NCBI GenBank assembly: GCA_024685175.1
Contig: JAIKWD010000018.1
Span: 1-64,000 of the forward strand
From: Bacteroidales bacterium
Lineage (GTDB): Bacteria > Bacteroidota > Bacteroidia > Bacteroidales > WCHB1-69
Length of the DNA: 64,000 nucleotides
Direction: 5' to 3'
Positions 1 to 64,000 of the stretch are shown here, in pieces; the first letter of the stretch is position 1; each line of letters begins with the position of its first letter. The notes beneath the pieces were generated by a model. That model saw nothing but the letters and a program-made list of their open reading frames with translations. It searched no databases and had not been told where the DNA came from. A program made the translations under genes and the position numbers.

Positions 1-1
1 C

Positions 2-580
2 TGGAAACCCTACCTTGATGGGGATAATCACGCTTGGGTAGGTGATCCGCTGTGGATGTATTACGAATTCTTGTACTCCATTGATGAGGATTGGTGGAAA
101 TATGAAGCGGAACCCAATGGCAAAACGCCGAAGGTTGAAGGACACTACGACTATGCACACGCCTTCAACTATGACCTCAAAGGCGCGCACCTCGACGTGT
201 ACGAAACCGGCACGATGGACTTCCACCCCGACGGCACCGCCCTCGACTCCGCCCGGCAAGTCTATATCGCCACCCTTCAGAATGGCAAGAAAGTGACGTG
301 GGTGTTCAACTACGTCAGCCCCAGCAAGTGGCGTCTGGAAGGGGAGGATTTCTACTTCGCCGGCATCAAGGAGAGTTTCCGAATGGAGTTAGTAGAGGCC
401 GACAAAGAGAAAGAGGACGAACTGACGCGTGAGATCATCAAGGTTGTCAGTGGCAGCATCGATTACGAATACAAGTTCCACCTCGACACGCTGATGGAGA
501 AGAAGCTGCAGTGGAGTTTTACCTACCGCGACGGTCACCGCGACACGTGGGAATTCTACCGCGCATTTTCACGTAATTAA
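2..580 (+). CDS. Hypothetical protein, 5' end outside the window
   Basis: The reading frame is open from the left edge (first full codon at 2), so the gene begins upstream; the first internal ATG at 56 is not necessarily the start. The visible 192 residues are rich in Trp, Tyr, Asp and Lys, with alternating polar and aromatic residues that suggest a beta-rich fold (for example DYEYKFHLDTL and WSFTYRDGHRDTWEFYR near the C-terminus). No membrane segment is visible in this part. I do not recognise a family; a lipocalin-like barrel is one possibility but is only a guess. It ends 20 bp before the next gene on the same strand, so the two may be co-transcribed. Confidence 0.75.
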   Translation, partial: WKPYLDGDNHAWVGDPLWMYYEFLYSIDEDWWKYEAEPNGKTPKVEGHYDYAHAFNYDLKGAHLDVYETGTMDFHPDGTALDSARQVYIATLQNGKKVTWVFNYVSPSKWRLEGEDFYFAGIKESFRMELVEADKEKEDELTREIIKVVSGSIDYEYKFHLDTLMEKKLQWSFTYRDGHRDTWEFYRAFSRN

Positions 581-600
581 AACACTAAACATCTTACGAT

Positions 601-1131
601 ATGGAAAACGTCAAGATTTATCATTCTTTGGGGAGAGACCCCGTTATCGCTGTCATTTGTTTTGTTATTGCCGGAATCTGCGAATTAATAGCCTTTGGGT
701 TATGGTTCCTAACTTGGGATGGAAGTATCCGATGGACACCCTTGATAATCGGGCTTTTCTGCTTGGGACTCGGACTCTCTTATGTGATTCCGTGGTGGAA
801 AGAAAAAAACAAAAAAATACCGTTTTTGGAGGTGACAGACGACAAAGTGATCATGAACAGCTTGAAAAGCTGGGAAATCCCCTTTTCAGAGGTGGAGGAG
901 TTCTTCTTCACGGATATCACCAAACAGTTGATAGGAATTCGCTATAAAGAAAATGCTGAAGCGCAAAAGTTGGAAAATGCCCATAGTGCCGGGAATGCCG
1001 TCCGCCAAATGAACAAGTGGCTCATCGGCGCTCAAGAGGGAATCCCCACCTACCGCTTGTCGATGAAGCCCCAGGAACTTTTTGACTTGCTGAATCAACG
1101 CTTGGAAACCTACCGCAGCACACACGCCTAA
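601..1131 (+). CDS. Small membrane protein, STM3941-like
   Basis: The protein has 176 residues. Two hydrophobic segments (about 16-37 and 47-65) are followed by a soluble domain of about 105 residues. The tail contains LEVTDDKVIMNSLKSWEIPF, which resembles the PH-like cytoplasmic domain of STM3941-type proteins; that resemblance is from memory and moderate. The pattern suggests an inner-membrane protein with its soluble domain in the cytoplasm. No catalytic residues are apparent. It lies 20 bp after the preceding unknown gene and 59 bp before an alpha/beta hydrolase on the same strand. Its function is unknown. Confidence 0.75.
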   Translation: MENVKIYHSLGRDPVIAVICFVIAGICELIAFGLWFLTWDGSIRWTPLIIGLFCLGLGLSYVIPWWKEKNKKIPFLEVTDDKVIMNSLKSWEIPFSEVEEFFFTDITKQLIGIRYKENAEAQKLENAHSAGNAVRQMNKWLIGAQEGIPTYRLSMKPQELFDLLNQRLETYRSTHA

Positions 1132-1190
1132 ATGTTCCGTCTTTCGTAATGACAAAATAGTACTTATACCAAAATATACAATTAACTCCT

Positions 1191-1943
1191 ATGGACTTCC
1201 ATATTTACGGTACACAAAACAAACCGATCCTCCTGTTGCTCCCTGGCCTAGGGGTGTCTCATGAGATTTTCCTTCCGCTAATGGAATTACTGAAGGAGGA
1301 TTTCAGCATCGTCACGGTGGATATTGACGGATTCCTGCTCGGCAAGCCCTCCCGTTTCACATCCGTTGATGACCAGGCCGTGCAGGCCATCCGCTACGTG
1401 CAGGAGAACCTCGGCGGACGGTTGGATGTCGCCTACGGGCTCTCGTTGGGTGGGAAAATTCTCTCGCGGATGTTGGAGCGCGACGAAATTGTCATCGACC
1501 ACGCCATTATGGATGCCGCGCCGCTGTTGCCGCTGCCCAAGTGGACGGTGGGACCGCTGCGCTACTACCAGGCCTTCAATGTCTGGACCTGCTACCACTG
1601 GACCGGCTTCTGGCGGTGGCTGTTCCACTCGCACTACTTCGATGTGCTGTTGGATGAGGTGAAGAAGGTGTTCCCTTCGGACAGAACCCGTGCCGTGCGA
1701 GAAGGATACAAATCCGTATATACCACCAAGTTGGAATCCATCCTCGGAGACGACATCCACTACTGGCACGGCACTAAGGAAGCCTTCGTGGCGAAGCCGC
1801 AGGCCAAGCACTTACTTACGCTCTGTCCGGAAGCGCACATGGAGGTCTTCCCGAAGATGAACCACGGCCAGCTATTGGTGGACCATCCGGAGGAGGTGGC
1901 GCGGAGGATTCGGGCGATGATTCTTTCCACTGAAAATCACTAA
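1191..1943 (+). CDS. Alpha/beta hydrolase
   Basis: A 250-residue alpha/beta-hydrolase fold protein. The N-terminus has the oxyanion-loop pattern LLLLPGLGVSHEIF (about 14-27). The nucleophile elbow is GLSLGG with Ser85, and a C-terminal MNHGQ supplies the likely catalytic histidine. There is no signal peptide, so it is probably cytoplasmic. The substrate cannot be read from sequence; esterase, thioesterase or lipase activity are all possible. It ends 3 bp before the prolyl oligopeptidase remnant, an odd juxtaposition because the remnant belongs to a different branch of the same superfamily. Confidence 0.8.
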   Translation: MDFHIYGTQNKPILLLLPGLGVSHEIFLPLMELLKEDFSIVTVDIDGFLLGKPSRFTSVDDQAVQAIRYVQENLGGRLDVAYGLSLGGKILSRMLERDEIVIDHAIMDAAPLLPLPKWTVGPLRYYQAFNVWTCYHWTGFWRWLFHSHYFDVLLDEVKKVFPSDRTRAVREGYKSVYTTKLESILGDDIHYWHGTKEAFVAKPQAKHLLTLCPEAHMEVFPKMNHGQLLVDHPEEVARRIRAMILSTENH

Positions 1944-1946
1944 GCA

Positions 1947-2348
1947 ATGATTTTTGAAAGGGGCCATAGAATCTCCGCTCCTTCCACCATCACAGGCCTC
2001 GAATCCCTCCGCTATGCCATTGAGCAGACAGACGAGGAACGGAGGATGTGGATGGAGATGTTCGAGTACCTCTACAAATACTCGCCGCTTCACTCTATCC
2101 AGAACGGAAAGGAGTATCCGGCCATCCTGGTGACCACTGCTGACCACGACGACCGTGTGGTGCCCGCGCACTCGTTCAAGTACGCGGCAGCGTTGCAGAA
2201 CAGCGACATCGGCGACCGCCCGCACCTCATCCGCATCGAGAGCAACGCGGGTCACGGCGGTGGCAAGCCTCTTGACAAGACCATCGAGGAGACGGTGGAC
2301 ATCTTCTCATTCATCTTCTTTAATATGGGTGTGGATGTGAAATACTAA
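1947..2348 (+). pseudogene. C-terminal remnant of a prolyl oligopeptidase (S9)
   Basis: This 133-residue frame matches only the end of an S9 prolyl oligopeptidase. It keeps the sequence before the catalytic Asp ([20 protein letters not shown]) and the motif around the catalytic His ([13 protein letters not shown]). A full enzyme is about 700 residues and has its nucleophile Ser in a GGSNGG-type motif; that Ser, the propeller and most of the catalytic domain are missing. Residues 1-30 do not resemble the family, so the ATG at 1947 is probably accidental. It is most simply a deletion remnant fused in position to the upstream hydrolase. An independent small protein is possible but unlikely. Confidence 0.7.
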
Positions 2349-2480
2349 CGCTGAGTTGAACCGTCGTCGTCTCGTATTCTCCGTGAAATGCTTTGAAAAC
2401 AAAACCCTTATCGATGAAGGCATCCACGAGCGTTTTTGTTGTAGAGATTGCAAAATTCATGGATGGATTGTAAAAAAAAA

Positions 2481-2516
2481 GTAGCGGCGCCACAATGTGA
2501 CGTCGCTACTTTTTTT
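2481..2516. terminator. Bidirectional intrinsic terminator
   Basis: A 9-bp stem (2481-2489 with 2501-2509, one G-U pair) is flanked by nine A on the left and seven T on the right. It can therefore end transcripts from both directions: the remnant on the plus strand and gcvT on the minus strand. Confidence 0.85.
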
Positions 2517-2533
2517 ACCATGTATTCTTCCGA

Positions 2534-3628
2534 TTACTCTGCTTTGTAGAACGGCATCTTCACGGTGACAGCCTTCAGCAGGCGGTTGCGCACCTTGATG
2601 AAGATTTCGGTGCCCGCTTTGGCGAACTCCTTCTTGATGAGTGCGGTGCCGATGCCCTTGTTGACGGACGGTCCGAAGGTGCCGGAACGAACTTCGCCGA
2701 TGAGGTTGCCCTCAGCGTCGCATACTTCATAGCCGTTTCTCGGAATGCCGCGGTCGATGAGCTCGAAACCGGCAATTCTGCGGGTCACGCCGTTTGCTTT
2801 AAGGTCTTCCATGAACTTGCGGTCGATGAAGTCCTTGCCGTCCACGAACTTGGTGATCCAGCCGAGACCTGCCTCGATGGGGGAGATGGTGTCGTCAATC
2901 TCGTGGCCGTAAAGGCAGAAGCCCATTTCGAGACGGAGGGTGTCGCGAGCGCCTAGACCGATGGGCTTGATGTCGAACTCGGCACCAGCCTCAAAGACGG
3001 CGTCCCAGATCTGCATGGCAACTTCGTTGGGGAAATAGATCTCGCAACCGCCAGAGCCAGTATAGCCTGTGGTGGAGAAGAGAATATTGTCGAAACCGGC
3101 GAACTTGATGATCTTGTTGGTGTAGTATTCCATATCGATGACAGAGGCGTCGGTCAACTTCTGCATTGCTTTGAGGGCGAGCGGACCTTGAACGGCCAAC
3201 TGGGAGATGTTGTCGGAGATGTTCTCGATCTCGGCGCCGAACTCCTTGTTCTGTTCCACGACCCAAGCCCAGTCTTTGTCGATGTTGGCGGCGTTCACCA
3301 CGAGGAGATAGTCTTCGTCGTGCAGGTTATAGACCAAGAGGTCGTCCACGATGCCACCCTTGCCGTTGGGAAAGCAGGAGTACTGCACCTTGCCGGGGAA
3401 GAGGGCTGCCACGTCGTTGGTGGTGATGCGTTGCAGCAAGGCCAGGGCTTTGGGGCCCTTGACGGTGAACTCACCCATGTGGGAGACGTCGAAGACGCCG
3501 ACTTTGTTTCTTACCTGAAGGTGCTCGTTGGTGATGGTGTCGTATTGGATCGGCATATAGTATCCTGCGAACTCTTCCATCTTGGCTCCGAGCTTCTCGT
3601 GTGTTGCTCTGTAAACGGTTTCTTTCAT
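2534..3628 (-). CDS. gcvT: Glycine cleavage system T protein (aminomethyltransferase)
   Basis: GcvT transfers the aminomethyl carbon from the H-protein lipoyl arm to tetrahydrofolate, forming 5,10-methylene-THF and ammonia. The protein is 364 residues from the ATG at 3628, close to the usual size. Family signatures include [20 protein letters not shown] and [14 protein letters not shown] longer in-frame reading to 3673 runs into the promoter region and lacks homology, so it is not used. The gene stands alone, without gcvH or gcvP next to it. It is transcribed from a clear TATCTTTGC element and ends at a bidirectional hairpin. It is divergent from rnfD. Confidence 0.95.
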
Positions 3629-3669
3629 AATGGTGTATGTTTTAAATTGATAAATGCGTTTAAACGGGT

Positions 3670-3678
3670 GCAAAGATA
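3670..3678 (-). promoter_or_regulatory. Bacteroidota -7 element of gcvT
   Basis: TATCTTTGC reads on the minus strand, 41 bp upstream of the gcvT ATG, matching the TAnnTTTG consensus. No convincing -33 box is seen, because the upstream side is occupied by a heptad repeat. Confidence 0.7.
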
Positions 3679-3687
3679 CAAAAAAAA

Positions 3688-3722
3688 GCAGATGGCAGAT
3701 AGCAGATAGACGTTAGCAAATT
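3688..3722. repeat. Degenerate 7-bp tandem repeat (heptad array)
   Basis: Five consecutive 7-mers: GCAGATG, GCAGATA, GCAGATA, GACGTTA, GCAAATT. The array lies between the divergent gcvT and rnfD promoters. It is one of several intergenic arrays in this window that share a 7-bp period. Confidence 0.75.
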
Positions 3723-3730
3723 TTTTATGA

Positions 3731-3763
3731 TTTTGACGTTTTATTCAAAATTTGTATCTTTGC
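3731..3763 (+). promoter_or_regulatory. Promoter of the rnfDGEA operon
   Basis: TTTTG at 3731-3735 (-33 box) and TATCTTTGC at 3755-3763 (-7 box) are separated by 19 bp, the canonical Bacteroidota spacing. It lies 50 bp upstream of the rnfD ATG, so this operon is transcribed starting from rnfD. Confidence 0.85.
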
Positions 3764-3813
3764 AAGTTTTTAAAAAATCATTGAGATAAAGAGTAAAAAA
3801 TAAATATAGAACA

Positions 3814-4770
3814 ATGAACAGATTACTAAATGTTTCCGGTTCTCCCCACGTCCACAGCGATGATTCCGTCAAGAAGATCATGTGGTCGGTGGTGATAGCC
3901 CTGATGCCGGCTTTTGCAGTGTCCATCTTCTATTTTGGGCTTCCGGTAATTATCCTCACTTTGGTGTCCGTGGGCTGTTGCGTCCTGTTCGAGTACTTGG
4001 TCCAGCGTTTCATAATGAAGGTGAAGCCGACGATCAGCGACGGGTCTGCAGTGGTGACGGGTGTGCTGTTGGCTTTCAACGTGCCGGCCAATCTTCCGAT
4101 TTGGATGATGGTGGTGGGCGCTTTGGTGGCCATCTGCATTGCCAAGATGCCCTTTGGCGGTTTGGGTCATAACCCCTTCAACCCCGCTTTGGTGGCCCGC
4201 GTGTTCCTGCTCATCTCTTTCCCGGTGGCGATGACCTCCTGGCCGGTGCCGACGCCCATCTGGGGCTTCACCGATGCCATCACGGGACCCACACCGCTCG
4301 GTATTCTCAAAGAAGGCTCCGCCGTTGAAATGCCTACCTATATGAATATGTTGGTAGGACAGATGGGCGGCAGTTTCGGCGAAGTATCCGCTATTGCACT
4401 GCTCATCGGTGCCGTGTTCTTGCTGATCCGCAAGGTCATCACCTGGCACATCCCCGTTTCGTTCATCCTCACCGTGTTCGTGTTCGCCGGCATCTTCTGG
4501 CTCATCGACCCGTCACAATATGCCAATCCGTTCTTCCACGTGTTGGCAGGCGGCCTCATCCTCGGCGCTTGCTTTATGGCTACCGATATGGTGACCTCGC
4601 CCGTCACGCCGTGGGGTATGATCGTGTTCGGCTGCGGCTGCGGTCTGCTTACCATCATCATCCGTATGTTCGGTGCCTACCCAGAAGGCGTGTCCTTCTC
4701 CATCTTGATTATGAACGCCCTCGTGCCGCTCATCAACAAGGCCTTCAAACCCAAAACATACGCCAAATAA
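3814..4770 (+). CDS. rnfD: Ion-translocating Rnf complex subunit D
   Basis: RnfD is a membrane subunit of the Rnf complex, which couples ferredoxin:NAD+ oxidoreduction to Na+ or H+ export across the inner membrane. The 318-residue protein has eight to ten hydrophobic segments. It contains the NqrB/RnfD signatures FGGLGHNPFNPALVARVF and ACFMATDMVTSPVTPWG. Thr160 in DAITGPTPLG fits the site of covalent FMN attachment. It is the first gene of a run rnfD-rnfG-rnfE-rnfA. Usually rnfB and rnfC precede it, but here a promoter and the divergent gcvT lie directly upstream. Confidence 0.93.
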   Translation: MNRLLNVSGSPHVHSDDSVKKIMWSVVIALMPAFAVSIFYFGLPVIILTLVSVGCCVLFEYLVQRFIMKVKPTISDGSAVVTGVLLAFNVPANLPIWMMVVGALVAICIAKMPFGGLGHNPFNPALVARVFLLISFPVAMTSWPVPTPIWGFTDAITGPTPLGILKEGSAVEMPTYMNMLVGQMGGSFGEVSAIALLIGAVFLLIRKVITWHIPVSFILTVFVFAGIFWLIDPSQYANPFFHVLAGGLILGACFMATDMVTSPVTPWGMIVFGCGCGLLTIIIRMFGAYPEGVSFSILIMNALVPLINKAFKPKTYAK

Positions 4771-4788
4771 CCTTAAAACATTTTGGAT

Positions 4789-5379
4789 ATGACTGAGAAA
4801 AAAGAAGCATCATTAATAAAGTTGGTGGTTGTGCTGACCGCCATAGCCTTGGTGGCAGGTCTCGCCTTGACGGGTGTGTACGCGCTGACCAAGGGCCCCA
4901 TCGATTTGTCACAGAAACAGAAAAAAGACAAGGCCCTGAACGATGTGTTGCCTGGCTTTACCGGCACCATTTCCGATACCGTCATCAACTATGAGGGCGA
5001 CGACATCCTTGTGCATCGTGCTTATGAAAAGGATGGTACCTTCTTCGGTGCTGGTGTTGAGACGTTTACCAAGAAGGCCTTTGCCGGTCGCTTCGACCTG
5101 ATGGTGGGCTTTGATTCTGCTGGTGTCATCCTCAATACTGAGGTCATCAAGGCTGGTGAGACACCTGGCTTGGGCGACAAGATCAACAAGAACAAGAGTG
5201 ACTTTGCAAAGCAGTTCAATGCCCAAGATCCTGCTGAATATAAGTTGCAGGTTACCAAGGACGGCGGTGACGTTGACGCCATCACGGCAGCCACCATCTC
5301 CTCGCGTGCATACTGCGACGCGGTGCAAAGAGCTTACAATGTTTTTATGAAAGAAGTAAAGGAGGCCTCCAATGAGTAA
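4789..5379 (+). CDS. rnfG: Ion-translocating Rnf complex subunit G
   Basis: RnfG is a flavoprotein subunit with one N-terminal membrane anchor (about 10-33) and a periplasmic FMN-binding domain. The motif GETPGLGDKI (123-132) and the flavinylation motif DAITAATISS are typical, with Thr169 as the likely FMN-linked residue. I chose the ATG at 4789, which gives 196 residues; a TTG two codons upstream is less likely. The gene overlaps rnfE by 8 bp, suggesting translational coupling. Confidence 0.93.
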   Translation: MTEKKEASLIKLVVVLTAIALVAGLALTGVYALTKGPIDLSQKQKKDKALNDVLPGFTGTISDTVINYEGDDILVHRAYEKDGTFFGAGVETFTKKAFAGRFDLMVGFDSAGVILNTEVIKAGETPGLGDKINKNKSDFAKQFNAQDPAEYKLQVTKDGGDVDAITAATISSRAYCDAVQRAYNVFMKEVKEASNE

Positions 5380-5995
5380 AGCTAAGATTTTAACCAAAGG
5401 ATTTTTCAAGGAGAATCCGAGCCTCATTCTGGTGCTCGGTATGTGTCCGACCTTGGCCGTCACCACCTCGGTGAACAACGCGCTCGGTATGGGCGCCGCC
5501 ACCACCTTCGTGCTGTTGATGTCCAATATGATCATCTCCGCGTTGAAGAACATCATCCCCGACAAGGTGCGTATTCCGTGTTTTATCGTCATCATTGCCA
5601 CATTCGTGAGTATGATAGACTTGATTATCCAGGGCTTCCTTCCCGCTTTGTCCGAGAGTCTTGGCGTGTTTATCCCGTTGATTGTGGTCAACTGCATTGT
5701 GTTGGGTCGTGCGGAAGCCTTCGCCAGCAAGAATACTGTATTCGACTCCCTTCTCGATGGTCTTGGAATGGGCATCGGCTTCACCATCTCGTTGGTGCTC
5801 GTCGCTGCCGTGCGTGAGATCCTCGGTGCGGGTTCGTTTATGGGTATGCAGTTTATCCCGTCACACTATAATATATTGTTGTTCGTGCTGGCTCCCGGCG
5901 CCTTCATCGTGCTCGGCTTCGTGATGGCCGCCGTGCGTCAGATCGTTAACAAGGTGGAAGCCAAGCGCAAGGCAAAGGCCGTTTGTGCCAAGTAA
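5372..5995 (+). CDS. rnfE: Ion-translocating Rnf complex subunit E
   Basis: RnfE is an integral membrane subunit with six predicted transmembrane segments in 207 residues. The signatures LVLGMCPTLAVTTSVNNALGMG and LIVVNCIVLGRAEAFASKN are characteristic of the RnfA/RnfE/NqrD/NqrE family. It carries one of the conserved membrane cysteines (Cys in GMCPTLA). It overlaps the end of rnfG by 8 bp and is followed 33 bp later by rnfA. The basic C-terminal tail is probably cytoplasmic. Confidence 0.94.
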   Translation: MSKAKILTKGFFKENPSLILVLGMCPTLAVTTSVNNALGMGAATTFVLLMSNMIISALKNIIPDKVRIPCFIVIIATFVSMIDLIIQGFLPALSESLGVFIPLIVVNCIVLGRAEAFASKNTVFDSLLDGLGMGIGFTISLVLVAAVREILGAGSFMGMQFIPSHYNILLFVLAPGAFIVLGFVMAAVRQIVNKVEAKRKAKAVCAK

Positions 5996-6028
5996 TTTTA
6001 TTGTCAAACCTTTAGAGCTTAAAGAATT

Positions 6029-6619
6029 ATGGAATATATTTTAATGATTATCGGAGCGGTATTGGTCAACAACATCATCTTGGTGCAGTTCCTCGGCATT
6101 TGCCCTTTCCTCGGTGTGTCAAGCAAGGTGAATACCGCCGCAGGTATGGGTGTAGCCGTCATCTTCGTCATGGCACTGGCCACTTTGGTGACATCTGCCC
6201 TCCAAAAATATGTGTTGGTCCCGCTGAACATTACGTTTTTGCAGACTATTGTCTTCATCTTGGTCATCGCCTCTTTGGTGCAGATGGTCGAGATTATGCT
6301 CAAGAAACTGAGCCCATCGCTGTACAAGGCATTGGGCGTCTATCTGCCGTTGATCACCACCAACTGCGCCGTGCTTGGTATCGCCATTAAGGTGACCGAG
6401 CAGCCGCTGATTGCCGCCCACGGGTTCTCCGTCATCGATAGTACCATCTATGCGGTGGCCATTGCCATCGGCTTTACGCTGGCTATCGTCATCTTTGCCG
6501 GCCTTCGTGAGCAAATGGAACTGGTGGACGTCCCCAAAGGAATGAAAGGCGTGCCTATCGCCCTCATCACCGCCGGTATTCTCGCTATGGCATTTATGGG
6601 ATTCCAAAATCTGGTGTAA
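6029..6619 (+). CDS. rnfA: Ion-translocating Rnf complex subunit A
   Basis: RnfA is the membrane partner of RnfE; together they form a pseudo-symmetric pair thought to hold an iron-sulfur centre in the membrane. The 196-residue protein has six transmembrane segments. It has the conserved VNNIILVQFLGICPFLGVSS near the N-terminus and YLPLITTNCAVLGIA in the middle, each with the key cysteine. It is the last gene of the cluster and is followed by a strong hairpin terminator. Confidence 0.95.
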   Translation: MEYILMIIGAVLVNNIILVQFLGICPFLGVSSKVNTAAGMGVAVIFVMALATLVTSALQKYVLVPLNITFLQTIVFILVIASLVQMVEIMLKKLSPSLYKALGVYLPLITTNCAVLGIAIKVTEQPLIAAHGFSVIDSTIYAVAIAIGFTLAIVIFAGLREQMELVDVPKGMKGVPIALITAGILAMAFMGFQNLV

Positions 6620-6644
6620 AAAAAATCACGCTATACATCAAAGC

Positions 6645-6677
6645 GCGCCGTGTTCTAACGAATACGGCGCTTTTTTT
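6645..6677 (+). terminator. Intrinsic terminator of the rnf operon
   Basis: A 9-bp stem (6645-6653 with 6662-6670, one G-U pair) with an 8-nt loop is followed by seven T. It lies 26 bp after the rnfA stop codon. Confidence 0.88.
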
Positions 6678-6717
6678 GGACGTCGAATGCGTCCCCCAAC
6701 CCCTCACCAGAGTAATG

Positions 6718-8154
6718 CTAACTCCAAACTCCAAACTCCTCAAACATCTTCTCCTCGAAGTTGATGAGGTACACGTTCTGTGTGCTTCGCGTCACTGCAG
6801 TGTAGAGCCAGCGTATGTATTCCCGATCCAGGTTCTCCTCGGTCAGATAGCCCTGATCGATGAGCACGTTCTTCCATTGGCCGCCTTGCGTCTTGTGGCA
6901 CGTGAGCGAGTAGGCAAACTTCACCTGCACGGCGTTGAGATGCGGGCTGTTCTTGATCTTAAGGAACCGTGCCCGCTTGTTGACGATGTCTTCATAGTCT
7001 TCCGCCACCGCTTGATAGAGCCGTTGGTTGTCCTCGTAGGGTAGGGATGGACCGTCCACTTCCAGACTCTCCAGTATGATCTTGATGTCGATGTCGGGAT
7101 AGTTGGGGTAGTCGCACAGTCGGACGGTGACGTCGGCGAAGTTGAAGCCGTAGATTTCCTGTTGTTTGTGGATAGCCATCACCTCCATAATGTCGCCGTT
7201 GGCGATGAATCCCACCTCGGAGGTCTCGTCCACCCAGTAGTAGTTGTTCTTGACGGCCATCAGGTAGTCGCCGGTAGCGAGGCGGTTTTCGCGATATAGG
7301 ACGCGACTGCGAATCTCATTGTTGAAGAGTCGGGCGCGCTTGTTGGAGCGAGTGATGGCCACGATCTCGTCGCAGTCGTAGTGGTTGTAGAGGTTGTTGA
7401 GCAAGTCTTCGAGTTCGCCGCCGGGCACACGCGCGAAGTCGGCGAAGGGCTTACGGCTGAAGAAGGGGAACCCGATGTCGCCGTCGTTGAGTCTGTTGCG
7501 CAGCAGGGTGGCGTTGTAGAGAATGCCGGAGTCGAGGGTCTGGCGCACCACGTCGGTGAGGCGTGCGCCGCGGATGTGCAGGTCGTAGCGATGGTGCAAG
7601 TACTCGGCGTCGAGGGCGGGACTCTCGGTGGCGTGCACGGGTGGCAACTGCGCATCGTCTCCGATGAAGAGCATCCTATTGTGCGGGGCGCCGTTCACGT
7701 ACTCGATGAGGTCGTCCAGCAGACTGCCCATCCCTGGCAGTTCGCCCATCGGCGACTCGGCCGAGATCATCGAGGCCTCGTCCACGATGAAGAGCGTGTG
7801 GCTGTACTTGTTCTCCTTGCGGAAGAACTGGCGGATGCCGTTGCGCGTGCCCAACCGGTAGATCCACTTATGGATGGTGTAGGCCTTGCGACCTGCGTAT
7901 TGGGAGATGACCTTGGCGGCACGCCCGGTGGGAGCCAGGATCACCGTTTGCACCTTCAGCTCCTCCAAGGCACGAATCAGCGCGCTTACCAAGCTGGTCT
8001 TGCCCGTGCCTGCGTAGCCCTGCAGGATGAAGAGGAACTGCTCGCCGCGCTCGAAAATGAAACTCGCCAAGGCCTCCATCGCCACGCGCTGGCTGTCGGT
8101 GGGCTCGAACCCGAACTGGGCTTGCAGTCGTTTTAGGAAATCCTTTTGTGTCAT
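6718..8154 (-). CDS. RecD/Dda-like superfamily 1 DNA helicase
   Basis: A 478-residue ATP-dependent helicase. Walker A is GYAGTGKT (46-53), followed by APTGRAAKVIS and the DEAS Walker B (125-128). The C-terminal UvrD_C_2-type block has YSLTCHKTQGGQW and YTAVTRS. It is much shorter than RecD2 and resembles the stand-alone helicases common in Bacteroidota, probably acting in DNA repair or fork processing. I use the ATG at 8154; an upstream TTG at 8163 is less likely. It starts 9 bp after the birA stop, forming an operon birA-helicase. Its last codons are made of a 7-bp repeat (GAGTTTG, GAGTTTG, GAGTTAG) that supplies the stop. Confidence 0.85.
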   Translation of the reverse strand: MTQKDFLKRLQAQFGFEPTDSQRVAMEALASFIFERGEQFLFILQGYAGTGKTSLVSALIRALEELKVQTVILAPTGRAAKVISQYAGRKAYTIHKWIYRLGTRNGIRQFFRKENKYSHTLFIVDEASMISAESPMGELPGMGSLLDDLIEYVNGAPHNRMLFIGDDAQLPPVHATESPALDAEYLHHRYDLHIRGARLTDVVRQTLDSGILYNATLLRNRLNDGDIGFPFFSRKPFADFARVPGGELEDLLNNLYNHYDCDEIVAITRSNKRARLFNNEIRSRVLYRENRLATGDYLMAVKNNYYWVDETSEVGFIANGDIMEVMAIHKQQEIYGFNFADVTVRLCDYPNYPDIDIKIILESLEVDGPSLPYEDNQRLYQAVAEDYEDIVNKRARFLKIKNSPHLNAVQVKFAYSLTCHKTQGGQWKNVLIDQGYLTEENLDREYIRWLYTAVTRSTQNVYLINFEEKMFEEFGVWS

Positions 8155-8163
8155 TGTCGTCAA

Positions 8164-8910
8164 TTATAGAAACACGATCTCTTTGAATCCGCAGGTGTGC
8201 CTTTGACCGTCTTTGTCGATGAGTTCGAGCCGGCCGTATTCGTCCAGTCCCGTGATCTTGGCTTCTTTTCGCTCGCCGAGTATGAGGTATTCGTGAATCT
8301 CGCCGTATTGGTACATATTGTCAAGATAACGTTGATGGAGTCTTTCGGCGTTGTCAAGAGAGAGTTGGGCGTAGTTGTCGCGTAATATCTGCCAATACTC
8401 GTTCAACAAGATGTCGGGGTCGTGCAGTTGCCCGGTCTCGAGGAACAGCGAGGTGGGGTGGGGGATGCCGTCGGGAAAGTGGTCTTGGTTGACGTTGAGG
8501 CCGATACCGGCCACGGTGTGGTGGAGACGTTCGCCCTGGAGCACGTGCTCAATGAGGATGCCTGCCATCTTCTTGCCGTACACATAGATGTCGTTGGGCC
8601 ATTTGACCTGCACCTCAGGGATGTATTTGCGGATGAAATCCAACGTGGCCAATGCAAAGTATTGGTTGAACAAAAACTGTCGGTTTGCGGGGATGTTTGG
8701 CTCGAAATAGAAACTGACCAATATGTTTTGCCCTGGATCGCTGAACCAACGGTTGGCGCCCATCCCGCGGCCGTCGGATTGGAAGTCGGTGTGGAGGGTG
8801 AAAAAAGGAGGGACCGGCTTGCCCGTTACGGGAGCCCGATCCGCCATTTCGAGTAGTAATTTATTGGTAGATGGTACGTTAGGTATAAATTGTATCAACG
8901 TGTTTTTCAT
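8164..8910 (-). CDS. birA: Biotin--[acetyl-CoA-carboxylase] ligase
   Basis: BirA activates biotin to biotinyl-AMP and attaches it to the lysine of biotin carrier proteins. This 248-residue form has only the catalytic and C-terminal domains, without the DNA-binding repressor domain. The biotinyl-binding loop is QSDGRGMGANRW (44-55), followed by KWPNDIY (103-109) and KMAGIL (114-119). The start at 8910 is chosen because an in-frame extension to 8967 reads through the promoter region. A TATTTTTGC element lies only 3 bp upstream of the ATG, suggesting little or no 5' leader. The helicase gene follows 9 bp downstream. Confidence 0.9.
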   Translation of the reverse strand: MKNTLIQFIPNVPSTNKLLLEMADRAPVTGKPVPPFFTLHTDFQSDGRGMGANRWFSDPGQNILVSFYFEPNIPANRQFLFNQYFALATLDFIRKYIPEVQVKWPNDIYVYGKKMAGILIEHVLQGERLHHTVAGIGLNVNQDHFPDGIPHPTSLFLETGQLHDPDILLNEYWQILRDNYAQLSLDNAERLHQRYLDNMYQYGEIHEYLILGERKEAKITGLDEYGRLELIDKDGQRHTCGFKEIVFL

Positions 8911-8913
8911 TCC

Positions 8914-8922
8914 GCAAAAATA
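8914..8922 (-). promoter_or_regulatory. Possible -7 element of birA
   Basis: TATTTTTGC on the minus strand matches TAnnTTTGC, and only 3 bp separate it from the birA ATG. If used, the transcript would start at or next to the start codon. It lies 2 bp from the plus-strand element of the divergent lipoprotein gene. Confidence 0.45.
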
Positions 8923-8924
8923 AG

Positions 8925-8933
8925 TATCTTTGC
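8925..8933 (+). promoter_or_regulatory. -7 element of the DUF4197-like lipoprotein gene
   Basis: TATCTTTGC lies 16 bp before the ATG at 8950. It almost touches the opposing birA element, so the two promoters probably exclude each other. Confidence 0.65.
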
Positions 8934-8949
8934 ACACAAATTTTATAAA

Positions 8950-9642
8950 ATGATGAAGAAATTTCAAATACTATGCTTTGCCATTTTGAGTATGGCGCTC
9001 TTTTCATCCTGCAATGACGATTCCGGCACTTATGTGAGCCAGTTGTTCACTGACAGCCAGAAGTCGTTGGCCATCAAGACCTGTTTGGAGGCCTCAACCG
9101 ACACCGCCGTGAATCATCTTTGTGTTTCCAATGGCTTTTCCGGTTACAATAACGGCGTTTATAGAATCGACTACAGCGGTGTGCAAAACGTGTTTGACAC
9201 TTTGGCGGCGCACGACTACGGTTATTTGAACGACTCATTGATCCTCTTCACGAACCGTATGGCCGAGGGCTGCGGTGTCGTGGTCAAAACGGCTTTCAAA
9301 GACGCCATCGGTAACTTGGTGGTCCACGATCTCGATGAACTCATCAATGGCGATGATCACGCCATCACCGACTATTTCGTCCAGATGAAGTCGCACGACT
9401 TACGCGAGGCGATGCGTACGCCCGTAGGCATCCGTATGGATATCTACAAGGTTACGGAGACCTGGAACGATATGGCGGGCAAGTACTATACCATCACCAA
9501 CAAGCCGCTAACCTACGACGTGCAGGGCTATGTCATCGACAAGATGCTGAACGGCCTCTTCGAAGAGATGCGCAACGAGGAATACCTTATCCGTACCGAC
9601 TCCACTCACCGCAACTCCGCCGACTCCCTGCTGGGACTGTAG
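8950..9642 (+). CDS. DUF4197-like lipoprotein
   Basis: A 230-residue protein with a lipoprotein signal: a hydrophobic stretch then LFSSC, with Cys21 as the lipid-modified residue. The body follows the DUF4197 pattern: a DTAVNHL..NGF block, LFTNRMAEGC, FKDAI, DHAITDYF, and a C-terminal NGLFEEMRNEEYLIRTD followed by an Arg-rich end. It is divergent from typical members, so the assignment is moderate. The start is the ATG at 8950 (8953 is equally possible); an upstream in-frame reading begins inside birA. The function of DUF4197 is unknown; the protein is likely anchored facing the periplasm. Confidence 0.7.
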   Translation: MMKKFQILCFAILSMALFSSCNDDSGTYVSQLFTDSQKSLAIKTCLEASTDTAVNHLCVSNGFSGYNNGVYRIDYSGVQNVFDTLAAHDYGYLNDSLILFTNRMAEGCGVVVKTAFKDAIGNLVVHDLDELINGDDHAITDYFVQMKSHDLREAMRTPVGIRMDIYKVTETWNDMAGKYYTITNKPLTYDVQGYVIDKMLNGLFEEMRNEEYLIRTDSTHRNSADSLLGL

Positions 9643-9644
9643 AA

Positions 9645-9686
9645 AGTTCAAAGTTCAGAATTCAAAATTCAAAATACAAAATACTG
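9645..9686. repeat. Degenerate 7-bp tandem repeat (heptad array)
   Basis: Six 7-mers in register: AGTTCAA, AGTTCAG, AATTCAA, AATTCAA, AATACAA, AATACTG. The array begins 2 bp after the stop codon of the lipoprotein gene. Confidence 0.8.
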
Positions 9687-9751
9687 AAGAATGAGCCGAT
9701 AAAAGTATCTCTCGGCTCCACGATTGACAACAATAAATCCCCATAATCGTT

Positions 9752-10984
9752 ATGAAACCTGATAAATTATTCAACGGCAAAACATTAGCCATCCTTTCCG
9801 GCGGCGGTGACACGCCTGCTATCAATTCCAGTATCGAATGTGTACGCAACAGGGCGTCTATGCTCGGCTTCAAGGTGTATGGTATTCTGCGTGGTTGGAA
9901 GGGTCTGCTCGGCGACGGCGACATCGTCGACCTGACCAACATCCCCTACAACGGAATATACGGTGGCACGGCGTTGCTCTCCTCTCGTACCAACCCATTT
10001 CCCAGCAAGAAGAACCCCGAAGATCGTTCGCAGCAGATCTTGCGCAACATCGAACGTTACAAGATCGACGTCCTCGTGACCATCGGTGGCGACGACACCA
10101 ATGGCGCAGCTAAGAAGATGTACGAGAAATACGGCATCCCCGTCATCGGATTCCCCAAGACCATTGACAACGACTTGCGCACCCACACGATGCACCACTA
10201 TAACGGCCAGCAGCACGAGACGGTGCTCTGTCCGGGCTTCCCCTCCGGCGCTATGGCTATCAAGAAGCTGACGAGCAAACTGCATACCACCAACGAGTCG
10301 CACCAGCGTATTATGGTGCTGGAAGTGATGGGCCGCGATGCGGGTTGGCTTACCGGTACGGCCACGTTCGGTGGTGCACAGATGGCCCTGGTGCCAGAAG
10401 TGGAGATGACCAAAGAACGCAAGGAGTTCTTCTTCGAGAGTGTCAAAGAGAACTATATGCGTTCCCCGAAACACAGTCTCATCATCGCTGTCTCCGAAGG
10501 CGTGCGTTGGTGGGATGACGAGAAACAGGAACTGGGTATGGTGTATGCCTCCTCCGACCTCGACGAGTATGGTCACCCGCGCTTCGGCGGCGTCAGCGGC
10601 GTCATCGCTTCTGAAATCAACCGCAAACTCGGCATTGAGGCACGTGGCCAGATCTCCGGCTACATCCCGCGTTCCGGCAAGTGCTACGAGTACGACAGAC
10701 GACTCACCTCGACCTTGGCCGACAAGGTGGTCGACCTCCTGCTTCGCGAAGACTACGGCAAGATGGCCGTGATGCGCGACATCGTGCCTTATGAGGAACT
10801 GGAAGAGTTCCACGCCTCCGAGATCGAGATGGGCAATGTGGGCAACTTCCCGCTGCCAGCTGCCTACTACGATGCCAACAAGTTCACCTTCACCGACCAA
10901 TACACCGATTTCTTGACGAATATCATTGGTGCTCCGTATCGTATGGAGTTTGATCAAAAATTCCCGATAGTAATCCCTGAATAA
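9752..10984 (+). CDS. 6-phosphofructokinase, probably PPi-dependent
   Basis: The enzyme phosphorylates fructose 6-phosphate to fructose 1,6-bisphosphate in glycolysis. The 410-residue protein has GGDDT (112-116), PKTIDND (135-141) and MGRDAGW (193-199). In ATP-PFKs the first two motifs are GGDG and PGTIDND; Asp at the first position and Lys at the second are the known hallmarks of pyrophosphate-dependent enzymes. PPi use is therefore inferred; it would make the step reversible and save ATP. It precedes murA by 9 bp, so the two are probably co-transcribed. Confidence 0.9.
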   Translation: MKPDKLFNGKTLAILSGGGDTPAINSSIECVRNRASMLGFKVYGILRGWKGLLGDGDIVDLTNIPYNGIYGGTALLSSRTNPFPSKKNPEDRSQQILRNIERYKIDVLVTIGGDDTNGAAKKMYEKYGIPVIGFPKTIDNDLRTHTMHHYNGQQHETVLCPGFPSGAMAIKKLTSKLHTTNESHQRIMVLEVMGRDAGWLTGTATFGGAQMALVPEVEMTKERKEFFFESVKENYMRSPKHSLIIAVSEGVRWWDDEKQELGMVYASSDLDEYGHPRFGGVSGVIASEINRKLGIEARGQISGYIPRSGKCYEYDRRLTSTLADKVVDLLLREDYGKMAVMRDIVPYEELEEFHASEIEMGNVGNFPLPAAYYDANKFTFTDQYTDFLTNIIGAPYRMEFDQKFPIVIPE

Positions 10985-10993
10985 CAATACGTT

Positions 10994-12298
10994 ATGTCCG
11001 AGTTTATCATAGAAGGCGGCCACAAGTTAAGTGGCGAGATTGTGCCTCAGGGCGCCAAGAACGAAGCCCTGCAGGTGATGTCGGCCGTGCTACTCACCTC
11101 CGAGCCCGTGACCATCTCCAACCTTCCCGACATCCGTGATACGCAACGCTACAAGGACATCCTGTCATTGATGGGCGTGAAGATCACGAAGTTGAACAAG
11201 GACACATACACCTTCCAGGCCGACGACGTGAACCTGGATGTGCTGACTTCTCCGGAGTTTGGTAAACTCTCTGCCTCCATCCGTGCCTCCATTATGGTGC
11301 TTGGTCCACTCTTGGCGCGTTTCGGCAAGGCATACGCAGGTAAGCCCGGCGGCGACCAAATCGGTCGCCGCCCGCTAACGACCCACTTCGAGGGCTTCGA
11401 GAAACTGGGCGCCAACATCCATCTCTCCGATGACGGCAACTTCTTCCAACTGGACGCCGACCACCTGAAAGGCACGTATATGCTACTCAACGAGGCATCC
11501 GTGACCGGCACGGCCAACATCGTGATGGCTGCCGTGTTGGCGGAGGGCAAGACCACCATCTTCAATGCCGCCTGCGAACCCTATCTGTTTCAACTCTGCA
11601 CGATGTTGAACAGAATGGGCGCCCGAATTACGGGCATCGGTTCCAACCTGCTCACTATTGAAGGCGTGGAAAAACTGCACGGCTGCGAGCACCGCATCCT
11701 GCCCGATATGATCGAGATCGGCAGCTTTATTGGTATGGCCGCCCTCAACCAGTCGGCCCTCACCATCAAGGACTGCGCCTGCGAGCATCTGGGTATTATC
11801 CCATACACCTTCAAGAAACTGGGCATCGACTTTGAACAGAGGGGTGAAGACATCGTCATCCACGAGCAGGACTGCTACGAGGTGGAGACCAATATGGACG
11901 GTTCCATCCTGACCATCTCGGATGCTCCGTGGCCTGGCTTCACGCCCGATCTTATCAGCATTGCGTTGGTGACGGCCATCCAGGCGCAGGGCAGCGTACT
12001 CATCCACCAGAAAATGTTCGAGAGCCGCCTCTTCTTTGTCGATAACCTGCAGTCGATGGGAGCGCAGATCACGCTTTGCGACCCGCACAGGGCCATTGTC
12101 ATCGGTTTGGGACGCAAGTTCCCGTTGCGCGCCACCACGATGTACTCGCCCGACATCCGTGCTGGCGTATCCCTGCTCATCGCCGCTATGTCGGCCAAGG
12201 GCACCAGCGTCATCCAAAACGTGGAGCAGATCGACCGCGGCTACCAACATATCGTCGAACGCCTCAACGCCCTCGGCGCCGCTATAGAACGAAGATAG
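10994..12298 (+). CDS. murA: UDP-N-acetylglucosamine 1-carboxyvinyltransferase
   Basis: MurA performs the first committed step of peptidoglycan synthesis, transferring enolpyruvate from PEP to UDP-GlcNAc. The 434-residue protein has the N-terminal AKNEALQ motif (Lys22, Asn23) and the repeated inside-out barrel pattern. The active-site loop reads KPGGDQIGRRPL: Asp121 stands where E. coli MurA has Cys115, the residue alkylated by fosfomycin. Asp at this position is known from naturally fosfomycin-insensitive MurA enzymes. It lies 9 bp after phosphofructokinase. Confidence 0.94.
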   Translation: MSEFIIEGGHKLSGEIVPQGAKNEALQVMSAVLLTSEPVTISNLPDIRDTQRYKDILSLMGVKITKLNKDTYTFQADDVNLDVLTSPEFGKLSASIRASIMVLGPLLARFGKAYAGKPGGDQIGRRPLTTHFEGFEKLGANIHLSDDGNFFQLDADHLKGTYMLLNEASVTGTANIVMAAVLAEGKTTIFNAACEPYLFQLCTMLNRMGARITGIGSNLLTIEGVEKLHGCEHRILPDMIEIGSFIGMAALNQSALTIKDCACEHLGIIPYTFKKLGIDFEQRGEDIVIHEQDCYEVETNMDGSILTISDAPWPGFTPDLISIALVTAIQAQGSVLIHQKMFESRLFFVDNLQSMGAQITLCDPHRAIVIGLGRKFPLRATTMYSPDIRAGVSLLIAAMSAKGTSVIQNVEQIDRGYQHIVERLNALGAAIERR

Positions 12299-12333
12299 AA
12301 TTCAAAATTCAGAATTCAAAGTTCAAAGTTTTT
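12299..12333. repeat. Degenerate 7-bp tandem repeat (heptad array)
   Basis: 7-mers AATTCAA, AATTCAG, AATTCAA, AGTTCAA, AGTTTTT directly follow the murA stop codon. The units match those at 9645. Confidence 0.8.
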
Positions 12334-12355
12334 TTACTTCTTACCCCTCACTGCT

Positions 12356-13141
12356 ATGAAGATTACCGGCATCATCACCACCCTAAATGAAGCGAACAAC
12401 ATCGTTGAGTGTGTACGCTCGTTGCAACGCGTGTGCGATGAGGTCGTGGTGACCGATTCCGGCAGCAAGGACAACACCGTTGAGTTGGCGCGTGCGGCGG
12501 GGGCCAAGGTCTTCGTACACGAATACATCGGCGACGGTCCGCAGAAAAACCTGGCGTTGCCCAATGCCACGAACAACTGGGTGCTCAGTCTCGATGCCGA
12601 CGAGCGACTGTCCGATGAACTGGTGGAGGCCATCCAGCAGTTGGATTTCGAGCATACGCCGTATGATGGCTTCGCCTTGCGTCGGCGCAACTTCATCGGC
12701 ACACGATGGGTCAAGTGCTGTCGTTGGTACCCCGACTACCTGGTGCGCCTGTTCCGCAAAGACAGACTCCGTTTTGCAGAGTTGAAGCAGCATGCCTTTG
12801 TGCCGACGGACAACACATGCCGGTTGAAGGCGGACATCATCCATTATCGATACAAGAACTACGACCAATTATTTTCGAAGCCCGAGCGTAACTACAGCAC
12901 GCGAGGTGCGAAGATCCTGTTTCTGAAGGGAAAGAAAGCCAATGCCCTATCTCCCTGTTGGCACGGTTTTTGGGCCTTCTTTGTCAACTATTTCATACGC
13001 GGTGGCATTATTGGCGGTATGGACGGCTATGTGCTCTCTAAGGCCATCGCCCACAACAGTTTTCTCAAATACGCCAAATTGTTGGAATACCAACGCGACC
13101 CCTCTGTGCGAGAAGCCGAGGACTGGGACCGCGTGTGGTGA
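12356..13141 (+). CDS. Family 2 glycosyltransferase, WaaE/LgtF-like
   Basis: A 261-residue GT-A fold glycosyltransferase. The N-terminal nucleotide-binding part has TTLNEANNI and VVTDSGSKDNT (32-41), and the metal-binding DADE follows at 80-83. The middle block RWVKCCRWYPDYLVRLFRKDRLRF is typical of lipopolysaccharide-core beta-glucosyltransferases of the WaaE/KdtX type. A hydrophobic C-terminal stretch (about 200-225) may associate with the membrane. The acceptor sugar cannot be predicted. A role in LPS core or O-antigen assembly fits the nearby murA and hldA. Confidence 0.83.
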   Translation: MKITGIITTLNEANNIVECVRSLQRVCDEVVVTDSGSKDNTVELARAAGAKVFVHEYIGDGPQKNLALPNATNNWVLSLDADERLSDELVEAIQQLDFEHTPYDGFALRRRNFIGTRWVKCCRWYPDYLVRLFRKDRLRFAELKQHAFVPTDNTCRLKADIIHYRYKNYDQLFSKPERNYSTRGAKILFLKGKKANALSPCWHGFWAFFVNYFIRGGIIGGMDGYVLSKAIAHNSFLKYAKLLEYQRDPSVREAEDWDRVW

Positions 13142-13176
13142 TTTATCTTTTTATATAATCTTAAAAAATCATAATT

Positions 13177-14004
13177 ATGAAAAAAGCAACCCTTATTTTG
13201 ATGAGTCTTGTGGCATTGACTTTCCTGTTTTCTTCCTGCCACCATACGGAACCCGATGTGTACAACCCCAAAACCAAGTTAGTGTCCGTCACTTGCAATT
13301 CTCCTTACTATAATTTCCAACTCTCATACAACAAGGATAAGATTGCTCAGATTGTTTTGGGCAAGGACGTATACTCGGTGACCTATGACGGTAAACTGAT
13401 CACTGAAATCGTCGGTGTGAACGATGACGAGGCTGCCCGTTTGACTTATAGCGACGGTCACATTGCCAAAGTCGAGTATTACGATGATGGAGAACTGGAG
13501 TATTTCCAGAATTTTGACTATAGCGAGGGCATCTTGTCCCATATCAGCACCTTCGTTGCCGAAAAAGCCATCGCCAAAGGCAAGGACTTTACCCACTCAT
13601 CCCTGTTCAGTCATCTTTTTGATGCTGAGGATGTAAATGCCGCTATCAAGTCAACTGGCAAGGACTTCGGTAGAAGTCTGGACGGCTCAATATCGCTCTA
13701 TTACGACGGCGACAACGTCGTCAAGACAGTGTCTTCCTACAACACCCTTTTGGGTGAGAATCGTACGACACGTATCTATGTGTACGACAGCAATGTGAAT
13801 CCCTATTACGGATTGCCGTACGCAATCGCAGGTATCAAGGCCTATAGTCCCAACAATGTTGTTTCCCTTAGAACGGTTGTGACCCAAACCGGCATCGAAA
13901 TCGGCGATGACTTGGATGTCTATCTCTATACATACAACGACAAGGGCTATCCTGTCACAATGCTTGACGAGGATGATCTGTATATGTTCACCTATACCAA
14001 ATAA
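13177..14004 (+). CDS. Hypothetical lipoprotein
   Basis: A 275-residue protein with a signal peptide ending in the lipobox LFSSC (Cys21), so probably a surface or periplasmic lipoprotein. The mature part has short repeated beta-like segments such as YSVTYDGKLITEI, RLTYSDGHIAKVEYYDDG and YTYNDKGYPVTM, reminiscent of YD-type repeats. I do not recognise a specific family. It is 24 bp upstream of a T9SS cargo gene and may be expressed with it. Confidence 0.75.
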   Translation: MKKATLILMSLVALTFLFSSCHHTEPDVYNPKTKLVSVTCNSPYYNFQLSYNKDKIAQIVLGKDVYSVTYDGKLITEIVGVNDDEAARLTYSDGHIAKVEYYDDGELEYFQNFDYSEGILSHISTFVAEKAIAKGKDFTHSSLFSHLFDAEDVNAAIKSTGKDFGRSLDGSISLYYDGDNVVKTVSSYNTLLGENRTTRIYVYDSNVNPYYGLPYAIAGIKAYSPNNVVSLRTVVTQTGIEIGDDLDVYLYTYNDKGYPVTMLDEDDLYMFTYTK

Positions 14005-14028
14005 AAGAACCTTTTTATCCATACGATT

Positions 14029-14994
14029 ATGAAAAAAATATTTTTGGCGCTAGTGATGGCCTTTTTTGCCTTTGGTGCTACAGCTCAAGTGGTTGCCGTG
14101 TCCAACGGCGATTTCGAAAGTTGGGACGCCGGCGTCCCGGCGTCCTGGACCACCAACATCTCGGGCAATGTTATGGTCGGTTTTTTTGGCGTTCCTGTAA
14201 GTGTGGATTTCGGCTCGCAGTCCACCGATGCCCATTCGGGTTCCTATGCCTTGAAATTGATGGCCGACAACTTCGGCATTCCGAGCACGGATTATAACTT
14301 CCTTCTTCCTGGTGTTGCGCAGTTGGGTAGCGCCGGCCAGTTCAGCGTTCCGTTGTCCACCATTATGGAAGTGGTGAATGGCGGACTGGATAGTCTGGGC
14401 GAAGACGATTTTCAATCGCTGGCCACCTTGTTGAATGCCGTGGCATCAGGCGAGCCATGCATACAGACACCGCGTCATGTCTCCTTGTGGGTGAAATATA
14501 TGCCCGACGGCGCGGACACGATGCGTGTCATTGCCTTCACGAAGAGCGGCGGCACGCCAGTCTCCTATGCGATGTACGAGTCGTCCGAGACGATGTCAGA
14601 CTATACTCATCTGGAGGTGATGTTCGACCAGCCCGGTGCCGAGTGCGACTCCGTCTGCATCATCGTGGTGTCCGGCGGCATGACCACCAGTGAGAATACG
14701 GAACTGTATCTGGACGATGTGACGCTCGTGAACTATGTAGATGGCGTGGAAGACCAAGAACCTATGCAGCTGAAAATCTATCCTAATCCCGCAACGGAAG
14801 ATTTTACCATTGTTACAACTTCGTCGAAATCTTACCAATATAAGATGATGGATCTGACGGGACGGGTTGTGGCAGCTGATGCCAACGTGGTTGGCCCATC
14901 TCATATTGATGTACGTCAAATGGCCCCAGGCGTCTATATGCTAGCCATTGAACAAAACGGCAGCACCCTGACCCGCAAGATTGTGGTCCGATAG
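14029..14994 (+). CDS. T9SS type A sorting-domain protein
   Basis: A secreted protein of 321 residues with a cleavable signal peptide (about 1-20, ending GATAQ). It has a carbohydrate-binding-like beta-sandwich start (NGDFESWDAGVPASW; HSGSYALKL) and a C-terminal T9SS sorting domain beginning at KIYPNPATEDF, with DLTGRVV and a final ALTRKIVVR-like strand. It should cross the outer membrane through the T9SS and be cleaved or anchored by the sortase. The N-terminal pattern FESWDAGVPASWT recurs in Bacteroidales surface proteins of unknown ligand. The next gene begins 6 bp after the stop. Confidence 0.87.
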   Translation: MKKIFLALVMAFFAFGATAQVVAVSNGDFESWDAGVPASWTTNISGNVMVGFFGVPVSVDFGSQSTDAHSGSYALKLMADNFGIPSTDYNFLLPGVAQLGSAGQFSVPLSTIMEVVNGGLDSLGEDDFQSLATLLNAVASGEPCIQTPRHVSLWVKYMPDGADTMRVIAFTKSGGTPVSYAMYESSETMSDYTHLEVMFDQPGAECDSVCIIVVSGGMTTSENTELYLDDVTLVNYVDGVEDQEPMQLKIYPNPATEDFTIVTTSSKSYQYKMMDLTGRVVAADANVVGPSHIDVRQMAPGVYMLAIEQNGSTLTRKIVVR

Positions 14995-15000
14995 CGTGCC

Positions 15001-15924
15001 ATGAGACTCTGGCTCGCACCGCTCCACGGAATAACGAACTATGCCTTCCGGAATGGCCTCTACCGACATTTCGGGGGCATTGATTTTGCCATAACCCCAT
15101 TCTTGCCGGTTCAAGAGACCTCCAAGCTGAATACCCGCAATTGGAAGGATGTATGGCCCAAGAACAACACGGCCGTGCCCACCATTCCTCAGCTGATGGG
15201 TAACAAGCCCGAGCATTTCGTCGACACGATGAATGCCCTGCACGATATGTACGGTTACGAGGCGTTCAATTGGAACATTGGGTGTCCCGTGGCGCAGGTC
15301 GTGCGTCGGCGTAGAGGATGTGGCATTATGCCCGACCCCGACGCGGTGGAGGCCGTCGTCCGCCTCGTCGCAACCAAGACACAATACAAGTTTTCCGTCA
15401 AGATGCGACTGGGGCTGAAGCAACCCGCCGAAGGGCTGGAAATCCTGCAACGGATCGAAGACTATCCCTTGGAGTTCGTCGTTGTCCATCCGCGTCTGGG
15501 CGTGCAGATGTACGATGGTGTTCCCAATCTTGACCAATTTGATCTTTTTTACGCCAAGACTTCCCATCGAATCGTATACAGCGGCGACGTTTTCTCTGTC
15601 GATGATTACCATACGATGAAACAGCGCTATCCCCAAATCGACGATTGGATGCTTGGGCGTGGCCTGCTCCGTGACCCGTTCCTTGCCGAGCGCATCAAGG
15701 GACTGCCCGTAGGCGACATCCGTGCCCGTTTCCTCAAATATTACCAGCTGTGGACAGACGAGATGCTCGCTATGGTGAAAGAAAAAAGCACTTTGGCCAA
15801 ACTCAAGGAATTGTGGCATTACTATGCCCATCTTTTCCATGTGTCACCTGAGCGTCTGCAACAATTGCTCCGCGTGAACGACTTTGACACTTTCTTCGGA
15901 CAGTCGCTGGAACTGATGAAATAA
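15001..15924 (+). CDS. tRNA-dihydrouridine synthase
   Basis: A flavoenzyme that reduces uridine to dihydrouridine in tRNA D-loops. The 307-residue protein begins with the TIM-barrel motif LAPLHGITNYAFR. The active-site motif is NWNIGCPVAQVV, with Cys95 as the general acid. KFSVKMRLG and a late GRGLLRDPFL bind FMN and phosphate. The segment after the catalytic Cys is unusually Arg-rich (RRRRG). It is closest in feel to DusB/DusC, but the exact class and target position cannot be fixed. It starts 6 bp after the T9SS cargo gene. Confidence 0.88.
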   Translation: MRLWLAPLHGITNYAFRNGLYRHFGGIDFAITPFLPVQETSKLNTRNWKDVWPKNNTAVPTIPQLMGNKPEHFVDTMNALHDMYGYEAFNWNIGCPVAQVVRRRRGCGIMPDPDAVEAVVRLVATKTQYKFSVKMRLGLKQPAEGLEILQRIEDYPLEFVVVHPRLGVQMYDGVPNLDQFDLFYAKTSHRIVYSGDVFSVDDYHTMKQRYPQIDDWMLGRGLLRDPFLAERIKGLPVGDIRARFLKYYQLWTDEMLAMVKEKSTLAKLKELWHYYAHLFHVSPERLQQLLRVNDFDTFFGQSLELMK

Positions 15925-16043
15925 TCAATGGACCGATGATCCAATGAACCAATATAGACGTCGTGAACGACATCTCTTTCCCACATTTCCCATATTCAGC
16001 TTTACACCAATGCCAACCTACCAACTCCTAACGACTTTTTTTG

Positions 16044-16052
16044 TATCTTTGC
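16044..16052 (+). promoter_or_regulatory. -7 element of hldA
   Basis: TATCTTTGC lies 19 bp upstream of the ATG at 16072 and matches TAnnTTTGC. No clear -33 box is visible. Confidence 0.7.
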
Positions 16053-16071
16053 AGCCTTAAAATTTAGTGCT

Positions 16072-17088
16072 ATGGATATGGATAAAATCAACCAGATTTT
16101 CGATAAGTTCGGCAATGCCACCGTGCTGGTTATCGGTGACGTAATGATAGACTGTTACATCAGCGGCAAGGTTACGCGTATCAGCCCTGAGGCCCCTGTG
16201 CCCATCGTGAACGCCCAGAGCCGCAACTATCGTCTTGGCGGCGCTGCCAACGTGGCTCTCAACCTGAAGTCCCTTGGCGCCAAACCCATCCTTTGCTCTG
16301 TCATCGGCAGCGACAACAAGTCCAAGGTGCTATACGACCTGATGGAAGAGTGCGAGCTGGACTCCCTCGGCCTTGTTCCTATATACGGCCGACGCACTAC
16401 CGTCAAATACCGTATCATCGGTAACAATGCCCATATTGTGCGCGTCGATGACGAACGTGACGAGCAACTCAAGGAACGCGAGAAACGCCAGTTCCTCACA
16501 ACGGTGGAGCAGGTCATCGACCATAACCATATCGACGCGATCATCTTTGAAGACTATGATAAAGGTCTGTTCTCTAAGGATTTGATTGAAGAAATTATCA
16601 ACTTCGCCCATCAGAAGAATATCTTCATTGCCGTTGACCCCAAGAAGCGCAACTTCCATAACTACGAGAACGTCAACCTCTTCAAACCCAATATGAAGGA
16701 GTTGTCGGCCGGTTTGAATTTGGAAGACAATGTCGCACTTTCCTTGGACGACATCCAGCAGCTGGTGAAGAAGTTTGCCGTGGAGAAACGTATTGATATG
16801 GTGCTTATCACGATGTCGGATCGTGGAATGGCCTTCTACGACTGCAAGAACGACAAGTTCTACCATCAGGATGCTTTCACCCGTAGGGTGAGCGACCCTT
16901 CCGGCGCAGGCGATACCGTGATTTCCGTTTCCACCCTCTTCCTGCTTGCTCAGGAGAGCATGGAGAGCACCTGCCTCGCCTCCAACCTCGCCGGTGGCAT
17001 CGTATGCGAATATGTGGGTGTCGTGCCTATCAACACGGCCCAGCTCAAGAACGAGTACCTCAAAAATCACTCCGTGATTGAAAAGTAA
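16072..17088 (+). CDS. hldA: PfkB-family kinase, D-glycero-beta-D-manno-heptose-7-phosphate kinase type
   Basis: The enzyme phosphorylates heptose 7-phosphate at O-1 in the ADP-heptose pathway for LPS inner core. The 338-residue protein has the HldA/HldE-N signature GDVMIDCYISGKVTRISPEAPVP (22-44; identity strongest at TRISPEAPVP), the GGAAN motif (56-60), and the PfkB catalytic motif SGAGDT with its Asp base. The nucleotidyltransferase domain of bifunctional HldE is absent, so the kinase acts alone. Its own promoter lies just upstream. The porT and glyS genes follow on the same strand. Confidence 0.82.
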   Translation: MDMDKINQIFDKFGNATVLVIGDVMIDCYISGKVTRISPEAPVPIVNAQSRNYRLGGAANVALNLKSLGAKPILCSVIGSDNKSKVLYDLMEECELDSLGLVPIYGRRTTVKYRIIGNNAHIVRVDDERDEQLKEREKRQFLTTVEQVIDHNHIDAIIFEDYDKGLFSKDLIEEIINFAHQKNIFIAVDPKKRNFHNYENVNLFKPNMKELSAGLNLEDNVALSLDDIQQLVKKFAVEKRIDMVLITMSDRGMAFYDCKNDKFYHQDAFTRRVSDPSGAGDTVISVSTLFLLAQESMESTCLASNLAGGIVCEYVGVVPINTAQLKNEYLKNHSVIEK

Positions 17089-17136
17089 TACTAAAACGCC
17101 CTAAAAAGCGTTATTGTTCATCCTTTATCGTTAAGA

Positions 17137-17874
17137 ATGAATCATTTAAGATCCCTCATCCCGCTTATGCTGTTGTTGCTTCTCGCGACCGGCGCGTCTG
17201 CGCAAAGGCACGTGTTCGGCACGCCTAACCTCACGAGTTACGACAACAAAATCGCCCACTTTGGGTTCCTCGTCAGCGGCGGCACCTATAACTACATCCT
17301 CTCCAGCAAGCCTAACTTGACGGACTTGGAAAATTGCGACTCCCTGCATATCGTGAACCCTCGCTCGGGCAAGTCGTTCGGCTTCGGCATCATAGCCGAC
17401 CTGCGACTTGGCAAGTATTTCGACTTGCGCTTCATCCCCAGTTTTACGTTCCCCGATTGTAAACTGCAGTATTATTGCTATACCGATGCCGCTAACGAGA
17501 GCTATGCCAACGGCAATGCCAATGGTATCGTGTTCCTCGACCTGCCCCTGTTGCTCAAGTTCAAGTCATCGCGTATGCTCAACAATGTTCGGGCCTATGT
17601 GCTCGCCGGCGCACAATATAGCCGCAACTTGGTCTATGGCAAGGCCGCAGACCTGGCCAACGACTCCGCTTTCGAGATGCTCCTGGTAAACGCTAACGAC
17701 GTGATGGCTCAGGTAGGTGTGGGCTTCGACTTCTATTGCACCTATTTCAAACTGGCTACCGAACTTAAATTTTCAGTCGGCCTGATGAACCAACTGCAGC
17801 AGGAAGGGAAGTATGTGGGTAGCATTCAATCTTTACATTCAAAAGGATTCCAATTCTCCATTACATTTGAATAA
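17137..17874 (+). CDS. porT: PorT-like T9SS outer-membrane barrel protein
   Basis: A 245-residue protein with a signal peptide (about 1-22, ending GASAQ) and an eight-strand-like beta-barrel pattern ending in an aromatic strand (FQFSITFE). The order SYDNKIAHFGF, then SDLRLG-type IIADLRLGKYFDLRFIPSFTF, matches PorT/SprT proteins required for T9SS secretion. PorT is an outer-membrane component whose exact biochemical role is unsettled. It lies 5 bp upstream of glyS, implying co-transcription. A generic porin-family assignment is the main alternative. Confidence 0.8.
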   Translation: MNHLRSLIPLMLLLLLATGASAQRHVFGTPNLTSYDNKIAHFGFLVSGGTYNYILSSKPNLTDLENCDSLHIVNPRSGKSFGFGIIADLRLGKYFDLRFIPSFTFPDCKLQYYCYTDAANESYANGNANGIVFLDLPLLLKFKSSRMLNNVRAYVLAGAQYSRNLVYGKAADLANDSAFEMLLVNANDVMAQVGVGFDFYCTYFKLATELKFSVGLMNQLQQEGKYVGSIQSLHSKGFQFSITFE

Positions 17875-17879
17875 TCATT

Positions 17880-19394
17880 ATGGCTAACAACGAAGAACTT
17901 TTCAAACAAATCATAGCCCATGCCAAAGAGTATGGCTTCATTTTCCCGTCCAGTGAAATTTATGACGGCTTGAGCGCCGTGTACGACTATGGCCAGAACG
18001 GTGTCGAACTGAAAAACAACATCAAGCAGTATTGGTGGAAGTCGATGGTGCAATACCACGACAACATTGTCGGCCTCGACAGTTGCATCTTCATGCATCC
18101 CACCATTTGGAAGGCTTCCGGTCACGTTGACGCGTTCAACGACCCGCTCATTGACAACAAGGACTCCAAAAAGCGCTATCGCGCCGACGTCCTCATTGAA
18201 GACCATATCCAGAAAATCGAAGATAAGATTACCAAAGAGGTGGAAAAGGCCCGCAAGCGTTTCGAGAACTTCGATGAGAAGATGTTCCGTGAGACCAATG
18301 GTCGCGTGCTGCAATATCAAAAGCAGATTGACGACATTAAGGAGCGTTTCGCCACGATGATGAACGCCAATGACTTGGCAGGTCTGAAGTCCTTGATTGA
18401 AGAGTTGGGAATTGTTTGCCCCATTTCAGGCACGCGCAACTGGACTGACGTGCGCCAGTTCAACCTGATGTTCGCCACCAAGTTAGGCTCCGTTTCCGAC
18501 GGTGCCGACACGATATATCTGCGTCCCGAAACCGCCCAAGGCATTTTCGTCAACTTCCTCAACGTCTACAAGACCGGTCGTATGAAGCTGCCGTTCGGCA
18601 TCGCACAGATCGGCAAGGCATTCCGCAACGAGATCGTCGCCCGCCAGTTCATCTTCCGTATGCGTGAGTTCGAACAGATGGAGATGCAGTTCTTCGTCAA
18701 GCCCGGCGAGGAACTCAAGTGGTTCGACTACTGGAAGCAGACGCGTCTGCAGTGGCACACCGACCTTGGCATTGCGCCAGATAACTACCGTTTCCACGAT
18801 CACGAGAAGCTGGCCCACTACGCCAACGCCGCCACAGACATCGAATTCAAGTTCCCCTTCGGATTCAAGGAGCTGGAGGGCATCCATTCCCGTACCGACT
18901 TCGATCTGTCTCAACACGAGAAGTATTCCGGCAAGAAACTGCGCTATTTCGATCCTGAGACCCAAGAAAACTATGTGCCTTACGTCATCGAGACCTCCAT
19001 CGGCGTGGATCGTATGTTCTTGGCCGTGTTCAGCAGCGCATACACCGAAGAGACCTTGGAAGACGGTTCCACCCGCGTGGTGCTGAAACTGCCAGCCAAG
19101 TTGGCCCCGCACAAAGTGGCCGTGTTACCGTTGGTTAAGAAAGACGGCCTGCCTGAAATCGGACAAGAGGTGTTCAACAAACTCAAGAAAGAGTTTATGG
19201 TGCAGTACGAAGACAAAGACGCCATCGGCCGACGCTATCGTCGTCAGGATGCCGTGGGCACGCCGTTCTGCGTCACCATCGACAACCAGACCAAAGAGGA
19301 CAACACCGTTACCGTGCGCGAACGCGACACGATGCAACAATACCGCTTGCCTATCGATAGTCTGGTGGACGAGATATCCAAAAAGTTACGTTAA
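17880..19394 (+). CDS. glyS: Glycine--tRNA ligase, single-chain type
   Basis: A class II aminoacyl-tRNA synthetase charging tRNA-Gly. The 504-residue protein is the homodimeric form also found in archaea and eukaryotes, not the alpha2beta2 form. It begins with YGFIFPSSEIYDG and has the conserved RPETAQGIFVNF. Motif 2 is FRNEIVARQFIFRMREF. The anticodon-binding domain starts near 400 (PHKVAVLPLVKK). It follows porT by only 5 bp. Confidence 0.96.
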   Translation: MANNEELFKQIIAHAKEYGFIFPSSEIYDGLSAVYDYGQNGVELKNNIKQYWWKSMVQYHDNIVGLDSCIFMHPTIWKASGHVDAFNDPLIDNKDSKKRYRADVLIEDHIQKIEDKITKEVEKARKRFENFDEKMFRETNGRVLQYQKQIDDIKERFATMMNANDLAGLKSLIEELGIVCPISGTRNWTDVRQFNLMFATKLGSVSDGADTIYLRPETAQGIFVNFLNVYKTGRMKLPFGIAQIGKAFRNEIVARQFIFRMREFEQMEMQFFVKPGEELKWFDYWKQTRLQWHTDLGIAPDNYRFHDHEKLAHYANAATDIEFKFPFGFKELEGIHSRTDFDLSQHEKYSGKKLRYFDPETQENYVPYVIETSIGVDRMFLAVFSSAYTEETLEDGSTRVVLKLPAKLAPHKVAVLPLVKKDGLPEIGQEVFNKLKKEFMVQYEDKDAIGRRYRRQDAVGTPFCVTIDNQTKEDNTVTVRERDTMQQYRLPIDSLVDEISKKLR

Positions 19395-19440
19395 GGTTTC
19401 GTAGTGCATACGACTATACGTCTCTACAAAATTAACGATT

Positions 19441-20901
19441 ATGAAAAAAATATTCCTTCTGTTGGCCGTAATGCTGGTTTCGCTGGCATCTTTCTCCCAG
19501 AATATGAAGGCCTTCATCAGCCACAAGGCCTATTGTACTGATAAAATGCAGCCCTACATTGAGTTCACGTTCATCGTGGGCGGCAACTCAGTTCGCTATG
19601 CACTTAACGATCATCAGAAATATGAGGCCGATGTGGATGTGCGCGTCGATGTGGCCCAAGGCGACATGATTGTCAAGACCTTGCACTATATTCTTGCAAG
19701 CGAAGAACTTGCGGATACTGCAGGGATTCTTCCCGACTTTGCCGATGTGAAGAACTTGCCGGTGCCCAATGGCGATTTCTTCCTCAACTTCTATCTTACC
19801 GACCTCAACCAGGATTCGATGCAGTTGAAATACATCGACCGCATCGTACTCAATTTTCCCGAAGACAAGATATCCTCTTCTCGCATCTCGTTGTTTGAGG
19901 ATATGCGTGCGCCGGAGTCCACCGATTTGCACGTGAAGTATGGATTTGCCCTGCCGCCTTCATACTACAATTACATTCCCGAAAGTCAGTATACACTGCC
20001 GTTCGCCATTGAGATATACAATACCAAACACGTTTTGGGTGCGAATAAGCCAATGTATGCCAAGTGCTTTGTGGAGCACGCCGAGAATAAGTTGGTTGCA
20101 ATGCCGAATAGTGTGATAACTAAACGACTGACCACAGATGACGTGGTGCTGGTGCTGGATCAATTCAATGTTTTCAAACTGCCTTCCGGAAATTATAATA
20201 CGGTCGTGGAGTTGTATGATGACAATGACAGTCTCTTGTTGGTCAACAAGGTCTTCTTCCAAAGAAGCAATCCTTCGGTGCAACTGGACCTCACAAGTTA
20301 CGATGATGTGGTCATCGACGGCTCGTTCGTATCCACGATGACGGACCGTAAGAAACTGGAAGATGACGTAAAATGTCTATATCCCATCGCCACGAATGTG
20401 GAGCGGGAGTTCTTTGACAACCGGATGAAATATGTCGAAGATAATCAACTGCAACGCTATTTCTACGCTTTCTGGCTGGCGCGCAACCCCAATAATCCGG
20501 AGGCCGCCTGGAAAAACTACGAGAAGTTGGTTGCGATGGTGCAAGAACGCTTCGGCAGCAAACAAGTGAAGGGGTATCGTACCGATCGTGGCCGTGTATA
20601 TTTGCAATACGGTCAACCTAATGAGATTATGGAGGTGCCTTCCGATCCGACGACTGTACCGTATGAGATTTGGCATTACTACTATCTCGATGACCAATCC
20701 AACGTGAAATTCGTGTTCTACGATCCCTCTTTGGTGGGTAACGACTATGAACTGCTGCATTCCAACAAGTACGGCGAACCGCATGACACGAGCTGGAAGA
20801 TGAAACTTGTGAAGAAGATCCAGCCGCAGACCGATATCTATGAGACCGACCCCGACAGCTACTATGGCGGCGATATCAACGGCAACTGGCGGTATCATTG
20901 A
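19441..20901 (+). CDS. GWxTD-domain secreted protein
   Basis: A 486-residue protein with a signal peptide (about 1-19, ending SFSQ). The C-terminal third matches the GWxTD domain: FYAFWLARNPNNPEAAW, then a GYRTDRGRVYLQYGQPNEI block, followed by an IWHYYYL segment. The N-terminal two thirds are beta-rich without a recognised family. GWxTD proteins are widespread in Bacteroidota, exported, and of unknown function. The gene lies 46 bp after glyS and is followed by heptad repeats. Confidence 0.85.
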   Translation: MKKIFLLLAVMLVSLASFSQNMKAFISHKAYCTDKMQPYIEFTFIVGGNSVRYALNDHQKYEADVDVRVDVAQGDMIVKTLHYILASEELADTAGILPDFADVKNLPVPNGDFFLNFYLTDLNQDSMQLKYIDRIVLNFPEDKISSSRISLFEDMRAPESTDLHVKYGFALPPSYYNYIPESQYTLPFAIEIYNTKHVLGANKPMYAKCFVEHAENKLVAMPNSVITKRLTTDDVVLVLDQFNVFKLPSGNYNTVVELYDDNDSLLLVNKVFFQRSNPSVQLDLTSYDDVVIDGSFVSTMTDRKKLEDDVKCLYPIATNVEREFFDNRMKYVEDNQLQRYFYAFWLARNPNNPEAAWKNYEKLVAMVQERFGSKQVKGYRTDRGRVYLQYGQPNEIMEVPSDPTTVPYEIWHYYYLDDQSNVKFVFYDPSLVGNDYELLHSNKYGEPHDTSWKMKLVKKIQPQTDIYETDPDSYYGGDINGNWRYH

Positions 20902-20982
20902 TTAGGAATGAGGAATGAAAGGTTTGGATAAAATAATCTTAAATCTCACATCTCAAATCACTTAGAATTCTGAATTTTGGGT
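20901..20982. repeat. Two adjoining heptad arrays
   Basis: ATTAGGA, ATGAGGA, ATGAAAG, GTTTGGA at 20901-20928, then AAATCTC, ACATCTC, AAATCAC, TTAGAAT, TCTGAAT at 20941-20975. Both have a 7-bp period and fill most of the gap before the sugar transferase. Confidence 0.7.
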
Positions 20983-21016
20983 TCCCGCCGCAAGGCGGTG
21001 CAGGTTCGTTAAATAG

Positions 21017-21607
21017 ATGAAGCGTTTTCTCGATATATTGTCCTCTTTTTTGGTATTGGTGGTGTTGCTGCCCGTGTGGCTTGTCATCGCCTTGGCCATT
21101 GCGCTTGAGTCGCGGGGCGGGGTGTTCTACAAGCAGGTGCGCGTGGGCAAGGATAACAAGGATTTCAATCTGTACAAATTTCGTACGATGCGGGTGGGGT
21201 CCGACCAAAAGGGCTTGCTCACGGTAGGCGAGCGTGACAACCGCATCACGCGCGTGGGATATTTCCTCCGCAAATTCAAGATCGACGAGTTTCCGCAGTT
21301 GCTCAACGTGCTCAAGGGTGATATGAGCATCGTGGGACCGCGTCCCGAGGTGCGCAAGTACGTGGACCTCTACACACCGGAACAGATGAAGGTGCTGAGC
21401 GTGCGCCCCGGACTAACCGATTTGGCTTCGATACAGTACGTTCACGAGAACGAGATCCTCGCCGCCGCCGAAGACCCTGAGCGGGCTTACATTGATGAGG
21501 TGATGCCCGCCAAATTGGCGTTGAATCTGCAATATATAGAGAACCAGTCGGTTGTGGGAGACATTAAGTTGATTTTCAAGACATTCGCCGCCATATTGGG
21601 CAGATAA
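21017..21607 (+). CDS. Bacterial sugar transferase (phosphoglycosyl transferase)
   Basis: A monotopic membrane enzyme that moves a sugar phosphate from a UDP-sugar to undecaprenyl phosphate, starting a glycan. The 196-residue protein has one N-terminal hydrophobic helix (about 8-28), then [22 protein letters not shown] and the catalytic [22 protein letters not shown]. The N-terminal multi-helix domain of WcaJ/WbaP is absent, so it is the small PglC-like form. The sugar specificity is not readable. It is isolated from a polysaccharide cluster but near other envelope genes. Confidence 0.9.
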
Positions 21608-21620
21608 TCCCCAAGATGAT

Positions 21621-22688
21621 ATGAACAATAACCTGCTCCGTCTCTTCTTTTGTGTCTGGCTGTTGACACTTGTGGCCTTCTCCACAGTAGCTCAAGATAC
21701 CATAGTCCATCGCGAAGACACTGCCCTGACGGTACGCCAGCGACTTGAGCGCAAGGGGTTAATGCCTCATTTTACGGCGACCGTGTTGGGAAGATACGAG
21801 TACAATACCAACCTTAATGCACATCATTTTGAATTACGGCACTCGAGAGTAGGGGTGTTTGGGGATGTCCATCCGATGTTTTCCTATATGGCGTTGGTGG
21901 ACCTGACATTTGGTGGACAGTTCTCGCCCGTCGCCATATTTGCCCAGTTCAAGCCTGTGAAGGGCCTTTCCTTCTTGATAGGTTACGACAAGATGCCCTT
22001 CAGCTCCGAAAATCTATTGTCTCCGTATCAGTATTATTTTTCGGACAAGTCCTTCCTGACACAGAAAATCACCGCTTGGAGCGATGTGGGTGGCGTGGTG
22101 GCCTACAGGTGGGACAAGGTGGTCCCTTTTGAGATCAAGGCGGGTGTGTTCAACAGTCGGGGATTCAAGAATCAGATGCATTTTCAGACGGATTTGAATT
22201 ATGTGGCCCGCGGCTCGTTTCAGTTTTTCAAAGGGTTCGATTTTACGGCGAACTATGCCTCAGTGCGCCCGGAAACATTGCGGATGCACCACGTGGGGCT
22301 GGGGATGGCATACGAGATTGCCGGTCTGCACGCCGAAACGGAGTATATCTACAAATGGTATGCCGGGGATATGTTCCAGCCAACCCACGCATTCTACGGC
22401 TTCTTGTTCTACAAGATAAAGATCGGAAAGCCAGGGCTGCAGCACATCGATGTGGCGGCTCGATACGATGCTATCACACCCCATTGTAACGGCAAGTTGA
22501 ACGAAAACGGTGCCTATGTGCTGGACCCGTTCCGCCATCGCATTACGACTGGAGTAACGCTAATGTTTGTGGAAAAACCCGTTAGGGCAGGTATCCGCAT
22601 TGAATATGAAAAGAATTTCTTCCGCAGAGGCGTGGAATGCAAGGATGACTGCATCATCCTGGAACTTATCACACATTTCCAGAATTAG
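21621..22688 (+). CDS. Porin O/P-like outer-membrane protein
   Basis: A 355-residue protein with a signal peptide (about 1-25) and a short coiled region, followed by many amphipathic beta-strands ending in ILELITHFQN. The ELRHSRVGVFGDV and ALVDLTFGG segments resemble phosphate-selective porins O and P and related barrels in Bacteroidota. The substrate is unknown. It starts 13 bp after the sugar transferase, so it may be co-expressed. Its TAG stop shares sequence with the TAA stop of the convergent lipoprotein gene (4-bp overlap). Confidence 0.75.
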   Translation: MNNNLLRLFFCVWLLTLVAFSTVAQDTIVHREDTALTVRQRLERKGLMPHFTATVLGRYEYNTNLNAHHFELRHSRVGVFGDVHPMFSYMALVDLTFGGQFSPVAIFAQFKPVKGLSFLIGYDKMPFSSENLLSPYQYYFSDKSFLTQKITAWSDVGGVVAYRWDKVVPFEIKAGVFNSRGFKNQMHFQTDLNYVARGSFQFFKGFDFTANYASVRPETLRMHHVGLGMAYEIAGLHAETEYIYKWYAGDMFQPTHAFYGFLFYKIKIGKPGLQHIDVAARYDAITPHCNGKLNENGAYVLDPFRHRITTGVTLMFVEKPVRAGIRIEYEKNFFRRGVECKDDCIILELITHFQN

Positions 22689-23779
22689 CGGGACGCGGCC
22701 CGTCTTACTTCTTCCAACTCGCCATCGCTCATACCGTAGGCATCTTTGCCGCGTTGCAGGCATTGATCAAAGCCGGTTTCGTCCTTTAATCCTTTGTAAC
22801 ATTGCAACTCGGTATACCACAAGTCCCAAAGCAGTGGCATGGCTTCTTCGGCAGATTTAAGACATGTGAGACCACGCTCATAATCCTTGGCATACAGACA
22901 AGCCTTGGCATAGAATAGCAAGTATATGGGGTCGTCGCCCGTATAGGGGATGAGTGCATTGACGGTATTTTCCGTCTCCAACGTTTTGCCCTCATTAAAG
23001 TAATAGAATAGCTTGTGGAGAAGGAGATATCGTTCGTCCACCTCTGTATTCAAACCATTGATTTTGGCGATGAATTGTTGAGGAGCTGTTTTATATAAGT
23101 TAGCAATATATAATTGGTAGAATAGGGGATACTCCTTCAGACCCTCTTTGTGCTCGTCAAGAAGTTTGAGGGCTTTGGCGGACTGGTTGGCAAGCGTGGC
23201 GTCTTGCGCCTCTTGGAGCCAATGAGCCTCATCGTTGGGGTTGGTCTGCAACATCAGGTTGTACAACATGCTGTATTCAATGTTCTTGGACATCAGATGC
23301 CCAGTGTTGTACACAAAGCCATCCTTGATCTTCAAGGCTCCCTTCACGGTGTCTACAACAAAATCCATGAAGTTGAGGTTGAAGTCGTTGTATGTGCGAA
23401 AAACGACATGATGCTCGTTGTCTTTTACATAATACTTGATAAAGGCGAAGTCCCCACCTTCGTTAATGGCATGCACGGCTTGTTCTCCAATGTGAAGACA
23501 TTTTTCGAAGTATTCTTCGCCCCCTTCCACGTCGAAACCGCTGTACACGATGGAATTCTCCGACACGAGTTGGCGAATGTGCTCGGCATCGAAGGCATTA
23601 TTGAGTTGCTCGGCATGACCATTGACAATGCCTGTCGCAATCTGTCGCGCAAATTCGGTGACAGTCTGTTCGTTCAATTCCACCTCTTGGACATGCTCCT
23701 CTTCGGCTTTCTTGCCCTTGCACCCGGCCAAACCTAACAAAAGGACAACCGCCAATGCTATGTAAGTGATGTGTTTCAT
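22685..23779 (-). CDS. Hypothetical lipoprotein with helical repeats
   Basis: A 364-residue protein with a lipoprotein signal ending LLGLAGC (Cys20), followed by a charged linker. The C-terminal half contains helix pairs spaced like tetratricopeptide repeats (about 195-350; for example ANQSAKALKLLDEHKEGL and PIYLLFYAKACLYAKDYERGL). The N-terminal part (about 35-170) is alpha/beta and unrecognised. The ATG at 23779 is used; the TTG at 23791 is inside a repeat. It is transcribed alone and converges on the porin with overlapping stop codons. Confidence 0.72.
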   Translation of the reverse strand: MKHITYIALAVVLLLGLAGCKGKKAEEEHVQEVELNEQTVTEFARQIATGIVNGHAEQLNNAFDAEHIRQLVSENSIVYSGFDVEGGEEYFEKCLHIGEQAVHAINEGGDFAFIKYYVKDNEHHVVFRTYNDFNLNFMDFVVDTVKGALKIKDGFVYNTGHLMSKNIEYSMLYNLMLQTNPNDEAHWLQEAQDATLANQSAKALKLLDEHKEGLKEYPLFYQLYIANLYKTAPQQFIAKINGLNTEVDERYLLLHKLFYYFNEGKTLETENTVNALIPYTGDDPIYLLFYAKACLYAKDYERGLTCLKSAEEAMPLLWDLWYTELQCYKGLKDETGFDQCLQRGKDAYGMSDGELEEVRRAASR

Positions 23780-23784
23780 ATTAA

Positions 23785-23899
23785 AATTCAAGGTTCAAAA
23801 TTCAAAGTGATTATAATAGATAATAGATAATAGATGATGGATAGATTAGTGACTAGTGATTAGTTTCCCCATCCTTTTCATTCCTAATCCCTCATCGCA
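23785..23899. repeat. Intergenic region built of heptad repeats
   Basis: AATTCAA, GGTTCAA, AATTCAA (23785-23805); TAATAGA three times then TGATGGA (23814-23841); GATTAGT, GACTAGT, GATTAGT (23844-23864); CATTCCT, AATCCCT, CATCGCA (23879-23899). Nearly the whole gap is periodic at 7 bp, with small phase shifts between blocks. Confidence 0.8.
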
Positions 23900-25054
23900 T
23901 CACCTTTTCCCGATAATCGAAATATACGCGTAGATAGGGTAGTGGTCAGAGGCCTTTAGATTAGTGCAGACGGTGTGGCCGAAGTCGTTATATTGTCGAT
24001 CGTGGAGTATGTAGTCGATTCGATAAGCGGGGAAGACCTCGCCCGCGTATGTGGTGCCGGTGCCCTTGCCGCTTTGGCGGAAGGTGTCGCGCATTCCGTG
24101 TGAAATCTTATGGTAGCTGAACGAGCCCGGCGAGTCGTTGAAGTCGCCGCACACAATGATCGGATAGGCGCAGGAATCCATGTCGGCACGAACGCACTTG
24201 GCTTGATGCTGACGCTGCTCAAAAGCGTATGCAATCTTCCGATATAGCTTCATGGCCTTTTCGTCAATCTCTGGATCTTCGCCGTTGTTGTGCAATACAG
24301 CGTTGCCCGTGGCGTAATCTTCACTGCCCAGGCGCATAGAGCTGAGATGAATATTGTAAATCCGCAAGGTGTCGCCGTTGTAACGTATGTCAACGTACAT
24401 GGACTTGTTGGCTGAACTGTCCTTGGTCTCTACTACACCACTGTTGATGATACGGTATCGGCTGAAAACCGCCAATCCATATTGATAGCCACGAGATTTT
24501 CCCAAGGGTAAATATAGCTTGTAGGTCTTATTGTTGTCAGGCAGATCCAAGGCTTTTAAGACCTCCTCGGTGGTGTTGTATCCCAATTTTCCGGAACTGT
24601 CGTAGAAATACTCTTGTACACACAGAATGTCCGGACTTTCACGATGCAAAAAATTCATCACTTCCTTGTTGATCTCCTTACGATTGTCTTCGTACATGTT
24701 GAAAAGCCGGGCGTTGTAGCTCATCACCTTGATGCAGTTGGCACAGGTCTCGGGCTTCTCTTGGGCACGTAATTGGAAATGCTTGTCTATGTTGTTGACA
24801 TTGAGTAAAATAACCAATGTTGGAATTAATGCCCAACGATAATCTATGATCAACCAAAGGATTACAAAACCTAAGTTGATGATGAGAAAATACGGAAAGA
24901 GTAAACCGCAATAGGCGATGACGGAAGAGAAGGAGGGGAGAATGATCTTGGCCATATAGGAGAAGAAGAGCGCTCCGGCTGCAATGACAGTCAGGCCTAT
25001 GAGCAACCACTTTCCGAGGTTTTTAAGTACTGCAAGTCTCTTCTTTGTAGCCAT
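23900..25054 (-). CDS. Membrane-anchored endonuclease/exonuclease/phosphatase family protein
   Basis: A 384-residue protein with three N-terminal hydrophobic segments (about 13-80) and a C-terminal EEP domain. Domain motifs are KVMSYNARLFN at its start, ICVQEYF (metal-binding Glu), GDFNDSPGS, and a terminal SDHYPI with the catalytic Asp-His. Family members hydrolyse phosphodiesters of nucleic acids, phospholipids or inositol phosphates; the substrate here is unknown. The topology would put the domain on one face of the inner membrane. It follows the rhomboid gene by 2 bp, so they form an operon. Confidence 0.85.
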   Translation of the reverse strand: MATKKRLAVLKNLGKWLLIGLTVIAAGALFFSYMAKIILPSFSSVIAYCGLLFPYFLIINLGFVILWLIIDYRWALIPTLVILLNVNNIDKHFQLRAQEKPETCANCIKVMSYNARLFNMYEDNRKEINKEVMNFLHRESPDILCVQEYFYDSSGKLGYNTTEEVLKALDLPDNNKTYKLYLPLGKSRGYQYGLAVFSRYRIINSGVVETKDSSANKSMYVDIRYNGDTLRIYNIHLSSMRLGSEDYATGNAVLHNNGEDPEIDEKAMKLYRKIAYAFEQRQHQAKCVRADMDSCAYPIIVCGDFNDSPGSFSYHKISHGMRDTFRQSGKGTGTTYAGEVFPAYRIDYILHDRQYNDFGHTVCTNLKASDHYPIYAYISIIGKR

Positions 25055-25056
25055 GA

Positions 25057-26097
25057 CTATTTTTGTGATTGTTTGAACAGAAAGTCTTTTTCCTCTTGGG
25101 TTAAAGAATCGTAACCATCCTTGGCGATTTTGTCGAGGATTTCATCGGTGTGTTTCTGCTCGTTGGCGCGGCGGGCATTGTATTCCTCGTCGGTCAGCGG
25201 TCGGCCGCTCTCTTCGGAGACATAGTACTTGTCTTTCTTGCGCCGTATGCGAAATGTGCGCTCTCGCTCCGGCTCAAGCCAGCCATTATGATGTCTGTCG
25301 TTCCGTCTCCATAGCAAAATGACAAGGATGCCGAAAATCATACCTCCCAAGTGGGCGAAGTGGGCTATGCCGTCAGAAGTGCTCAACCCCGTGAGCAACT
25401 CAATGGCGCCGTAGAGGATGACGAACCACTTGGCCTTGATGGGCAACAGGAAATAGATGTAGATGTAGTTGTTGGGGAACAACATGCCGAAGGCCAACAG
25501 GACGCCGTAAACGGCTCCGGAGGCGCCGATGATGTTGAAACTGTTGAGGAATTGCTCCTTGGCATTGGCCGTGATGGTCACCACCTGATCTATGGTGTCA
25601 GGGTTCTGTTGGAGCACGAGCAGGTTGTTGCTCAACATGTCCTTAAAACGAACATCCGTGGCTTGTTCGGCCAGCGTGCGATAAGTGTCAATGGAGGGAC
25701 TGTCCAGGAATTGGTTGAGCAGGGCCAACATCGGGTGGATTTGGAAGTAGGTGACGATGTAGTGTACGAGCGCTGCTCCGATGCCCGTGATGAAATAGTA
25801 GATGAGAAACCTCTTGGTGCCCCAGTAATTTTCCACCGCCGCTCCAAACATCCATAACGCGAACATGTTGAAAAACAGATGGCTGAAATTGGCGTGCATG
25901 AACATATAGGTGATGAACTGCCATGGCTTGAAGTCAGAGGCAGCCATATAGTGCAAACCCAACCATTTGTCCAAATCACAAAGCCCTGTCTTTTGGAAAA
26001 CGATGGTGGCGAAGAATACCAGTATGTTAATGATAAGTAGGTTCTTGACTGCCGGTGGCAGGATGTTGAACCCACCCATTCTGATTTGATTATCCAT
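25057..26097 (-). CDS. Rhomboid intramembrane serine protease with C-terminal soluble tail
   Basis: A 346-residue membrane protease that cleaves substrates within or near transmembrane helices. The catalytic dyad is Ser194 in GASGAVYG and His249 in HFAHLGG; an HANFSHLFFNM motif (68-78) precedes them. An insertion of about 65 residues (about 121-188) between helices is larger than in GlpG. The tail from about 270 is highly charged, with an EEYNARRANEQ block that resembles the DUF6576 tail of Bacteroidota rhomboids. It is the first gene of an operon with the EEP protein. Confidence 0.9.
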   Translation of the reverse strand: MDNQIRMGGFNILPPAVKNLLIINILVFFATIVFQKTGLCDLDKWLGLHYMAASDFKPWQFITYMFMHANFSHLFFNMFALWMFGAAVENYWGTKRFLIYYFITGIGAALVHYIVTYFQIHPMLALLNQFLDSPSIDTYRTLAEQATDVRFKDMLSNNLLVLQQNPDTIDQVVTITANAKEQFLNSFNIIGASGAVYGVLLAFGMLFPNNYIYIYFLLPIKAKWFVILYGAIELLTGLSTSDGIAHFAHLGGMIFGILVILLWRRNDRHHNGWLEPERERTFRIRRKKDKYYVSEESGRPLTDEEYNARRANEQKHTDEILDKIAKDGYDSLTQEEKDFLFKQSQK

Positions 26098-26113
26098 AGA
26101 TTATTTTTAGGGC

Positions 26114-26122
26114 GCAAAAATA
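26114..26122 (-). promoter_or_regulatory. -7 element of the rhomboid operon
   Basis: TATTTTTGC on the minus strand lies 16 bp upstream of the rhomboid ATG and matches TAnnTTTGC. Confidence 0.65.
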
Positions 26123-26168
26123 CAAAAAAAGCGGTTAGAAGTTTGCAATTTACGGTTGGCTTTTATTG

Positions 26169-26203
26169 CTATCGGCTAACAGCTATCCGCTATCGGCTAT
26201 TTT
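26169..26203. repeat. Degenerate 7-bp tandem repeat (heptad array)
   Basis: CTATCGG, CTAACAG, CTATCCG, CTATCGG, CTATTTT in exact register, ending 2 bp before the aroA -7 element. It occupies the space where a -33 box would be expected. Confidence 0.78.
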
Positions 26204-26205
26204 CG

Positions 26206-26214
26206 TATCTTTGC
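26206..26214 (+). promoter_or_regulatory. -7 element of aroA, next to a GTG start
   Basis: TATCTTTGC ends 3 bp before the GTG at 26218. Transcription would begin at or very near the start codon, so the mRNA is probably leaderless. Confidence 0.65.
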
Positions 26215-26217
26215 CTC

Positions 26218-27363
26218 GTGATTCGCACCATTACCATTCCTCCAAGCAAAAGCCTGCGCATTCGCCAGTTGGTGTCGCATTTTATCCAGTGCGGCAAGGT
26301 GTTACCTGTGTCTGGAAACGAATGCTCGGATGTTTTGGCCACCCATCGGGCGCTGTGCGCCATAAGCGATGCAAAGCCGGACTCTAAGGAGATCTTTGAG
26401 ATTGATGTCGCCGACTGCGGGGCGGCCTATCGTTTTATGATGGCCCTGCTGTCCGTGACGCCTGGCCGTTGGCACTTGACGGGCGAAGAGTATCTCTTGC
26501 ATCGCCCGATGGAGGAGCTGGTGCAGGTGCTTCTTCAAGCGGGTGCACGGATTGTGACGATGGCGTGTGGATGGAGGATTGATGGCTGCGAACTGGAGGC
26601 GGCGGAACTGTCCATAGACTGCTCGCGTTCCACCCAGTTTGCCTCGGCGTTGCTACTCATCGCGCCGAAGATAGGACTGAAGACCTTGCACGTTCACTCC
26701 TCCGGCGTCCGACACTTGCCCTATGTGGCTATGACCCAGACCTTTTTGGACGTGCCTGTCTCCATTCCCGAGTTGCCCGCCATCCTTCCGGTCCTCGGAC
26801 GGCCCGGCGACTGGAGCGCCGCGGCATATTGGTACGCTGTCGCTATGCTCCATCCCGTCGACGAGTTTGAGTTGCTGGGCCTGTCGCTTGACTCTGTGCA
26901 AGGCGATGCCGTGATTGCCCGATGGCTGGCGCCCCTGGGCGTTGCGAGTGTGCAAACGAATAGGGGAGTGCGCATCGTGGCGAACCCGACCGCACACGCG
27001 ACCGCGGCCTTTGACGTGGCCGACTATCCCGACCTGGTGCCCGTGCTGGCCTCGCTCGCGTGCCTCCTGCCTGCCGACTTCACCTTCAAACACGTTCATA
27101 ACCTGCTGTTTAAGGAGTCGAACCGCGCCGAAGAACTGGCCCGGCAACTGGCCCCTTTCGCCCAAGCGGTGGAACTTGACGACAATGTGCTTCACGTCAA
27201 GGGCAAGCCGCGCGCTGAGTGGCCTGCACCGCCGTATTGTTTCCAGACCAAGCACGACCATCGCCTGGCGATGGCGTTCGCTCTGTTCGGCAAGGACGCT
27301 CGACTGGACGATGTGAACTGCCTGAGAAAATCTTATCCGGGACTGATAGAATTATTGGACTAA
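26218..27363 (+). CDS. aroA: 3-phosphoshikimate 1-carboxyvinyltransferase (EPSP synthase)
   Basis: AroA transfers enolpyruvate from PEP to shikimate 3-phosphate in aromatic amino-acid synthesis. From GTG at 26218 the protein has 381 residues. It keeps PPSKS (8-12), CGAAYRFMMALLS, RPMEELVQVL, STQFASALLLIAP, DYPDLVPVLA, KESNRAEELA and DHRLAMAFALF. The GTG start is chosen because PPSK must be close to the N-terminus and the frame upstream consists of a heptad repeat and the promoter. The sequence is divergent, as is common in Bacteroidota. Its TAA overlaps the stop of the convergent malY-type gene by 4 bp. Confidence 0.88.
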   Translation: MIRTITIPPSKSLRIRQLVSHFIQCGKVLPVSGNECSDVLATHRALCAISDAKPDSKEIFEIDVADCGAAYRFMMALLSVTPGRWHLTGEEYLLHRPMEELVQVLLQAGARIVTMACGWRIDGCELEAAELSIDCSRSTQFASALLLIAPKIGLKTLHVHSSGVRHLPYVAMTQTFLDVPVSIPELPAILPVLGRPGDWSAAAYWYAVAMLHPVDEFELLGLSLDSVQGDAVIARWLAPLGVASVQTNRGVRIVANPTAHATAAFDVADYPDLVPVLASLACLLPADFTFKHVHNLLFKESNRAEELARQLAPFAQAVELDDNVLHVKGKPRAEWPAPPYCFQTKHDHRLAMAFALFGKDARLDDVNCLRKSYPGLIELLD

Positions 27364-28532
27364 AGCGTCTTTATCGCTTGGCGGATTCGCTCGAGTGCCT
27401 CCAATATGTTGGCTCTCGGTGTGCCAATGTTCATCCGCATAAAACCCTCTCCGTCAGTACCATAGTCTAGGCCACTGTTGAGACCGACTTTAGCTTTGTG
27501 GATGAGCAGGTCCACCAACTTGTTGTGCGGCAACCCCAACTCGCGGAAGTCGAGCCAGAGCAGGAAAGAAGCCTCGGGGCGCATCATCTTGATCATCGGC
27601 AGATGCTCTTGCAGATATTGTTCCGTGATGTCGATGTTGCCTTGCAGGTAGGCGAGGAGCTGCAATCGCCACTCCTCTCCGTAGGCGAAGGCGGCCTCGG
27701 CGGCAATGTAGGCAAACAAACTGCCGAGCGACAACTCGTTGGCATCCAAGAATCCGAAGAACCACTTCTTGATGTCTGGGTCCGGAACATAGCAAACGGA
27801 GGATGCCAGACCCGCCATATTGAAGGTCTTGCTGGGCGCGATGAACGTGATGGAGTTGTGCAACGCCGTGTCGGAAACGGTGGAGAAAGAGGTATGCTCA
27901 TAGCCAGGCAGCGTCAGGTCGGCGTGGATCTCGTCGGCGATGACGAGCACGTGTTGGCGCTGGCAGATGTCGGCGATGGTGGCAAGTTCCTCCTTGGTCC
28001 AGACCGTGCCTCCCGGATTGTGCGGGTTCGCGAGGATCATTACCTTGCACCCGCGTGCCTTTTCCTCCAAGTCGGCATAGTCGATGACGAAGCGTCCGTT
28101 GACGGTCTTGAGACTGCTGCTGACAAAGATCCGGCCGCTCCGGTGCGGCACGTTGAGGAAGGGCGGGTAGACGGGCGTGGTCACCAAGACCTTGTCGCCC
28201 GGCTGGGTGAAGGCCTGCAATACGAAGGCGATGCCCTGCACGATGCCTGGAATGAAGTGCATATTCTTCCATTTGGTCTCGATATGATAATGCGTCTGCA
28301 GCCAGTTGAGCACGGCCATCTTGTATCCTTCAGGCGCGAAAGTGTAGCCGAAAACAGCGTGATTGCAGCGCTCACGCACCGCATCCACGATGAAATCCGG
28401 CGTCTTGAAGTCCATATCGGCCACCCACATAGGCAGGAGGTCTTCGGTGCCGAACACCTCGTTCAGCATATCGTGTTTTACACAATAGGTACCTCGTCTG
28501 TTGACGATCTCGTCAAAGTTATAAATCTTCAT
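27360..28532 (-). CDS. MalY/PatB-type PLP-dependent aminotransferase or cystathionine beta-lyase
   Basis: A 390-residue fold-type I PLP enzyme. It has the MalY/PatB N-terminal pattern LPMWVADMDFKTPDFI (33-48), a Tyr-containing TTPVYPPF, ANPHNPGG, the cofactor-binding Asp in VIADEIH (D200) and the Schiff-base lysine in IAPSKTFNMAGL (Lys235). Such enzymes cleave C-S bonds (cystathionine or cysteine) or transaminate. The ATG at 28532 is supported by MKIYNFDEIVNRRGTYCVKHD; the longer frame upstream is non-homologous. It converges on aroA with overlapping stop codons. Confidence 0.87.
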   Translation of the reverse strand: MKIYNFDEIVNRRGTYCVKHDMLNEVFGTEDLLPMWVADMDFKTPDFIVDAVRERCNHAVFGYTFAPEGYKMAVLNWLQTHYHIETKWKNMHFIPGIVQGIAFVLQAFTQPGDKVLVTTPVYPPFLNVPHRSGRIFVSSSLKTVNGRFVIDYADLEEKARGCKVMILANPHNPGGTVWTKEELATIADICQRQHVLVIADEIHADLTLPGYEHTSFSTVSDTALHNSITFIAPSKTFNMAGLASSVCYVPDPDIKKWFFGFLDANELSLGSLFAYIAAEAAFAYGEEWRLQLLAYLQGNIDITEQYLQEHLPMIKMMRPEASFLLWLDFRELGLPHNKLVDLLIHKAKVGLNSGLDYGTDGEGFMRMNIGTPRANILEALERIRQAIKTL

Positions 28533-28578
28533 AGATAAGTTATTGGATTTCAGTTGGTTGATAATTACATGATGCAGT

Positions 28579-29001
28579 CTATAACACAAGAACGGCAATG
28601 ACCCAACGTGGAGGCAAGCCGTCGAAGTAATAGACTTTCTCGCCCCATTTGTCTTTGAGCCGTATCGTAGGGCCGTCAATATAATACAATGCCGCCCCCC
28701 ATTGATCCTTGAGACGTACGCTATTACCATCAAAATAGAGCAGCTTTTCCCCCCATCGATCTTTCAGTCGTACCGTGCTGCCATCCATGTAGAACAATTT
28801 TTCTCCCCATTGGTCTTTTAGGTGAACGGTGCTGCCATCGAAATAAACGAGCTTTTCACCCCATTGATCTTTTAGCCGTAATGTCTGATTGTCAATATAA
28901 TATAGTTTCTCGCCCCATTGGTCTTTTAGTCGTATGGTGGTCTGGGCCGAAAGAGTAAGAACCATTGAGATGACAAAACAGATAAGAAATGTTTTTTTCA
29001 T
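28579..29001 (-). CDS. Secreted protein of six 18-residue WGEKL repeats
   Basis: A 140-residue protein: a signal peptide (1-20, ending TLSAQ), then six tandem 18-residue units (22-129) and a short tail PPRWVIAVLVL. The consensus is T-x-R-L-K-D-Q-W-G-E-K-L-x-Y-x-D-G-x. Each unit could form a beta-hairpin, so a small solenoid or propeller-like stack is plausible. It differs from the WG repeat of Pfam in spacing and residues, and I do not recognise the family. Unit 5 has AA instead of EK. It has its own promoter, divergent from thrS. Function unknown. Confidence 0.75.
   Translation of the reverse strand: MKKTFLICFVISMVLTLSAQTTIRLKDQWGEKLYYIDNQTLRLKDQWGEKLVYFDGSTVHLKDQWGEKLFYMDGSTVRLKDRWGEKLLYFDGNSVRLKDQWGAALYYIDGPTIRLKDKWGEKVYYFDGLPPRWVIAVLVL
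28615..28938 (-). repeat. Six tandem 54-bp coding repeats
   Basis: The DNA encoding the six 18-residue units repeats every 54 bp within the reading frame. Copies differ by scattered substitutions, mostly at third positions and at the three variable residues. Confidence 0.8.
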
Positions 29002-29038
29002 GTGGCGTCAATTGGCTGCTATTGGTTTTATATATGAG

Positions 29039-29047
29039 GCAAAAATA
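29039..29047 (-). promoter_or_regulatory. -7 element of the WGEKL repeat gene
   Basis: TATTTTTGC on the minus strand, 37 bp upstream of the ATG at 29001. It lies back to back with the thrS element. Confidence 0.65.
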
Positions 29048-29058
29048 CATTTTTTTTG

Positions 29059-29067
29059 TATCTTTGC
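29059..29067 (+). promoter_or_regulatory. -7 element of thrS
   Basis: TATCTTTGC lies 36 bp upstream of the thrS ATG. The leader is too short for a T-box or operator like that of E. coli thrS. Confidence 0.7.
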
Positions 29068-29103
29068 AGGCTCTTTCTCACAGATATTAAAGTGTAATCT
29101 ACT

Positions 29104-31041
29104 ATGATAAAAATCACATTGCCTGACGGCTCATTTAAAGAATTTGAAAAAGGGATAACCCCTTATGAAGTTGCTCAAAGCATAAGCGAAGGCTTGGCTC
29201 GGAACGTGCTCGTGGCCAAGGTCAACGACTCGATGGTCGAGTTGGACCGCCCCATCAACGAAGACGCTTCCCTCACCCTCTATACGTGGAACGATCGCGA
29301 GGGTAAAGAGACCTTCTGGCACAGCTCCGCTCACCTTATGGCAGCTGCCATCGAACAACTCTACCCTGGCGTCAAATTCGGCATCGGTCCACACGTGGAG
29401 ACCGGCTTCTACTATGACATCGACTTTATGGACTATCCCATCTCCGCCGACGACTTCCCGAAAATAGAGAAGAAGATGCAGGAGTTGGCCTCCCAGAAGA
29501 TCCGCTTCGTGCGCAAGGAAGTCTGCAAAAAAGACGCTATCGACTATTTCACCAAGAAGGATGACGAGTACAAGCTGGAGCTCATCGACGGATTGGAAGA
29601 CGGCAGCATCAGCTTCTACGAGAGCGGACCGTTCACCGACCTCTGTCGCGGACCGCACTTGCACGACACTTCCGTCATCAAGGCCATCAAATTGCTGAAG
29701 ACCGCCGGCGCCTATTGGCGCGGTGACGAGACCCGCAAGCAGTTGACCCGTATCTATGCCGTCACTTTCCCCAAGAAGAAAGAGTTGGACGAGTACCTGG
29801 CCCTCCTCGAAGAGGCCAAGAAGCGCGACCACCGCAAGTTGGGCAAGGAGATGGAGCTCTTTACCTTCTCGCCGCTCGTCGGTGCAGGCCTGCCGTTATG
29901 GATGCCCAAGGGCGCCGCATTGCGCGACCGTCTCGAGCAGTTCCTGCGCAAAGTGCAGAAGAGATACGGTTACCTGCAGGTCATCACTCCCCACATCGGC
30001 AATGTTAACCTCTACAAGACTTCCGGTCACTACGCCAAATACGGCGCCGACTCGTTCCGTCCCATTACCACCCCGCAAGAGGGCGAGGAATTCTTCCTCA
30101 AGCCGATGAACTGCCCGCACCACTGCCAGATATATGCCGCACGCCCGCGTTCCTACAAGGAGCTGCCCTTGCGTCTGGCCGAGTTCGGAACGGTCTACCG
30201 CTACGAACAGAGTGGTGAATTGCACGGCTTGACTCGGGTGCGCGGCTTTACGCAAGATGACGCCCACCTCTTCTGCACCCAAGACCAAATAAAGGAAGAG
30301 TTCTGCAAAGTCATCGATATCATCCTCTATATCTTCAAAACCCTGAAGTTCGAAAACTACAAAGCCCAAGTCTCCCTGCGTGACCCCAACAACAAGGAGA
30401 AATACATCGGTACCGACGAGAACTGGGAGAAGGCGCAACGTGCCATCATCGAGGCAGCCGCCGAGAAGGGGCTCAACACCATCGAGGTGGAAGGCGAAGC
30501 CGCTTTCTATGGTCCAAAGCTCGATTTTATGGTGAAGGACGCCATCGGCCGTGAGTGGCAACTGGGTACCGTGCAGGTGGACTACAACCTGCCTGAACGC
30601 TTTGAGTTGGAGTACACCGACGCCGACGGCCAACGGAAACGCCCGGTGATGATCCACCGCGCCCCGTTCGGCTCTATGGAACGTTTCGTGGCCGTGTTGC
30701 TCGAACATACCGGCGGCAACTTCCCGCTGTGGCTCACCCCCGACCAGGTGGTCATCCTGCCTATCAGCGAGAAATATATGGACTACGCCCAAAAGGTCAA
30801 GGCCGCCCTCGACGAGTACGACCTTCGCGCCTATATCGATGAAAGAAGCGAGAAGACCGGCCGTAAGATTCGGGACGCCGAAACCGCCAAGGTTCCCTTT
30901 ATGCTCATCGTGGGCGAGAAGGAAGAGGCCGACGGCACCGTATCTGTCCGCCGCCACGGCAACGTCAACGACGGTACAATGCTGCTGGACGAGTTTGTCA
31001 CGCTTATCCAAAACGCGATCAAAGCGGAATTGGAAAACTAA
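29104..31041 (+). CDS. thrS: Threonine--tRNA ligase
   Basis: A class II synthetase charging tRNA-Thr. The 645-residue protein has an N-terminal TGS domain (about 1-60), an editing domain with [16 protein letters not shown] that removes mischarged serine, and a catalytic core with [14 protein letters not shown] and the motif 2 segment [28 protein letters not shown]. The zinc ligand Cys lies in MNCPHH. A C-terminal anticodon-binding domain follows (about 540-645). The usual downstream infC-rpmI-rplT genes are absent; a terminator follows instead. Confidence 0.97.
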
Positions 31042-31065
31042 GTTGATATTTAACAAGTGAATTGT

Positions 31066-31097
31066 GGGGCTGTCGCATTTGCGATAGTCCCTTTTTT
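31066..31097 (+). terminator. Intrinsic terminator of thrS
   Basis: An 11-bp stem (31066-31076 with 31081-31091, two G-U pairs) with an ATTT loop, followed by six T. Confidence 0.88.
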
Positions 31098-31139
31098 ATA
31101 ATTATTTGAATGTACAAGACTCGTCGCTAATTAATTGTG

Positions 31140-31148
31140 TATTTTTGC
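31140..31148 (+). promoter_or_regulatory. -7 element of the DUF5686 gene
   Basis: TATTTTTGC lies 47 bp upstream of the ATG at 31196 and matches TAnnTTTGC. Confidence 0.6.
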
Positions 31149-31195
31149 GATGAGATTTCGGCACGCCAGAACGAATTTGTCTAAACATTTAACCC

Positions 31196-33796
31196 ATGGA
31201 TATCATAAGGGGAGTTCGTGCAATCAGACGACTGGCTGTCCCGTTTAAGACGGCGGGGTGGTGGCTTGTGTTATGGATGCTCATCGGGCAGGTGTCGGCA
31301 CAGGAACTGAGGGGAAGAGTGTTCACGACGGATGAAAAGGGTGACACGGTAGCGGTACAAATGGCACGATTGCAATGGCTCCATGCAACGGTGGGAACCT
31401 ATACCAATATTCGCGGAAACTATAAACTTCCCTTTGCGAACACCGATACACTAGTGATTTCTTATTTCTTATATTCGTCAGATACTGTGATTGTTAAGAA
31501 AGGAGAGCGGCAACGGGATTTTTTTATCAATGTGACACAATCCTTGCAGGAAGTGGTGGTCTCCAAAAAACGAAAACCGAGATATTCACGCAAAGGGAAT
31601 CCCGCTGTGGAATTGTTGGAAAAAGTGATTGATCACAAATATGAAAACCGCATTGAATCAGTCGGGGCTTATAAATCAAAGATTTACAAGAAAATGGTGA
31701 TGTCGTACGGGCGGTTTCACATGAATTTCCAAAAAAACAGCTTTAACCGGCAACTCTCTTTCTTGGCAAAATACGTGGATACCATTCGGACAGATACCAT
31801 GCCCGTGTTGACATACTCTCTTCGGGAGTCACTGACAGATCACTACTATCAAAAATCACCGCGCAAGAATGTGAACTATGTAGTCGCCAGACGAATGCAA
31901 GGTCTTGATGAATCTTTGGACGATGAGGGTCTCGGCACCAATCTGGAAGCCATGTTCACGGATGTGAATATCTTTGATAATGATATAGAGTTGATGCTCA
32001 ATAAGTTTGTGAGCCCACTCTCATCTTCGCTCGCCACAACGTATTACCATTATTATATTACCGATACTGTGACAGTAGACAGTGTCTCATGCATCGAGCT
32101 CACGTTCTCGCCTGTAAACAGTAGGAACTTCGGATTCACCGGCCGACTGTATGTGGTGAACGACAGTACCTATGCTTTGAAGAAATATGCCATTAATGTG
32201 CCGATTCTAATCAATATGAACTTTGTGAGGCAATTGATTGTTGAGCAGGATTTCATGAAGATTGACAGTGGCTGCTGGGCACCAAAGTCGGCACAAACCC
32301 TGGCCTCTTTTTCCTTGGTTAAAAGAAAGAAGCAGCGGCAGATTTATATTCGTCAGAATACAGTGTGGTATCAATACGAGATGGGGACAACCATCCCGGA
32401 TTCATTATCGTCGGCGGGACAAGAGACGGAAGCGGCGAATGTGCGATATAGGAATTGGCAATGGAAGAAGATGAGACCGGAACCGTTGACTGCCCAAGAG
32501 TCTGTTCTGGACAGCATATCGACCGAATTACGCCGACTCCCTTTTTTCAAGGCATTGGAAAAGACAGCGGAAATCCTTGCCTCTGGCTATATTTCCACAA
32601 CGAAGGAGCGGAAAAACAGTCTCTTTGACATTGGCCCGGTGTACAATATGATCAGTCGCAATCCCATTGAGGGACTTAGGTTTAGAGTAGGTGGAATGAC
32701 AACCGCCAAAATGAATGACCGCTGGTTTTTGACAGAGTATGTCGCCTTTGGATGCAAGGATTTGCGCATCAAGTACAATGCCACTTTGATTCATAGTTTT
32801 GTTAAAAAATCGCGCCATTTCAACGAATTTCCGCGAAACGCACTATCTCTCAGCACAAGTTATGATTTGGAAATGCTTGGGCAGAGTTTCACTTATATGG
32901 ATCGAGACAATTTTCTTATGTCTTATACGGTGGATACCCTGGCCGCTGCGGCGCAATATGTTCGTCGTGGCCAGTTGCGCTATGTGTGCGAATGGCCAAG
33001 CCGTTTCAGTGTGGACACATGGTTGCAATATGATCACTGCGAGGCTGCAGGAGCGATGAACTATTTTCGGATCAATGCTGACGGGACTACCACCCGAATG
33101 GTCGATTTCCACAATTGGGAATGGGGTTTGAAGTTGCGCTGGGCACCAGGGGAACGGATTTATAATAATCAGACAGGAAAGGATAACCTGTTGAAGCTCT
33201 CCAAAAACGCTCCGGTTTTGCAGATTACGCATACGTCGGGCCTTTTGGACGGACGGACATGGTACCATCGGACGGAATTGTCCATGGAAAAGCGCTTCTG
33301 GCTCTCAGCGTTCGGGCATATTGATGCAAAGATTCAAGGAGGAATTGTGTGGAACAGAGTACCGTTTACGAAGTTGTTCACACCACCCAGCAACCGATCT
33401 ATGTTCCTTGCACCCAATACGTTCTGCTTGATGCGGCCGATGGAATTTATTATGGACAAATATGTGGCGTTGTACGCTACTTACCACCTGAAAGGATGGA
33501 TTTTCAATCGCATACCTCTCTGGAATCGGCTGAAACTACGCGAGGTGCTCTCGTTCAGTGGCGTTTACGGCGGGCTTGCCCCCCGCAATATACCCGATGC
33601 CAGTACACCAGGACTGTATGTGTTGCCTGACGGTTGTTCTCCGATCGGGAGACTACCGTATATGGAGATTACGGCTGGTGTTGAAAACATTCTCACAGTG
33701 TTGCGCATTGACTATGTCCGTCGTCTTACCTATGCTCGTGACTTGAAAAAATGGGGAAAAAACGGTATTCGGGTATCCCTGAATATTTCCTTCTGA
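31196..33796 (+). CDS. DUF5686/carboxypeptidase-like outer-membrane protein
   Basis: An 866-residue outer-membrane protein. After a signal sequence (about 20-36) comes a carboxypeptidase-regulatory-like beta-sandwich (LRGRVFTTDEKGDTVAVQMARLQ to about 110). A DUF5686 region begins at KPRYSRKGNPAVELLEKVIDHK. The C-terminal half is a series of amphipathic strands ending in IRVSLNISF, typical of a large barrel. Such proteins resemble TonB-dependent receptors in layout but lack a plug and TonB box. Function is unknown. The gene stands alone with its own promoter. Confidence 0.82.
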   Translation: MDIIRGVRAIRRLAVPFKTAGWWLVLWMLIGQVSAQELRGRVFTTDEKGDTVAVQMARLQWLHATVGTYTNIRGNYKLPFANTDTLVISYFLYSSDTVIVKKGERQRDFFINVTQSLQEVVVSKKRKPRYSRKGNPAVELLEKVIDHKYENRIESVGAYKSKIYKKMVMSYGRFHMNFQKNSFNRQLSFLAKYVDTIRTDTMPVLTYSLRESLTDHYYQKSPRKNVNYVVARRMQGLDESLDDEGLGTNLEAMFTDVNIFDNDIELMLNKFVSPLSSSLATTYYHYYITDTVTVDSVSCIELTFSPVNSRNFGFTGRLYVVNDSTYALKKYAINVPILINMNFVRQLIVEQDFMKIDSGCWAPKSAQTLASFSLVKRKKQRQIYIRQNTVWYQYEMGTTIPDSLSSAGQETEAANVRYRNWQWKKMRPEPLTAQESVLDSISTELRRLPFFKALEKTAEILASGYISTTKERKNSLFDIGPVYNMISRNPIEGLRFRVGGMTTAKMNDRWFLTEYVAFGCKDLRIKYNATLIHSFVKKSRHFNEFPRNALSLSTSYDLEMLGQSFTYMDRDNFLMSYTVDTLAAAAQYVRRGQLRYVCEWPSRFSVDTWLQYDHCEAAGAMNYFRINADGTTTRMVDFHNWEWGLKLRWAPGERIYNNQTGKDNLLKLSKNAPVLQITHTSGLLDGRTWYHRTELSMEKRFWLSAFGHIDAKIQGGIVWNRVPFTKLFTPPSNRSMFLAPNTFCLMRPMEFIMDKYVALYATYHLKGWIFNRIPLWNRLKLREVLSFSGVYGGLAPRNIPDASTPGLYVLPDGCSPIGRLPYMEITAGVENILTVLRIDYVRRLTYARDLKKWGKNGIRVSLNISF

Positions 33797-33909
33797 TACG
33801 TCAGAGGTGTGGTCCCTGTATCATTGATATAGATGCGGCTGTTTTTTTGTTTTTTTGCGGGATGTAAGGTGGTGGGTAAAATTCCTCCCGTTCGTATTCG
33901 TAATTTGCG

Positions 33910-33918
33910 TATCTTTGC
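33910..33918 (+). promoter_or_regulatory. -7 element of ffh
   Basis: TATCTTTGC lies 46 bp upstream of the ffh ATG. Confidence 0.68.
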
Positions 33919-33964
33919 AGCTTAATTTGTGAATTGAAAATCATACTAAAATATTGTAGTAGAA

Positions 33965-35305
33965 ATGTTTGAAAGCTTAACCGACAGACTAGAAAGAGCA
34001 TTCAAGATCATCAAGGGTCAAGGCTACATCACCGAAATCAATGTGGCGGAGACGATGAAAGAGGTGCGTAAGGCGCTCTTGGATGCCGATGTCAGCTATA
34101 AAATTGCCAAAGATTTCACCGATGACGTTAAGAAGAAGGCGCTGGGCATGAATGTGCTTAAAGCCGTTTCTCCTAGTCAGTTGATGGTGAAGATAACATA
34201 TGACGAGCTCATCAACTTGATGGGTCGAGAGGCGGTCGATATTAACCTAAAAGGTAATCCCGCCGTCATCTTGATGGCCGGTTTGCAAGGTTCCGGTAAG
34301 ACCACCCACGCCGCCAAATTGGCCAATATGCTCAAGAGCAAGCGCGGCAAGAAGCCGTTGCTCGTGGCCGGCGACGTATACCGTCCCGCTGCTATCGACC
34401 AGCTCAAGGTGCTGGGCGAGCAAATCGGCGTGGAAGTGTATAGCGAGCCCGATAGCAAGGAGCCCGTCAAGATTGCCAAGAATGCCGTGAAGCACGCCAA
34501 GGATTATGGCTATGATGTTGTATTGGTTGATACCGCCGGCCGTTTGGCTGTCGATGAAGAGATGATGACGGAAATCGGCAACATCAAGGATGCCGTTAAT
34601 CCGCAAGAAATCCTCTTCGTGGTAGACGCTATGACCGGCCAAGATGCCGTGAATACCGCCAAGGCCTTCAACGACAAGCTGAACTTCGACGGTGTGATCC
34701 TCACCAAGATGGATGGCGACACCCGCGGTGGCGCCGCCCTGACCATCAAGGCTGTGGTCGACAAGCCCATCAAGTTCATCGGTACAGGCGAAAAGATGGA
34801 AGCCCTTGACGTGTTCCATCCCGACCGCCTCGCCGAGCGTATCCTTGGCATGGGCGACATTCGTTCCTTCGTTGAAAAGGCGCAAGACCAATTCGACCAG
34901 GAAGAAGCCGCCAAACTGCAAAAGAAGCTGGCCAAGAACCAATTCGACTTCAACGACTTTCTGGCCCAGATCCAACAAATCAAGAAAATGGGCAACGTCA
35001 AGGACTTGATGTCGATGATTCCCGGTATGGGCAAGGTCATCAAGAATATGGATATCGACGACAACTCCTTCAAGAGCGTTGAGGTTATCATCCAATCCAT
35101 GACCCCCCAAGAGCGTGCCAATCCCGACATCATCAACGGTTCCCGCCGCAAGCGTATCGCCAATGGTAGTGGCAGTGACATGCAAGATGTCAACCGCCTG
35201 CTCAAACAGTTTGACGAGATGCGGAAGATGATGAAGATGGTGAACAGCGGCAAGGCAAAAGGCCTGATGCGTGCCATGAACGCTCCGGGACGCCGACCGT
35301 TGTAG
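33965..35305 (+). CDS. ffh: Signal recognition particle protein Ffh
   Basis: Ffh binds the 4.5S RNA and signal sequences of membrane proteins emerging from ribosomes. The 446-residue GTPase has the N domain, G1 GLQGSGKT (106-113), G3 DTAGR, G4 TKMD and the GDTRGGAAL motif. The M domain is methionine-rich (DLMSMIPGMGKVIKNM; EMRKMMKMV). The C-terminus is APGRRPL. The folD gene follows, separated by a perfect palindrome. Confidence 0.96.
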   Translation: MFESLTDRLERAFKIIKGQGYITEINVAETMKEVRKALLDADVSYKIAKDFTDDVKKKALGMNVLKAVSPSQLMVKITYDELINLMGREAVDINLKGNPAVILMAGLQGSGKTTHAAKLANMLKSKRGKKPLLVAGDVYRPAAIDQLKVLGEQIGVEVYSEPDSKEPVKIAKNAVKHAKDYGYDVVLVDTAGRLAVDEEMMTEIGNIKDAVNPQEILFVVDAMTGQDAVNTAKAFNDKLNFDGVILTKMDGDTRGGAALTIKAVVDKPIKFIGTGEKMEALDVFHPDRLAERILGMGDIRSFVEKAQDQFDQEEAAKLQKKLAKNQFDFNDFLAQIQQIKKMGNVKDLMSMIPGMGKVIKNMDIDDNSFKSVEVIIQSMTPQERANPDIINGSRRKRIANGSGSDMQDVNRLLKQFDEMRKMMKMVNSGKAKGLMRAMNAPGRRPL

Positions 35306-35312
35306 GATCCCG

Positions 35313-35338
35313 TATAGACGCACGGCCGTGCGTCTATA
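35313..35338. repeat. Perfect 26-bp palindrome (REP-like element)
   Basis: The core AGACGCACGGCCGTGCGTCT is flanked by TAT and ATA, making 26 bp fully self-complementary. It lies just after ffh and lacks a U-tract, so it is not a standard terminator. The same 20-bp core recurs at 36293. Confidence 0.85.
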
Positions 35339-35384
35339 TCCCCCAAAAATAAATAAACAGAACACCTCCAAACCCCAACCAAAA

Positions 35385-36257
35385 ATGCCCAATATCATCG
35401 ACGGAAAGGCAATCGCCTCCACAATCAAGACAGAAATCGCAACTGAAGTAAAGTCCTTGCTGGACCATGGGAAACCCGCACCGCACTTGGCGGTCATCAT
35501 TGCCGGCGAAGACGGTGCTGCACTGAGCTATGTGAACAGCATTGAAAAACAGTGCAAGGGTGTGGGCTATATTTGCTCAGCGTACAAGTTTCCGGCCAAT
35601 GTGCCCGAAAAGGACATCTTGGACACCATCGACTTCCTAAACAGCGATGACGAGGTGGATGGCTACATCATCCAGATGCCTCTGCCCAAGCAGGTTTCCA
35701 TAGACAAAGTGGTGGCTCACGTGGATCCGCGCAAAGATATGGATTGCTTCCATCCCGTCAACATGGGCAACCTGGTGTTGGGCAAAGATTGCTACGCACC
35801 AGCCACGCCCCACGGCGTGATGGAACTCTTGCGCCGGAGCAACATCAATACCACAGGCAAGAATTGTGTTATTGTGGGTAGAAGCAATATTGTGGGTAAA
35901 CCGTTGGCTATGATGTTGTTGCGGAAAGACGCCAACGCCACGGTCACGGTGTGCCACAGTCGTACCAAAGACCTCAAGAAAGTGTGTAGTCGCGCCGACA
36001 TCCTCATTGTGGCCATAGGTCAACCGGAGATGATAACCGCTGATTATGTCAAAGAGAAAGCCACCGTTATCGATGTGGGTATTCACAGAATCCCTGACCC
36101 GGCGCAACCCAACGGTTACCGCGTATGTGGCGATGTCAAGTTTGACGAGGTGAGCAAGAAATGCGAAGCCATTACGCCTGTCCCCGGCGGCGTGGGCGCC
36201 TTGACAATGGCTTGCCTGCTCCAAAACACGATGAAAGCGTATAAGAGTAGACAGTAG
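35385..36257 (+). CDS. folD: FolD-like methylene-THF dehydrogenase/cyclohydrolase with altered active site
   Basis: FolD interconverts 5,10-methylene-THF, methenyl-THF and 10-formyl-THF using NADP. From ATG 35385 the protein has 290 residues. It retains IQMPLPKQ, KDMDCFHPVN, VGRSNIVGKP and PVPGGVGALT. The YxxxK motif, however, reads YVNSI (Tyr49, Ile53): the catalytic lysine is replaced by Ile (codon ATT). In characterised FolD proteins that Lys is essential for cyclohydrolase activity. DVDGFH is changed to DMDCFH and GGVGPMT to GGVGALT. The protein may be dehydrogenase-only or use another residue such as Lys55. Confidence 0.88.
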   Translation: MPNIIDGKAIASTIKTEIATEVKSLLDHGKPAPHLAVIIAGEDGAALSYVNSIEKQCKGVGYICSAYKFPANVPEKDILDTIDFLNSDDEVDGYIIQMPLPKQVSIDKVVAHVDPRKDMDCFHPVNMGNLVLGKDCYAPATPHGVMELLRRSNINTTGKNCVIVGRSNIVGKPLAMMLLRKDANATVTVCHSRTKDLKKVCSRADILIVAIGQPEMITADYVKEKATVIDVGIHRIPDPAQPNGYRVCGDVKFDEVSKKCEAITPVPGGVGALTMACLLQNTMKAYKSRQ

Positions 36258-36274
36258 TCAGTGAACAGTAAAGA
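36247..36274. repeat. Degenerate 7-bp tandem repeat (heptad array)
   Basis: GTAGACA, GTAGTCA, GTGAACA, GTAAAGA in register. The array begins inside the last codons of folD and so encodes its final residues. Confidence 0.75.
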
Positions 36275-36292
36275 CGCACGCCCGTACAGTGA

Positions 36293-36312
36293 AGACGCAC
36301 GGCCGTGCGTCT
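36293..36312. repeat. Second copy of the 20-bp palindrome
   Basis: AGACGCACGGCCGTGCGTCT is identical to the core at 35316-35335. A degenerate half copy (AGACGCACGCCCGT) sits at 36272-36285. Together the copies bracket folD. Confidence 0.85.
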
Positions 36313-36335
36313 CAACAATAAAAAACAATACCAAT

Positions 36336-37082
36336 ATGAAACTATTACTTATCAGCAATTCCACCAATTACAAGGAGCCCTATCTGGGCTGGTGTACCCC
36401 ATTAATCGAGGAATTTCTCGACAAGAAAGTGCGCAAGATCGTCTTCTTGCCTTACGCAGGCGTAGATGTGGCCGGCAAGGTCTACCCCGATAGCTATGAC
36501 GCCTACACCGCCCGCGTGCAAAAGGTGTTCGACCAATTTGGCAAGAAAATCGTCTCCGTCCACAAAGCCAAAGATCCCGTGGCGTTGATCAATGATGCAG
36601 AGATGATCATGGTCGGTGGCGGCAACACCTTCCATCTTGTGGCCGAGATGCACTGCAACAAGCTCATCGAGCCCATCCGTCGCAAGGTGATGGAAGGCAC
36701 GCCCTATATGGGCTGGAGCGCTGGATCCAATGTGGCTTGTCCAACCTTGTGCACCACCAATGATATGCCCATTGTGATGCCCGAGAGTTTCAAGTGCCTG
36801 GATTTGGTGCCGTTCCAGATCAACCCTCACTATATTGATCCTTATCCACAAAAGATCAACGATGCCATCCGCCATGGCGGTGAGACCCGCCAGGTGCGTA
36901 TCAACGAATACTTGGCCGTGAATCAGCACATGACCGTGGCCGGCCTTCGCGAAGGAACCGCGCTTTGGGTAGAGAATGAACGCATCACCCTTAAGGGCAC
37001 GCGCAAGATGATTGTCCTTCGATATGGCAAAAAGCCTACCGAAAAGAAGCCCGGAGACACCTTCGGATTCAACTTGAAATAA
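36336..37082 (+). CDS. pepE: Dipeptidase E (peptidase S51)
   Basis: PepE hydrolyses dipeptides with an N-terminal aspartate. The 248-residue protein has the nucleophile in GWSAGSN (Ser128) and the conserved NPHYIDP (His165), plus MVGGGNTFHL near 92-101. It is cytoplasmic with no signal peptide. The ATG at 36336 is chosen because the longer frame reads through the palindromic repeat. A strong terminator follows 8 bp after the stop. Confidence 0.92.
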   Translation: MKLLLISNSTNYKEPYLGWCTPLIEEFLDKKVRKIVFLPYAGVDVAGKVYPDSYDAYTARVQKVFDQFGKKIVSVHKAKDPVALINDAEMIMVGGGNTFHLVAEMHCNKLIEPIRRKVMEGTPYMGWSAGSNVACPTLCTTNDMPIVMPESFKCLDLVPFQINPHYIDPYPQKINDAIRHGGETRQVRINEYLAVNQHMTVAGLREGTALWVENERITLKGTRKMIVLRYGKKPTEKKPGDTFGFNLK

Positions 37083-37090
37083 ATACACGA

Positions 37091-37120
37091 GGCGGTTCCA
37101 ATAAGAACCGCCTTTATTTT
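37091..37120 (+). terminator. Intrinsic terminator of pepE
   Basis: GGCGGTTC pairs perfectly with GAACCGCC across a 6-nt loop, followed by TTTATTTT. Confidence 0.88.
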
Positions 37121-37179
37121 AGCACAATAAACGACCTGGTTGTTCGTTAGCATAACGCAATTTTACGGAGGAAAACACT

Positions 37180-38583
37180 ATGAAAAGAAAAATGACAAGA
37201 TTCACTACACTCTTTACCATGTTTTTTATGATGTGCACGATCTCCTTTGCCCAGAATGACGATGCGTGCCAAGCCAAGGCCCCTTCAGAAGTGGCTGTCG
37301 GTAAACAATTCAGATATACGGTAACCACAGAGGAGAAAGGCGAGATTATCTCATCCGATTTTGGTAAGTTCGAGCTGGTAAGCGGCCCGAGCATTGGATC
37401 GAGTACGTCCATCTCCATCACTAATGGTGAGATGAACCAGACAACCACTTATACTTATACCTATTATTTAATAGGACACAAAGAGGGTGAGTTTACGATT
37501 CCTGGCGTTTCTTTGTCCGTGGATGGTCGTGTGTTAAAAAGCAACTTTGTGACCGTCAAGGTGGTCAAGGCGCCGAAGATAGCCCAGGAGCAACAAAACG
37601 TGCCGGGTGACGACTGGTTCCACATGGATTTTCAGATGCCCGAGTGGCCATTCGGTTTCCAGAGGGAAGAGCCCAAAAGTAAGGGTAAAGTGAAGGTGGA
37701 CGAAAAGATCGGCAAGGACGATATCTTGCTCAAAGCCAGTACAACGCAATTGGAAGCCAACCAAGGCGAAGGAGTGGTGGTGACCCACAAATTGTATATA
37801 AGTCAAGAGTTCAGGGGCTACGACATCACCAACGCCTATTTCGATGATACGGAGAACTTCTGGATTGAGCCCCTAGACCTGTCCAATCGCGCCCAAGCGA
37901 GCGAAGAGACGATCAACGGCAAGACCTATAACGTGTATGTCATCAAGCAAACAGTGGCATATCCGACCAAAACGGGTAAGCTGACGATTCCCAAGCTGAA
38001 CTTGGGCTTGAGGGTAAGGGTGCCCGCTCAAGTTGAAGACCCGATATGGGGTATTTTCTCTTCGATGCAGCGTAAGAATGTGAATGTCGCCTCGAACGAA
38101 CTCACCATAAAAGTCAAGGCATTGCCCGGCGCAAATTCGACGGAAAAGACGGAAGTTGTGGGTAATTTCACGATTAGTAGCAATATCAACAAAACGGAGA
38201 CGCATGTCAACGAACCCGTTACCTTGACAGTGACGGTTTCAGGTACGGGCAATCTGCATCATATTGCTTCCGAAGATCTTGGCATTGATTTCCCGGCGGA
38301 TTGCGACATAACCTATCCGCGGGTCACGAGTCATATTTCGGCTCGTAATGATATGCCCACGGGTACCAAGACTTTCAGGTATACCATTATCCCAAGGTCG
38401 GAGGGTACCTTCTTGATTCCTGGCGCCACATTTACATATTATAACTATGAGACAGGTACTTACAAGACCCTTTCATCACAAGATTTCCAAATTGAGGTGT
38501 CGCCTGCCAAAAACAACGTGCCCTCTGATTCTGACGACAACGAAAAGAAACCGAAGAGCAATGTCAGAACCTATAAAATCTGA
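37180..38583 (+). CDS. BatD-like protein lacking the C-terminal membrane domain
   Basis: A 467-residue exported protein with a signal peptide (about 1-24, ending ISFAQ). It has the repeated beta-sandwich domains of BatD (for example KEGEFTIPGVSLSVDG, TKTGKLTIPKLNLGLRV and SEGTFLIPGATFTYYN). Full BatD proteins have a transmembrane segment and cytoplasmic tail after these domains; here the protein stops at a charged tail. None of batA, batB, batC or batE is next to it. A GGAGG lies 8 bp before the ATG, an unusually good Shine-Dalgarno for this phylum. The function is unknown; BatD has been linked to aerotolerance. Confidence 0.8.
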   Translation: MKRKMTRFTTLFTMFFMMCTISFAQNDDACQAKAPSEVAVGKQFRYTVTTEEKGEIISSDFGKFELVSGPSIGSSTSISITNGEMNQTTTYTYTYYLIGHKEGEFTIPGVSLSVDGRVLKSNFVTVKVVKAPKIAQEQQNVPGDDWFHMDFQMPEWPFGFQREEPKSKGKVKVDEKIGKDDILLKASTTQLEANQGEGVVVTHKLYISQEFRGYDITNAYFDDTENFWIEPLDLSNRAQASEETINGKTYNVYVIKQTVAYPTKTGKLTIPKLNLGLRVRVPAQVEDPIWGIFSSMQRKNVNVASNELTIKVKALPGANSTEKTEVVGNFTISSNINKTETHVNEPVTLTVTVSGTGNLHHIASEDLGIDFPADCDITYPRVTSHISARNDMPTGTKTFRYTIIPRSEGTFLIPGATFTYYNYETGTYKTLSSQDFQIEVSPAKNNVPSDSDDNEKKPKSNVRTYKI

Positions 38584-38631
38584 TGTTTTTATCTTAGTTT
38601 AGATTTTCTTGAAAAAAATATTCATTTACAG

Positions 38632-38662
38632 TTTGTTGGTATCAAAAAAAGTGTATTTTTGC
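38632..38662 (+). promoter_or_regulatory. Promoter of rplM-rpsI
   Basis: TTTG at 38632-38635 and TATTTTTGC at 38654-38662 are 18 bp apart. This places the transcription start about 105 bp upstream of rplM, leaving a long leader. Confidence 0.75.
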
Positions 38663-38666
38663 CGAC

Positions 38667-38773
38667 CTAAAAAAACCGATTATTGTCCTGAATGTTAGTA
38701 AAGGAAAATTAATTAGAAATCAGGAAGATGAGGGTGAAGTCATCTTCTACAAAAACAAACAACAAACTGAAAA
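38667..38773 (+). ncRNA. Candidate structured leader of rplM (L13)
   Basis: The leader holds two helices: TCCTGA (38686-38691) pairs with TCAGGA (38720-38725), and GAAGATGA (38724-38731) pairs with TCATCTTC (38740-38747) over an 8-nt loop. The two helices share two bases at 38724-38725, so they may be alternative or shortened when both form. Autoregulation of L13-S9 by a leader is known in other bacteria; its presence here is inferred from structure and position. Confidence 0.5.
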
Positions 38774-39229
38774 ATGGATGCAGTAAGTTACAAAACAATT
38801 TCGGCGAACGAAAAAATCGTCAAGAAAGAGTGGGTCTTAATTGATGCACAAGAAATGGTGGTCGGTCGTTTGGCTACCGTTGTGGCCCGCATTTTGAAGG
38901 GAAAGACAAAACCTTATTACACACCTAGTTTCGATTGTGGTGACAATGTGATCATCATCAATGCGGAGAAGGTACGTTTTACGGGTAACAAGTGGACGGA
39001 GAAAGAATACGTTCACCATACGACATATCCTGGCGGACAACGTTTTGCCACTCCTAGAGATTTCATGCGCAAATATCCTGAGCGCATTCTTGAGCACGCC
39101 ATCAGAGGTATGCTTCCCAAGAACAGACTCGGTGATAAGTTGTATCGCAACCTTCACGTTTATGTCGGCCCCAACCATCCGCATGAGGCACAACAACCCA
39201 AGTTAATCAATGTCAAAGATCTCAAATAA
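38774..39229 (+). CDS. rplM: 50S ribosomal protein L13
   Basis: L13 binds 23S rRNA early in large-subunit assembly. The 151-residue protein has WVLIDAQEMVVGRLATVVA near residue 20 and the family signature region GMLPKNRLGDKLYRNLHVYVGPNHPHEAQ. It is the first gene of the L13-S9 pair, with rpsI 6 bp downstream. A long leader with potential secondary structure precedes it. Confidence 0.97.
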   Translation: MDAVSYKTISANEKIVKKEWVLIDAQEMVVGRLATVVARILKGKTKPYYTPSFDCGDNVIIINAEKVRFTGNKWTEKEYVHHTTYPGGQRFATPRDFMRKYPERILEHAIRGMLPKNRLGDKLYRNLHVYVGPNHPHEAQQPKLINVKDLK

Positions 39230-39235
39230 CGAAAC

Positions 39236-39622
39236 ATGGAAGTAATAAACACATTAGGCAGAAGAAAAACCGCTGTTGCCCGTTTGTACATGAAGAACGG
39301 TAGCGGTCAAATCATGGTTAACAACCGTGACTATAAAGAGTATTTTTGCGTACCTACTCTGCAATATAAAGTTGAACAACCTCTTCAGTTGGCTGAAGTC
39401 ATGGGACAATATGACATCAAGGCTAACTTGGACGGTGGCGGTGTAACCGGTCAGGCAGAAGCTCTGCGTATGGCTATCGCCAAGGCTCTCGTTGAGATCA
39501 ACCCTGAGCTCCGTCACGCCATGAAGGTGCAAGGCTTCCTTCGCCGCGACCCGCGTATGGTCGAGCGTAAGAAACCCGGTCAACCCAAGGCTCGTAAGAG
39601 ATTCCAATTCAGCAAACGTTAG
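39236..39622 (+). CDS. rpsI: 30S ribosomal protein S9
   Basis: S9 sits in the small-subunit head, its basic C-terminal tail reaching the P-site tRNA. The 128-residue protein starts with NTLGRRKTAVARLYMKNGSGQI and has the signature GGGVTGQAEALRMAIAKAL. It ends in KKPGQPKARKRFQFSKR, with the conserved terminal Lys-Arg. It lies 6 bp after rplM. Confidence 0.97.
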   Translation: MEVINTLGRRKTAVARLYMKNGSGQIMVNNRDYKEYFCVPTLQYKVEQPLQLAEVMGQYDIKANLDGGGVTGQAEALRMAIAKALVEINPELRHAMKVQGFLRRDPRMVERKKPGQPKARKRFQFSKR

Positions 39623-39633
39623 TATTATATCCC

Positions 39634-39641
39634 TATATTTG
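39634..39641 (+). promoter_or_regulatory. Possible -7 element upstream of rpsB
   Basis: TATATTTG matches TAnnTTTG and lies 12 bp after the rpsI stop, 92 bp before rpsB. It would give rpsB-tsf a transcript of its own that starts just before the pseudoknot leader. No -33 box is clear. Confidence 0.45.
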
Positions 39642-39645
39642 ACGT

Positions 39646-39733
39646 ACGCTTGTTTAGTATCGAAACTGGGAAGATTTCATTCGAACTACTCCTCAGTTGC
39701 TTTTAAGAATGTAAACAATTAAAAAAATCAAAA
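39646..39733 (+). ncRNA. Candidate pseudoknotted leader of rpsB (S2)
   Basis: TAGT(A)TCGAA (39655-39664) pairs with TTCGAACTA (39680-39688), a 9-bp stem with one bulged A. The loop begins with ACTGGG (39665-39670), which can pair with CTCAGT (39692-39697) just 3' of the stem, forming an H-type pseudoknot. This is a typical architecture for ribosomal-protein autoregulatory leaders. S2-mediated control of rpsB-tsf is known in gammaproteobacteria; its presence here is inference. Confidence 0.5.
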
Positions 39734-40558
39734 ATGTCAAGATTACAATTTGAAGAATTATTAGATGCAGGTTGTCACTTCGGACACCTCAAGAGAAAAT
39801 GGAATCCCGCTATGGCTCCTTACATTTTCATGGAGAAAAACGGTATTCATATCATCGACCTCTACAAGACGATGGACAAAGTGGAAGAGGCCGCCAACGC
39901 CGCTAAGCAGATTGCTAAGTCCGGTCGTAAGATCCTCTTCGTCGCTACCAAGAAACAGGCCAAGGAAACGGTTTCCTCTATGGTTAAGGAAGTCGGCATG
40001 CCTTACGTTACTGAACGTTGGCCTGGTGGTATGCTCACCAACTTCTTCACCATCCGCAAGGCTGTCAAGAAGATGAGCGATATCGACCGTTTGATCGAAA
40101 GCGACCAATTCAACAATATCTCCAAGCGTGAGAGACTGCAAATTCAGCGTGAACGTGCCAAGTTGGAAAAGAACCTGGGTTCTATTTCTGATTTGTCCCG
40201 ACTCCCTGCCGCCGTCTTTATCGTTGACGTGATGAAAGAGCACATCGCCCTCGCCGAGGCTCGCAAGCTCGCCATCCCCACCTTCGCTATCGTGGATACC
40301 AACTCCAACCCTAACGATGTGGATTATCCTATCCCCGCCAACGACGACGCTTCTAAGTCTATCGCTGTTGTCCTCAAGGCCATCTGCGGAGCCATCAAGG
40401 AAGGTCTCGACGAGCGCGCCATGAACAAGGATGCCCAAATGGAAGAGGAAATGGAAGCTGCCAATGTAGAGGATATCGCTGAAGAAGAAGCCCCCGAAGC
40501 TAAGGAAGGCAAGCGTCGTAGAATCTCTACCAGACGTCCTGCAAAAGAAAATAATTAA
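39734..40558 (+). CDS. rpsB: 30S ribosomal protein S2
   Basis: S2 joins the small subunit late and contacts S1. The 274-residue protein has FEELLDAGCHFGHLKRKWNPAMAPYIF at the start and RWPGGMLTNFFTIRKAV in the middle. The signature VDTNSNPNDVDYPIPANDDA follows. An acidic then basic C-terminal extension (about 235-274) is typical of Bacteroidota. The tsf gene follows 23 bp downstream. Confidence 0.97.
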   Translation: MSRLQFEELLDAGCHFGHLKRKWNPAMAPYIFMEKNGIHIIDLYKTMDKVEEAANAAKQIAKSGRKILFVATKKQAKETVSSMVKEVGMPYVTERWPGGMLTNFFTIRKAVKKMSDIDRLIESDQFNNISKRERLQIQRERAKLEKNLGSISDLSRLPAAVFIVDVMKEHIALAEARKLAIPTFAIVDTNSNPNDVDYPIPANDDASKSIAVVLKAICGAIKEGLDERAMNKDAQMEEEMEAANVEDIAEEEAPEAKEGKRRRISTRRPAKENN

Positions 40559-40581
40559 TAACCCTTAAAAGAATTTCAATT

Positions 40582-41586
40582 ATGGCAATTACAGCTGCTG
40601 ATGTAAATAAATTGAGACAACAAACCGGTATCGGTATGATGGATTGCAAGAAGGCTTTGGTTGAAGCCGACGGCGATTTCGAGAAAGCTATCGATATCCT
40701 CCGCAAGAAAGGCCAGAAAGTGGCCGCCAAACGCGCTGACCGCGAGTCCAATGAGGGCCGCCTCATCGCCAAGACCAACGCTGACCACACCAAGGGCTAT
40801 ATGCTCTTAGTGGCTTGCGAGACCGACTTCGTGGCCAAAGGCGAAGAATTCGTTACTTTTGTTGACAGCCTTCTCGACCAAGCCATGGCCAAGAACATCA
40901 ACACTCGTGATGAACTCCTCGAAATGGACTTCAACGGTATGAAGGTCTCTGAAAAGCTTACCGAACTGACCGGCAAGACGGGTGAGAAGATTGAACTTCC
41001 TCACTACGACACACTGGAAGCCGCTTACGTTGAGGCTTACAACCACATGGGCAACCACAAGGCTACCCTCGTGGGCTTCAACAAGAACGACGACAATGCG
41101 AAGGCCGCTGCTCACAATGTGGCTCTTCACATCACCGCCATGAATCCGCTCGCACTCGATGAGAACGCTATCCCGCAAGAAGTGAAGGATCGCGAACTCG
41201 CTGTGGGCGTTGAGAAGACCCGTCTTGAGCTGATCAACAAGGCCGTTGACGCCGCTTTGAACAAAGCTGGTATCAATCCCGCCCACGTTGACAGTGAGGA
41301 TCACATCAACTCCAACATGGCAAAGGGTTGGATTACCGAAGAACAGGCTAATCTTGCTCGCAAGATCAAGGAAGAGGAAGCCGCCAACAAGGCCGCCAAC
41401 CTCAACGAGGCCCAGATCCAACAAATTGCCCAAGGCCGTTTGGTGAAATTCTTCAAAGAAAGCACGCTGATGTATCAAGTTCTGGTTATGGGTGGCGACG
41501 GCAAACAGAATGTCCGCGACTACATCCACGCCAATGACAAAGAACTGGAATGCACCGCTTTCATTCGTCGTCAGATCGGCGAGTAA
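40582..41586 (+). CDS. tsf: Elongation factor Ts
   Basis: EF-Ts recharges EF-Tu by exchanging GDP for GTP. The 334-residue protein has the N-terminal UBA-like domain KLRQQTGIGMMDCKKALVEADGD and the EF-Ts core. It is longer than the E. coli protein (283), within the range for Bacteroidota. A hairpin terminator closes the operon. Confidence 0.97.
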   Translation: MAITAADVNKLRQQTGIGMMDCKKALVEADGDFEKAIDILRKKGQKVAAKRADRESNEGRLIAKTNADHTKGYMLLVACETDFVAKGEEFVTFVDSLLDQAMAKNINTRDELLEMDFNGMKVSEKLTELTGKTGEKIELPHYDTLEAAYVEAYNHMGNHKATLVGFNKNDDNAKAAAHNVALHITAMNPLALDENAIPQEVKDRELAVGVEKTRLELINKAVDAALNKAGINPAHVDSEDHINSNMAKGWITEEQANLARKIKEEEAANKAANLNEAQIQQIAQGRLVKFFKESTLMYQVLVMGGDGKQNVRDYIHANDKELECTAFIRRQIGE

Positions 41587-41613
41587 TCCGCACCGATTAC
41601 GGTTCCGTTACAG

Positions 41614-41645
41614 AGCAGACTCTCATTCGAGGGTCTGCTTTTTTT
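41614..41645 (+). terminator. Intrinsic terminator of rpsB-tsf
   Basis: A 10-bp stem (41614-41623 with 41630-41639, one G-U pair) with a 6-nt loop, followed by T6. Confidence 0.88.
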
Positions 41646-41699
41646 ATGGGTAATAATATAGAAGATTAGCGTTGAGCGGAAACTGCTGCATAGCCGGGT

Positions 41700-41816
41700 T
41701 TACTTCGATATCATCGCCCCGATGGACTCGGGTTTTTCCGTCTTTGGTACCTCTGTTGTATTCTCAATAGTGCTGACATGAGTTTTGTGTGGTTGGATTT
41801 TGTCTTCTTGTTTCAT
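41700..41816 (-). CDS. Possible 38-residue small protein
   Basis: A short frame within the 397-bp gap between tsf and nadB. It starts with ATG and reads MKQEDKIQPHKTHV, ending GAMISK. It is hydrophilic, rich in Lys, Glu and Thr, without a signal peptide or membrane segment. A good TATCTTTGC element lies 80 bp upstream on the same strand, the main reason to list it. No homology is recognised, and it may instead be a remnant or a non-coding transcript. The rest of the gap holds the tsf terminator and the nadB promoter. Confidence 0.35.
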   Translation of the reverse strand: MKQEDKIQPHKTHVSTIENTTEVPKTEKPESIGAMISK

Positions 41817-41896
41817 AGAAATGGTTTAATAAAAATTGTTTTTGTTTTCTTCATCGTCCGCCTTCCGCCCGTTCGGGGCATCGGGCAGACAATGGG

Positions 41897-41905
41897 GCAA
41901 AGATA
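41897..41905 (-). promoter_or_regulatory. Minus-strand -7 element in the tsf-nadB gap
   Basis: TATCTTTGC on the minus strand with no annotated gene below it except the 38-residue frame. It may drive that frame or a small RNA. Confidence 0.5.
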
Positions 41906-41986
41906 GGTTTTTCCCACCATTCTAAGGCGGTTGCAGCCATCGGGGAGGGCCAGAAAAATAAATTTTAAACTTTCATTAGATTTTTG

Positions 41987-41995
41987 TATCTTTGC
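41987..41995 (+). promoter_or_regulatory. -7 element of the nadB operon
   Basis: TATCTTTGC lies 24 bp upstream of the nadB ATG and probably drives the five-gene cluster. Confidence 0.7.
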
Positions 41996-42019
41996 AACGC
42001 TCTAAATATATACACTAAA

Positions 42020-43594
42020 ATGCGCAAAGAAGTTGATTTTCTCGTCATAGGCTCCGGAGTCGCTGGACTCACCTTTGCTCTCAAGGCTGCTAACTTTGGC
42101 AGTGTATTGGTAGTTACCAAAGCCCAAATGGACAATGGATCGACCCGCTATGCCCAAGGCGGCATAGCCTCCGTGGTCTATCAACCTGATACTTACGAAA
42201 AACATATCCAAGACACGATGGTGGCAGGCGACGAGCTCTCCGACCGACATATTGTCGAACTCACCATTCGCGAATCTACAGAACGAGTCATGGAACTGGT
42301 GGAGTGGGGCGTGGATTTCGATAAGAACAAGGATGGCAGCTTCGCACTTGCCAAAGAAGGCGGCCATTCTGAGTTTCGCGTGCTTCATCATAAGGACATG
42401 ACGGGTTACGAGATTGAGGAGAAACTCATCTTGGCAGCCAAACGGCACAAGAATATTGAGATTATCGAGAACCGCATCGCGTTAGAGATCATCACTCAAC
42501 ACCATCTTGGCGTCGAAGTTACGCGTCGCTCTTCCGATATTACTTGCTACGGAGCGTATATCTACAATCCCGATAGTAAGGAGGTGGACACTGTGCTGGC
42601 CAAGATCACGATGATGGCTACCGGCGGCATCGGCATGGTGTATGAACATACCACCAATCCCGTAGTGGCTACAGGTGACGGCGTGGCTATGGTATACCGC
42701 GCCAAAGGCGCCGTGCGTGGCATGGAGTTCGTCCAGTTTCATCCGACATCCCTCTACAACCCTAAAGAGTCCCCTTCTTTCCTCATCACGGAAGCTATGC
42801 GAGGAGCAGGTGCTATCCTCAAAGACGCTAATGGCGTGGCCTTTGTGGACAAGTATGATGAACGAGGCTCTTTGGCCCCCCGCGACATCGTGGCTCGGGC
42901 TATCGACTCTGAAATGAAACGCCAGGGTGTGGATCATGTGTATCTTGATACGACCCTCATTCCGAAACAAGAGATCTTCGACCATTTCCCCAATATATAC
43001 GCCAAATGTCTAAGCATTGGCATTGACATCACCAAAGAGATGATTCCTGTGGTGCCAGTGGCTCACTACTCTTGCGGCGGTATTCAGACCGATGAATGGG
43101 GCGCAACTACTATTGCCAACTTGTATGCTTCCGGTGAATGCGCCTCCACAGGCTTGCATGGAGCCAATAGATTGGCATCTAATTCTTTGCTGGAGGCTTT
43201 GGTCTTCTCGCATCGCGCCTGCCTCCATGCCATCCGCAATCTCCCTAATCTTACATTCTGTAATGAAGTACCGGACTGGAATAGTGAAGGAACAGTACTT
43301 AACGAGGAAATGGTGCTTATCACTCAATCTCGTAAGGAGCTGCAGACCATCATGAGCAGCTACGTGGGCATCGTGCGTTCCAACCTTCGTTTGCAACGCG
43401 CTTTTGACCGTCTTGACATCCTCTATCGTGAGACCGAAGACCTCTACAAAAAATCCATCCTCTTCCCTGAGATCTGTGAGCTGCGTAACATGATCAACGT
43501 GGGCTACCTCATTATCAAGAATGCCATGGATAGAAAAGAGAGTAGAGGACTTCACTATTCTCTCGATTACCCTCCTTTTCATAGCAAAAAATAA
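42020..43594 (+). CDS. nadB: L-aspartate oxidase
   Basis: NadB oxidises L-aspartate to iminoaspartate with FAD, the first step of de novo NAD synthesis; fumarate can be the electron acceptor in anaerobes. The 524-residue protein has the Rossmann motif GSGVAGL (11-17), STRYAQGGIA, the EFVQFHPTS block and HGANRLASNSLLEALV. The ATG at 42020 is used; the TTG at 41984 lies before the promoter. The nadA and nadC genes are not in the window. It heads the cluster with mtaB 11 bp downstream. Confidence 0.95.
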   Translation: MRKEVDFLVIGSGVAGLTFALKAANFGSVLVVTKAQMDNGSTRYAQGGIASVVYQPDTYEKHIQDTMVAGDELSDRHIVELTIRESTERVMELVEWGVDFDKNKDGSFALAKEGGHSEFRVLHHKDMTGYEIEEKLILAAKRHKNIEIIENRIALEIITQHHLGVEVTRRSSDITCYGAYIYNPDSKEVDTVLAKITMMATGGIGMVYEHTTNPVVATGDGVAMVYRAKGAVRGMEFVQFHPTSLYNPKESPSFLITEAMRGAGAILKDANGVAFVDKYDERGSLAPRDIVARAIDSEMKRQGVDHVYLDTTLIPKQEIFDHFPNIYAKCLSIGIDITKEMIPVVPVAHYSCGGIQTDEWGATTIANLYASGECASTGLHGANRLASNSLLEALVFSHRACLHAIRNLPNLTFCNEVPDWNSEGTVLNEEMVLITQSRKELQTIMSSYVGIVRSNLRLQRAFDRLDILYRETEDLYKKSILFPEICELRNMINVGYLIIKNAMDRKESRGLHYSLDYPPFHSKK

Positions 43595-43605
43595 TACGCC
43601 ATATC

Positions 43606-44832
43606 ATGAGAAATTTCGAGATCCACACATTAGGTTGTAAGTTGAACTTCAGCGAGTCAGCCGCTATTGCCGCCAAATTGGTGGAGAACGGTTGGAACCA
43701 GGGAGGCATCCCCGAAGTCATCATCATCAACAGTTGCGCAGTGACAAGCTCTGCGGAAAAGAAGACCCGCAATTTGGCTTCCAAACTGCACCGCGACAAT
43801 CCATTGGCCTCATTGGTTGTGGTGGGTTGCTACAGCGCCCTCAAACCCGACCTTCTGGAACGTTGGTCAGGTGTGATCAAGGTGTTTGGCAGCCAAAACA
43901 AGATGAGTGTGGTGGACTATCTGATGCAACGCGATATTCAGCCTGCACCTAACTATTTCGATGCTTATTCGGTACACGATCGTACCCGCTCATTCCTGAA
44001 AATCCAGGATGGCTGCAACAATCATTGTACCTATTGCACAGTGTGGATTGCTCGCGGCAAAAGCCGGAGCGATACTATCGACAATGTGCTGAAAAACATC
44101 AAAAATATCCATGAGGCTGGCGTCCATGAAGTGAACCTCACAGGCGTAAATGTCGGCGACTTTGGCCGCGGCACCGACGAGAACCTGTTCAAGTTGTTGA
44201 AAGCCATTGTGAAACAAAACTTGATGGAACGGGTGCGAATCTCATCTGTGGAACCCGATCTCCTTTCTGAGGATATCATCAAGCTGGTGGCCAAGACGCC
44301 CATGTTGATGCCTCATTTCCATATTCCGCTGCAGTCAGGTTGCGACCGCATATTAGGACTGATGCGCCGCCGCTACAAAGCCCAAGACTACGCCGACAAA
44401 GTGGCTTTGATCAAAAAACTCATTCCCGATGCCTGCATCGCTTGTGACGTGATTACCGGTTTTCCAAGCGAGACCGACGAGGATTTTGAAGAGACCTACA
44501 AGTTCTTGGAAAAACTGCCCATCAGTTATATGCACGTGTTCACCTACTCGCGTCGTCCTCGTACCTCTGCCAATATGATGGAAGACCAAGTCTCCGAAGA
44601 TGTCAAGAGCGAGCGTACCGATCGTTTGCTAGAGTTGTCGCACGCCAAGAAGACGGCCTTCTACAAGCAGTGCGAAGGCCAGACACGTCCCGTTTTGGTA
44701 GAGGCAGAATTGGTGGAAGATCATCTCTGTGGATTTACGGATAACTACATTAGGGTTTCCATCCCTTACGACGAGAACCTGGTCAATACCATTCAAAAGG
44801 TTACCATCGATCCATGCCGCACAATATTGTAA
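43606..44832 (+). CDS. mtaB: tRNA t6A37 methylthiotransferase MtaB
   Basis: MtaB converts t6A37 to ms2t6A37 in tRNAs reading ANN codons. The 408-residue protein has the N-terminal cluster cysteines Cys11, Cys44 and Cys75 and the radical-SAM motif CNNHCTYC (Cys137, 141, 144). The middle has HIPLQSGCDRIL and VITGFPSETDEDFEET. A TRAM-like end is seen near 360-405. It overlaps the M16 peptidase gene by 19 bp. Confidence 0.94.
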   Translation: MRNFEIHTLGCKLNFSESAAIAAKLVENGWNQGGIPEVIIINSCAVTSSAEKKTRNLASKLHRDNPLASLVVVGCYSALKPDLLERWSGVIKVFGSQNKMSVVDYLMQRDIQPAPNYFDAYSVHDRTRSFLKIQDGCNNHCTYCTVWIARGKSRSDTIDNVLKNIKNIHEAGVHEVNLTGVNVGDFGRGTDENLFKLLKAIVKQNLMERVRISSVEPDLLSEDIIKLVAKTPMLMPHFHIPLQSGCDRILGLMRRRYKAQDYADKVALIKKLIPDACIACDVITGFPSETDEDFEETYKFLEKLPISYMHVFTYSRRPRTSANMMEDQVSEDVKSERTDRLLELSHAKKTAFYKQCEGQTRPVLVEAELVEDHLCGFTDNYIRVSIPYDENLVNTIQKVTIDPCRTIL

Positions 44833-46040
44833 GACTGAGTAACGGTCTTCGTCTTATCCATAAAGAAATCGACTCCCCGATTTCTCATTTCGGCGTACTC
44901 GTCAATGCGGGTACACGTGATGAGACGACTACCCAGATGGGTCTGGCACATTTTGTGGAACACACCATCTTCAAGGGTACGGAGAAACGCAACGCCTACC
45001 ATGTGCTGAATCGCATGGAAACCGTGGGCGGCGATCTCAATGCCAGCACATCGAAAGAAGAGACCTATTTCCATACCTCTTTTCTGTCACAAGAGTATGC
45101 CCGAGCCGTAGAATTGCTATCGGATATCTTTTTTCATTCTGTTTTTCCTGAAAAAGAATTGGAAAAAGAGAAGTCCGTGGTGTTGGAAGAGATTAACTAC
45201 TATCAAGATTCGCCGGCAGAACTTATCTTTGACGACTTTGAGGATTTGGTGTTCCGTGGACACCCATTGGGCAAGAACATCCTTGGCACGCGGGATAGCG
45301 TCAAACACATGACCCGTGAGGGTATCCTCGGTTTCATCGCGCAAAACTATACCTTGGATCATATAGTGCTCGCTTCGGTGGGCAACATCAGCCTCAAACG
45401 GCTCGTGCGTCTCTGCGAACGCTATTTCGGCCATAATAATATCCCTGCCATTGAACGTACTCGTAACCCTTTTGATAGTTATCATCCTCAATACAAGATT
45501 GTCACCAAAAAGACTTCCCAAGCGAATGTGATGACGGGCAATTTGGCGTATTCCATCAAAGAAGACAAGCGGACGCCCTTCCTCCTGATGACCAATATCT
45601 TTGGCGGACAAGGGATGAATTCCCGCCTCAATATGGGCATACGCGAGAAATACGGCCTGGCATACACCATTGAAGCCAACTATACTTCATTTTCCGATGT
45701 CGGTTTATTCGCCATCTATTACGGCAGCGATCCCCAAAATAAAGATCATTGTCTGGAGTTGATCCAAAAGGAAATGAAAAAAATGCGAGAGCATAAACTA
45801 GGAACTATGCAACTTTATTATGCCAAACAACAATTTGTTGGCCAGCTGAATCTCTCATACGAGACGAAACTCAATGAAATGCTCTCCATTGGTCACTCCG
45901 CTTTGTTTTTTGATGAGGTGGACACGGTAGAAGAGAGCCTTGCTGAGATCTGTGATACGACGGCAGAAGACATTATGGAGGTGGCCAACGAGATTCTCGT
46001 GCCCGAGAAGTTCACCACTCTTGCATTCACCCCAAGATAA
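44814..46040 (+). CDS. M16-family zinc peptidase
   Basis: A 408-residue processing-type peptidase. The inverted zinc motif is HFVEH (46-50), with the third ligand Glu in SVVLEEI (about Glu126), which fits the usual spacing. A second M16 domain, with the GMNSRLNMGIREKYGLAY motif, follows from about 215. Family members degrade short peptides or process secreted proteins; it has no signal peptide. The start lies 19 bp inside mtaB, and the reading frames differ. Confidence 0.9.
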   Translation: MPHNIVRLSNGLRLIHKEIDSPISHFGVLVNAGTRDETTTQMGLAHFVEHTIFKGTEKRNAYHVLNRMETVGGDLNASTSKEETYFHTSFLSQEYARAVELLSDIFFHSVFPEKELEKEKSVVLEEINYYQDSPAELIFDDFEDLVFRGHPLGKNILGTRDSVKHMTREGILGFIAQNYTLDHIVLASVGNISLKRLVRLCERYFGHNNIPAIERTRNPFDSYHPQYKIVTKKTSQANVMTGNLAYSIKEDKRTPFLLMTNIFGGQGMNSRLNMGIREKYGLAYTIEANYTSFSDVGLFAIYYGSDPQNKDHCLELIQKEMKKMREHKLGTMQLYYAKQQFVGQLNLSYETKLNEMLSIGHSALFFDEVDTVEESLAEICDTTAEDIMEVANEILVPEKFTTLAFTPR

Positions 46041-46060
46041 TAATCCTAATCACCATACCT

Positions 46061-46681
46061 ATGTTGGAACTCTATTCACAGAACCTTGAAAATGCGGTCA
46101 ACGAGATTGCCAAACTACCCGGCATCGGCAAGCGAACGGCCCTGCGTCTGGCTTTGCACTTGCTCAAGACGCCCTCAGAAGATGTGACGTTACTGACAGA
46201 CCGCATCAACAAGCTCAAGACTCATGTCTGCTATTGCAGCAAGTGCTTCAATGTGTCCGACCAAGATATTTGTGGTATATGCAGTAACCCAAAGCGAGAT
46301 GCTACAACCATCTGCGTTGTGCAGGATATCCGGGATGTGATTGCCATCGAGAACACGAACCGCTACGAGGGCGTCTATCACGTGTTGGGCGGCGTCATCT
46401 CGCCTATGGATGGCATCGGCATCCATCAACTCAAACTGCAGGAGTTGTTCGATAGGGTGAAGAATAATGAGGTGAAGGAGCTGATTTTGGCTCTCCCCGC
46501 TACCGTGGAAGGCGACACCACCAACTTTTACATCTACAAGAATGTGAAAGACGATGTGGCTCTGGTGAGCACCATCGCCCGCGGCATCGGAGTGGGGGAG
46601 GAACTGGAATACGCGGATGAGGCCACCCTCGGTCGATCTCTGATGACTCGCGTGGACTTTGACAAGGCTTATAAAAAATAG
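46061..46681 (+). CDS. recR: Recombination mediator protein RecR
   Basis: RecR works with RecO (also in this window) to load RecA at single-strand gaps. The 206-residue protein has the helix-hairpin-helix LPGIGKRTALRLALH, a zinc finger (Cys59, Cys62, Cys71, Cys74) and a Toprim domain starting ICVVQDIRDVIAIE. GDTTNFYIY and GIGVGEELEYAD are conserved. It is 18 bp from the GH89 gene. Confidence 0.95.
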   Translation: MLELYSQNLENAVNEIAKLPGIGKRTALRLALHLLKTPSEDVTLLTDRINKLKTHVCYCSKCFNVSDQDICGICSNPKRDATTICVVQDIRDVIAIENTNRYEGVYHVLGGVISPMDGIGIHQLKLQELFDRVKNNEVKELILALPATVEGDTTNFYIYKNVKDDVALVSTIARGIGVGEELEYADEATLGRSLMTRVDFDKAYKK

Positions 46682-46698
46682 CTTTTATCCTATTGATT

Positions 46699-48891
46699 AT
46701 GAAACATCTGAAAGGTATATTACCCCTCGCCTTGGTGTTGTGTTCCGTGGTGACGGGCCAGTCTCAAGTGCGCCCTGTGGAGGCCCTGTGCCACCGGGTG
46801 CTCGGCGATGCTGACACCAACTTCATCTTTGCGCAGAAAAACGACACCCTTGACTTTTTTGCCATCGAACAGGCAGGAACAAAGATAAGAATCACAGGCA
46901 ATAACGACAATTCCATGGCGATGGGTCTTAACCATTACCTGCGCCATTGTGTCGGCGTGCACGTGTCGTGGTTCGAGCGCGAGCCCGTGGCCCTGCCGCA
47001 AGTCCTGCCTCCGGTGCAGGCACCCGTGCGCAAGACCGCCCTGGTGAAGGAGCGCTTCTTCCTGAACTATTGCACTTACGGCTACACGATGCCTTGGTGG
47101 CAATGGCATCAGTGGGAACGTTTCATCGACTGGATGGCCCTGAACGGCATCACGATGCCGTTGGCAATTACGGGCCAAGAGGCGGTCTGGTATGAGGTGT
47201 GGAAGGAATTCGGCCTCACGGATGAAGAGATTCGGGGCTATTTCTCTGGTCCTGCCCACCTGCCTTGGCACCGTATGGCCAATCTTGACGGCTTTGGCGG
47301 CCCGCTGCCGATGTCGTGGCTCACGAGCCAAAAGGAACTGCAAAAACGCATCCTCGCCCGCGAGCGCGAGCTCAATATGACTCCCGTGTTGCCTGCCTTC
47401 GCCGGACACGTGCCCGAACAATTGACCGTGAAGTACCCGAATGCCGACATCAAGCAACTTAGCGCCTGGTGTGGCTTTGAGCCTACCTACTTTCTCAATT
47501 CCACGGACCCACTTTTCGCCAGGATCCAAAAGAGTTTTATGGAGAAGGAAATGTCTATGTTCGGCACCGACCATATCTACGGCGTGGACCCGTTCAACGA
47601 GATGGATCCGCCACATTGGCAGCCGGAATATCTTTCCGATGTGGCTGAAAACATATACTATTCGCTTCGCGACGTGGACCCCGAGGCCCGTTGGCTGCAG
47701 ATGACCTGGGTGTTTTACTACAAGCGCAAGTCGTGGACGCCGGAACGCCTGCGCGCCTATCTTACCGCTGTGCCCAACAATAAATTGGTCCTGTTGGACT
47801 ATTTCTGCGAGAATACGGAAGTGTGGCGCTCAACAGAAGGCTTCTACCAACAGCCCTATATCTGGTGTTATCTGGGCAATTTCGGCGGCAACACAATGCT
47901 GGTGGGCAACATCAACGAGTTGGATAAAAAACTATCGTCCGCGTTGGAGGAGGCCGGACCCAATATGCTGGGCGTCGGCTCTACGCTCGAGTCCTTCGAC
48001 GTAAGCCCCCAAATCTACGAGTATCTCTTCGACCGGGCTTGGAACCCTGCACTGACGACGGACGCTTGGATTGCCGACTGGGCCCGCAGAGTGGGGACCG
48101 ACGACTATATCTACACGTGGCAGATGCTTAACGACAGCGTCTATAAAGACTGGTCGTTCTACGGCCTGGGCACCCAACTGGTGGCTCGTCCCACTCTCGA
48201 AGGTCACGGCACCTATTACACGAAACCCTATTATTCCTATAGCAACGACTCCCTTAAAGCTGCCTGCAAATCGTTGATAGTCCTGCATCTGAAGGATCTG
48301 TCTAAAGAAAGTGTGGAGGAGTCCAAGGCCCTGCGTTCCAATCCGAATTATCAGTATGACTTGGTCAACTTCTATTCCCAATGGCTAGGCAACTATTTTA
48401 TGGATGTCCGAAACGACTTTACCCAAGCATATAAACAAAAGGATATCCCCGAGATGAAACGTCAGGTGAAGCGCGCCAACGAGGTCTTCGAGGATGTGGA
48501 CAGATTGCTCTCCACGCACCCATCCTTTATGTTAGGTCCTTGGATTTCGGATGCCCGTGCGTTGGGTATCAATGGCAAGGAACGCAACTATTACGAGCGA
48601 CAAGCCCGTACCATCCTCACGATTTGGGGCGGACCGGTGCTCAACGACTATGCCAATAGATTGTGGGGCGGACTGGTGAAAGATTACTACGCCAAACGCT
48701 GGAACCTGTTCTTCAAGGCCGTCCTCGACGACGTGAAGAATGGTCGGGAGTTTGATGCACAGGCCTTCGACCAAAAGTTGTCCGAGTTTGAACAGAAATG
48801 GCCGCAGATGCACGGCCGTTATCCCTCGGTCCCGCAAGGCGACACCTACGGCGTGGCCTCCGAGATCTTCCAGAAGTATTTGCAGGAGTAG
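46699..48891 (+). CDS. Alpha-N-acetylglucosaminidase, GH89 (NAGLU-like)
   Basis: The enzyme removes terminal alpha-linked N-acetylglucosamine from glycoconjugates such as mucin glycans. The 730-residue protein has a signal peptide (about 1-24), an N-terminal NAGLU domain and the TIM barrel. Glu301 in DPFNEMDPP is the likely acid/base; Glu431 in GVGSTLESFD is the likely nucleophile. The YGYTMPWWQWHQWERFIDWMALNG block is typical. ATG 46699 is preferred to an upstream TTG. It is the last gene in a cluster of housekeeping genes. Confidence 0.92.
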   Translation: MKHLKGILPLALVLCSVVTGQSQVRPVEALCHRVLGDADTNFIFAQKNDTLDFFAIEQAGTKIRITGNNDNSMAMGLNHYLRHCVGVHVSWFEREPVALPQVLPPVQAPVRKTALVKERFFLNYCTYGYTMPWWQWHQWERFIDWMALNGITMPLAITGQEAVWYEVWKEFGLTDEEIRGYFSGPAHLPWHRMANLDGFGGPLPMSWLTSQKELQKRILARERELNMTPVLPAFAGHVPEQLTVKYPNADIKQLSAWCGFEPTYFLNSTDPLFARIQKSFMEKEMSMFGTDHIYGVDPFNEMDPPHWQPEYLSDVAENIYYSLRDVDPEARWLQMTWVFYYKRKSWTPERLRAYLTAVPNNKLVLLDYFCENTEVWRSTEGFYQQPYIWCYLGNFGGNTMLVGNINELDKKLSSALEEAGPNMLGVGSTLESFDVSPQIYEYLFDRAWNPALTTDAWIADWARRVGTDDYIYTWQMLNDSVYKDWSFYGLGTQLVARPTLEGHGTYYTKPYYSYSNDSLKAACKSLIVLHLKDLSKESVEESKALRSNPNYQYDLVNFYSQWLGNYFMDVRNDFTQAYKQKDIPEMKRQVKRANEVFEDVDRLLSTHPSFMLGPWISDARALGINGKERNYYERQARTILTIWGGPVLNDYANRLWGGLVKDYYAKRWNLFFKAVLDDVKNGREFDAQAFDQKLSEFEQKWPQMHGRYPSVPQGDTYGVASEIFQKYLQE

Positions 48892-48896
48892 GATGA

Positions 48897-49832
48897 TTAC
48901 TTGCCTACTTTCTTCAAGTCGCGGATGCGACTGCGCCCGAAGGGATGCTTGGGCGCGGCGGGATTGTAGTAGGTCTCGTCAATCTGGAGTTTCTGCCCGC
49001 CGAAGACCATCTCCTCCAGGAACTTGTCGATGACGTCGAATTGGAACATATAGGCTATTGCAACCTCGTGCCCGAGGTCCACATAGCGGCGGATATGATA
49101 GGGGTAGCCGTTTTTCTTGAATTGTTTAACGATGTCGCTGCTTCCATGAATGCCTAAGTTGCAGAATGTGATCTTGTTATACGGAACCAAACGATCTTCG
49201 ATGCCGTGACAGAACAGGGTGGGAGCGGGCGCTTGCTTGGTGTACTTGATCTTGCCTTTGTGAGAGAAGATACCACCAGCAAAGGGCATCACGCCGGCGT
49301 AACGGAAGGTGTCGGGCAGTAGCTCGGTTCCGTGAGTGCGGTTGCCGAGAAAATAGTCGGCTTGCAGGACGGTAATGGCGCCAGCACTACTGCCAATGGT
49401 CACGATATGCTTCGGATCTATGCTGAACTGCGGGGTGTTGAGCAGGTTCTTCAAGATGTAGTCTGTGGCGCTGACCAGGTCTTCGGCCGCCATTGAGATG
49501 GCATTGTCAAACTTCTTGATGCCCGAGATGACGCTGTAGTTGGAGAAACCCTTGAGCCCTAAGCGGTAGTCGATGGAGATGACCACCCAGCCCTTTTCGG
49601 TATAGTACTTCTGCAAAGGCACTATCTGTTTATCGTTGCGGGCGCCTTCAATATAGCCGCCACCAAAAACGAAGATCATACAACTGTGCTCGGGGTTCTG
49701 TTCCTTGGGTACATAGACGTCCATCAAGAGATGCTGGGTGTCCTTTAACGCATATTCGTATGTCAGCATCTGCTGTGCACTGGCGCCGATAACAAACGAC
49801 AGGAATAAGAGCAGCAAGAGATTCTTTTTCAT
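48897..49832 (-). CDS. Secreted alpha/beta hydrolase, carboxylesterase-like
   Basis: A 311-residue protein with a signal peptide (1-20, ending GASAQ). The oxyanion loop FGGGYIEG (56-63), the nucleophile Ser149 in GSSAG, an acidic HGIEDRLVPY and a late DLGHEV histidine make a full triad. The layout fits Bacteroidota BD-FAE/esterase-type enzymes acting on esterified sugars or peptides, but the substrate is unknown. It converges on the GH89 gene with a 5-bp gap. The upstream T9SS gene on the same strand is separated by a terminator. Confidence 0.85.
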   Translation of the reverse strand: MKKNLLLLLFLSFVIGASAQQMLTYEYALKDTQHLLMDVYVPKEQNPEHSCMIFVFGGGYIEGARNDKQIVPLQKYYTEKGWVVISIDYRLGLKGFSNYSVISGIKKFDNAISMAAEDLVSATDYILKNLLNTPQFSIDPKHIVTIGSSAGAITVLQADYFLGNRTHGTELLPDTFRYAGVMPFAGGIFSHKGKIKYTKQAPAPTLFCHGIEDRLVPYNKITFCNLGIHGSSDIVKQFKKNGYPYHIRRYVDLGHEVAIAYMFQFDVIDKFLEEMVFGGQKLQIDETYYNPAAPKHPFGRSRIRDLKKVGK

Positions 49833-49843
49833 AATGGATGTAT

Positions 49844-49881
49844 TAAAAAAATGGCCATCAGTATAACGCTGACGGCCATTT
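49844..49881 (-). terminator. Intrinsic terminator of the large T9SS protein gene
   Basis: On the minus strand, AATGGCCGTCAG pairs with CTGATGGCCATT (one G-U pair) over a 7-nt loop and is followed by six or seven U. It lies between the stop of the large gene and the esterase ATG. Confidence 0.85.
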
Positions 49882-49895
49882 GATTATTGCAATAT

Positions 49896-52800
49896 TTATT
49901 GTTTGATGACCTTCTGCGTCGAGACACCGCGGTCGGTGATGACTCGCATCAGGTAGGTGCCTTTGGCCAGACCGCCCATATCGATTTGTGCGCTGTTGCT
50001 GTTCACTTGGACGCTCTTGACGATTTTGCCGTAGAGGTCGTAGACAACCACATTCGCAATGGCTCCGTCCTCTGAGGTAACGGTGCATTGGTCGACAACC
50101 GGGTTCGGATAGATGACAATGGCGGATTCGTAATCGTCAATGCCGTCGGGTGTGTAGTTGTAGGTGACCACAGGGCTGTTGGCCATGCCCTCCTTGACAG
50201 CGATGGCTTTAATAGTGAAATTCATGTCGCTGAAGGCAATAGGGCCGGTGTATGTGGTGGCGTTTTCATCAGGATCGGCGGACTCGAAGGTGTAGTGAAT
50301 AGTGGCGCCGCTGGTGGCACAGGTTATCTCGATGCTGACCATATCGTTGGTGAGCGGGTAAACGGTGATTACGGGCGTTGCAACTGTATCCATCTCCACC
50401 GTGGAGATCTCAATGTCATCGTTGTCGCGCGGTGCGATTTGATAGTTGGTGTTGTAGCGCAGCACGAAACCAGTGACATCAGCCGTGGCACCTGCGTCGA
50501 TAGTCATATCCAAAGTCTTGAATACATTGCGAACTTGCATGGATTCACCGTTCTGTTCAATGGCTATGTTGCTGGCGGAAGCGGTGGTGAAAGTGCCGCC
50601 TTGGGTGAAGGTCACATCAGACAATTTCACCAACTTGGATTCCAACTGATTGTAATTTGTGCTGATATCTGCAATGGTTGCTATGACAGGAGATACAGTG
50701 CCAGTGTTGCTGGTAGCGGCTGCGAGGTCGCGGGTGGGAACCATTTCTACAAGACCGTTGTACAGCGTGTATGTGCCGCATACGCCGCCGGAGATGACAT
50801 CACCTTCGGTGTATGTTCTTGTGATGACATTGTTGTTCTGGTTGTCGTAAACCAGCAAGCCGCCAGTGGCATCCTGGATGTAGAAGTTGGCGCCATTTTC
50901 AAAGACGAAGGTCACGTCGCCCGTGATCTTGTAAACCGTGGTGTCTGTGGCGCTGTTGGCTGCCTTGAAGGCGGCAATGTTGGGCACTTCGACGGGGAAG
51001 GTGAAGGTCGCGCTGACTGTCTCACTGGCAGGTCTGTCTCTACTGAATGCCTTGGCGGTCACGATGGTTTCGGCGTTCAACGTGAACGGACCGGAATAAA
51101 GTGTGGAGTTTTCGGTCGGTGTGGTGCCGTCAAGGGTGTAGTAGATGTTTGCTGCTTCGGTGACACAGGTGATACTTACCACAGCGCTGTCATAGAAGAA
51201 GCCGCCGTTCGGCGTGATGACGGGCGTGGCCACAGGCTCTGGAGCCATGACCGTAAAGGTGGCGGTGGCTATCTCGCTATTGTCCCAGTTGGGGCGCGTG
51301 GCGATGGCATTGACCGTGTAGGTGCCGGGCAAAGTCAAGTCGAAAGGTGCTGTGTAGAGCGTGGAACTCTCGCTCGGCGTAGTGCCATCTGTGGTGTAAT
51401 AGATGGTGCTGTTAGGGGTGGAACAATCAATCGTTACATAGATTCGCGTGTCTTCGGTACCATCGTCAGGGGTGATCGTCGGCCTGGCTACCATGTAGTG
51501 ATACACGTCGTAACGAGCTATGGCCACATCACTGTTGTCCCAACCGCTCAGGATGGCGATGGCTTTGATGGTATAGTCGCCAACAGCGGTCAGATCGAAT
51601 GGACCCATGTAAAGCGAGGAACTTGCGTCAGGTGTGGTGCCGTCAGTGGTATAATAGATAGCGGCGTTGCTGTTGGAGCAAGCCATTGTCACCGTGATTA
51701 AAGTGTCGGATGTGCCCGACTCTGGTGTGATGGTCGGTGTGGGCAGCGTGACGGTGGCGGTAAGTGACACCTGCGTAGTCAATGTGCCACCCGTGATGGT
51801 CACAAGTCCTGTGGCAGGCTCTTGCCCGTCAAAGGTTACCGTCACGATGTGATTGCCATTGGCTGAGGGGAAGGAGGTCTGCGACAAGTTGAAATGGGCA
51901 TTGTCGCAGGTCAGCGTAAGCGGACCCGCAAGGAAGGCGGCACTAACGGTGAAGGTTCCTGTCAAGTTCGAGCTACTGAAAGTGAGAGCGGAAGGCGTGA
52001 CCGTCAGGATGGGCTCGTTGACGATGGTGTAGGTGGCAGTGACTGTATTCGATGCGTGCCAGCCTGCCTTGAAGGCCTTAGCCTTGATGGTGGTAGTCGT
52101 CGAGATGCTGAAAGAACTCGTGTAAATGGTAGAAGTCTCGGTAGGCTCGGTGCCGTCAGTGGTGTAGCGCACAGTGGCCGAGGTGTCGTTGTTCACGATG
52201 AAGATGATCACGTCATCGGTGAAGACGCCGCCCGCAGGGGCCAAGGTCGGCGCAGCCACGGTGGGTGTGTCGATGACGATGGTGGCGCTGGCCACGGCAC
52301 TGTTGGCATAGAGCGCTTTGGTGGCGATGGCTTTGACGGTGCAAGATGTGGTCACGTCAAAAGGAGCCGTGTAAAGCGTGGAGGTCTCGGTGGGCTCGCT
52401 GCCGTCTGTGGTGTAGTGGATGGCGGCTCCGCTTACGGCATCAATGGTTACGTTAGCGGTAAGATAGTATGTGTCCGCCGTGCCAGTGGACTCGCCAGTA
52501 ACGGTGATGGTCGGAGTGGCCAAAACAGGAGCTACGACTGTAAAGGTGGTGCTGGCACTGATGGGGGTGGATAACGGCTGATGGTCAAGACCCACCAAAG
52601 TCAACGTGGCTTGGTAGGTGCCGGCCGGGATGTTCGAGAGCTGCAACTCCTGGAACATATTGAACCCTTCATCGTCCAAATAACTGGGATTGGGCATATT
52701 GTAGGCGGGGAGCAACGGACACTCCACCTTCAGCAGACCATCGGTGCCTAAGGTGAAGTCCAGAATCTCGATTTCGATGGTGATGTTTTCCAACGTGGAG

Positions 52801-54242
52801 AAAGTGGAACCGTCAGCAGGAGAAACAATGTTCAATTCGGGTTGGGGCGCGGGCGGAACACCGAGTGCGATGTCGCGGTTGTAACGCGGCTGGATCTGGA
52901 TGTCGCCGTTATGGATACCGGCGAATCCAGTGACATTGGCCGTGGCTCCGGCGGCTAAGGTCGTGTCCAAACCAAAACGGTTGTAGATGGCACTCGTGCT
53001 ACCGTTTTGCGTGATGGTGGTGCTGACAGCGTCGGCCATACCGTTGGGGAAGGTGACGTTCTGCAAGGTGATGAGCTGTGCGTCGTATTGCTCGTAATTG
53101 TCAAGTAATTCCTCCATGGTAATCACGATCGGAGAGACTGCACCAGTGTTGTTGGTGGATGGCTCTGTGTTGAATGAAGCACTCATCTCGATCTGGTCGC
53201 TATAGACGGTGCGCTTGCCCACCAAGTTGCTGATCTGGTCACCTTCGTTGTACGAAGTCGTGATGGTGTTGCCGTAGATGAGCAAACCGGCAGAGGCATC
53301 CTTGACGTAAGTGTAGGCTCCCGACTTGAACACGAAGGTCACATCGTTGCCGATGAGAAAATTCGTGTTGTTGTCAGTCTGCGACTTGAAGGCGGCGATG
53401 TTAGCCAATTGCGTCGGGAAAGTGTAGGTGGCGGAAGCCATAAAGCTGGTGTCGGTGCCGTTGACGGCAATGGCCTTCACTGTGGTGTTGCTGGAAATCG
53501 TAAGCGGGGTGGAGTAGGCAATGCCATTGGTGGCTGGATCGGAACCATCAACAGTGTAGAGGATGGAAGCACCTGCAGTGGCGCAACTGATGGCAACGGT
53601 TTGAGGCGTTGCATATAGACCCGCAGGTACGGAGAACGTAGGCGTGGCTACTGTAATAGATGCAATCTCAGTGTATTTGTAGATGGTGACCAAATTGACG
53701 ATGGAACTGCTGCTTTTGTAGCAACTGAAAAGCGGGTCTCCATTATCGGTGTTGGGGTTGTAACGCATGTGTGTGCATGTCGTTGCGGTGGTTTGGGCGA
53801 TAACAGTGGTCGCTCCACTTTCATCAATGGTGATGGCAAAAGAAGCACGATCATTGATCATGGACTGGGTTTTCAGATAATTGCCGCTGGTGCCATTGCC
53901 TGCAGCGTACAGATACCCGGTGCCCACGTTGAAAGCGTAGGTGCCAGTGGAAACACCTGCTTCCAAAGTGATGATTTGCACATCATCCGTCAGCACGACC
54001 AGATTGCCGCTTTTGGTGATGGCTGCAGCTGCACGGTTGTTGGCCTTTTGCGTGGTGCCCAGCGCATAGTCAAAATCCGCAGCGACAATGACAATGCTGT
54101 CGCCAATGCTCAACTCGCTGGTGTTCGTGACCAACTGCCAGCCTTTCTCCGCGTGCACAGAACCTGCCGTGAACAACAAAATACCCAAGAATGCGAACAT
54201 ATACGCAATCTTGCTGATGTTGAAGGAGTTTGTCTTTTTCAT
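49896..54242 (-). CDS. Large T9SS surface protein with seven chitobiase-like (CHB_HEX) repeats
   Basis: A 1448-residue exported protein. Order (approximate residues): signal peptide 1-31; N-terminal beta domain 32-195; CHB_HEX repeat 197-280; a DUF5689-like OB domain 283-465; a linker domain 470-575; repeats 580-665 and 666-745; a BACON-like domain 748-830; repeats 832-912, 915-1000 and 1003-1085; a second DUF5689-like domain 1088-1280; a repeat 1284-1365; T9SS type A sorting domain 1368-1448 (from YPNPVVDQ). The repeats share YYTTDGTTP and KAIA motifs. No catalytic domain is seen, so adhesion or glycan binding is the likely role. Confidence 0.9.
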   Translation of the reverse strand: MKKTNSFNISKIAYMFAFLGILLFTAGSVHAEKGWQLVTNTSELSIGDSIVIVAADFDYALGTTQKANNRAAAAITKSGNLVVLTDDVQIITLEAGVSTGTYAFNVGTGYLYAAGNGTSGNYLKTQSMINDRASFAITIDESGATTVIAQTTATTCTHMRYNPNTDNGDPLFSCYKSSSSIVNLVTIYKYTEIASITVATPTFSVPAGLYATPQTVAISCATAGASILYTVDGSDPATNGIAYSTPLTISSNTTVKAIAVNGTDTSFMASATYTFPTQLANIAAFKSQTDNNTNFLIGNDVTFVFKSGAYTYVKDASAGLLIYGNTITTSYNEGDQISNLVGKRTVYSDQIEMSASFNTEPSTNNTGAVSPIVITMEELLDNYEQYDAQLITLQNVTFPNGMADAVSTTITQNGSTSAIYNRFGLDTTLAAGATANVTGFAGIHNGDIQIQPRYNRDIALGVPPAPQPELNIVSPADGSTFSTLENITIEIEILDFTLGTDGLLKVECPLLPAYNMPNPSYLDDEGFNMFQELQLSNIPAGTYQATLTLVGLDHQPLSTPISASTTFTVVAPVLATPTITVTGESTGTADTYYLTANVTIDAVSGAAIHYTTDGSEPTETSTLYTAPFDVTTSCTVKAIATKALYANSAVASATIVIDTPTVAAPTLAPAGGVFTDDVIIFIVNNDTSATVRYTTDGTEPTETSTIYTSSFSISTTTTIKAKAFKAGWHASNTVTATYTIVNEPILTVTPSALTFSSSNLTGTFTVSAAFLAGPLTLTCDNAHFNLSQTSFPSANGNHIVTVTFDGQEPATGLVTITGGTLTTQVSLTATVTLPTPTITPESGTSDTLITVTMACSNSNAAIYYTTDGTTPDASSSLYMGPFDLTAVGDYTIKAIAILSGWDNSDVAIARYDVYHYMVARPTITPDDGTEDTRIYVTIDCSTPNSTIYYTTDGTTPSESSTLYTAPFDLTLPGTYTVNAIATRPNWDNSEIATATFTVMAPEPVATPVITPNGGFFYDSAVVSITCVTEAANIYYTLDGTTPTENSTLYSGPFTLNAETIVTAKAFSRDRPASETVSATFTFPVEVPNIAAFKAANSATDTTVYKITGDVTFVFENGANFYIQDATGGLLVYDNQNNNVITRTYTEGDVISGGVCGTYTLYNGLVEMVPTRDLAAATSNTGTVSPVIATIADISTNYNQLESKLVKLSDVTFTQGGTFTTASASNIAIEQNGESMQVRNVFKTLDMTIDAGATADVTGFVLRYNTNYQIAPRDNDDIEISTVEMDTVATPVITVYPLTNDMVSIEITCATSGATIHYTFESADPDENATTYTGPIAFSDMNFTIKAIAVKEGMANSPVVTYNYTPDGIDDYESAIVIYPNPVVDQCTVTSEDGAIANVVVYDLYGKIVKSVQVNSNSAQIDMGGLAKGTYLMRVITDRGVSTQKVIKQ

Positions 54243-54301
54243 GTTTCTTGTCTTTTAATGATAAATATTAATAATTTCTAATTTGCTTTATGACAATGGT
54301 T

Positions 54302-54328
54302 TGTATAGACAAGTCGTGAGTCTATACA
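54302..54328. repeat. Perfect inverted repeat in the 5' leader of the large T9SS gene
   Basis: TGTATAGAC (54302-54310) and GTCTATACA (54320-54328) pair fully over a 9-nt loop. On the minus strand it lies about 60 bp upstream of the ATG, within the predicted leader, so it could be an RNA hairpin or an operator. Confidence 0.65.
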
Positions 54329-54334
54329 TAACCC

Positions 54335-54343
54335 GCAAAATTA
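54335..54343 (-). promoter_or_regulatory. -7 element of the large T9SS gene
   Basis: TAATTTTGC on the minus strand matches TAnnTTTGC, 92 bp upstream of the ATG at 54242. Confidence 0.55.
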
Positions 54344-54405
54344 ATCTTTTTTCTGAAATAAACACTACGTTGTGAATAACTGTTTAAAAGTAGAACAGAA
54401 GGCCG

Positions 54406-55119
54406 TTAGTGCAGGACGGTGGCTAAGATTTCTACAGACTCAATGTCTTTGAGCTGATCGTTGTGGATCTTGTAATACTCAATCAGATAATGCAACAAGG
54501 TGTTGCGCGTCTGTCGGTTAGGAATGAACTGAACATTATTGTTGAGCAATTGTGAAAGATAATGACTTTCCGTGTCGGGCATTTCGGTTCGCTCATCGAT
54601 GCGGAGATGTTGGAATTTGCACTCTGTGAGCGAGAAATAGGGTGTCGATTTGGAATAATTATTCTCCGGAAAGAAACCTAGAATGATACTTAACCGAATG
54701 AGGAAACGAAGTGGCAAATCTGGAGGGCACGTGTCGGCTTCGTTGACTTTCGTGATCTCCTCTTTCAGAAAATGAAACAGCACAGGGTCGGGGCTGGACT
54801 CTAGTAAAATTTTATAGATCAGTTCATTATAAAAAAGCAGCAGGGCACTTTTCACAGGGTCGAAGCTGACACTGGAGGCCGGGTCCTCGCGGGAGATGTC
54901 TTTGATGAACTGCAGTTGATCGTTGGAACGTTCGGCGTATGTGAGGTGAACCAAGGCCATCGGCGCGAACATGGAAGCCCTTATCCGGCTCTTCTTGCCA
55001 AAGGCTCCTTTGACAATGAAGGATTGCGTACCTTGCGCCTCCGTGAAGATCTTCACGATGAGAGAGGTGTCGGAATATTTGGTGCTGTGAAGAACGATGC
55101 CGGATGTGGATACGATCAT
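54406..55119 (-). CDS. recO: DNA repair protein RecO
   Basis: RecO anneals single strands and, with RecR, loads RecA onto SSB-coated DNA. The 237-residue protein has an N-terminal OB fold (GIVLHSTKYSDTSLIVKIFTEAQGTQSFIVKGAFGKKS) and a helical C-terminal domain. The zinc-finger cysteines of many RecO proteins are absent, as is usual in Bacteroidota. It is the last gene of rbfA-lolE-porZ-recO and lies 10 bp after porZ. Confidence 0.9.
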   Translation of the reverse strand: MIVSTSGIVLHSTKYSDTSLIVKIFTEAQGTQSFIVKGAFGKKSRIRASMFAPMALVHLTYAERSNDQLQFIKDISREDPASSVSFDPVKSALLLFYNELIYKILLESSPDPVLFHFLKEEITKVNEADTCPPDLPLRFLIRLSIILGFFPENNYSKSTPYFSLTECKFQHLRIDERTEMPDTESHYLSQLLNNNVQFIPNRQTRNTLLHYLIEYYKIHNDQLKDIESVEILATVLH

Positions 55120-55129
55120 GGGAATCGTT

Positions 55130-57487
55130 TTAATGGATGAACAAGAACTTGGTCACGATCTTTTCCTTACCCTCTTCATCTGATGCCATGACATAGTAGA
55201 CGCCTGTGGCAGGGCGCTGTCCAAAGTGATCTAGGCAATCCCACACAAGCTGTCCTCCATCACTGTAGCCTTGCCATACCAGTTTGCCAGAGGCATCAGT
55301 AATCTTGCACAACGAATTGGTCTTGAGCCCTTTCACGGCAACCTTGCCCCTATAGTCGTGACGTACGGGGTTGGGTACGACGGGCAGGTCTTCGTAGGTC
55401 TCATAACCTTGTGTGGCTGTGCCACGATAACTGACGAGTCCTTTGGCGGTGGCGAAATAGACTTCACCACTCAGCTGGTCAATGTTGATGCTGTTGATCT
55501 GATTGGAGAACAAAGGGTGGTCTTCGGCGGTGAAATGGAGCAGTTGCTCCTGGCCGTTCTCGCTCATGAGAAAGACGCCGGCCTTGTTGGTGCCGATCCA
55601 TTTGCGATTGGCTCCATCCACGGCAATAGCGGTGATGGCCTCATATTCAAGAAGCACGGATACATAACCGTCTTGCTCAAGTAGGATGTTGTTGGGGTTT
55701 GCTGAACCTTCAAATATCTTTTGGGGGTAATAGATGACCTTTATGCCTTTGTCGGTACCAATCCAGATCTCCCCATCAAGGTCTTCGGCTACGCAATAGA
55801 CGGTGGATGAGTTGACTCTGGCAGCGATGTTCATGTCCACACGCCGGAACTGGTCATCGCCGGGGTTGTCGTATGTGCCGTTCTCGTTGAAGGCGATAAG
55901 GTGGTATTTGTTGAAGTTGTCGTCACGGGGAAAGGTGACCCACTTGATGTTGCGAGAATCAACGAGCACTTGGTCGGCGGCCACTCCCTGCGGCGTTCCG
56001 GTAATCACGCCACTAGTGATGTTATAGTTGTGCCATGTGCCATCAGGCTCCATCATCTTCAGCATGTGACTTGTTTGGCTGTTGGTGACCCATAAGTTAC
56101 CCTTCTTGTCATACGCTAACCCAGAAACAAATGTTGAACCGAGATCCGTAGAGTCCAAGGCACTGTTGCTGGCGTTGAAATGTTGCACGATATGCTGGTT
56201 CTTGCATTTGAACAAACCATTGCCCCAAGACGCAATATACCACTCGGTTTCGTCTTTGGGGTTGATGATGACATTGACGAAGTCCATGGTGAGATGGTTG
56301 GGATCATAGTTGTAAAAGTCCCATGCATTATAATACCATTTGTTGTTGACGAACCAGCTGACAGATGGATATTGATAGCTGGGAGAGAACGAAGCATTGT
56401 GGGCGCCAGGTACAACGGCTAATATGCCGTTTTGACTGCATAACCCGAAAGAATTAGTGGTAAAAGGACCATTGGCATTATAGATCTTGTTGTAGAAGAA
56501 TGTCCTGTTGGCAAGGATAAGTCCATAGTTGTCATCAGCAATCCAGATGTTGTCATTGTCGAGGTTGGCCTCTTTGGCGTAAGGATAGCTGTTGTCGTCT
56601 TGGTACCAAGTGCCCTTGAACTGGTGCTCGAAGTTGGAATTGAAGACATCGACGTAAAACTGGTTGCAGATGGCCATCTCTTGGTCGTTCCCAGAGATGT
56701 CCATCACGTTGTCGTAGACTTGTGTGGTAGCCATCCACTCGCCGTTGGTATGTACGAAGATAGTGTCTTTGATGTTTTCGTTGACTTCAAGGGTGGAGTT
56801 TTTGTTGGCATACACGTAGCCCCCAATGGCGAACAAGTTGTCAAAGTTGTAGTCACCTAGAGGTTCTTTTCTCCATTCAAGGAAATTGGATGGTACGGGG
56901 TTGCTTCGAGCAATGCTGAATATGCCCATGTTGGTGGCCAAATAGTAATGGGTGTCGTCCAGGGTGAGGTCCTGGGCTATGTAGGAAGTGTCCGTCCCTT
57001 GGGTGAACCATGTCTCCTCGATAAGCCGATCATTAATGTTAATGACCACTACGCCAAATGGATACACAATATAAGCCCGATCCCCGTATATGCGCACGTG
57101 GGAAGGTGATTTGGAACCCGTCAACTGTTTGTTTTTTACATCGCTGACATTGTATAGCTTATCACCCTGAATGAAATCCAGATTGCCATTCTGGTAACAT
57201 ACAATCAGGGTAGCACTGGTTTTGTCATAGCAAATTTTAACAAGATCCACATCGGAAAGGCCGTCTACTTTAGTCCATGAAGATATGGCTGGACTTTCGT
57301 CCAGGTACGTTTTCTTTTCCAACAGCATTATGCCGTTAGTGGTCGCTGCGTATATGTAGTCGTCGGCTACTGCCACGGAGTGGAATCGGTGTAGCGGGAT
57401 ATGACTGCGGAACTTTCCGATGGGCGTTTGGCCATGGAGGCTCGCGAACAGCGTCACTGCGAAAGTGAAGAGGAGGATTCTTTTCAT
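55130..57487 (-). CDS. porZ: PorZ-like T9SS beta-propeller protein
   Basis: PorZ is a surface component of the T9SS sortase complex that helps deliver A-LPS to the sortase PorU. The 785-residue protein has a signal peptide (1-19), two beta-propellers (for example HSVAVADDYIYAATTNGIMLLEKK and IWIGTDKGIKVIYY) and a C-terminal sorting-like domain starting near LPVVPNPVRHD. The N-terminal KVDGLSDVDLVKICYD and YIVYPFGVVVININD match the PorZ pattern. The ATG at 57487 overlaps the upstream gene stop (ATGA). A generic two-component-regulator propeller protein is the alternative. Confidence 0.77.
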   Translation of the reverse strand: MKRILLFTFAVTLFASLHGQTPIGKFRSHIPLHRFHSVAVADDYIYAATTNGIMLLEKKTYLDESPAISSWTKVDGLSDVDLVKICYDKTSATLIVCYQNGNLDFIQGDKLYNVSDVKNKQLTGSKSPSHVRIYGDRAYIVYPFGVVVININDRLIEETWFTQGTDTSYIAQDLTLDDTHYYLATNMGIFSIARSNPVPSNFLEWRKEPLGDYNFDNLFAIGGYVYANKNSTLEVNENIKDTIFVHTNGEWMATTQVYDNVMDISGNDQEMAICNQFYVDVFNSNFEHQFKGTWYQDDNSYPYAKEANLDNDNIWIADDNYGLILANRTFFYNKIYNANGPFTTNSFGLCSQNGILAVVPGAHNASFSPSYQYPSVSWFVNNKWYYNAWDFYNYDPNHLTMDFVNVIINPKDETEWYIASWGNGLFKCKNQHIVQHFNASNSALDSTDLGSTFVSGLAYDKKGNLWVTNSQTSHMLKMMEPDGTWHNYNITSGVITGTPQGVAADQVLVDSRNIKWVTFPRDDNFNKYHLIAFNENGTYDNPGDDQFRRVDMNIAARVNSSTVYCVAEDLDGEIWIGTDKGIKVIYYPQKIFEGSANPNNILLEQDGYVSVLLEYEAITAIAVDGANRKWIGTNKAGVFLMSENGQEQLLHFTAEDHPLFSNQINSINIDQLSGEVYFATAKGLVSYRGTATQGYETYEDLPVVPNPVRHDYRGKVAVKGLKTNSLCKITDASGKLVWQGYSDGGQLVWDCLDHFGQRPATGVYYVMASDEEGKEKIVTKFLFIH

Positions 57488-58728
57488 AAGCGGTTGTTTT
57501 TTAGGGACGCTTTGCGCAGCGCCAGGGCTGGTATCAATGAAGTGAGTAGACTGATGGCAAGAATAGTAACACCCACCCATAGAAAATCGGTGAATTGCAT
57601 TTGGACAGGATAGTATGGGATGATGTAGTTCCCGCTGCCGCCACCGAGCTTAACCACGTGGAAGACTTGTTGTATGAGACAGATTATGGCGCCGAGTGCC
57701 ATGCCGACTGCTCCTCCTGCGCATGAAGTGAGAATGCCCTCATAGACAAACACTCTTTGCAGAAGTGAGTTTGAAGCCCCCATGCTACGCATGACCGATG
57801 TGTCTTCACGTTTTTCCAAAATCAATATGCCTAGAGACCCGATGATGTTGAAAGCGGAGATAAGCAGGATGAAAGCCAGGATGACATAGATGACCAGCTT
57901 CTCGGATTGCATTGTCTTGAACAGCGTCTCTTCTTGTTGGTACTTGTTCTTTACTCGATATGACGGACCTACAATGTGCTGGATTTTATCTTGACATTTT
58001 CTATATTTTGCGGGGTCCTTGAGCTGGATCTCCACAGAGGTGACTTCACCTTCATACAACATCAAATCACGTACGAAGTCGATGGAACAAAAGACATGAT
58101 TTTGGTCATGGGTGGTGTTGGTGTTAAAGACGCCAGTGGGGTAGAGGAACTGGGTGGTGAAGGCGTCAGTGGGGTTGGCTAGGTTTTTCTTGGTGCGTTT
58201 GGGATAGTAGACCTTCATGAGGTCGTAGCTCCGCAAGTTGAGTTGGAGAGTGCCCGCAGCGATGTTGCCCACTACCGCGCAGGGCTGTCCCCCCCTGTAT
58301 AGATCAAAGGTTCCATCAATCAGTAAGTTGTCAAAACCTTTGCGTTCTATGTATTCCTTGGACACGCCCTTTAGCCGAAGCAACTCTTGCCTGTCGTTGT
58401 ATGTGGTAAGCACCATGTCACTGACCACTTCGTCTACAGCTGCCACTTCGGGCAATGCCGCCAGCTTCTCCTTCGGAAAGGAATCGACAGGAAAGGATTT
58501 GCCCTCTACCAGCGTGATCTCGAAGTCGGGATTGAAGGCGTTGAACCATCCACCGATGGTTTGCTCCATGCCGTTGAATACGGAAAGCACGACGATGAGC
58601 GCAGCGGCGCAAACCATGATGCCCAACATTGACACCAAGGAGATGACGTTGATGATATTATGTTGCTTTTTGGAAAACAAATATCTCAACGCGATGTAAA
58701 AGGCCGTTTTACGCTGCTCTTTTTTCAA
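57484..58728 (-). CDS. LolC/LolE-type ABC transporter permease
   Basis: The 414-residue inner-membrane protein has one N-terminal helix (about 26-50), a large periplasmic domain with DEVVSDMVLTTYN and LRLKGVSKEYI, and three C-terminal helices with the FtsX-like block IIGSLGILILEKREDTSVMRSMGAS. It matches LolC/LolE permeases that release lipoproteins to the outer membrane. No ATPase gene is adjacent. The start is a TTG at 58728, two bases after the rbfA stop; no ATG occurs until residue 35. Its stop overlaps the porZ ATG. Confidence 0.87.
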   Translation of the reverse strand: MKKEQRKTAFYIALRYLFSKKQHNIINVISLVSMLGIMVCAAALIVVLSVFNGMEQTIGGWFNAFNPDFEITLVEGKSFPVDSFPKEKLAALPEVAAVDEVVSDMVLTTYNDRQELLRLKGVSKEYIERKGFDNLLIDGTFDLYRGGQPCAVVGNIAAGTLQLNLRSYDLMKVYYPKRTKKNLANPTDAFTTQFLYPTGVFNTNTTHDQNHVFCSIDFVRDLMLYEGEVTSVEIQLKDPAKYRKCQDKIQHIVGPSYRVKNKYQQEETLFKTMQSEKLVIYVILAFILLISAFNIIGSLGILILEKREDTSVMRSMGASNSLLQRVFVYEGILTSCAGGAVGMALGAIICLIQQVFHVVKLGGGSGNYIIPYYPVQMQFTDFLWVGVTILAISLLTSLIPALALRKASLKNNRL

Positions 58729-58730
58729 GA

Positions 58731-59066
58731 TTATTGTTTCAAAAGACGGTCGATGTTCTCCATGTAATCCAAAGTGTCATCAATGAAGAATTCAAGCTGA
58801 GGCACCACCCGAAGCTGATTCTTGATTTTCTGTCCCAAGCGGAAACGGATGTCTTTGGTGTTGGCTCGTACGGCCCCGATAACAATGTCTTTGTCAGGAG
58901 CCATGTATATGCTTAGGTATGCACGTGCTATGGAGAGATCTGAGGTGATGGTGACTTGGGTCACTGTGATCATACAATTGTATATGCTCTTGCTGTCTTG
59001 TAGCAGGATGTTGGCTAATTCTCTCTGAAGCAGTGAGGCTATTTTTTGTTGTCTAGTGGAATTCAT
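58731..59066 (-). CDS. rbfA: 30S ribosome-binding factor A
   Basis: RbfA assists 16S rRNA 5'-end processing and small-subunit maturation, notably in the cold. The 111-residue protein has the N-terminal RQQKIASLLQRELANILLQD and a KH-like core with ITVTQVTITSDLSIARAYLSIY; VPQLEFFIDDTLDYMENIDRLL is the conserved end. It is the first gene of the operon. The lolE-type gene follows after 2 bp. Confidence 0.93.
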   Translation of the reverse strand: MNSTRQQKIASLLQRELANILLQDSKSIYNCMITVTQVTITSDLSIARAYLSIYMAPDKDIVIGAVRANTKDIRFRLGQKIKNQLRVVPQLEFFIDDTLDYMENIDRLLKQ

Positions 59067-59096
59067 TATTTAAAAGGGTCTCAATATTTTGCAACT

Positions 59097-59105
59097 GCAA
59101 AAATA
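59097..59105 (-). promoter_or_regulatory. -7 element of rbfA-lolE-porZ-recO
   Basis: TATTTTTGC on the minus strand, 30 bp upstream of the rbfA ATG. Confidence 0.65.
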
Positions 59106-59127
59106 ACAAAAACTTCCGATTTTTTTC

Positions 59128-59136
59128 TATTTTTGC
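59128..59136 (+). promoter_or_regulatory. -7 element of the outer-membrane barrel gene
   Basis: TATTTTTGC lies 25 bp upstream of the ATG at 59162, divergent from the rbfA promoter. Confidence 0.62.
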
Positions 59137-59161
59137 AGCCGTTTAGAAAAGATAGATTAAG

Positions 59162-59806
59162 ATGTTGTTATACAGTATGATGAAAGAGAAAAACATGAAA
59201 AACAAATCCATGCTGATCATCCCTTTGTTCCTGCTGTTCGCTTTTGTGTGTACGAACGCTGCGGATGCTCAGTTCAACCTCGGACTCAAAGTAGCCGGCA
59301 ATGCCACCAATTACAAAAAGCTGTCCTCTATGGATCTGGGTTTCGACGCTGGCCTTTTTATGCGTCTCGGCGATCAATTCTACTTCCAACCAGAGGTTAA
59401 CTATTCATTTAAGTCTACGAGACTCACTAACTTGAGCGATTTTGTTGGCGAAGTGCACGAGAATGTCCGACTTAAACAACACTTTGTCGATTTACCCCTC
59501 TTGCTGGGTTTTCACTTTATAAACAATGACAACTTTAAGGTTCATCTGACGGTAGGCCCGCGCTTTGGCTTCCGCATCGGGAGCAATCTGAAAGAAATAG
59601 ATCCCGAGATGGACGAAGGTGGCAAATTGCAATGGGCCGGCCAGTTTGGTATAGGTTTTGACATCTGGCGTTTTACCTTGGATGCCCGTTACGACCTTGC
59701 TTCTGATAAGTTGTTCAACCGTGAGAGTTCCAGTACGGCCAATTCCCGCAATAACTGGACGCAGAACATGATTGTGGTCGCTTTAGGCTTTAAGTTTATT
59801 AAATAA
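59162..59806 (+). CDS. Outer-membrane beta-barrel protein (porin family, OMP_b-brl_2-like)
   Basis: A 214-residue protein with a signal peptide and an eight-strand barrel pattern: FNLGLKVAGNATNYK, FDAGLFMRLGDQFYFQPEVNYSF, HFVDLPLLLGFHF, FKVHLTVGPRFGFRIG, and a terminal MIVVALGFKFIK. It resembles the small OmpX/OmpW-like barrels frequent in Bacteroidota. The first ATG is used; the ATG at 59195 (MKNKSMLIIPLF) gives a more canonical signal peptide and may be the real start. Function unknown. A hairpin terminator follows. Confidence 0.8.
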   Translation: MLLYSMMKEKNMKNKSMLIIPLFLLFAFVCTNAADAQFNLGLKVAGNATNYKKLSSMDLGFDAGLFMRLGDQFYFQPEVNYSFKSTRLTNLSDFVGEVHENVRLKQHFVDLPLLLGFHFINNDNFKVHLTVGPRFGFRIGSNLKEIDPEMDEGGKLQWAGQFGIGFDIWRFTLDARYDLASDKLFNRESSSTANSRNNWTQNMIVVALGFKFIK

Positions 59807-59807
59807 T

Positions 59808-59850
59808 TCGAACTTTTTTTAGATAAGACCCAAAGTTCGATTCTTTTTTT
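59808..59850 (+). terminator. Intrinsic terminator after the barrel gene
   Basis: TCGAACTTT (59808-59816) pairs perfectly with AAAGTTCGA (59832-59840) over a 15-nt loop, followed by TTCTTTTTTT. The loop is long, so the strength is uncertain. Confidence 0.65.
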
Positions 59851-59862
59851 CCGTTATTAATA

Positions 59863-60423
59863 ATGAGCGAACGTCAAAATGCTATGATCATGCGTTGGCT
59901 GGAGGGTTGCCGAAAGGGCGACCGCCGTGCGCAACAGCAGTTGTTCAAGCATTTCTACAGTCCGATGTTCCGTGTATGTATGCGTTATGCAGGCAGTACC
60001 GATGAAGCGGAGGATATGCTCAACGAGGGCTTTTTGAAGGTGTTTTCCAACCTCGACAAATACGAAAACACGGGTTCTTTCGAATCGTGGATGAAACGGG
60101 TGATGGTCAATGCGGCCCTGGACCACCGGCGTAAGTACGATCCCAAGGTGGCTACGACTGACCTGGCTGAGGTTGCCGATACGGTGGAGGTGGGCTACGA
60201 TGTGAACGCCGCCATCGGGCGACTCTCTTCGGAGGCCATCATCGCGCTGATACAACAGTTGCCCCCGACCACGCGCACGGTGTTCAACCTGTTCGTGTTC
60301 GACGGCTGCTCCCACGCGGAAATCGCGCAACGGCTCGGGATGAGCGAAGGCACGTCCGCCTGGCACGTCAACGCGGCCCGCACCCGTCTCAAAAACGAGA
60401 TTGCTAAAATGAATAACGAATAG
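59863..60423 (+). CDS. ECF-type RNA polymerase sigma factor
   Basis: A 186-residue alternative sigma factor. Region 2 runs from about 10 to 90 (FKHFYSPMFRVCMRYAGSTDEAEDMLNEGFLKVFSNL, SFESWMKRVMVNAALDHRR) and region 4 from about 125 to 180 (LPPTTRTVFNLFVFDGCSHAEIAQRLGMSEGTSAWHVNAARTRL), a helix-turn-helix for the -35 box. It is directly followed (3 bp) by a membrane protein that is its probable anti-sigma partner. The regulon is unknown. Confidence 0.92.
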   Translation: MSERQNAMIMRWLEGCRKGDRRAQQQLFKHFYSPMFRVCMRYAGSTDEAEDMLNEGFLKVFSNLDKYENTGSFESWMKRVMVNAALDHRRKYDPKVATTDLAEVADTVEVGYDVNAAIGRLSSEAIIALIQQLPPTTRTVFNLFVFDGCSHAEIAQRLGMSEGTSAWHVNAARTRLKNEIAKMNNE

Positions 60424-60426
60424 TCT

Positions 60427-60921
60427 ATGGCAGATTTTGACCAATTGATAAAAGAGAAAGCCGAACAGGCAGAATACACCTACAAGCCTGCTGCATGGCG
60501 CGGCTTCGCCCGCAGCGCCGGCATCAAGGCCGGGCTACCTGCGTGGTCCGTGGCCCTTATCTCGGTGGCGACAGTGGCTCTGGTGACCCTCGTCACCGTG
60601 ACCCTCGTGCGTCACACCCAAGGAACAGGACAGACGCCAGACCCTGAGCAGACTGTGGTGACGATGACGGAAGACACGGCAACGGTGGATTCTACGGTCA
60701 TAACGGACGCTCCCGTGACGGCTGAGAGGCCCGCGACCAAGTCCGTCGCCATTCCGACGCACAAGCCCCTGGCCGACACGCCGACCACCAGCACCGTGGC
60801 CAAGCCCCAAAAACCGCGACAAGTCTACTACGGCCGGCCCGTGGAACTCAACGTCGACACCATCACGCAGATGGAACCCACCGACGAACAGTTGCGCCAA
60901 GGCAACAGTAGAATTTTTTAA
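60427..60921 (+). CDS. Probable anti-sigma factor, single-pass membrane protein
   Basis: A 164-residue protein with a short cytoplasmic N-terminus (MADFDQLIKEKAEQAEYTYKP), one transmembrane segment (about 37-62) and a Thr/Pro-rich periplasmic stretch. The gene order sigma factor then single-pass membrane protein, and the short sigma-binding-like N-terminus, suggest an anti-sigma factor. No zinc-binding HxxxCxxC motif is present, so the assignment rests mainly on context. The stop codon overlaps the terminator hairpin. Confidence 0.65.
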   Translation: MADFDQLIKEKAEQAEYTYKPAAWRGFARSAGIKAGLPAWSVALISVATVALVTLVTVTLVRHTQGTGQTPDPEQTVVTMTEDTATVDSTVITDAPVTAERPATKSVAIPTHKPLADTPTTSTVAKPQKPRQVYYGRPVELNVDTITQMEPTDEQLRQGNSRIF

Positions 60922-60946
60922 TCTCGCTTTTGCGAGATTTTTTTTT
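60921..60946 (+). terminator. Intrinsic terminator of the sigma/anti-sigma operon
   Basis: ATCTCGC and GCGAGAT pair over a TTTT loop, followed by T8. The stem begins at the last base of the stop codon. Confidence 0.85.
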
Positions 60947-60987
60947 ATATTTGCCACGACTTTATGTTTCATTAAACCCAAAAATCT

Positions 60988-61242
60988 ATGAACGTATTAA
61001 GTATTATTCTTTATCTTTTGCTTGGCGCTTGTGCCGGCTGGTTGGCTGGCAAGATTGTCCGTGGCGGCGGCTTCGGCCTGATCGCCAACATCATCATCGG
61101 TATCGTCGGCGGTTTCCTCGGCGGCTGGCTGATGAGTTTGGCGCATATTGAAAAAGCAGGTCTGCTTTGGGAACTCATCGTGGCCGTTATCGGCGCGGTT
61201 GTGCTCCTGCTCATCTGCTCCCTTTTCAGAAAGAAAGCATAA
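60988..61242 (+). CDS. GlsB/YeaQ/YmgE family membrane protein
   Basis: An 84-residue protein with three hydrophobic segments rich in Gly. LGACAGWLAGKIVRGGGFGLIANIIIGIVGGFLGGWL is the family signature, and the C-terminus is basic (FRKKA). Members are often linked to envelope or osmotic stress responses, with no known biochemical activity. It lies between two terminators, so it is a separate unit close to the ECF sigma operon and could be its target. Confidence 0.9.
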   Translation: MNVLSIILYLLLGACAGWLAGKIVRGGGFGLIANIIIGIVGGFLGGWLMSLAHIEKAGLLWELIVAVIGAVVLLLICSLFRKKA

Positions 61243-61257
61243 AGAATTAAAAAAAAA

Positions 61258-61281
61258 GGCGCTCGTTCGAGCGCCTTTTTT
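61258..61281. terminator. Bidirectional intrinsic terminator
   Basis: GGCGCTC and GAGCGCC pair over GTTC, with A8 on the left and T6 on the right. It serves both the GlsB-like gene and pepD on the opposite strand. Confidence 0.9.
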
Positions 61282-61298
61282 ATGATGGTAAGTGTCGA

Positions 61299-62759
61299 CT
61301 ATTTCTTCGTCGGCACGTTCTTGAGCACTTCCACGAGGAAGTCGAAGAACTTGCCCACGCTGTCAATGTTGACTCTCTCGACGGGAGAGTGCGGGTGCTC
61401 GATGGTGGGGCCGAAGGAGACCATATCCCAGTCGGGATAGCAGGAGCCGAAGAGACCGCACTCCAAGCCGGCGTGGATGGCCATAACTTTGGGTTCTGCC
61501 TTGAACTTGGCCTTGTAGACCTTCTGGCAGGTCTTGAGGATAGGAGACTCCATATTGGGTTTCCATCCCGGATAGGCACCGGTGAGCTCGATGCCACACT
61601 CGGCCAACTCCGCGATGGCGGTCATCTTGTCGCCGAGGGCTTCCTTGGCGCTGTCGACGGAACTACGCAGCAGACAGCAGGCGCTCATTGTGCCGTTCTC
61701 GGCCTTGATGTTGGCCAGGTTGTTGGAGGTCTCCACCAAGTTGGCCATAGAGTCGCTCATACGGATCACGCCGTTGGGGATGGCGAAGATCATATTGAGG
61801 AACTGCTCTTGGGCTTTGGTGCGGATGACCTTCTTGGGCGTGTCGACGGCTTTGACGCCGACGGCGAGGCCGTCTTCGGTGGCGGAGAACTCGGCCTTGA
61901 CGGTGGCTTCGAACTTCTTGACGAAATTCTTGAACGCGGTGGCCTTTTTGGCGGGCACGGCCACGATGGCTTCGGCCTCGCGTGGGATGGCGTTGCGCAA
62001 ACCACCGCCGTTGATGGAGGCGACGCACAAACCGTACTCCTTGGCGGCACGGGAGAGGCAGCGCACCAGCAACTTGTTAGCATTGGCGCGACCCAGGTTG
62101 ATGTCCATACCGGAGTGACCGCCGTGCAGACCCGTCACAAACACCTTGAAGCCCTTCGTGTCGTCGGGTGTGGGCATCGTCGCGTATTTGCGCTCGAAGT
62201 TGGCGTCCATACCGCCGGCACAACCCACGTAGAGTTCACCTTCGGTCTCGGAGTCCAAGTTGATCAAAATCTTGCCCTTCACAAAACCTTTCTTCAAACC
62301 GAAGGCGCCGGTCATACCCGTCTCTTCGTCGATGGTGACGAGGATCTCCATAGGACCGTGCTTAACGCCCGGAGTGGTTACGCAGGCGAGGGCGGCGCAT
62401 ACGCCGATGCCGTTGTCGGCACCCAATGTGGTCCGGTTGGCACGCACCCAACCCTTGTCGATGATGGGCTGGATGGGCTGTGTGAGGAAGTCGAACTTGG
62501 GATCGTCGGCTTGCGGCACCATATCGGTATGACCTTGCAGGATAACAGGGACGCGGTTCTCCATACCCTTCGTGGCGGGGATGGTGAACAACAAATTGCC
62601 GGTCTTGTCTTGCTCGACTTTGACCTTGTGCTCGGCGGCCCATTTCTTCATCCATTCAACGGCCTTTTGTTCGTGTTTGGAAGGATGAGGTGCATCGCAA
62701 AGGTTTGCGAAGTTTTCCCACAAATCGTGGGGATAGAGTTTCAAAAGATCTTTGTTCAT
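61299..62759 (-). CDS. pepD: Aminoacyl-histidine dipeptidase (peptidase M20)
   Basis: PepD cleaves Xaa-His and other dipeptides in the cytoplasm using two zinc ions. The 486-residue protein has the M20 metal and catalytic motifs GHTDM (His77, Asp79), GADNGIG (bridging Asp115) and DEETGMTGAFG (Glu145/146). A dimerisation domain (about 200-380) interrupts the catalytic domain with GGHSGMDINLGRANANKLLVR. The C-terminal AIHAGLECGLF carries another His. It has no signal peptide. Confidence 0.94.
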   Translation of the reverse strand: MNKDLLKLYPHDLWENFANLCDAPHPSKHEQKAVEWMKKWAAEHKVKVEQDKTGNLLFTIPATKGMENRVPVILQGHTDMVPQADDPKFDFLTQPIQPIIDKGWVRANRTTLGADNGIGVCAALACVTTPGVKHGPMEILVTIDEETGMTGAFGLKKGFVKGKILINLDSETEGELYVGCAGGMDANFERKYATMPTPDDTKGFKVFVTGLHGGHSGMDINLGRANANKLLVRCLSRAAKEYGLCVASINGGGLRNAIPREAEAIVAVPAKKATAFKNFVKKFEATVKAEFSATEDGLAVGVKAVDTPKKVIRTKAQEQFLNMIFAIPNGVIRMSDSMANLVETSNNLANIKAENGTMSACCLLRSSVDSAKEALGDKMTAIAELAECGIELTGAYPGWKPNMESPILKTCQKVYKAKFKAEPKVMAIHAGLECGLFGSCYPDWDMVSFGPTIEHPHSPVERVNIDSVGKFFDFLVEVLKNVPTKK

Positions 62760-62804
62760 TTTTTTATTGGGTTTAAGTTTTATATTGATTTAAAATTGAT
62801 AGTG

Positions 62805-62813
62805 GCAAAGATA
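62805..62813 (-). promoter_or_regulatory. -7 element of pepD
   Basis: TATCTTTGC on the minus strand, 45 bp upstream of the pepD ATG. Confidence 0.65.
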
Positions 62814-62835
62814 CGTTATTTTCTTCGAGTATGGG

Positions 62836-64000
62836 CTATTTGTCTTCATTTTTGTTGATGGTGGGTTTGCCCCAGAAACGAAGCACGGCGATCTCGGCCA
62901 GGAAGCAGAGCAGAGCGAGGATGAGGAAGTACATCCAGAGCGGCCGGCCGTTGAGCTTGTCGGTGACGCTCTTGGCAATGTCGTGTGTGTCGGCGCTGAT
63001 AACGTCGATGTTGTCTCCAGCGGCGTGGGCCATGTTGTCAATCTCATCTTTGTCGTAACAGTCAAGGTTGGACTCCTTGCGGTCTTGGTTGAAGGCCAGG
63101 GTGCCCACTACCGCACCGTCCTTCACGATGTCGTAGAACCCACTCTCCTGCACTTGGTTGTGGAAATAGAGGGCGGTTTCGTTGCCGAGACTGCGTTGCT
63201 CGGGGATGAACTCGTCCTTGGAGTTGCGCGCCTTGAGGGAAATGCTGCCGTCGCCGGTGGCACTGCGCAAGGAAATGGCTTGCATCTGGTCGATGCCGAT
63301 GGTGTTGTATAACTTGCCTTGCAGGGAACTCATCAGGCCGATGTTGTGCAAGGCCACGAACTCGATTGCGTGGCGGTGCGCGTTCCCGAAGTCGTCGTTC
63401 ATAGCTACGGACGACAGGATTACTTTCCCCTTTTCCACAGGATAGCCTACCAAAAGCGGGTCCCCATTCTCCAACATCATAATGACTTCGTTACCGTGAC
63501 TGCCACCACCAATGGAATAGTGCTGCAAGGTGACCGGCATGTCAAGTTTCTCGTTTTGGTTGCTTAAAGCGCCTTTGAAATAGACACTCTCGGTATTGAT
63601 GGCACTGCACTTGAGCTCGCGTTTGGACAATGCACCGAAGGTTCCAGTGCCAAGACTGCGCAAGAACTGGTTCCAGCTGTTGTCCATCTCCTTGGCAGGA
63701 AATACGAGCAATGTTCCACCTGCTTTGACAAACTTGCCAATCTCATCCGCTAACCCTGAGGAGAGTCTCGGAACTTCGCTCATCACTACGACGTCACATC
63801 CCTTGAGTTGCGTGTAGTTGACTTGCGTATACATCATAGGCATGTAGTTGAAAACGGAGTCTTTGCCGTACAACGACTGAAGAAAACGGTTGTTCTCCTT
63901 GTCCTGAATGACTGCAATGCTGGTGTTGTCAGTCACTTGATAGGTGAAAAACAGCTGATCGTCAAAAGTGATAGGCGCATCTTCGATAACGAGACGAGCG
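62836..64000 (-). CDS. BatA-domain-type membrane protein, N-terminus outside the window
   Basis: The frame is open through the right edge (388 codons visible), so the 5' part lies outside; the GTG at 63936 is internal. A block YTQLKGCDVVVMSEVPRLSSGLADEIGKFVKAGGTLLVFP resembles the glutamine-amidotransferase-like or vWA-adjacent domain of Bacteroidota BatA-domain proteins. One transmembrane helix near the C-terminus (WMYFLILALLCFLAEIAVL) is followed by a short basic tail. The family function is unknown. Together with the BatD-like gene it hints at an envelope system spread over the genome. Confidence 0.7.
   Translation of the reverse strand, partial: ARLVIEDAPITFDDQLFFTYQVTDNTSIAVIQDKENNRFLQSLYGKDSVFNYMPMMYTQVNYTQLKGCDVVVMSEVPRLSSGLADEIGKFVKAGGTLLVFPAKEMDNSWNQFLRSLGTGTFGALSKRELKCSAINTESVYFKGALSNQNEKLDMPVTLQHYSIGGGSHGNEVIMMLENGDPLLVGYPVEKGKVILSSVAMNDDFGNAHRHAIEFVALHNIGLMSSLQGKLYNTIGIDQMQAISLRSATGDGSISLKARNSKDEFIPEQRSLGNETALYFHNQVQESGFYDIVKDGAVVGTLAFNQDRKESNLDCYDKDEIDNMAHAAGDNIDVISADTHDIAKSVTDKLNGRPLWMYFLILALLCFLAEIAVLRFWGKPTINKNEDK

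Follow-up and report, generated by a model that had tools for sequence, protein, structure and literature searches.

Tandem arrays of 7-bp units at gene edges in the intergenic DNA of gut Bacteroidales

The window, a stretch of 64,000 nucleotides from a Bacteroidales assembly (GCA_024685175.1, contig JAIKWD010000018.1), contains short degenerate tandem arrays of 7-bp units, mostly beside genes (Table 1). In a lag scan (match +1, mismatch -2), six segments reached the threshold score of 11 at lag 7 and none did at lags 4-6 and 8-13. Lags 14, 15, 18 and 21 gave three, one, one and two such segments, and one segment each scored 10 or more at lags 6, 8, 9 and 12. Seven heptamer sites had been listed in a first-pass annotation of this DNA; five of them passed the scan (3688, 9643, 12299, 23813 and 26168), the two at 20901 and 36247 were weak and failed it, and the array at 6720-6739 (AACTCCA, lag-7 score 13) had been overlooked. 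The exact register described there holds inside the arrays.

The array at 6720 lies in a reverse ORF that encodes a helicase-like protein (Pfam AAA_30 and UvrD_C_2). The EPSP_synthase-family gene that ends before 12299 is presumably murA, and orthologous spacers of this site were identified in relatives. Within the mosaic at 23783, the TAATAGA part (23813-23842) scored 17 at lag 7 and the AAAATTC part (listed at 23785) was detected by TRF only; by eye, heptamer-like words continue past 23842 to about 23900. We take the motif TATCTTTG beside the 26168 array to be a possible -7 box. At 36247, the 21-bp duplication (36265-36306) surrounds a GC-rich palindrome, GACGCACGGCCGTGCGTC; the window site fails the lag-7 threshold, and its orthologous site in genome G029 scores as a lag-7 array. 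No known RNA family was found in the window at Rfam gathering scores.

Table 1. Heptamer arrays and related repeats in the window
Feature	Position	Strand	Scores	Context
GCAGATR array, ~3 copies	3688..3709	+	lag-7 score 12; TRF 39, 3.3 copies	divergent spacer, left gene edge 14 bp away; outward-pointing strand is the G-richer
AACTCCA x2.9 (sense TTGGAGT)	6720..6739	-	lag-7 score 13	last codons of reverse ORF 6718-8163; array midpoint 12 bp from ORF 3' end
AAAATTC/AAAGTTC x5.7	9643..9684	+	lag-7 score 23; TRF 52	abuts TAG stop (offset 0); G 3, C 6, exception to the polarity rule
AATTCAA, ~4 copies	12299..12330	+	lag-7 score 16	directly 3' of TAG stop of EPSP_synthase-family gene; G 3, C 4, exception to the polarity rule
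AGGAATG x2.1 and AATCTCA x3.6, short degenerate pieces	20904..20959	+	TRF 30, 36; below lag-scan threshold	3' of TGA stop; TRF pieces 20904-20918 and 20935-20959
Mosaic of AAAATTC x3.4 (weak), then TAATAGA x4.4	23783..23842	+	TRF 34, 48	
GCTATCG x4.7	26168..26200	+	lag-7 score 11	17 bp to right gene edge (own gene call); adjoins possible -7 box; G 7, C 10
Weak GTAGTCA-like words, then 21-bp duplication	36247..36306	+	TRF period 21, score 70	

Intergenic DNA of this genome is periodic at lag 7. Across the window plus 400 kb sampled from its genome (237 spacers by our own gene calls, 30,325 bp), the lag-7 match was 0.3185 compared with 0.2772 in dinucleotide shuffles (z 14.4), with z 7.7 and 7.8 at lags 14 and 21. 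Lag 7 stood above its neighbours, a comparison that had been proposed as a check of the first reading (z 0.9, 4.7, 6.8 and 3.8 at lags 5, 6, 8 and 9), and the very short lags 2, 3 and 4 were likewise high (z 12.4, 16.7 and 9.1). By the same statistics, no lag-7 excess was found in the coding DNA of the genome sample. Runs of at least ten identical letters at lag 7 numbered 134 in the spacers of the genomes other than G000 (shuffle mean 0.5), with 0, 5, 30 and 8 at lags 5, 6, 8 and 9; G000 spacers held 20 at lag 7 (shuffle 0.1) and two at lag 8, and 1.46 Mb of coding DNA held five at lag 7. The lag scan and the shuffle controls together identify tandem 7-nt units longer than chance, as in heptamer simple sequence repeats.

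Lag-7 arrays were also found across the related gut Bacteroidales sampled, and most were non-coding: 155 of 177 did not lie mostly inside an ORF, and 10 of the 22 that did were at most 21 bp from the ORF 3' end. The Alistipes/Rikenellaceae set, mostly metagenome assemblies, was nearly devoid of them (0.4 arrays per 100 kb in 466 kb), and 100 kb of E. coli MG1655 gave no arrays at any lag from 4 to 22. The claim that the units vary and the period stays fixed is nearly right: units differ between sites and also between species and 7 bp is mostly retained, with 8- and 9-bp arrays present in relatives as a rarer form.

Statistically, most arrays abut a gene edge and have their G-richer strand directed outward, independent of gene direction. 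The nearer gene was on the 5' side of the G-richer strand in 152 arrays and on the other side in 49, at median distances of 5 bp and 66 bp, distances that could shift where our hexamer-based gene calls, which are not an annotation, trimmed or extended genes through arrays. These counts leave out arrays with equal G and C, count arrays sharing letters and 12-bp flanks once (as in the full set of 209 arrays) and assume independence among arrays; with one vote per distinct unit, which does not need that assumption, the ratio was 64 to 16 of 86 (p 5.9e-8). The G strand pointed outward at both 3' (79:29) and 5' gene edges (47:10), the polarity at 3' edges being limited to arrays that overlap the stop or lie no more than 5 bp from it (82:18, and 13:18 further away). 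Where two neighbouring arrays shared a spacer (27 pairs), the order was G-then-C in 21, C-then-G in two, GG in two and CC in two, and facing arrays were reverse-complementary (distance 0-1) in only 6 of 21. The G-richer strand had no C in 136 of 209 units. In convergent spacers the rule was obeyed within 12 bp of a gene by 26 of 29 arrays counting overlaps and 12 of 13 without them, and by none of three beyond 12 bp. Array density was 1.07-1.18 per kb in co-directional spacers compared with 0.54-0.59 in divergent and convergent ones.

Several small sets run counter to this rule: both lag-7 right-edge arrays from four other families were G-richer, as were one of two in Alistipes/Rikenellaceae and all four right-edge arrays of 8 or 9 bp in additional stretches. 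The 8-bp arrays of the main set gave 9:5 on the left and 5:12 on the right. A composition table inspected by eye showed no preferred target motif before the arrays other than the gene edge.

Heptamer vocabularies are specific to each genome: units were identical in 5.0% of pairs taken within a genome, in 1.0% of pairs taken between genomes and in 0.3% of pairs with letters shuffled. Among 203 arrays there were 100 distinct canonical units, with 17 distinct words in the G000 sample and 18 in that of G014. One dispersed family, TAAT(GGTTATN)4GAAGC, reaches some 90-100 copies in two genomes and is almost missing from three others; GGTTATNGGTTATNG matched 289 times in G014 and 288 in G021 (27 and 35 for the backwards-read pattern), and 3, 0 and 1 times in G000, G029 and G024. 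Exactly four units were present at 22 of 27 GGTTATN sites in G014 and G021, 19 followed TAAT and 16 preceded AAGC, and the N letters were position-specific; this fixed format describes one family in two related genomes, with orthologous sites counted in each. With up to one mismatch, AATTCAAAATTCAAA occurred 62 times in G000 (backwards control 0); some AT-rich genomes from other families have many matches as well (76 in G054, 37 in G051 and 34 in G044; controls 6, 8 and 7), so the word is not private to G000. Attempts to separate unit families by clustering failed, as single linkage at one-letter steps placed 199 of 202 arrays in one cluster; because the units form one such network, array families are not cleanly separable. 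Array length over 209 arrays had a broad peak at four and five units (50 and 53 arrays), in a distribution from which the detection threshold removes short arrays. A single dispersed repeat family without independent units had been named as the refuting alternative. The sampled arrays are not one such family, yet full independence of the units is not supported either, given the per-genome vocabulary and the one dispersed fixed-format element.

The spacer between phosphofructokinase and murA is empty in some species and holds arrays of differing units in others, and one spacer holds different arrays in two genomes that are 86% identical. Array lengths were compared between G014 and G021, which are 86% identical. 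Of 14 period-7 sites in G014 with both flanks in G021, three were equal in length, seven differed by multiples of 7 and four by other amounts; starting from G021 (17 sites), the figures were three, six and eight, where chance would give a multiple of 7 for one difference in seven. The first-pass annotation had suggested such a length comparison and a generating process; many differences are whole units, and a generating process is implied by one spacer carrying different arrays across species together with length changes that are often whole units. In long arrays, unit identity fell with separation (0.854, 0.816, 0.762, 0.712 and 0.681), which is local copying within them. Lag-7 identity also enters the last codons of genes (0.47-0.53 at positions -7 to -4, compared with 0.26-0.34 when permuted). 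Growth at one array end was not supported, proximal and distal unit pairs being equally alike (0.888 and 0.863, n 51, p 0.44).

Heptamer families are known from cyanobacterial genomes as short tandemly repeated repetitive (STRR) heptanucleotides. REP/REPIN elements, palindromes associated with RAYT transposases, are likewise short, dispersed and intergenic with many copies per genome, and differ from the present arrays, whose unit contains no palindrome; the Y1 transposase family PF01797 (Y1_Tnp) was detected in 37 of 40 relatives, for only seven of which array density was available. The first-pass statement that no described equivalent was known here was too strong. TAACTGA direct repeats have been reported from Beggiatoaceae, cyanobacteria and five Bacteroidetes (MacGregor 2015, PMC4679880). 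According to the portions of that article considered here, they share with our arrays the heptamer unit, the mostly intergenic position, often just upstream of start codons, the stops in all three frames and, in some Bacteroidetes, an admixture of other heptamers; they are one word across phyla, whereas words here change between genomes, and arrays here are at least as common at stops as at starts. The TAACTGA class (listed as the rotation AACTGAT) accounted for three of 203 arrays, all in G024, with none in the G000 sample.

A close match is to the heptamers GGGAATC and GGGGA(C/T)T of Xanthomonas and Nostoc, discussed in terms of G-quadruplexes (Rehm et al. 2015, PMC4692102). As far as the excerpted text of that article goes, those repeats are also 7-nt, intergenic and between co-directional genes, lie near the stop on the sense or near the start on the antisense strand, can overlap stop codons and vary in length and sequence between relatives. 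They prefer four units; here four units stood at 22 of 27 GGTTATN sites, and the overall peak at 4-5 comes from lengths cut off at the short end by the detection threshold. Their G strand likewise has the nearest gene on its 5' side irrespective of gene direction, which is what the 152 to 49 count gives here. They differ in that the words studied were one G-rich quadruplex-capable type per genome, compared with many words per genome here, and only 5 of 209 arrays had at least four GGG runs, the four tracts of three or more Gs that a quadruplex takes. Long simple sequence repeats of 5-11 nt with heptamers most abundant (Mrazek, Guo and Shah 2007, as cited in PMC4679880 and PMC4692102) resemble our arrays in the dominance of period 7 among longer units and in their scatter over phyla; the passages citing that work do not mention polarity, vocabulary or orthologous-site turnover.

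The arrays of these uncultured gut Bacteroidales are thus of a known kind, heptamer tandem repeats, without the G-runs used as an explanation. For the prevalence of heptamers among longer bacterial simple repeats, slippage is the only suggestion in the relevant passages of PMC4679880 and PMC4692102. In the present genomes many words share one period, and orthologous spacers are empty, filled, or filled with another word; the geometric rule is already in print for two other phyla (PMC4692102, in the part considered). From these three points, G-quadruplex formation is not a sufficient cause of the geometry. The layout common to Xanthomonas, Nostoc and these Bacteroidales suggests that what they share is a process and not a sequence.

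Our preferred reading, with a probability of roughly 0.43, is that these heptamer arrays belong with the long simple sequence repeats, that they spread as short cassettes and that their length changes by 7 bp at a time. Short cassettes, typically of four or five units, would be copied between places within a genome, giving the genome its own word set and at least one fixed-format family. A cassette would then gain or lose whole 7-bp units, a step supported by the G014/G021 pair and possibly proceeding by replication slippage or unequal recombination, and copies falling inside genes would probably be removed by selection. Three ingredients are testable: the spread, the 7-bp steps in length and the orientation relative to gene edges. 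The lengths from G021 to G014 fit this reading less well (8 of 17 by non-multiples of 7), the lag-7 register in last codons fits growth in place from the gene end better than pasting, and the presence of AATTCAAAATTCAAA in other families' AT-rich genomes, with unit families inseparable, also stands against it. A search for a moving activity with Y1 transposase PF01797 and reverse transcriptase PF00078 found none; PF00078 had no match in G000 or G021 and one in G014. Either enzyme as a common cause was unsupported in searches of 40 genomes for each of these two protein families, with array density for seven of the genomes.

Slippage purely in place, a chance 7-bp duplication growing on site as the host's replicating polymerase slips by 7 nt, is an idea credited to Mrazek 2007 in the relevant parts of PMC4679880 and PMC4692102. 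Whole-unit changes at half (7/14) or a third (6/17) of compared sites, identity that drops with distance, the register in last codons, one period for so many distinct units and their one-letter steps all agree with it. We consider it rather unlikely on its own, since slippage alone predicts neither genome-specific words at unlinked sites, nor a four-unit format with conserved edges, nor differing arrays at one spacer of genomes 86% identical, nor the G-strand rule. Selection on cis elements at translation starts and stops, for example unstructured leaders or sites for heptamer-binding proteins (for TAACTGA the proposed binders were S1, cold-shock and Csr proteins; PMC4679880, as excerpted), would explain the denser co-directional spacers and a sense strand at 5' edges mostly poorer in G than in C (57/71). 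It appears unlikely: the same gene pair carries different words across species or no array, the G000 and G014 samples have 17 and 18 words, the rule persists near genes in convergent spacers, which lack start codons (12:1 at 0-12 bp), units with no NTG on both strands still show the 5'-edge polarity (22:5), and there is no overall strand bias in stop codons (89 vs 81 of 124).

The outward G strands, the G-then-C order and the C-free G-richer units would also follow if DNA were broken or nicked close to a gene edge, an enzyme added heptamers, telomere-fashion, to the 3' end there and two extended ends were then joined, which would give both outward strands and facing pairs. This is highly improbable: telomerase-type extension would take a reverse transcriptase with its own template, and G000 and G021 had no match to the family PF00078; 3'-edge polarity is restricted to arrays at the stop, facing arrays are not usually reverse complements, and units near the gene edge resemble each other as much as distal ones do. 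The close named relatives are metagenome assemblies, the window's genome looks alike (38 contigs) and the gene calls are home-made, all of which could favour chance, composition or an assembly artefact; the shuffle controls, the array sites shared by two separate assemblies, often with whole-unit differences, the absence from 100 kb of E. coli and the near absence from the Alistipes/Rikenellaceae set make this exceedingly improbable. A broader and quite doubtful reading is that one unrecognised activity, common to the distant groups of these Bacteroidales, Xanthomonas and Nostoc, starts at gene edges and adds units of 7 nt, four as a rule, in the outward direction; the G strand would be growing or leading, and each genome would use a changeable word. 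Machine and geometry would then be shared rather than sequence, and G-quadruplexes would be a by-product of two groups' words. A dedicated activity, if real, would add a new way in which the intergenic DNA of gut bacteria changes.

Three narrower roles were rejected. A stop-codon cassette, in which 7 is coprime with 3 and a stop in the unit closes all frames, fails as a general cause, since stops occur about equally in sense and antisense units (89 and 81 of 124), even though TAG or TGA is often present in arrays touching a stop. Selection that removes Rho sites from sense transcripts would have no effect in convergent spacers, where the rule still holds near genes. Hairpin or terminator arms were not enriched, stems scoring at least 12 occurring in 14 of 168 array regions compared with 9.1% of 537 array-free spacers. 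Stems scoring at least 20 were commoner in array regions (3/168 vs 0.2% of array-free spacers), and facing complementary arrays do occur.

In the window, a lag scan detected six segments with a period of 7 bp (lag 7, score of at least 11); lags 4-6 and 8-13 yielded no segment of that score. Five of the seven intergenic sites listed in the first-pass annotation reach this threshold (3688, 9645, 12299, 23785, and 26169), 20901 and 36247 fall below it, and an additional array outside this list was found at 6720. An excess at lag 7 was found in a 464-kb sample of the window's own genome (G000; assembly of 2.12 Mb, 38 contigs, 98% complete), consisting of the window and 20 sampled 20-kb stretches (404 genes and 237 spacers, according to our own gene calls). 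The lag-7 match in spacers was 0.3185 compared to 0.2772 in shuffled spacers (z 14.4), with z of 0.9, 4.7, 6.8, and 3.8 at lags 5, 6, 8, and 9, respectively. Harmonics are visible at lags 14 and 21, lags 2-4 are likewise high, and a lag-7 peak is absent from the coding DNA of the sample. We found 36 lag-7 arrays with a score of at least 11 versus 0-6 at each other lag between 4 and 13; 31 are intergenic, and four of the remaining five are centred no more than 18 bp from a gene 3' end.

Named relatives, whose identities to the MurA-type protein are 93% and below, are uncultured Bacteroidales that come mainly from ruminant guts. Densities of lag-7 arrays vary among them and more distant groups (table below). 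Two further families have three arrays each in 93 and 192 kb, with a clear lag-7 peak absent, and no array at any lag from 4 to 22 was detected in 100 kb of E. coli MG1655. In spacers of the close genomes except G000, we counted 134 runs of at least 10 identical letters at lag 7 (0.5 after shuffling), compared to 30 and 8 at lags 8 and 9 and to 5 and 0 at lags 6 and 5, respectively, thus period 7 dominates and periods 8 and 9 are present.

Density of lag-7 arrays (score of at least 12, one best lag per site)
Genome or group	Arrays per 100 kb
G000	5.6
G029	11.4
G014	16.7
G024	8.5
Close named relatives pooled (MurA 75-89%), 459 kb	13.3
Next circle (MurA 68-75%; termite-gut, Lentimicrobiaceae, others)	7.8
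Three Pontibacter pieces	3.1
Alistipes/Rikenellaceae, 466 kb	0.4
Four other families of the order	0, 0, 0, 1.2
G004 and G018 (same genus as G000, low)	1.3, 2.9

The arrays are placed and oriented relative to gene edges. Among 90 co-directional spacers with an array, 43 arrays overlap the upstream stop codon or start within 5 bp of it, compared to 20.1 expected under uniform placement (sd 3.5, maximum of 33 in 2,000 trials), and the downstream start lies no more than 5 bp beyond the array end in 14 (8.4 expected, sd 2.6). The richer letter on the + strand follows the side of the spacer, with G>C in 65 and G<C in 24 arrays that are nearer the left edge and in 15 and 61, respectively, of those nearer the right edge. 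The direction holds for each of the four gene arrangements (least clearly at divergent left edges, 4:3), in later-fetched stretches (G>C:G<C of 14:5 left and 6:14 right), in the MurA 68-75% group (5:2 left and 2:5 right), and when only single-array spacers are counted (48:20 and 12:46); in spacers that lack arrays, the edge skews are 0.07 and -0.02. Along the G strand (the array strand richer in G than in C), the nearer gene is on the 5' side in 152 cases and on the 3' side in 49, at median distances of 5 versus 66 bp. This polarity amounts to 64:16 of 86 with one vote per distinct unit and to 50:15 of 72 with one vote per locus. In 27 pairs of neighbouring arrays within one spacer, the order is G then C in 21, and C then G, GG, and CC in two each.

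At gene 3' edges, only arrays that overlap the stop codon or lie within 5 bp of it show the polarity (82:18); arrays further out do not (13:18). Their own stop codons could account for the polarity of arrays overlapping an ORF (60:12); arrays starting 0-5 bp past the stop codon give 22:6 (TAA 12:1, TAG 7:2, and TGA 3:3). Avoidance of NTG could add to the polarity at 5' edges, where units lacking NTG on either strand still give 22:5. Four of the six arrays in the window obey the rule, the exceptions being 9643 and 12299, each directly after a TAG stop codon, and a few arrays outside the main set have opposite polarity. Lag-7 identity continues into the final codons of genes and thereby speaks for in-place growth there.

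Ignoring rotation and strand, 203 arrays comprise 100 distinct units, one of which is a run of N. Identical units occur in 5.0% of 1,231 pairs of arrays at least 1 kb apart within one genome, and in 1.0% of 14,303 pairs between genomes (0.3% for letter-shuffled units). Allowing one mismatch, AATTCAAAATTCAAA has 62 matches in G000, and 35 further genomes from the same genus have between 0 and 22 each; counts in other families of the order rise to 76 in G054, 37 in G051, and 34 in G044 (backwards controls 6, 8, and 7, respectively). GGTTATNGGTTATNG has 289 matches in G014 and 288 in G021 (backwards, 27 and 35) and is nearly absent from G000 (3), G029 (0), and G024 (1). A three-unit GGTTATN-family pattern has 183 matches in G021 (backwards, 7), which corresponds to roughly 90-100 places for the family. 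The family forms a dispersed element with a fixed format: of 27 places inspected across G014 and G021 (orthologous places entered once per genome), 22 have exactly four units, TAAT precedes 19 and AAGC follows 16, and the N letter of each unit is position-specific. At 25 of 26 sites of this family that were tested, the G strand has a gene edge nearby at its 5' side (a start codon at a distance of 3-28 nt in 20 and a gene 3' end in five). In long arrays (at least six units), unit identity drops with separation from 0.854 to 0.681, which is a mark of local copying. The units join at one-letter steps into a single network, so that their split into families is a matter of convenience.

Turnover was followed between a phosphofructokinase gene (pfkA) and an EPSP_synthase-family gene, a pair assigned by Pfam matches, the latter of which we take to be murA. 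Reading 41 distinct pfkA-murA spacers by eye, we found 13 with heptamer arrays, 11 that are short (-1 to 30 bp, including the 9 bp of the window), nine longer than 1.2 kb that apparently contain an extra gene, and eight with other palindromic or GC-rich elements and no clear arrays. The array words differ (GTGATTA, GACTTAA, GACGTGT, GGTTCAA, and AAAGTTC), and in about eight of the 13 the array start coincides with the stop codon or is a few bases away at most. Between G014 and G021 (86.3% identity over 106 kb), both flanks were found for 18 of 42 G014 sites, 14 of them with period 7: three have the same length, seven differ by multiples of 7 (35, 49, 14, 42, 14, 7, and 21), and four differ by 29, 53, 53, and 25. 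The reverse comparison recovered 21 of 42 sites, 17 with period 7 (three equal, six multiples of 7, and eight other); some sites are on both lists, and length differences are not clean counts where the flanks enclose a neighbouring array or an empty interval. At one spacer whose coding flanks align closely, one of the two genomes has GCTTTTA words, the other GTGATTA words.

A two-part process is best supported, in which short cassettes would spread within a genome (we infer both the movement of copies and its manner) and arrays would be resized in unit steps, with selection probably keeping genes free of them. We regard as established for this process the dispersed fixed-format copies of one family, the excess of whole-unit length differences, the different array at one orthologous spacer, and the edge geometry. 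A search for PF00078 in G000 and G021 gave no match; PF01797 is present in 37 of 40 relatives, of which too few have a known array density to weigh a link.

Heptamer repeats have been described in Xanthomonas and Nostoc (GGGAATC and GGGGA(C/T)T), with a preference for four units and the nearest gene at the 5' side whichever its direction; they lie near stops on the sense strand and near starts on the antisense strand, may overlap stops, and are placed between co-directional genes (Rehm et al. 2015, PMC4692102). That study discusses G-quadruplexes and leaves the function open. In contrast to those G-rich repeats, the Bacteroidales arrays rarely contain at least four GGG runs (5 of 209), which rules out classical quadruplexes as a common cause of this layout. 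Heptamer direct repeats of the word TAACTGA have been described for Beggiatoaceae, cyanobacteria, and five Bacteroidetes (MacGregor 2015, PMC4679880). Among the matches listed in a literature search, which lay outside most subscription journals, we found no description of these arrays for rumen Bacteroidales and none of this polarity for G-poor words.

Other repeats and elements occur in addition to the arrays (table below). GC-rich palindromes (GTAGAGACGC...GCGTCTCTAC and GTAGGGGCG...CGCCCCTAC) fill array-free copies of spacers that carry arrays in other species and occasionally adjoin arrays. A stretch like TTCCTTGAGCAGCCCCG..GGGGCAAGAGCTCGGTAG recurs dispersed in the spacers of these genomes, in some followed by a CCCAGGG/CCCTGGG hairpin. 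Small hairpin-like stretches (ACGACCGAAGGTCGT and GGCCTTCGGCC) adjoin some AATTCAA-type arrays in G000, and the similar TACGGTCGAAGGACC is next to GAATGNN arrays in G014. Long 8-bp arrays (GCGATGAT and variants) reach about 170 bp, with unequal lengths at orthologous places. The G000 counterpart of the 9-bp arrays (CATTCACCC and TTTACAAAC) is a 7-bp array, and about five copies of the 14-bp unit GGATAATTGATAAT form a higher-order repeat, a co-amplified heptamer pair.

Locations of other repeats and elements (L, individual loci of the compared genomes)
Feature	Context	Location
GC-rich palindromes	murA-glycosyltransferase spacers	L026, L027
GC-rich palindromes	window	36265-36306
GC-rich palindromes	pfkA-murA spacers	L030, L038, L045, L046, L087
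TTCCTTGAGCAGCCCCG..GGGGCAAGAGCTCGGTAG-like stretch	pfkA-murA spacers	L040, L080, L084, L099, L027, L072, L097
TTCCTTGAGCAGCCCCG..GGGGCAAGAGCTCGGTAG-like stretch	near array sites	L192, L161
Small hairpin-like stretch	G000	L010, L012, L005
TACGGTCGAAGGACC	G014	L159, L190 (G014/G021)
Long 8-bp arrays	G014	L067:253, L162:10871, L163:4221
Long 8-bp arrays	G021	L065:970, L190:14061, L192:5091
9-bp arrays	murA-glycosyltransferase spacers	L025/L071, L023
Higher-order repeat	G014	L162:17147
54-bp tandem repeat (3.4 copies)	window, overlapping reverse ORF 28579-29001	28695-28880
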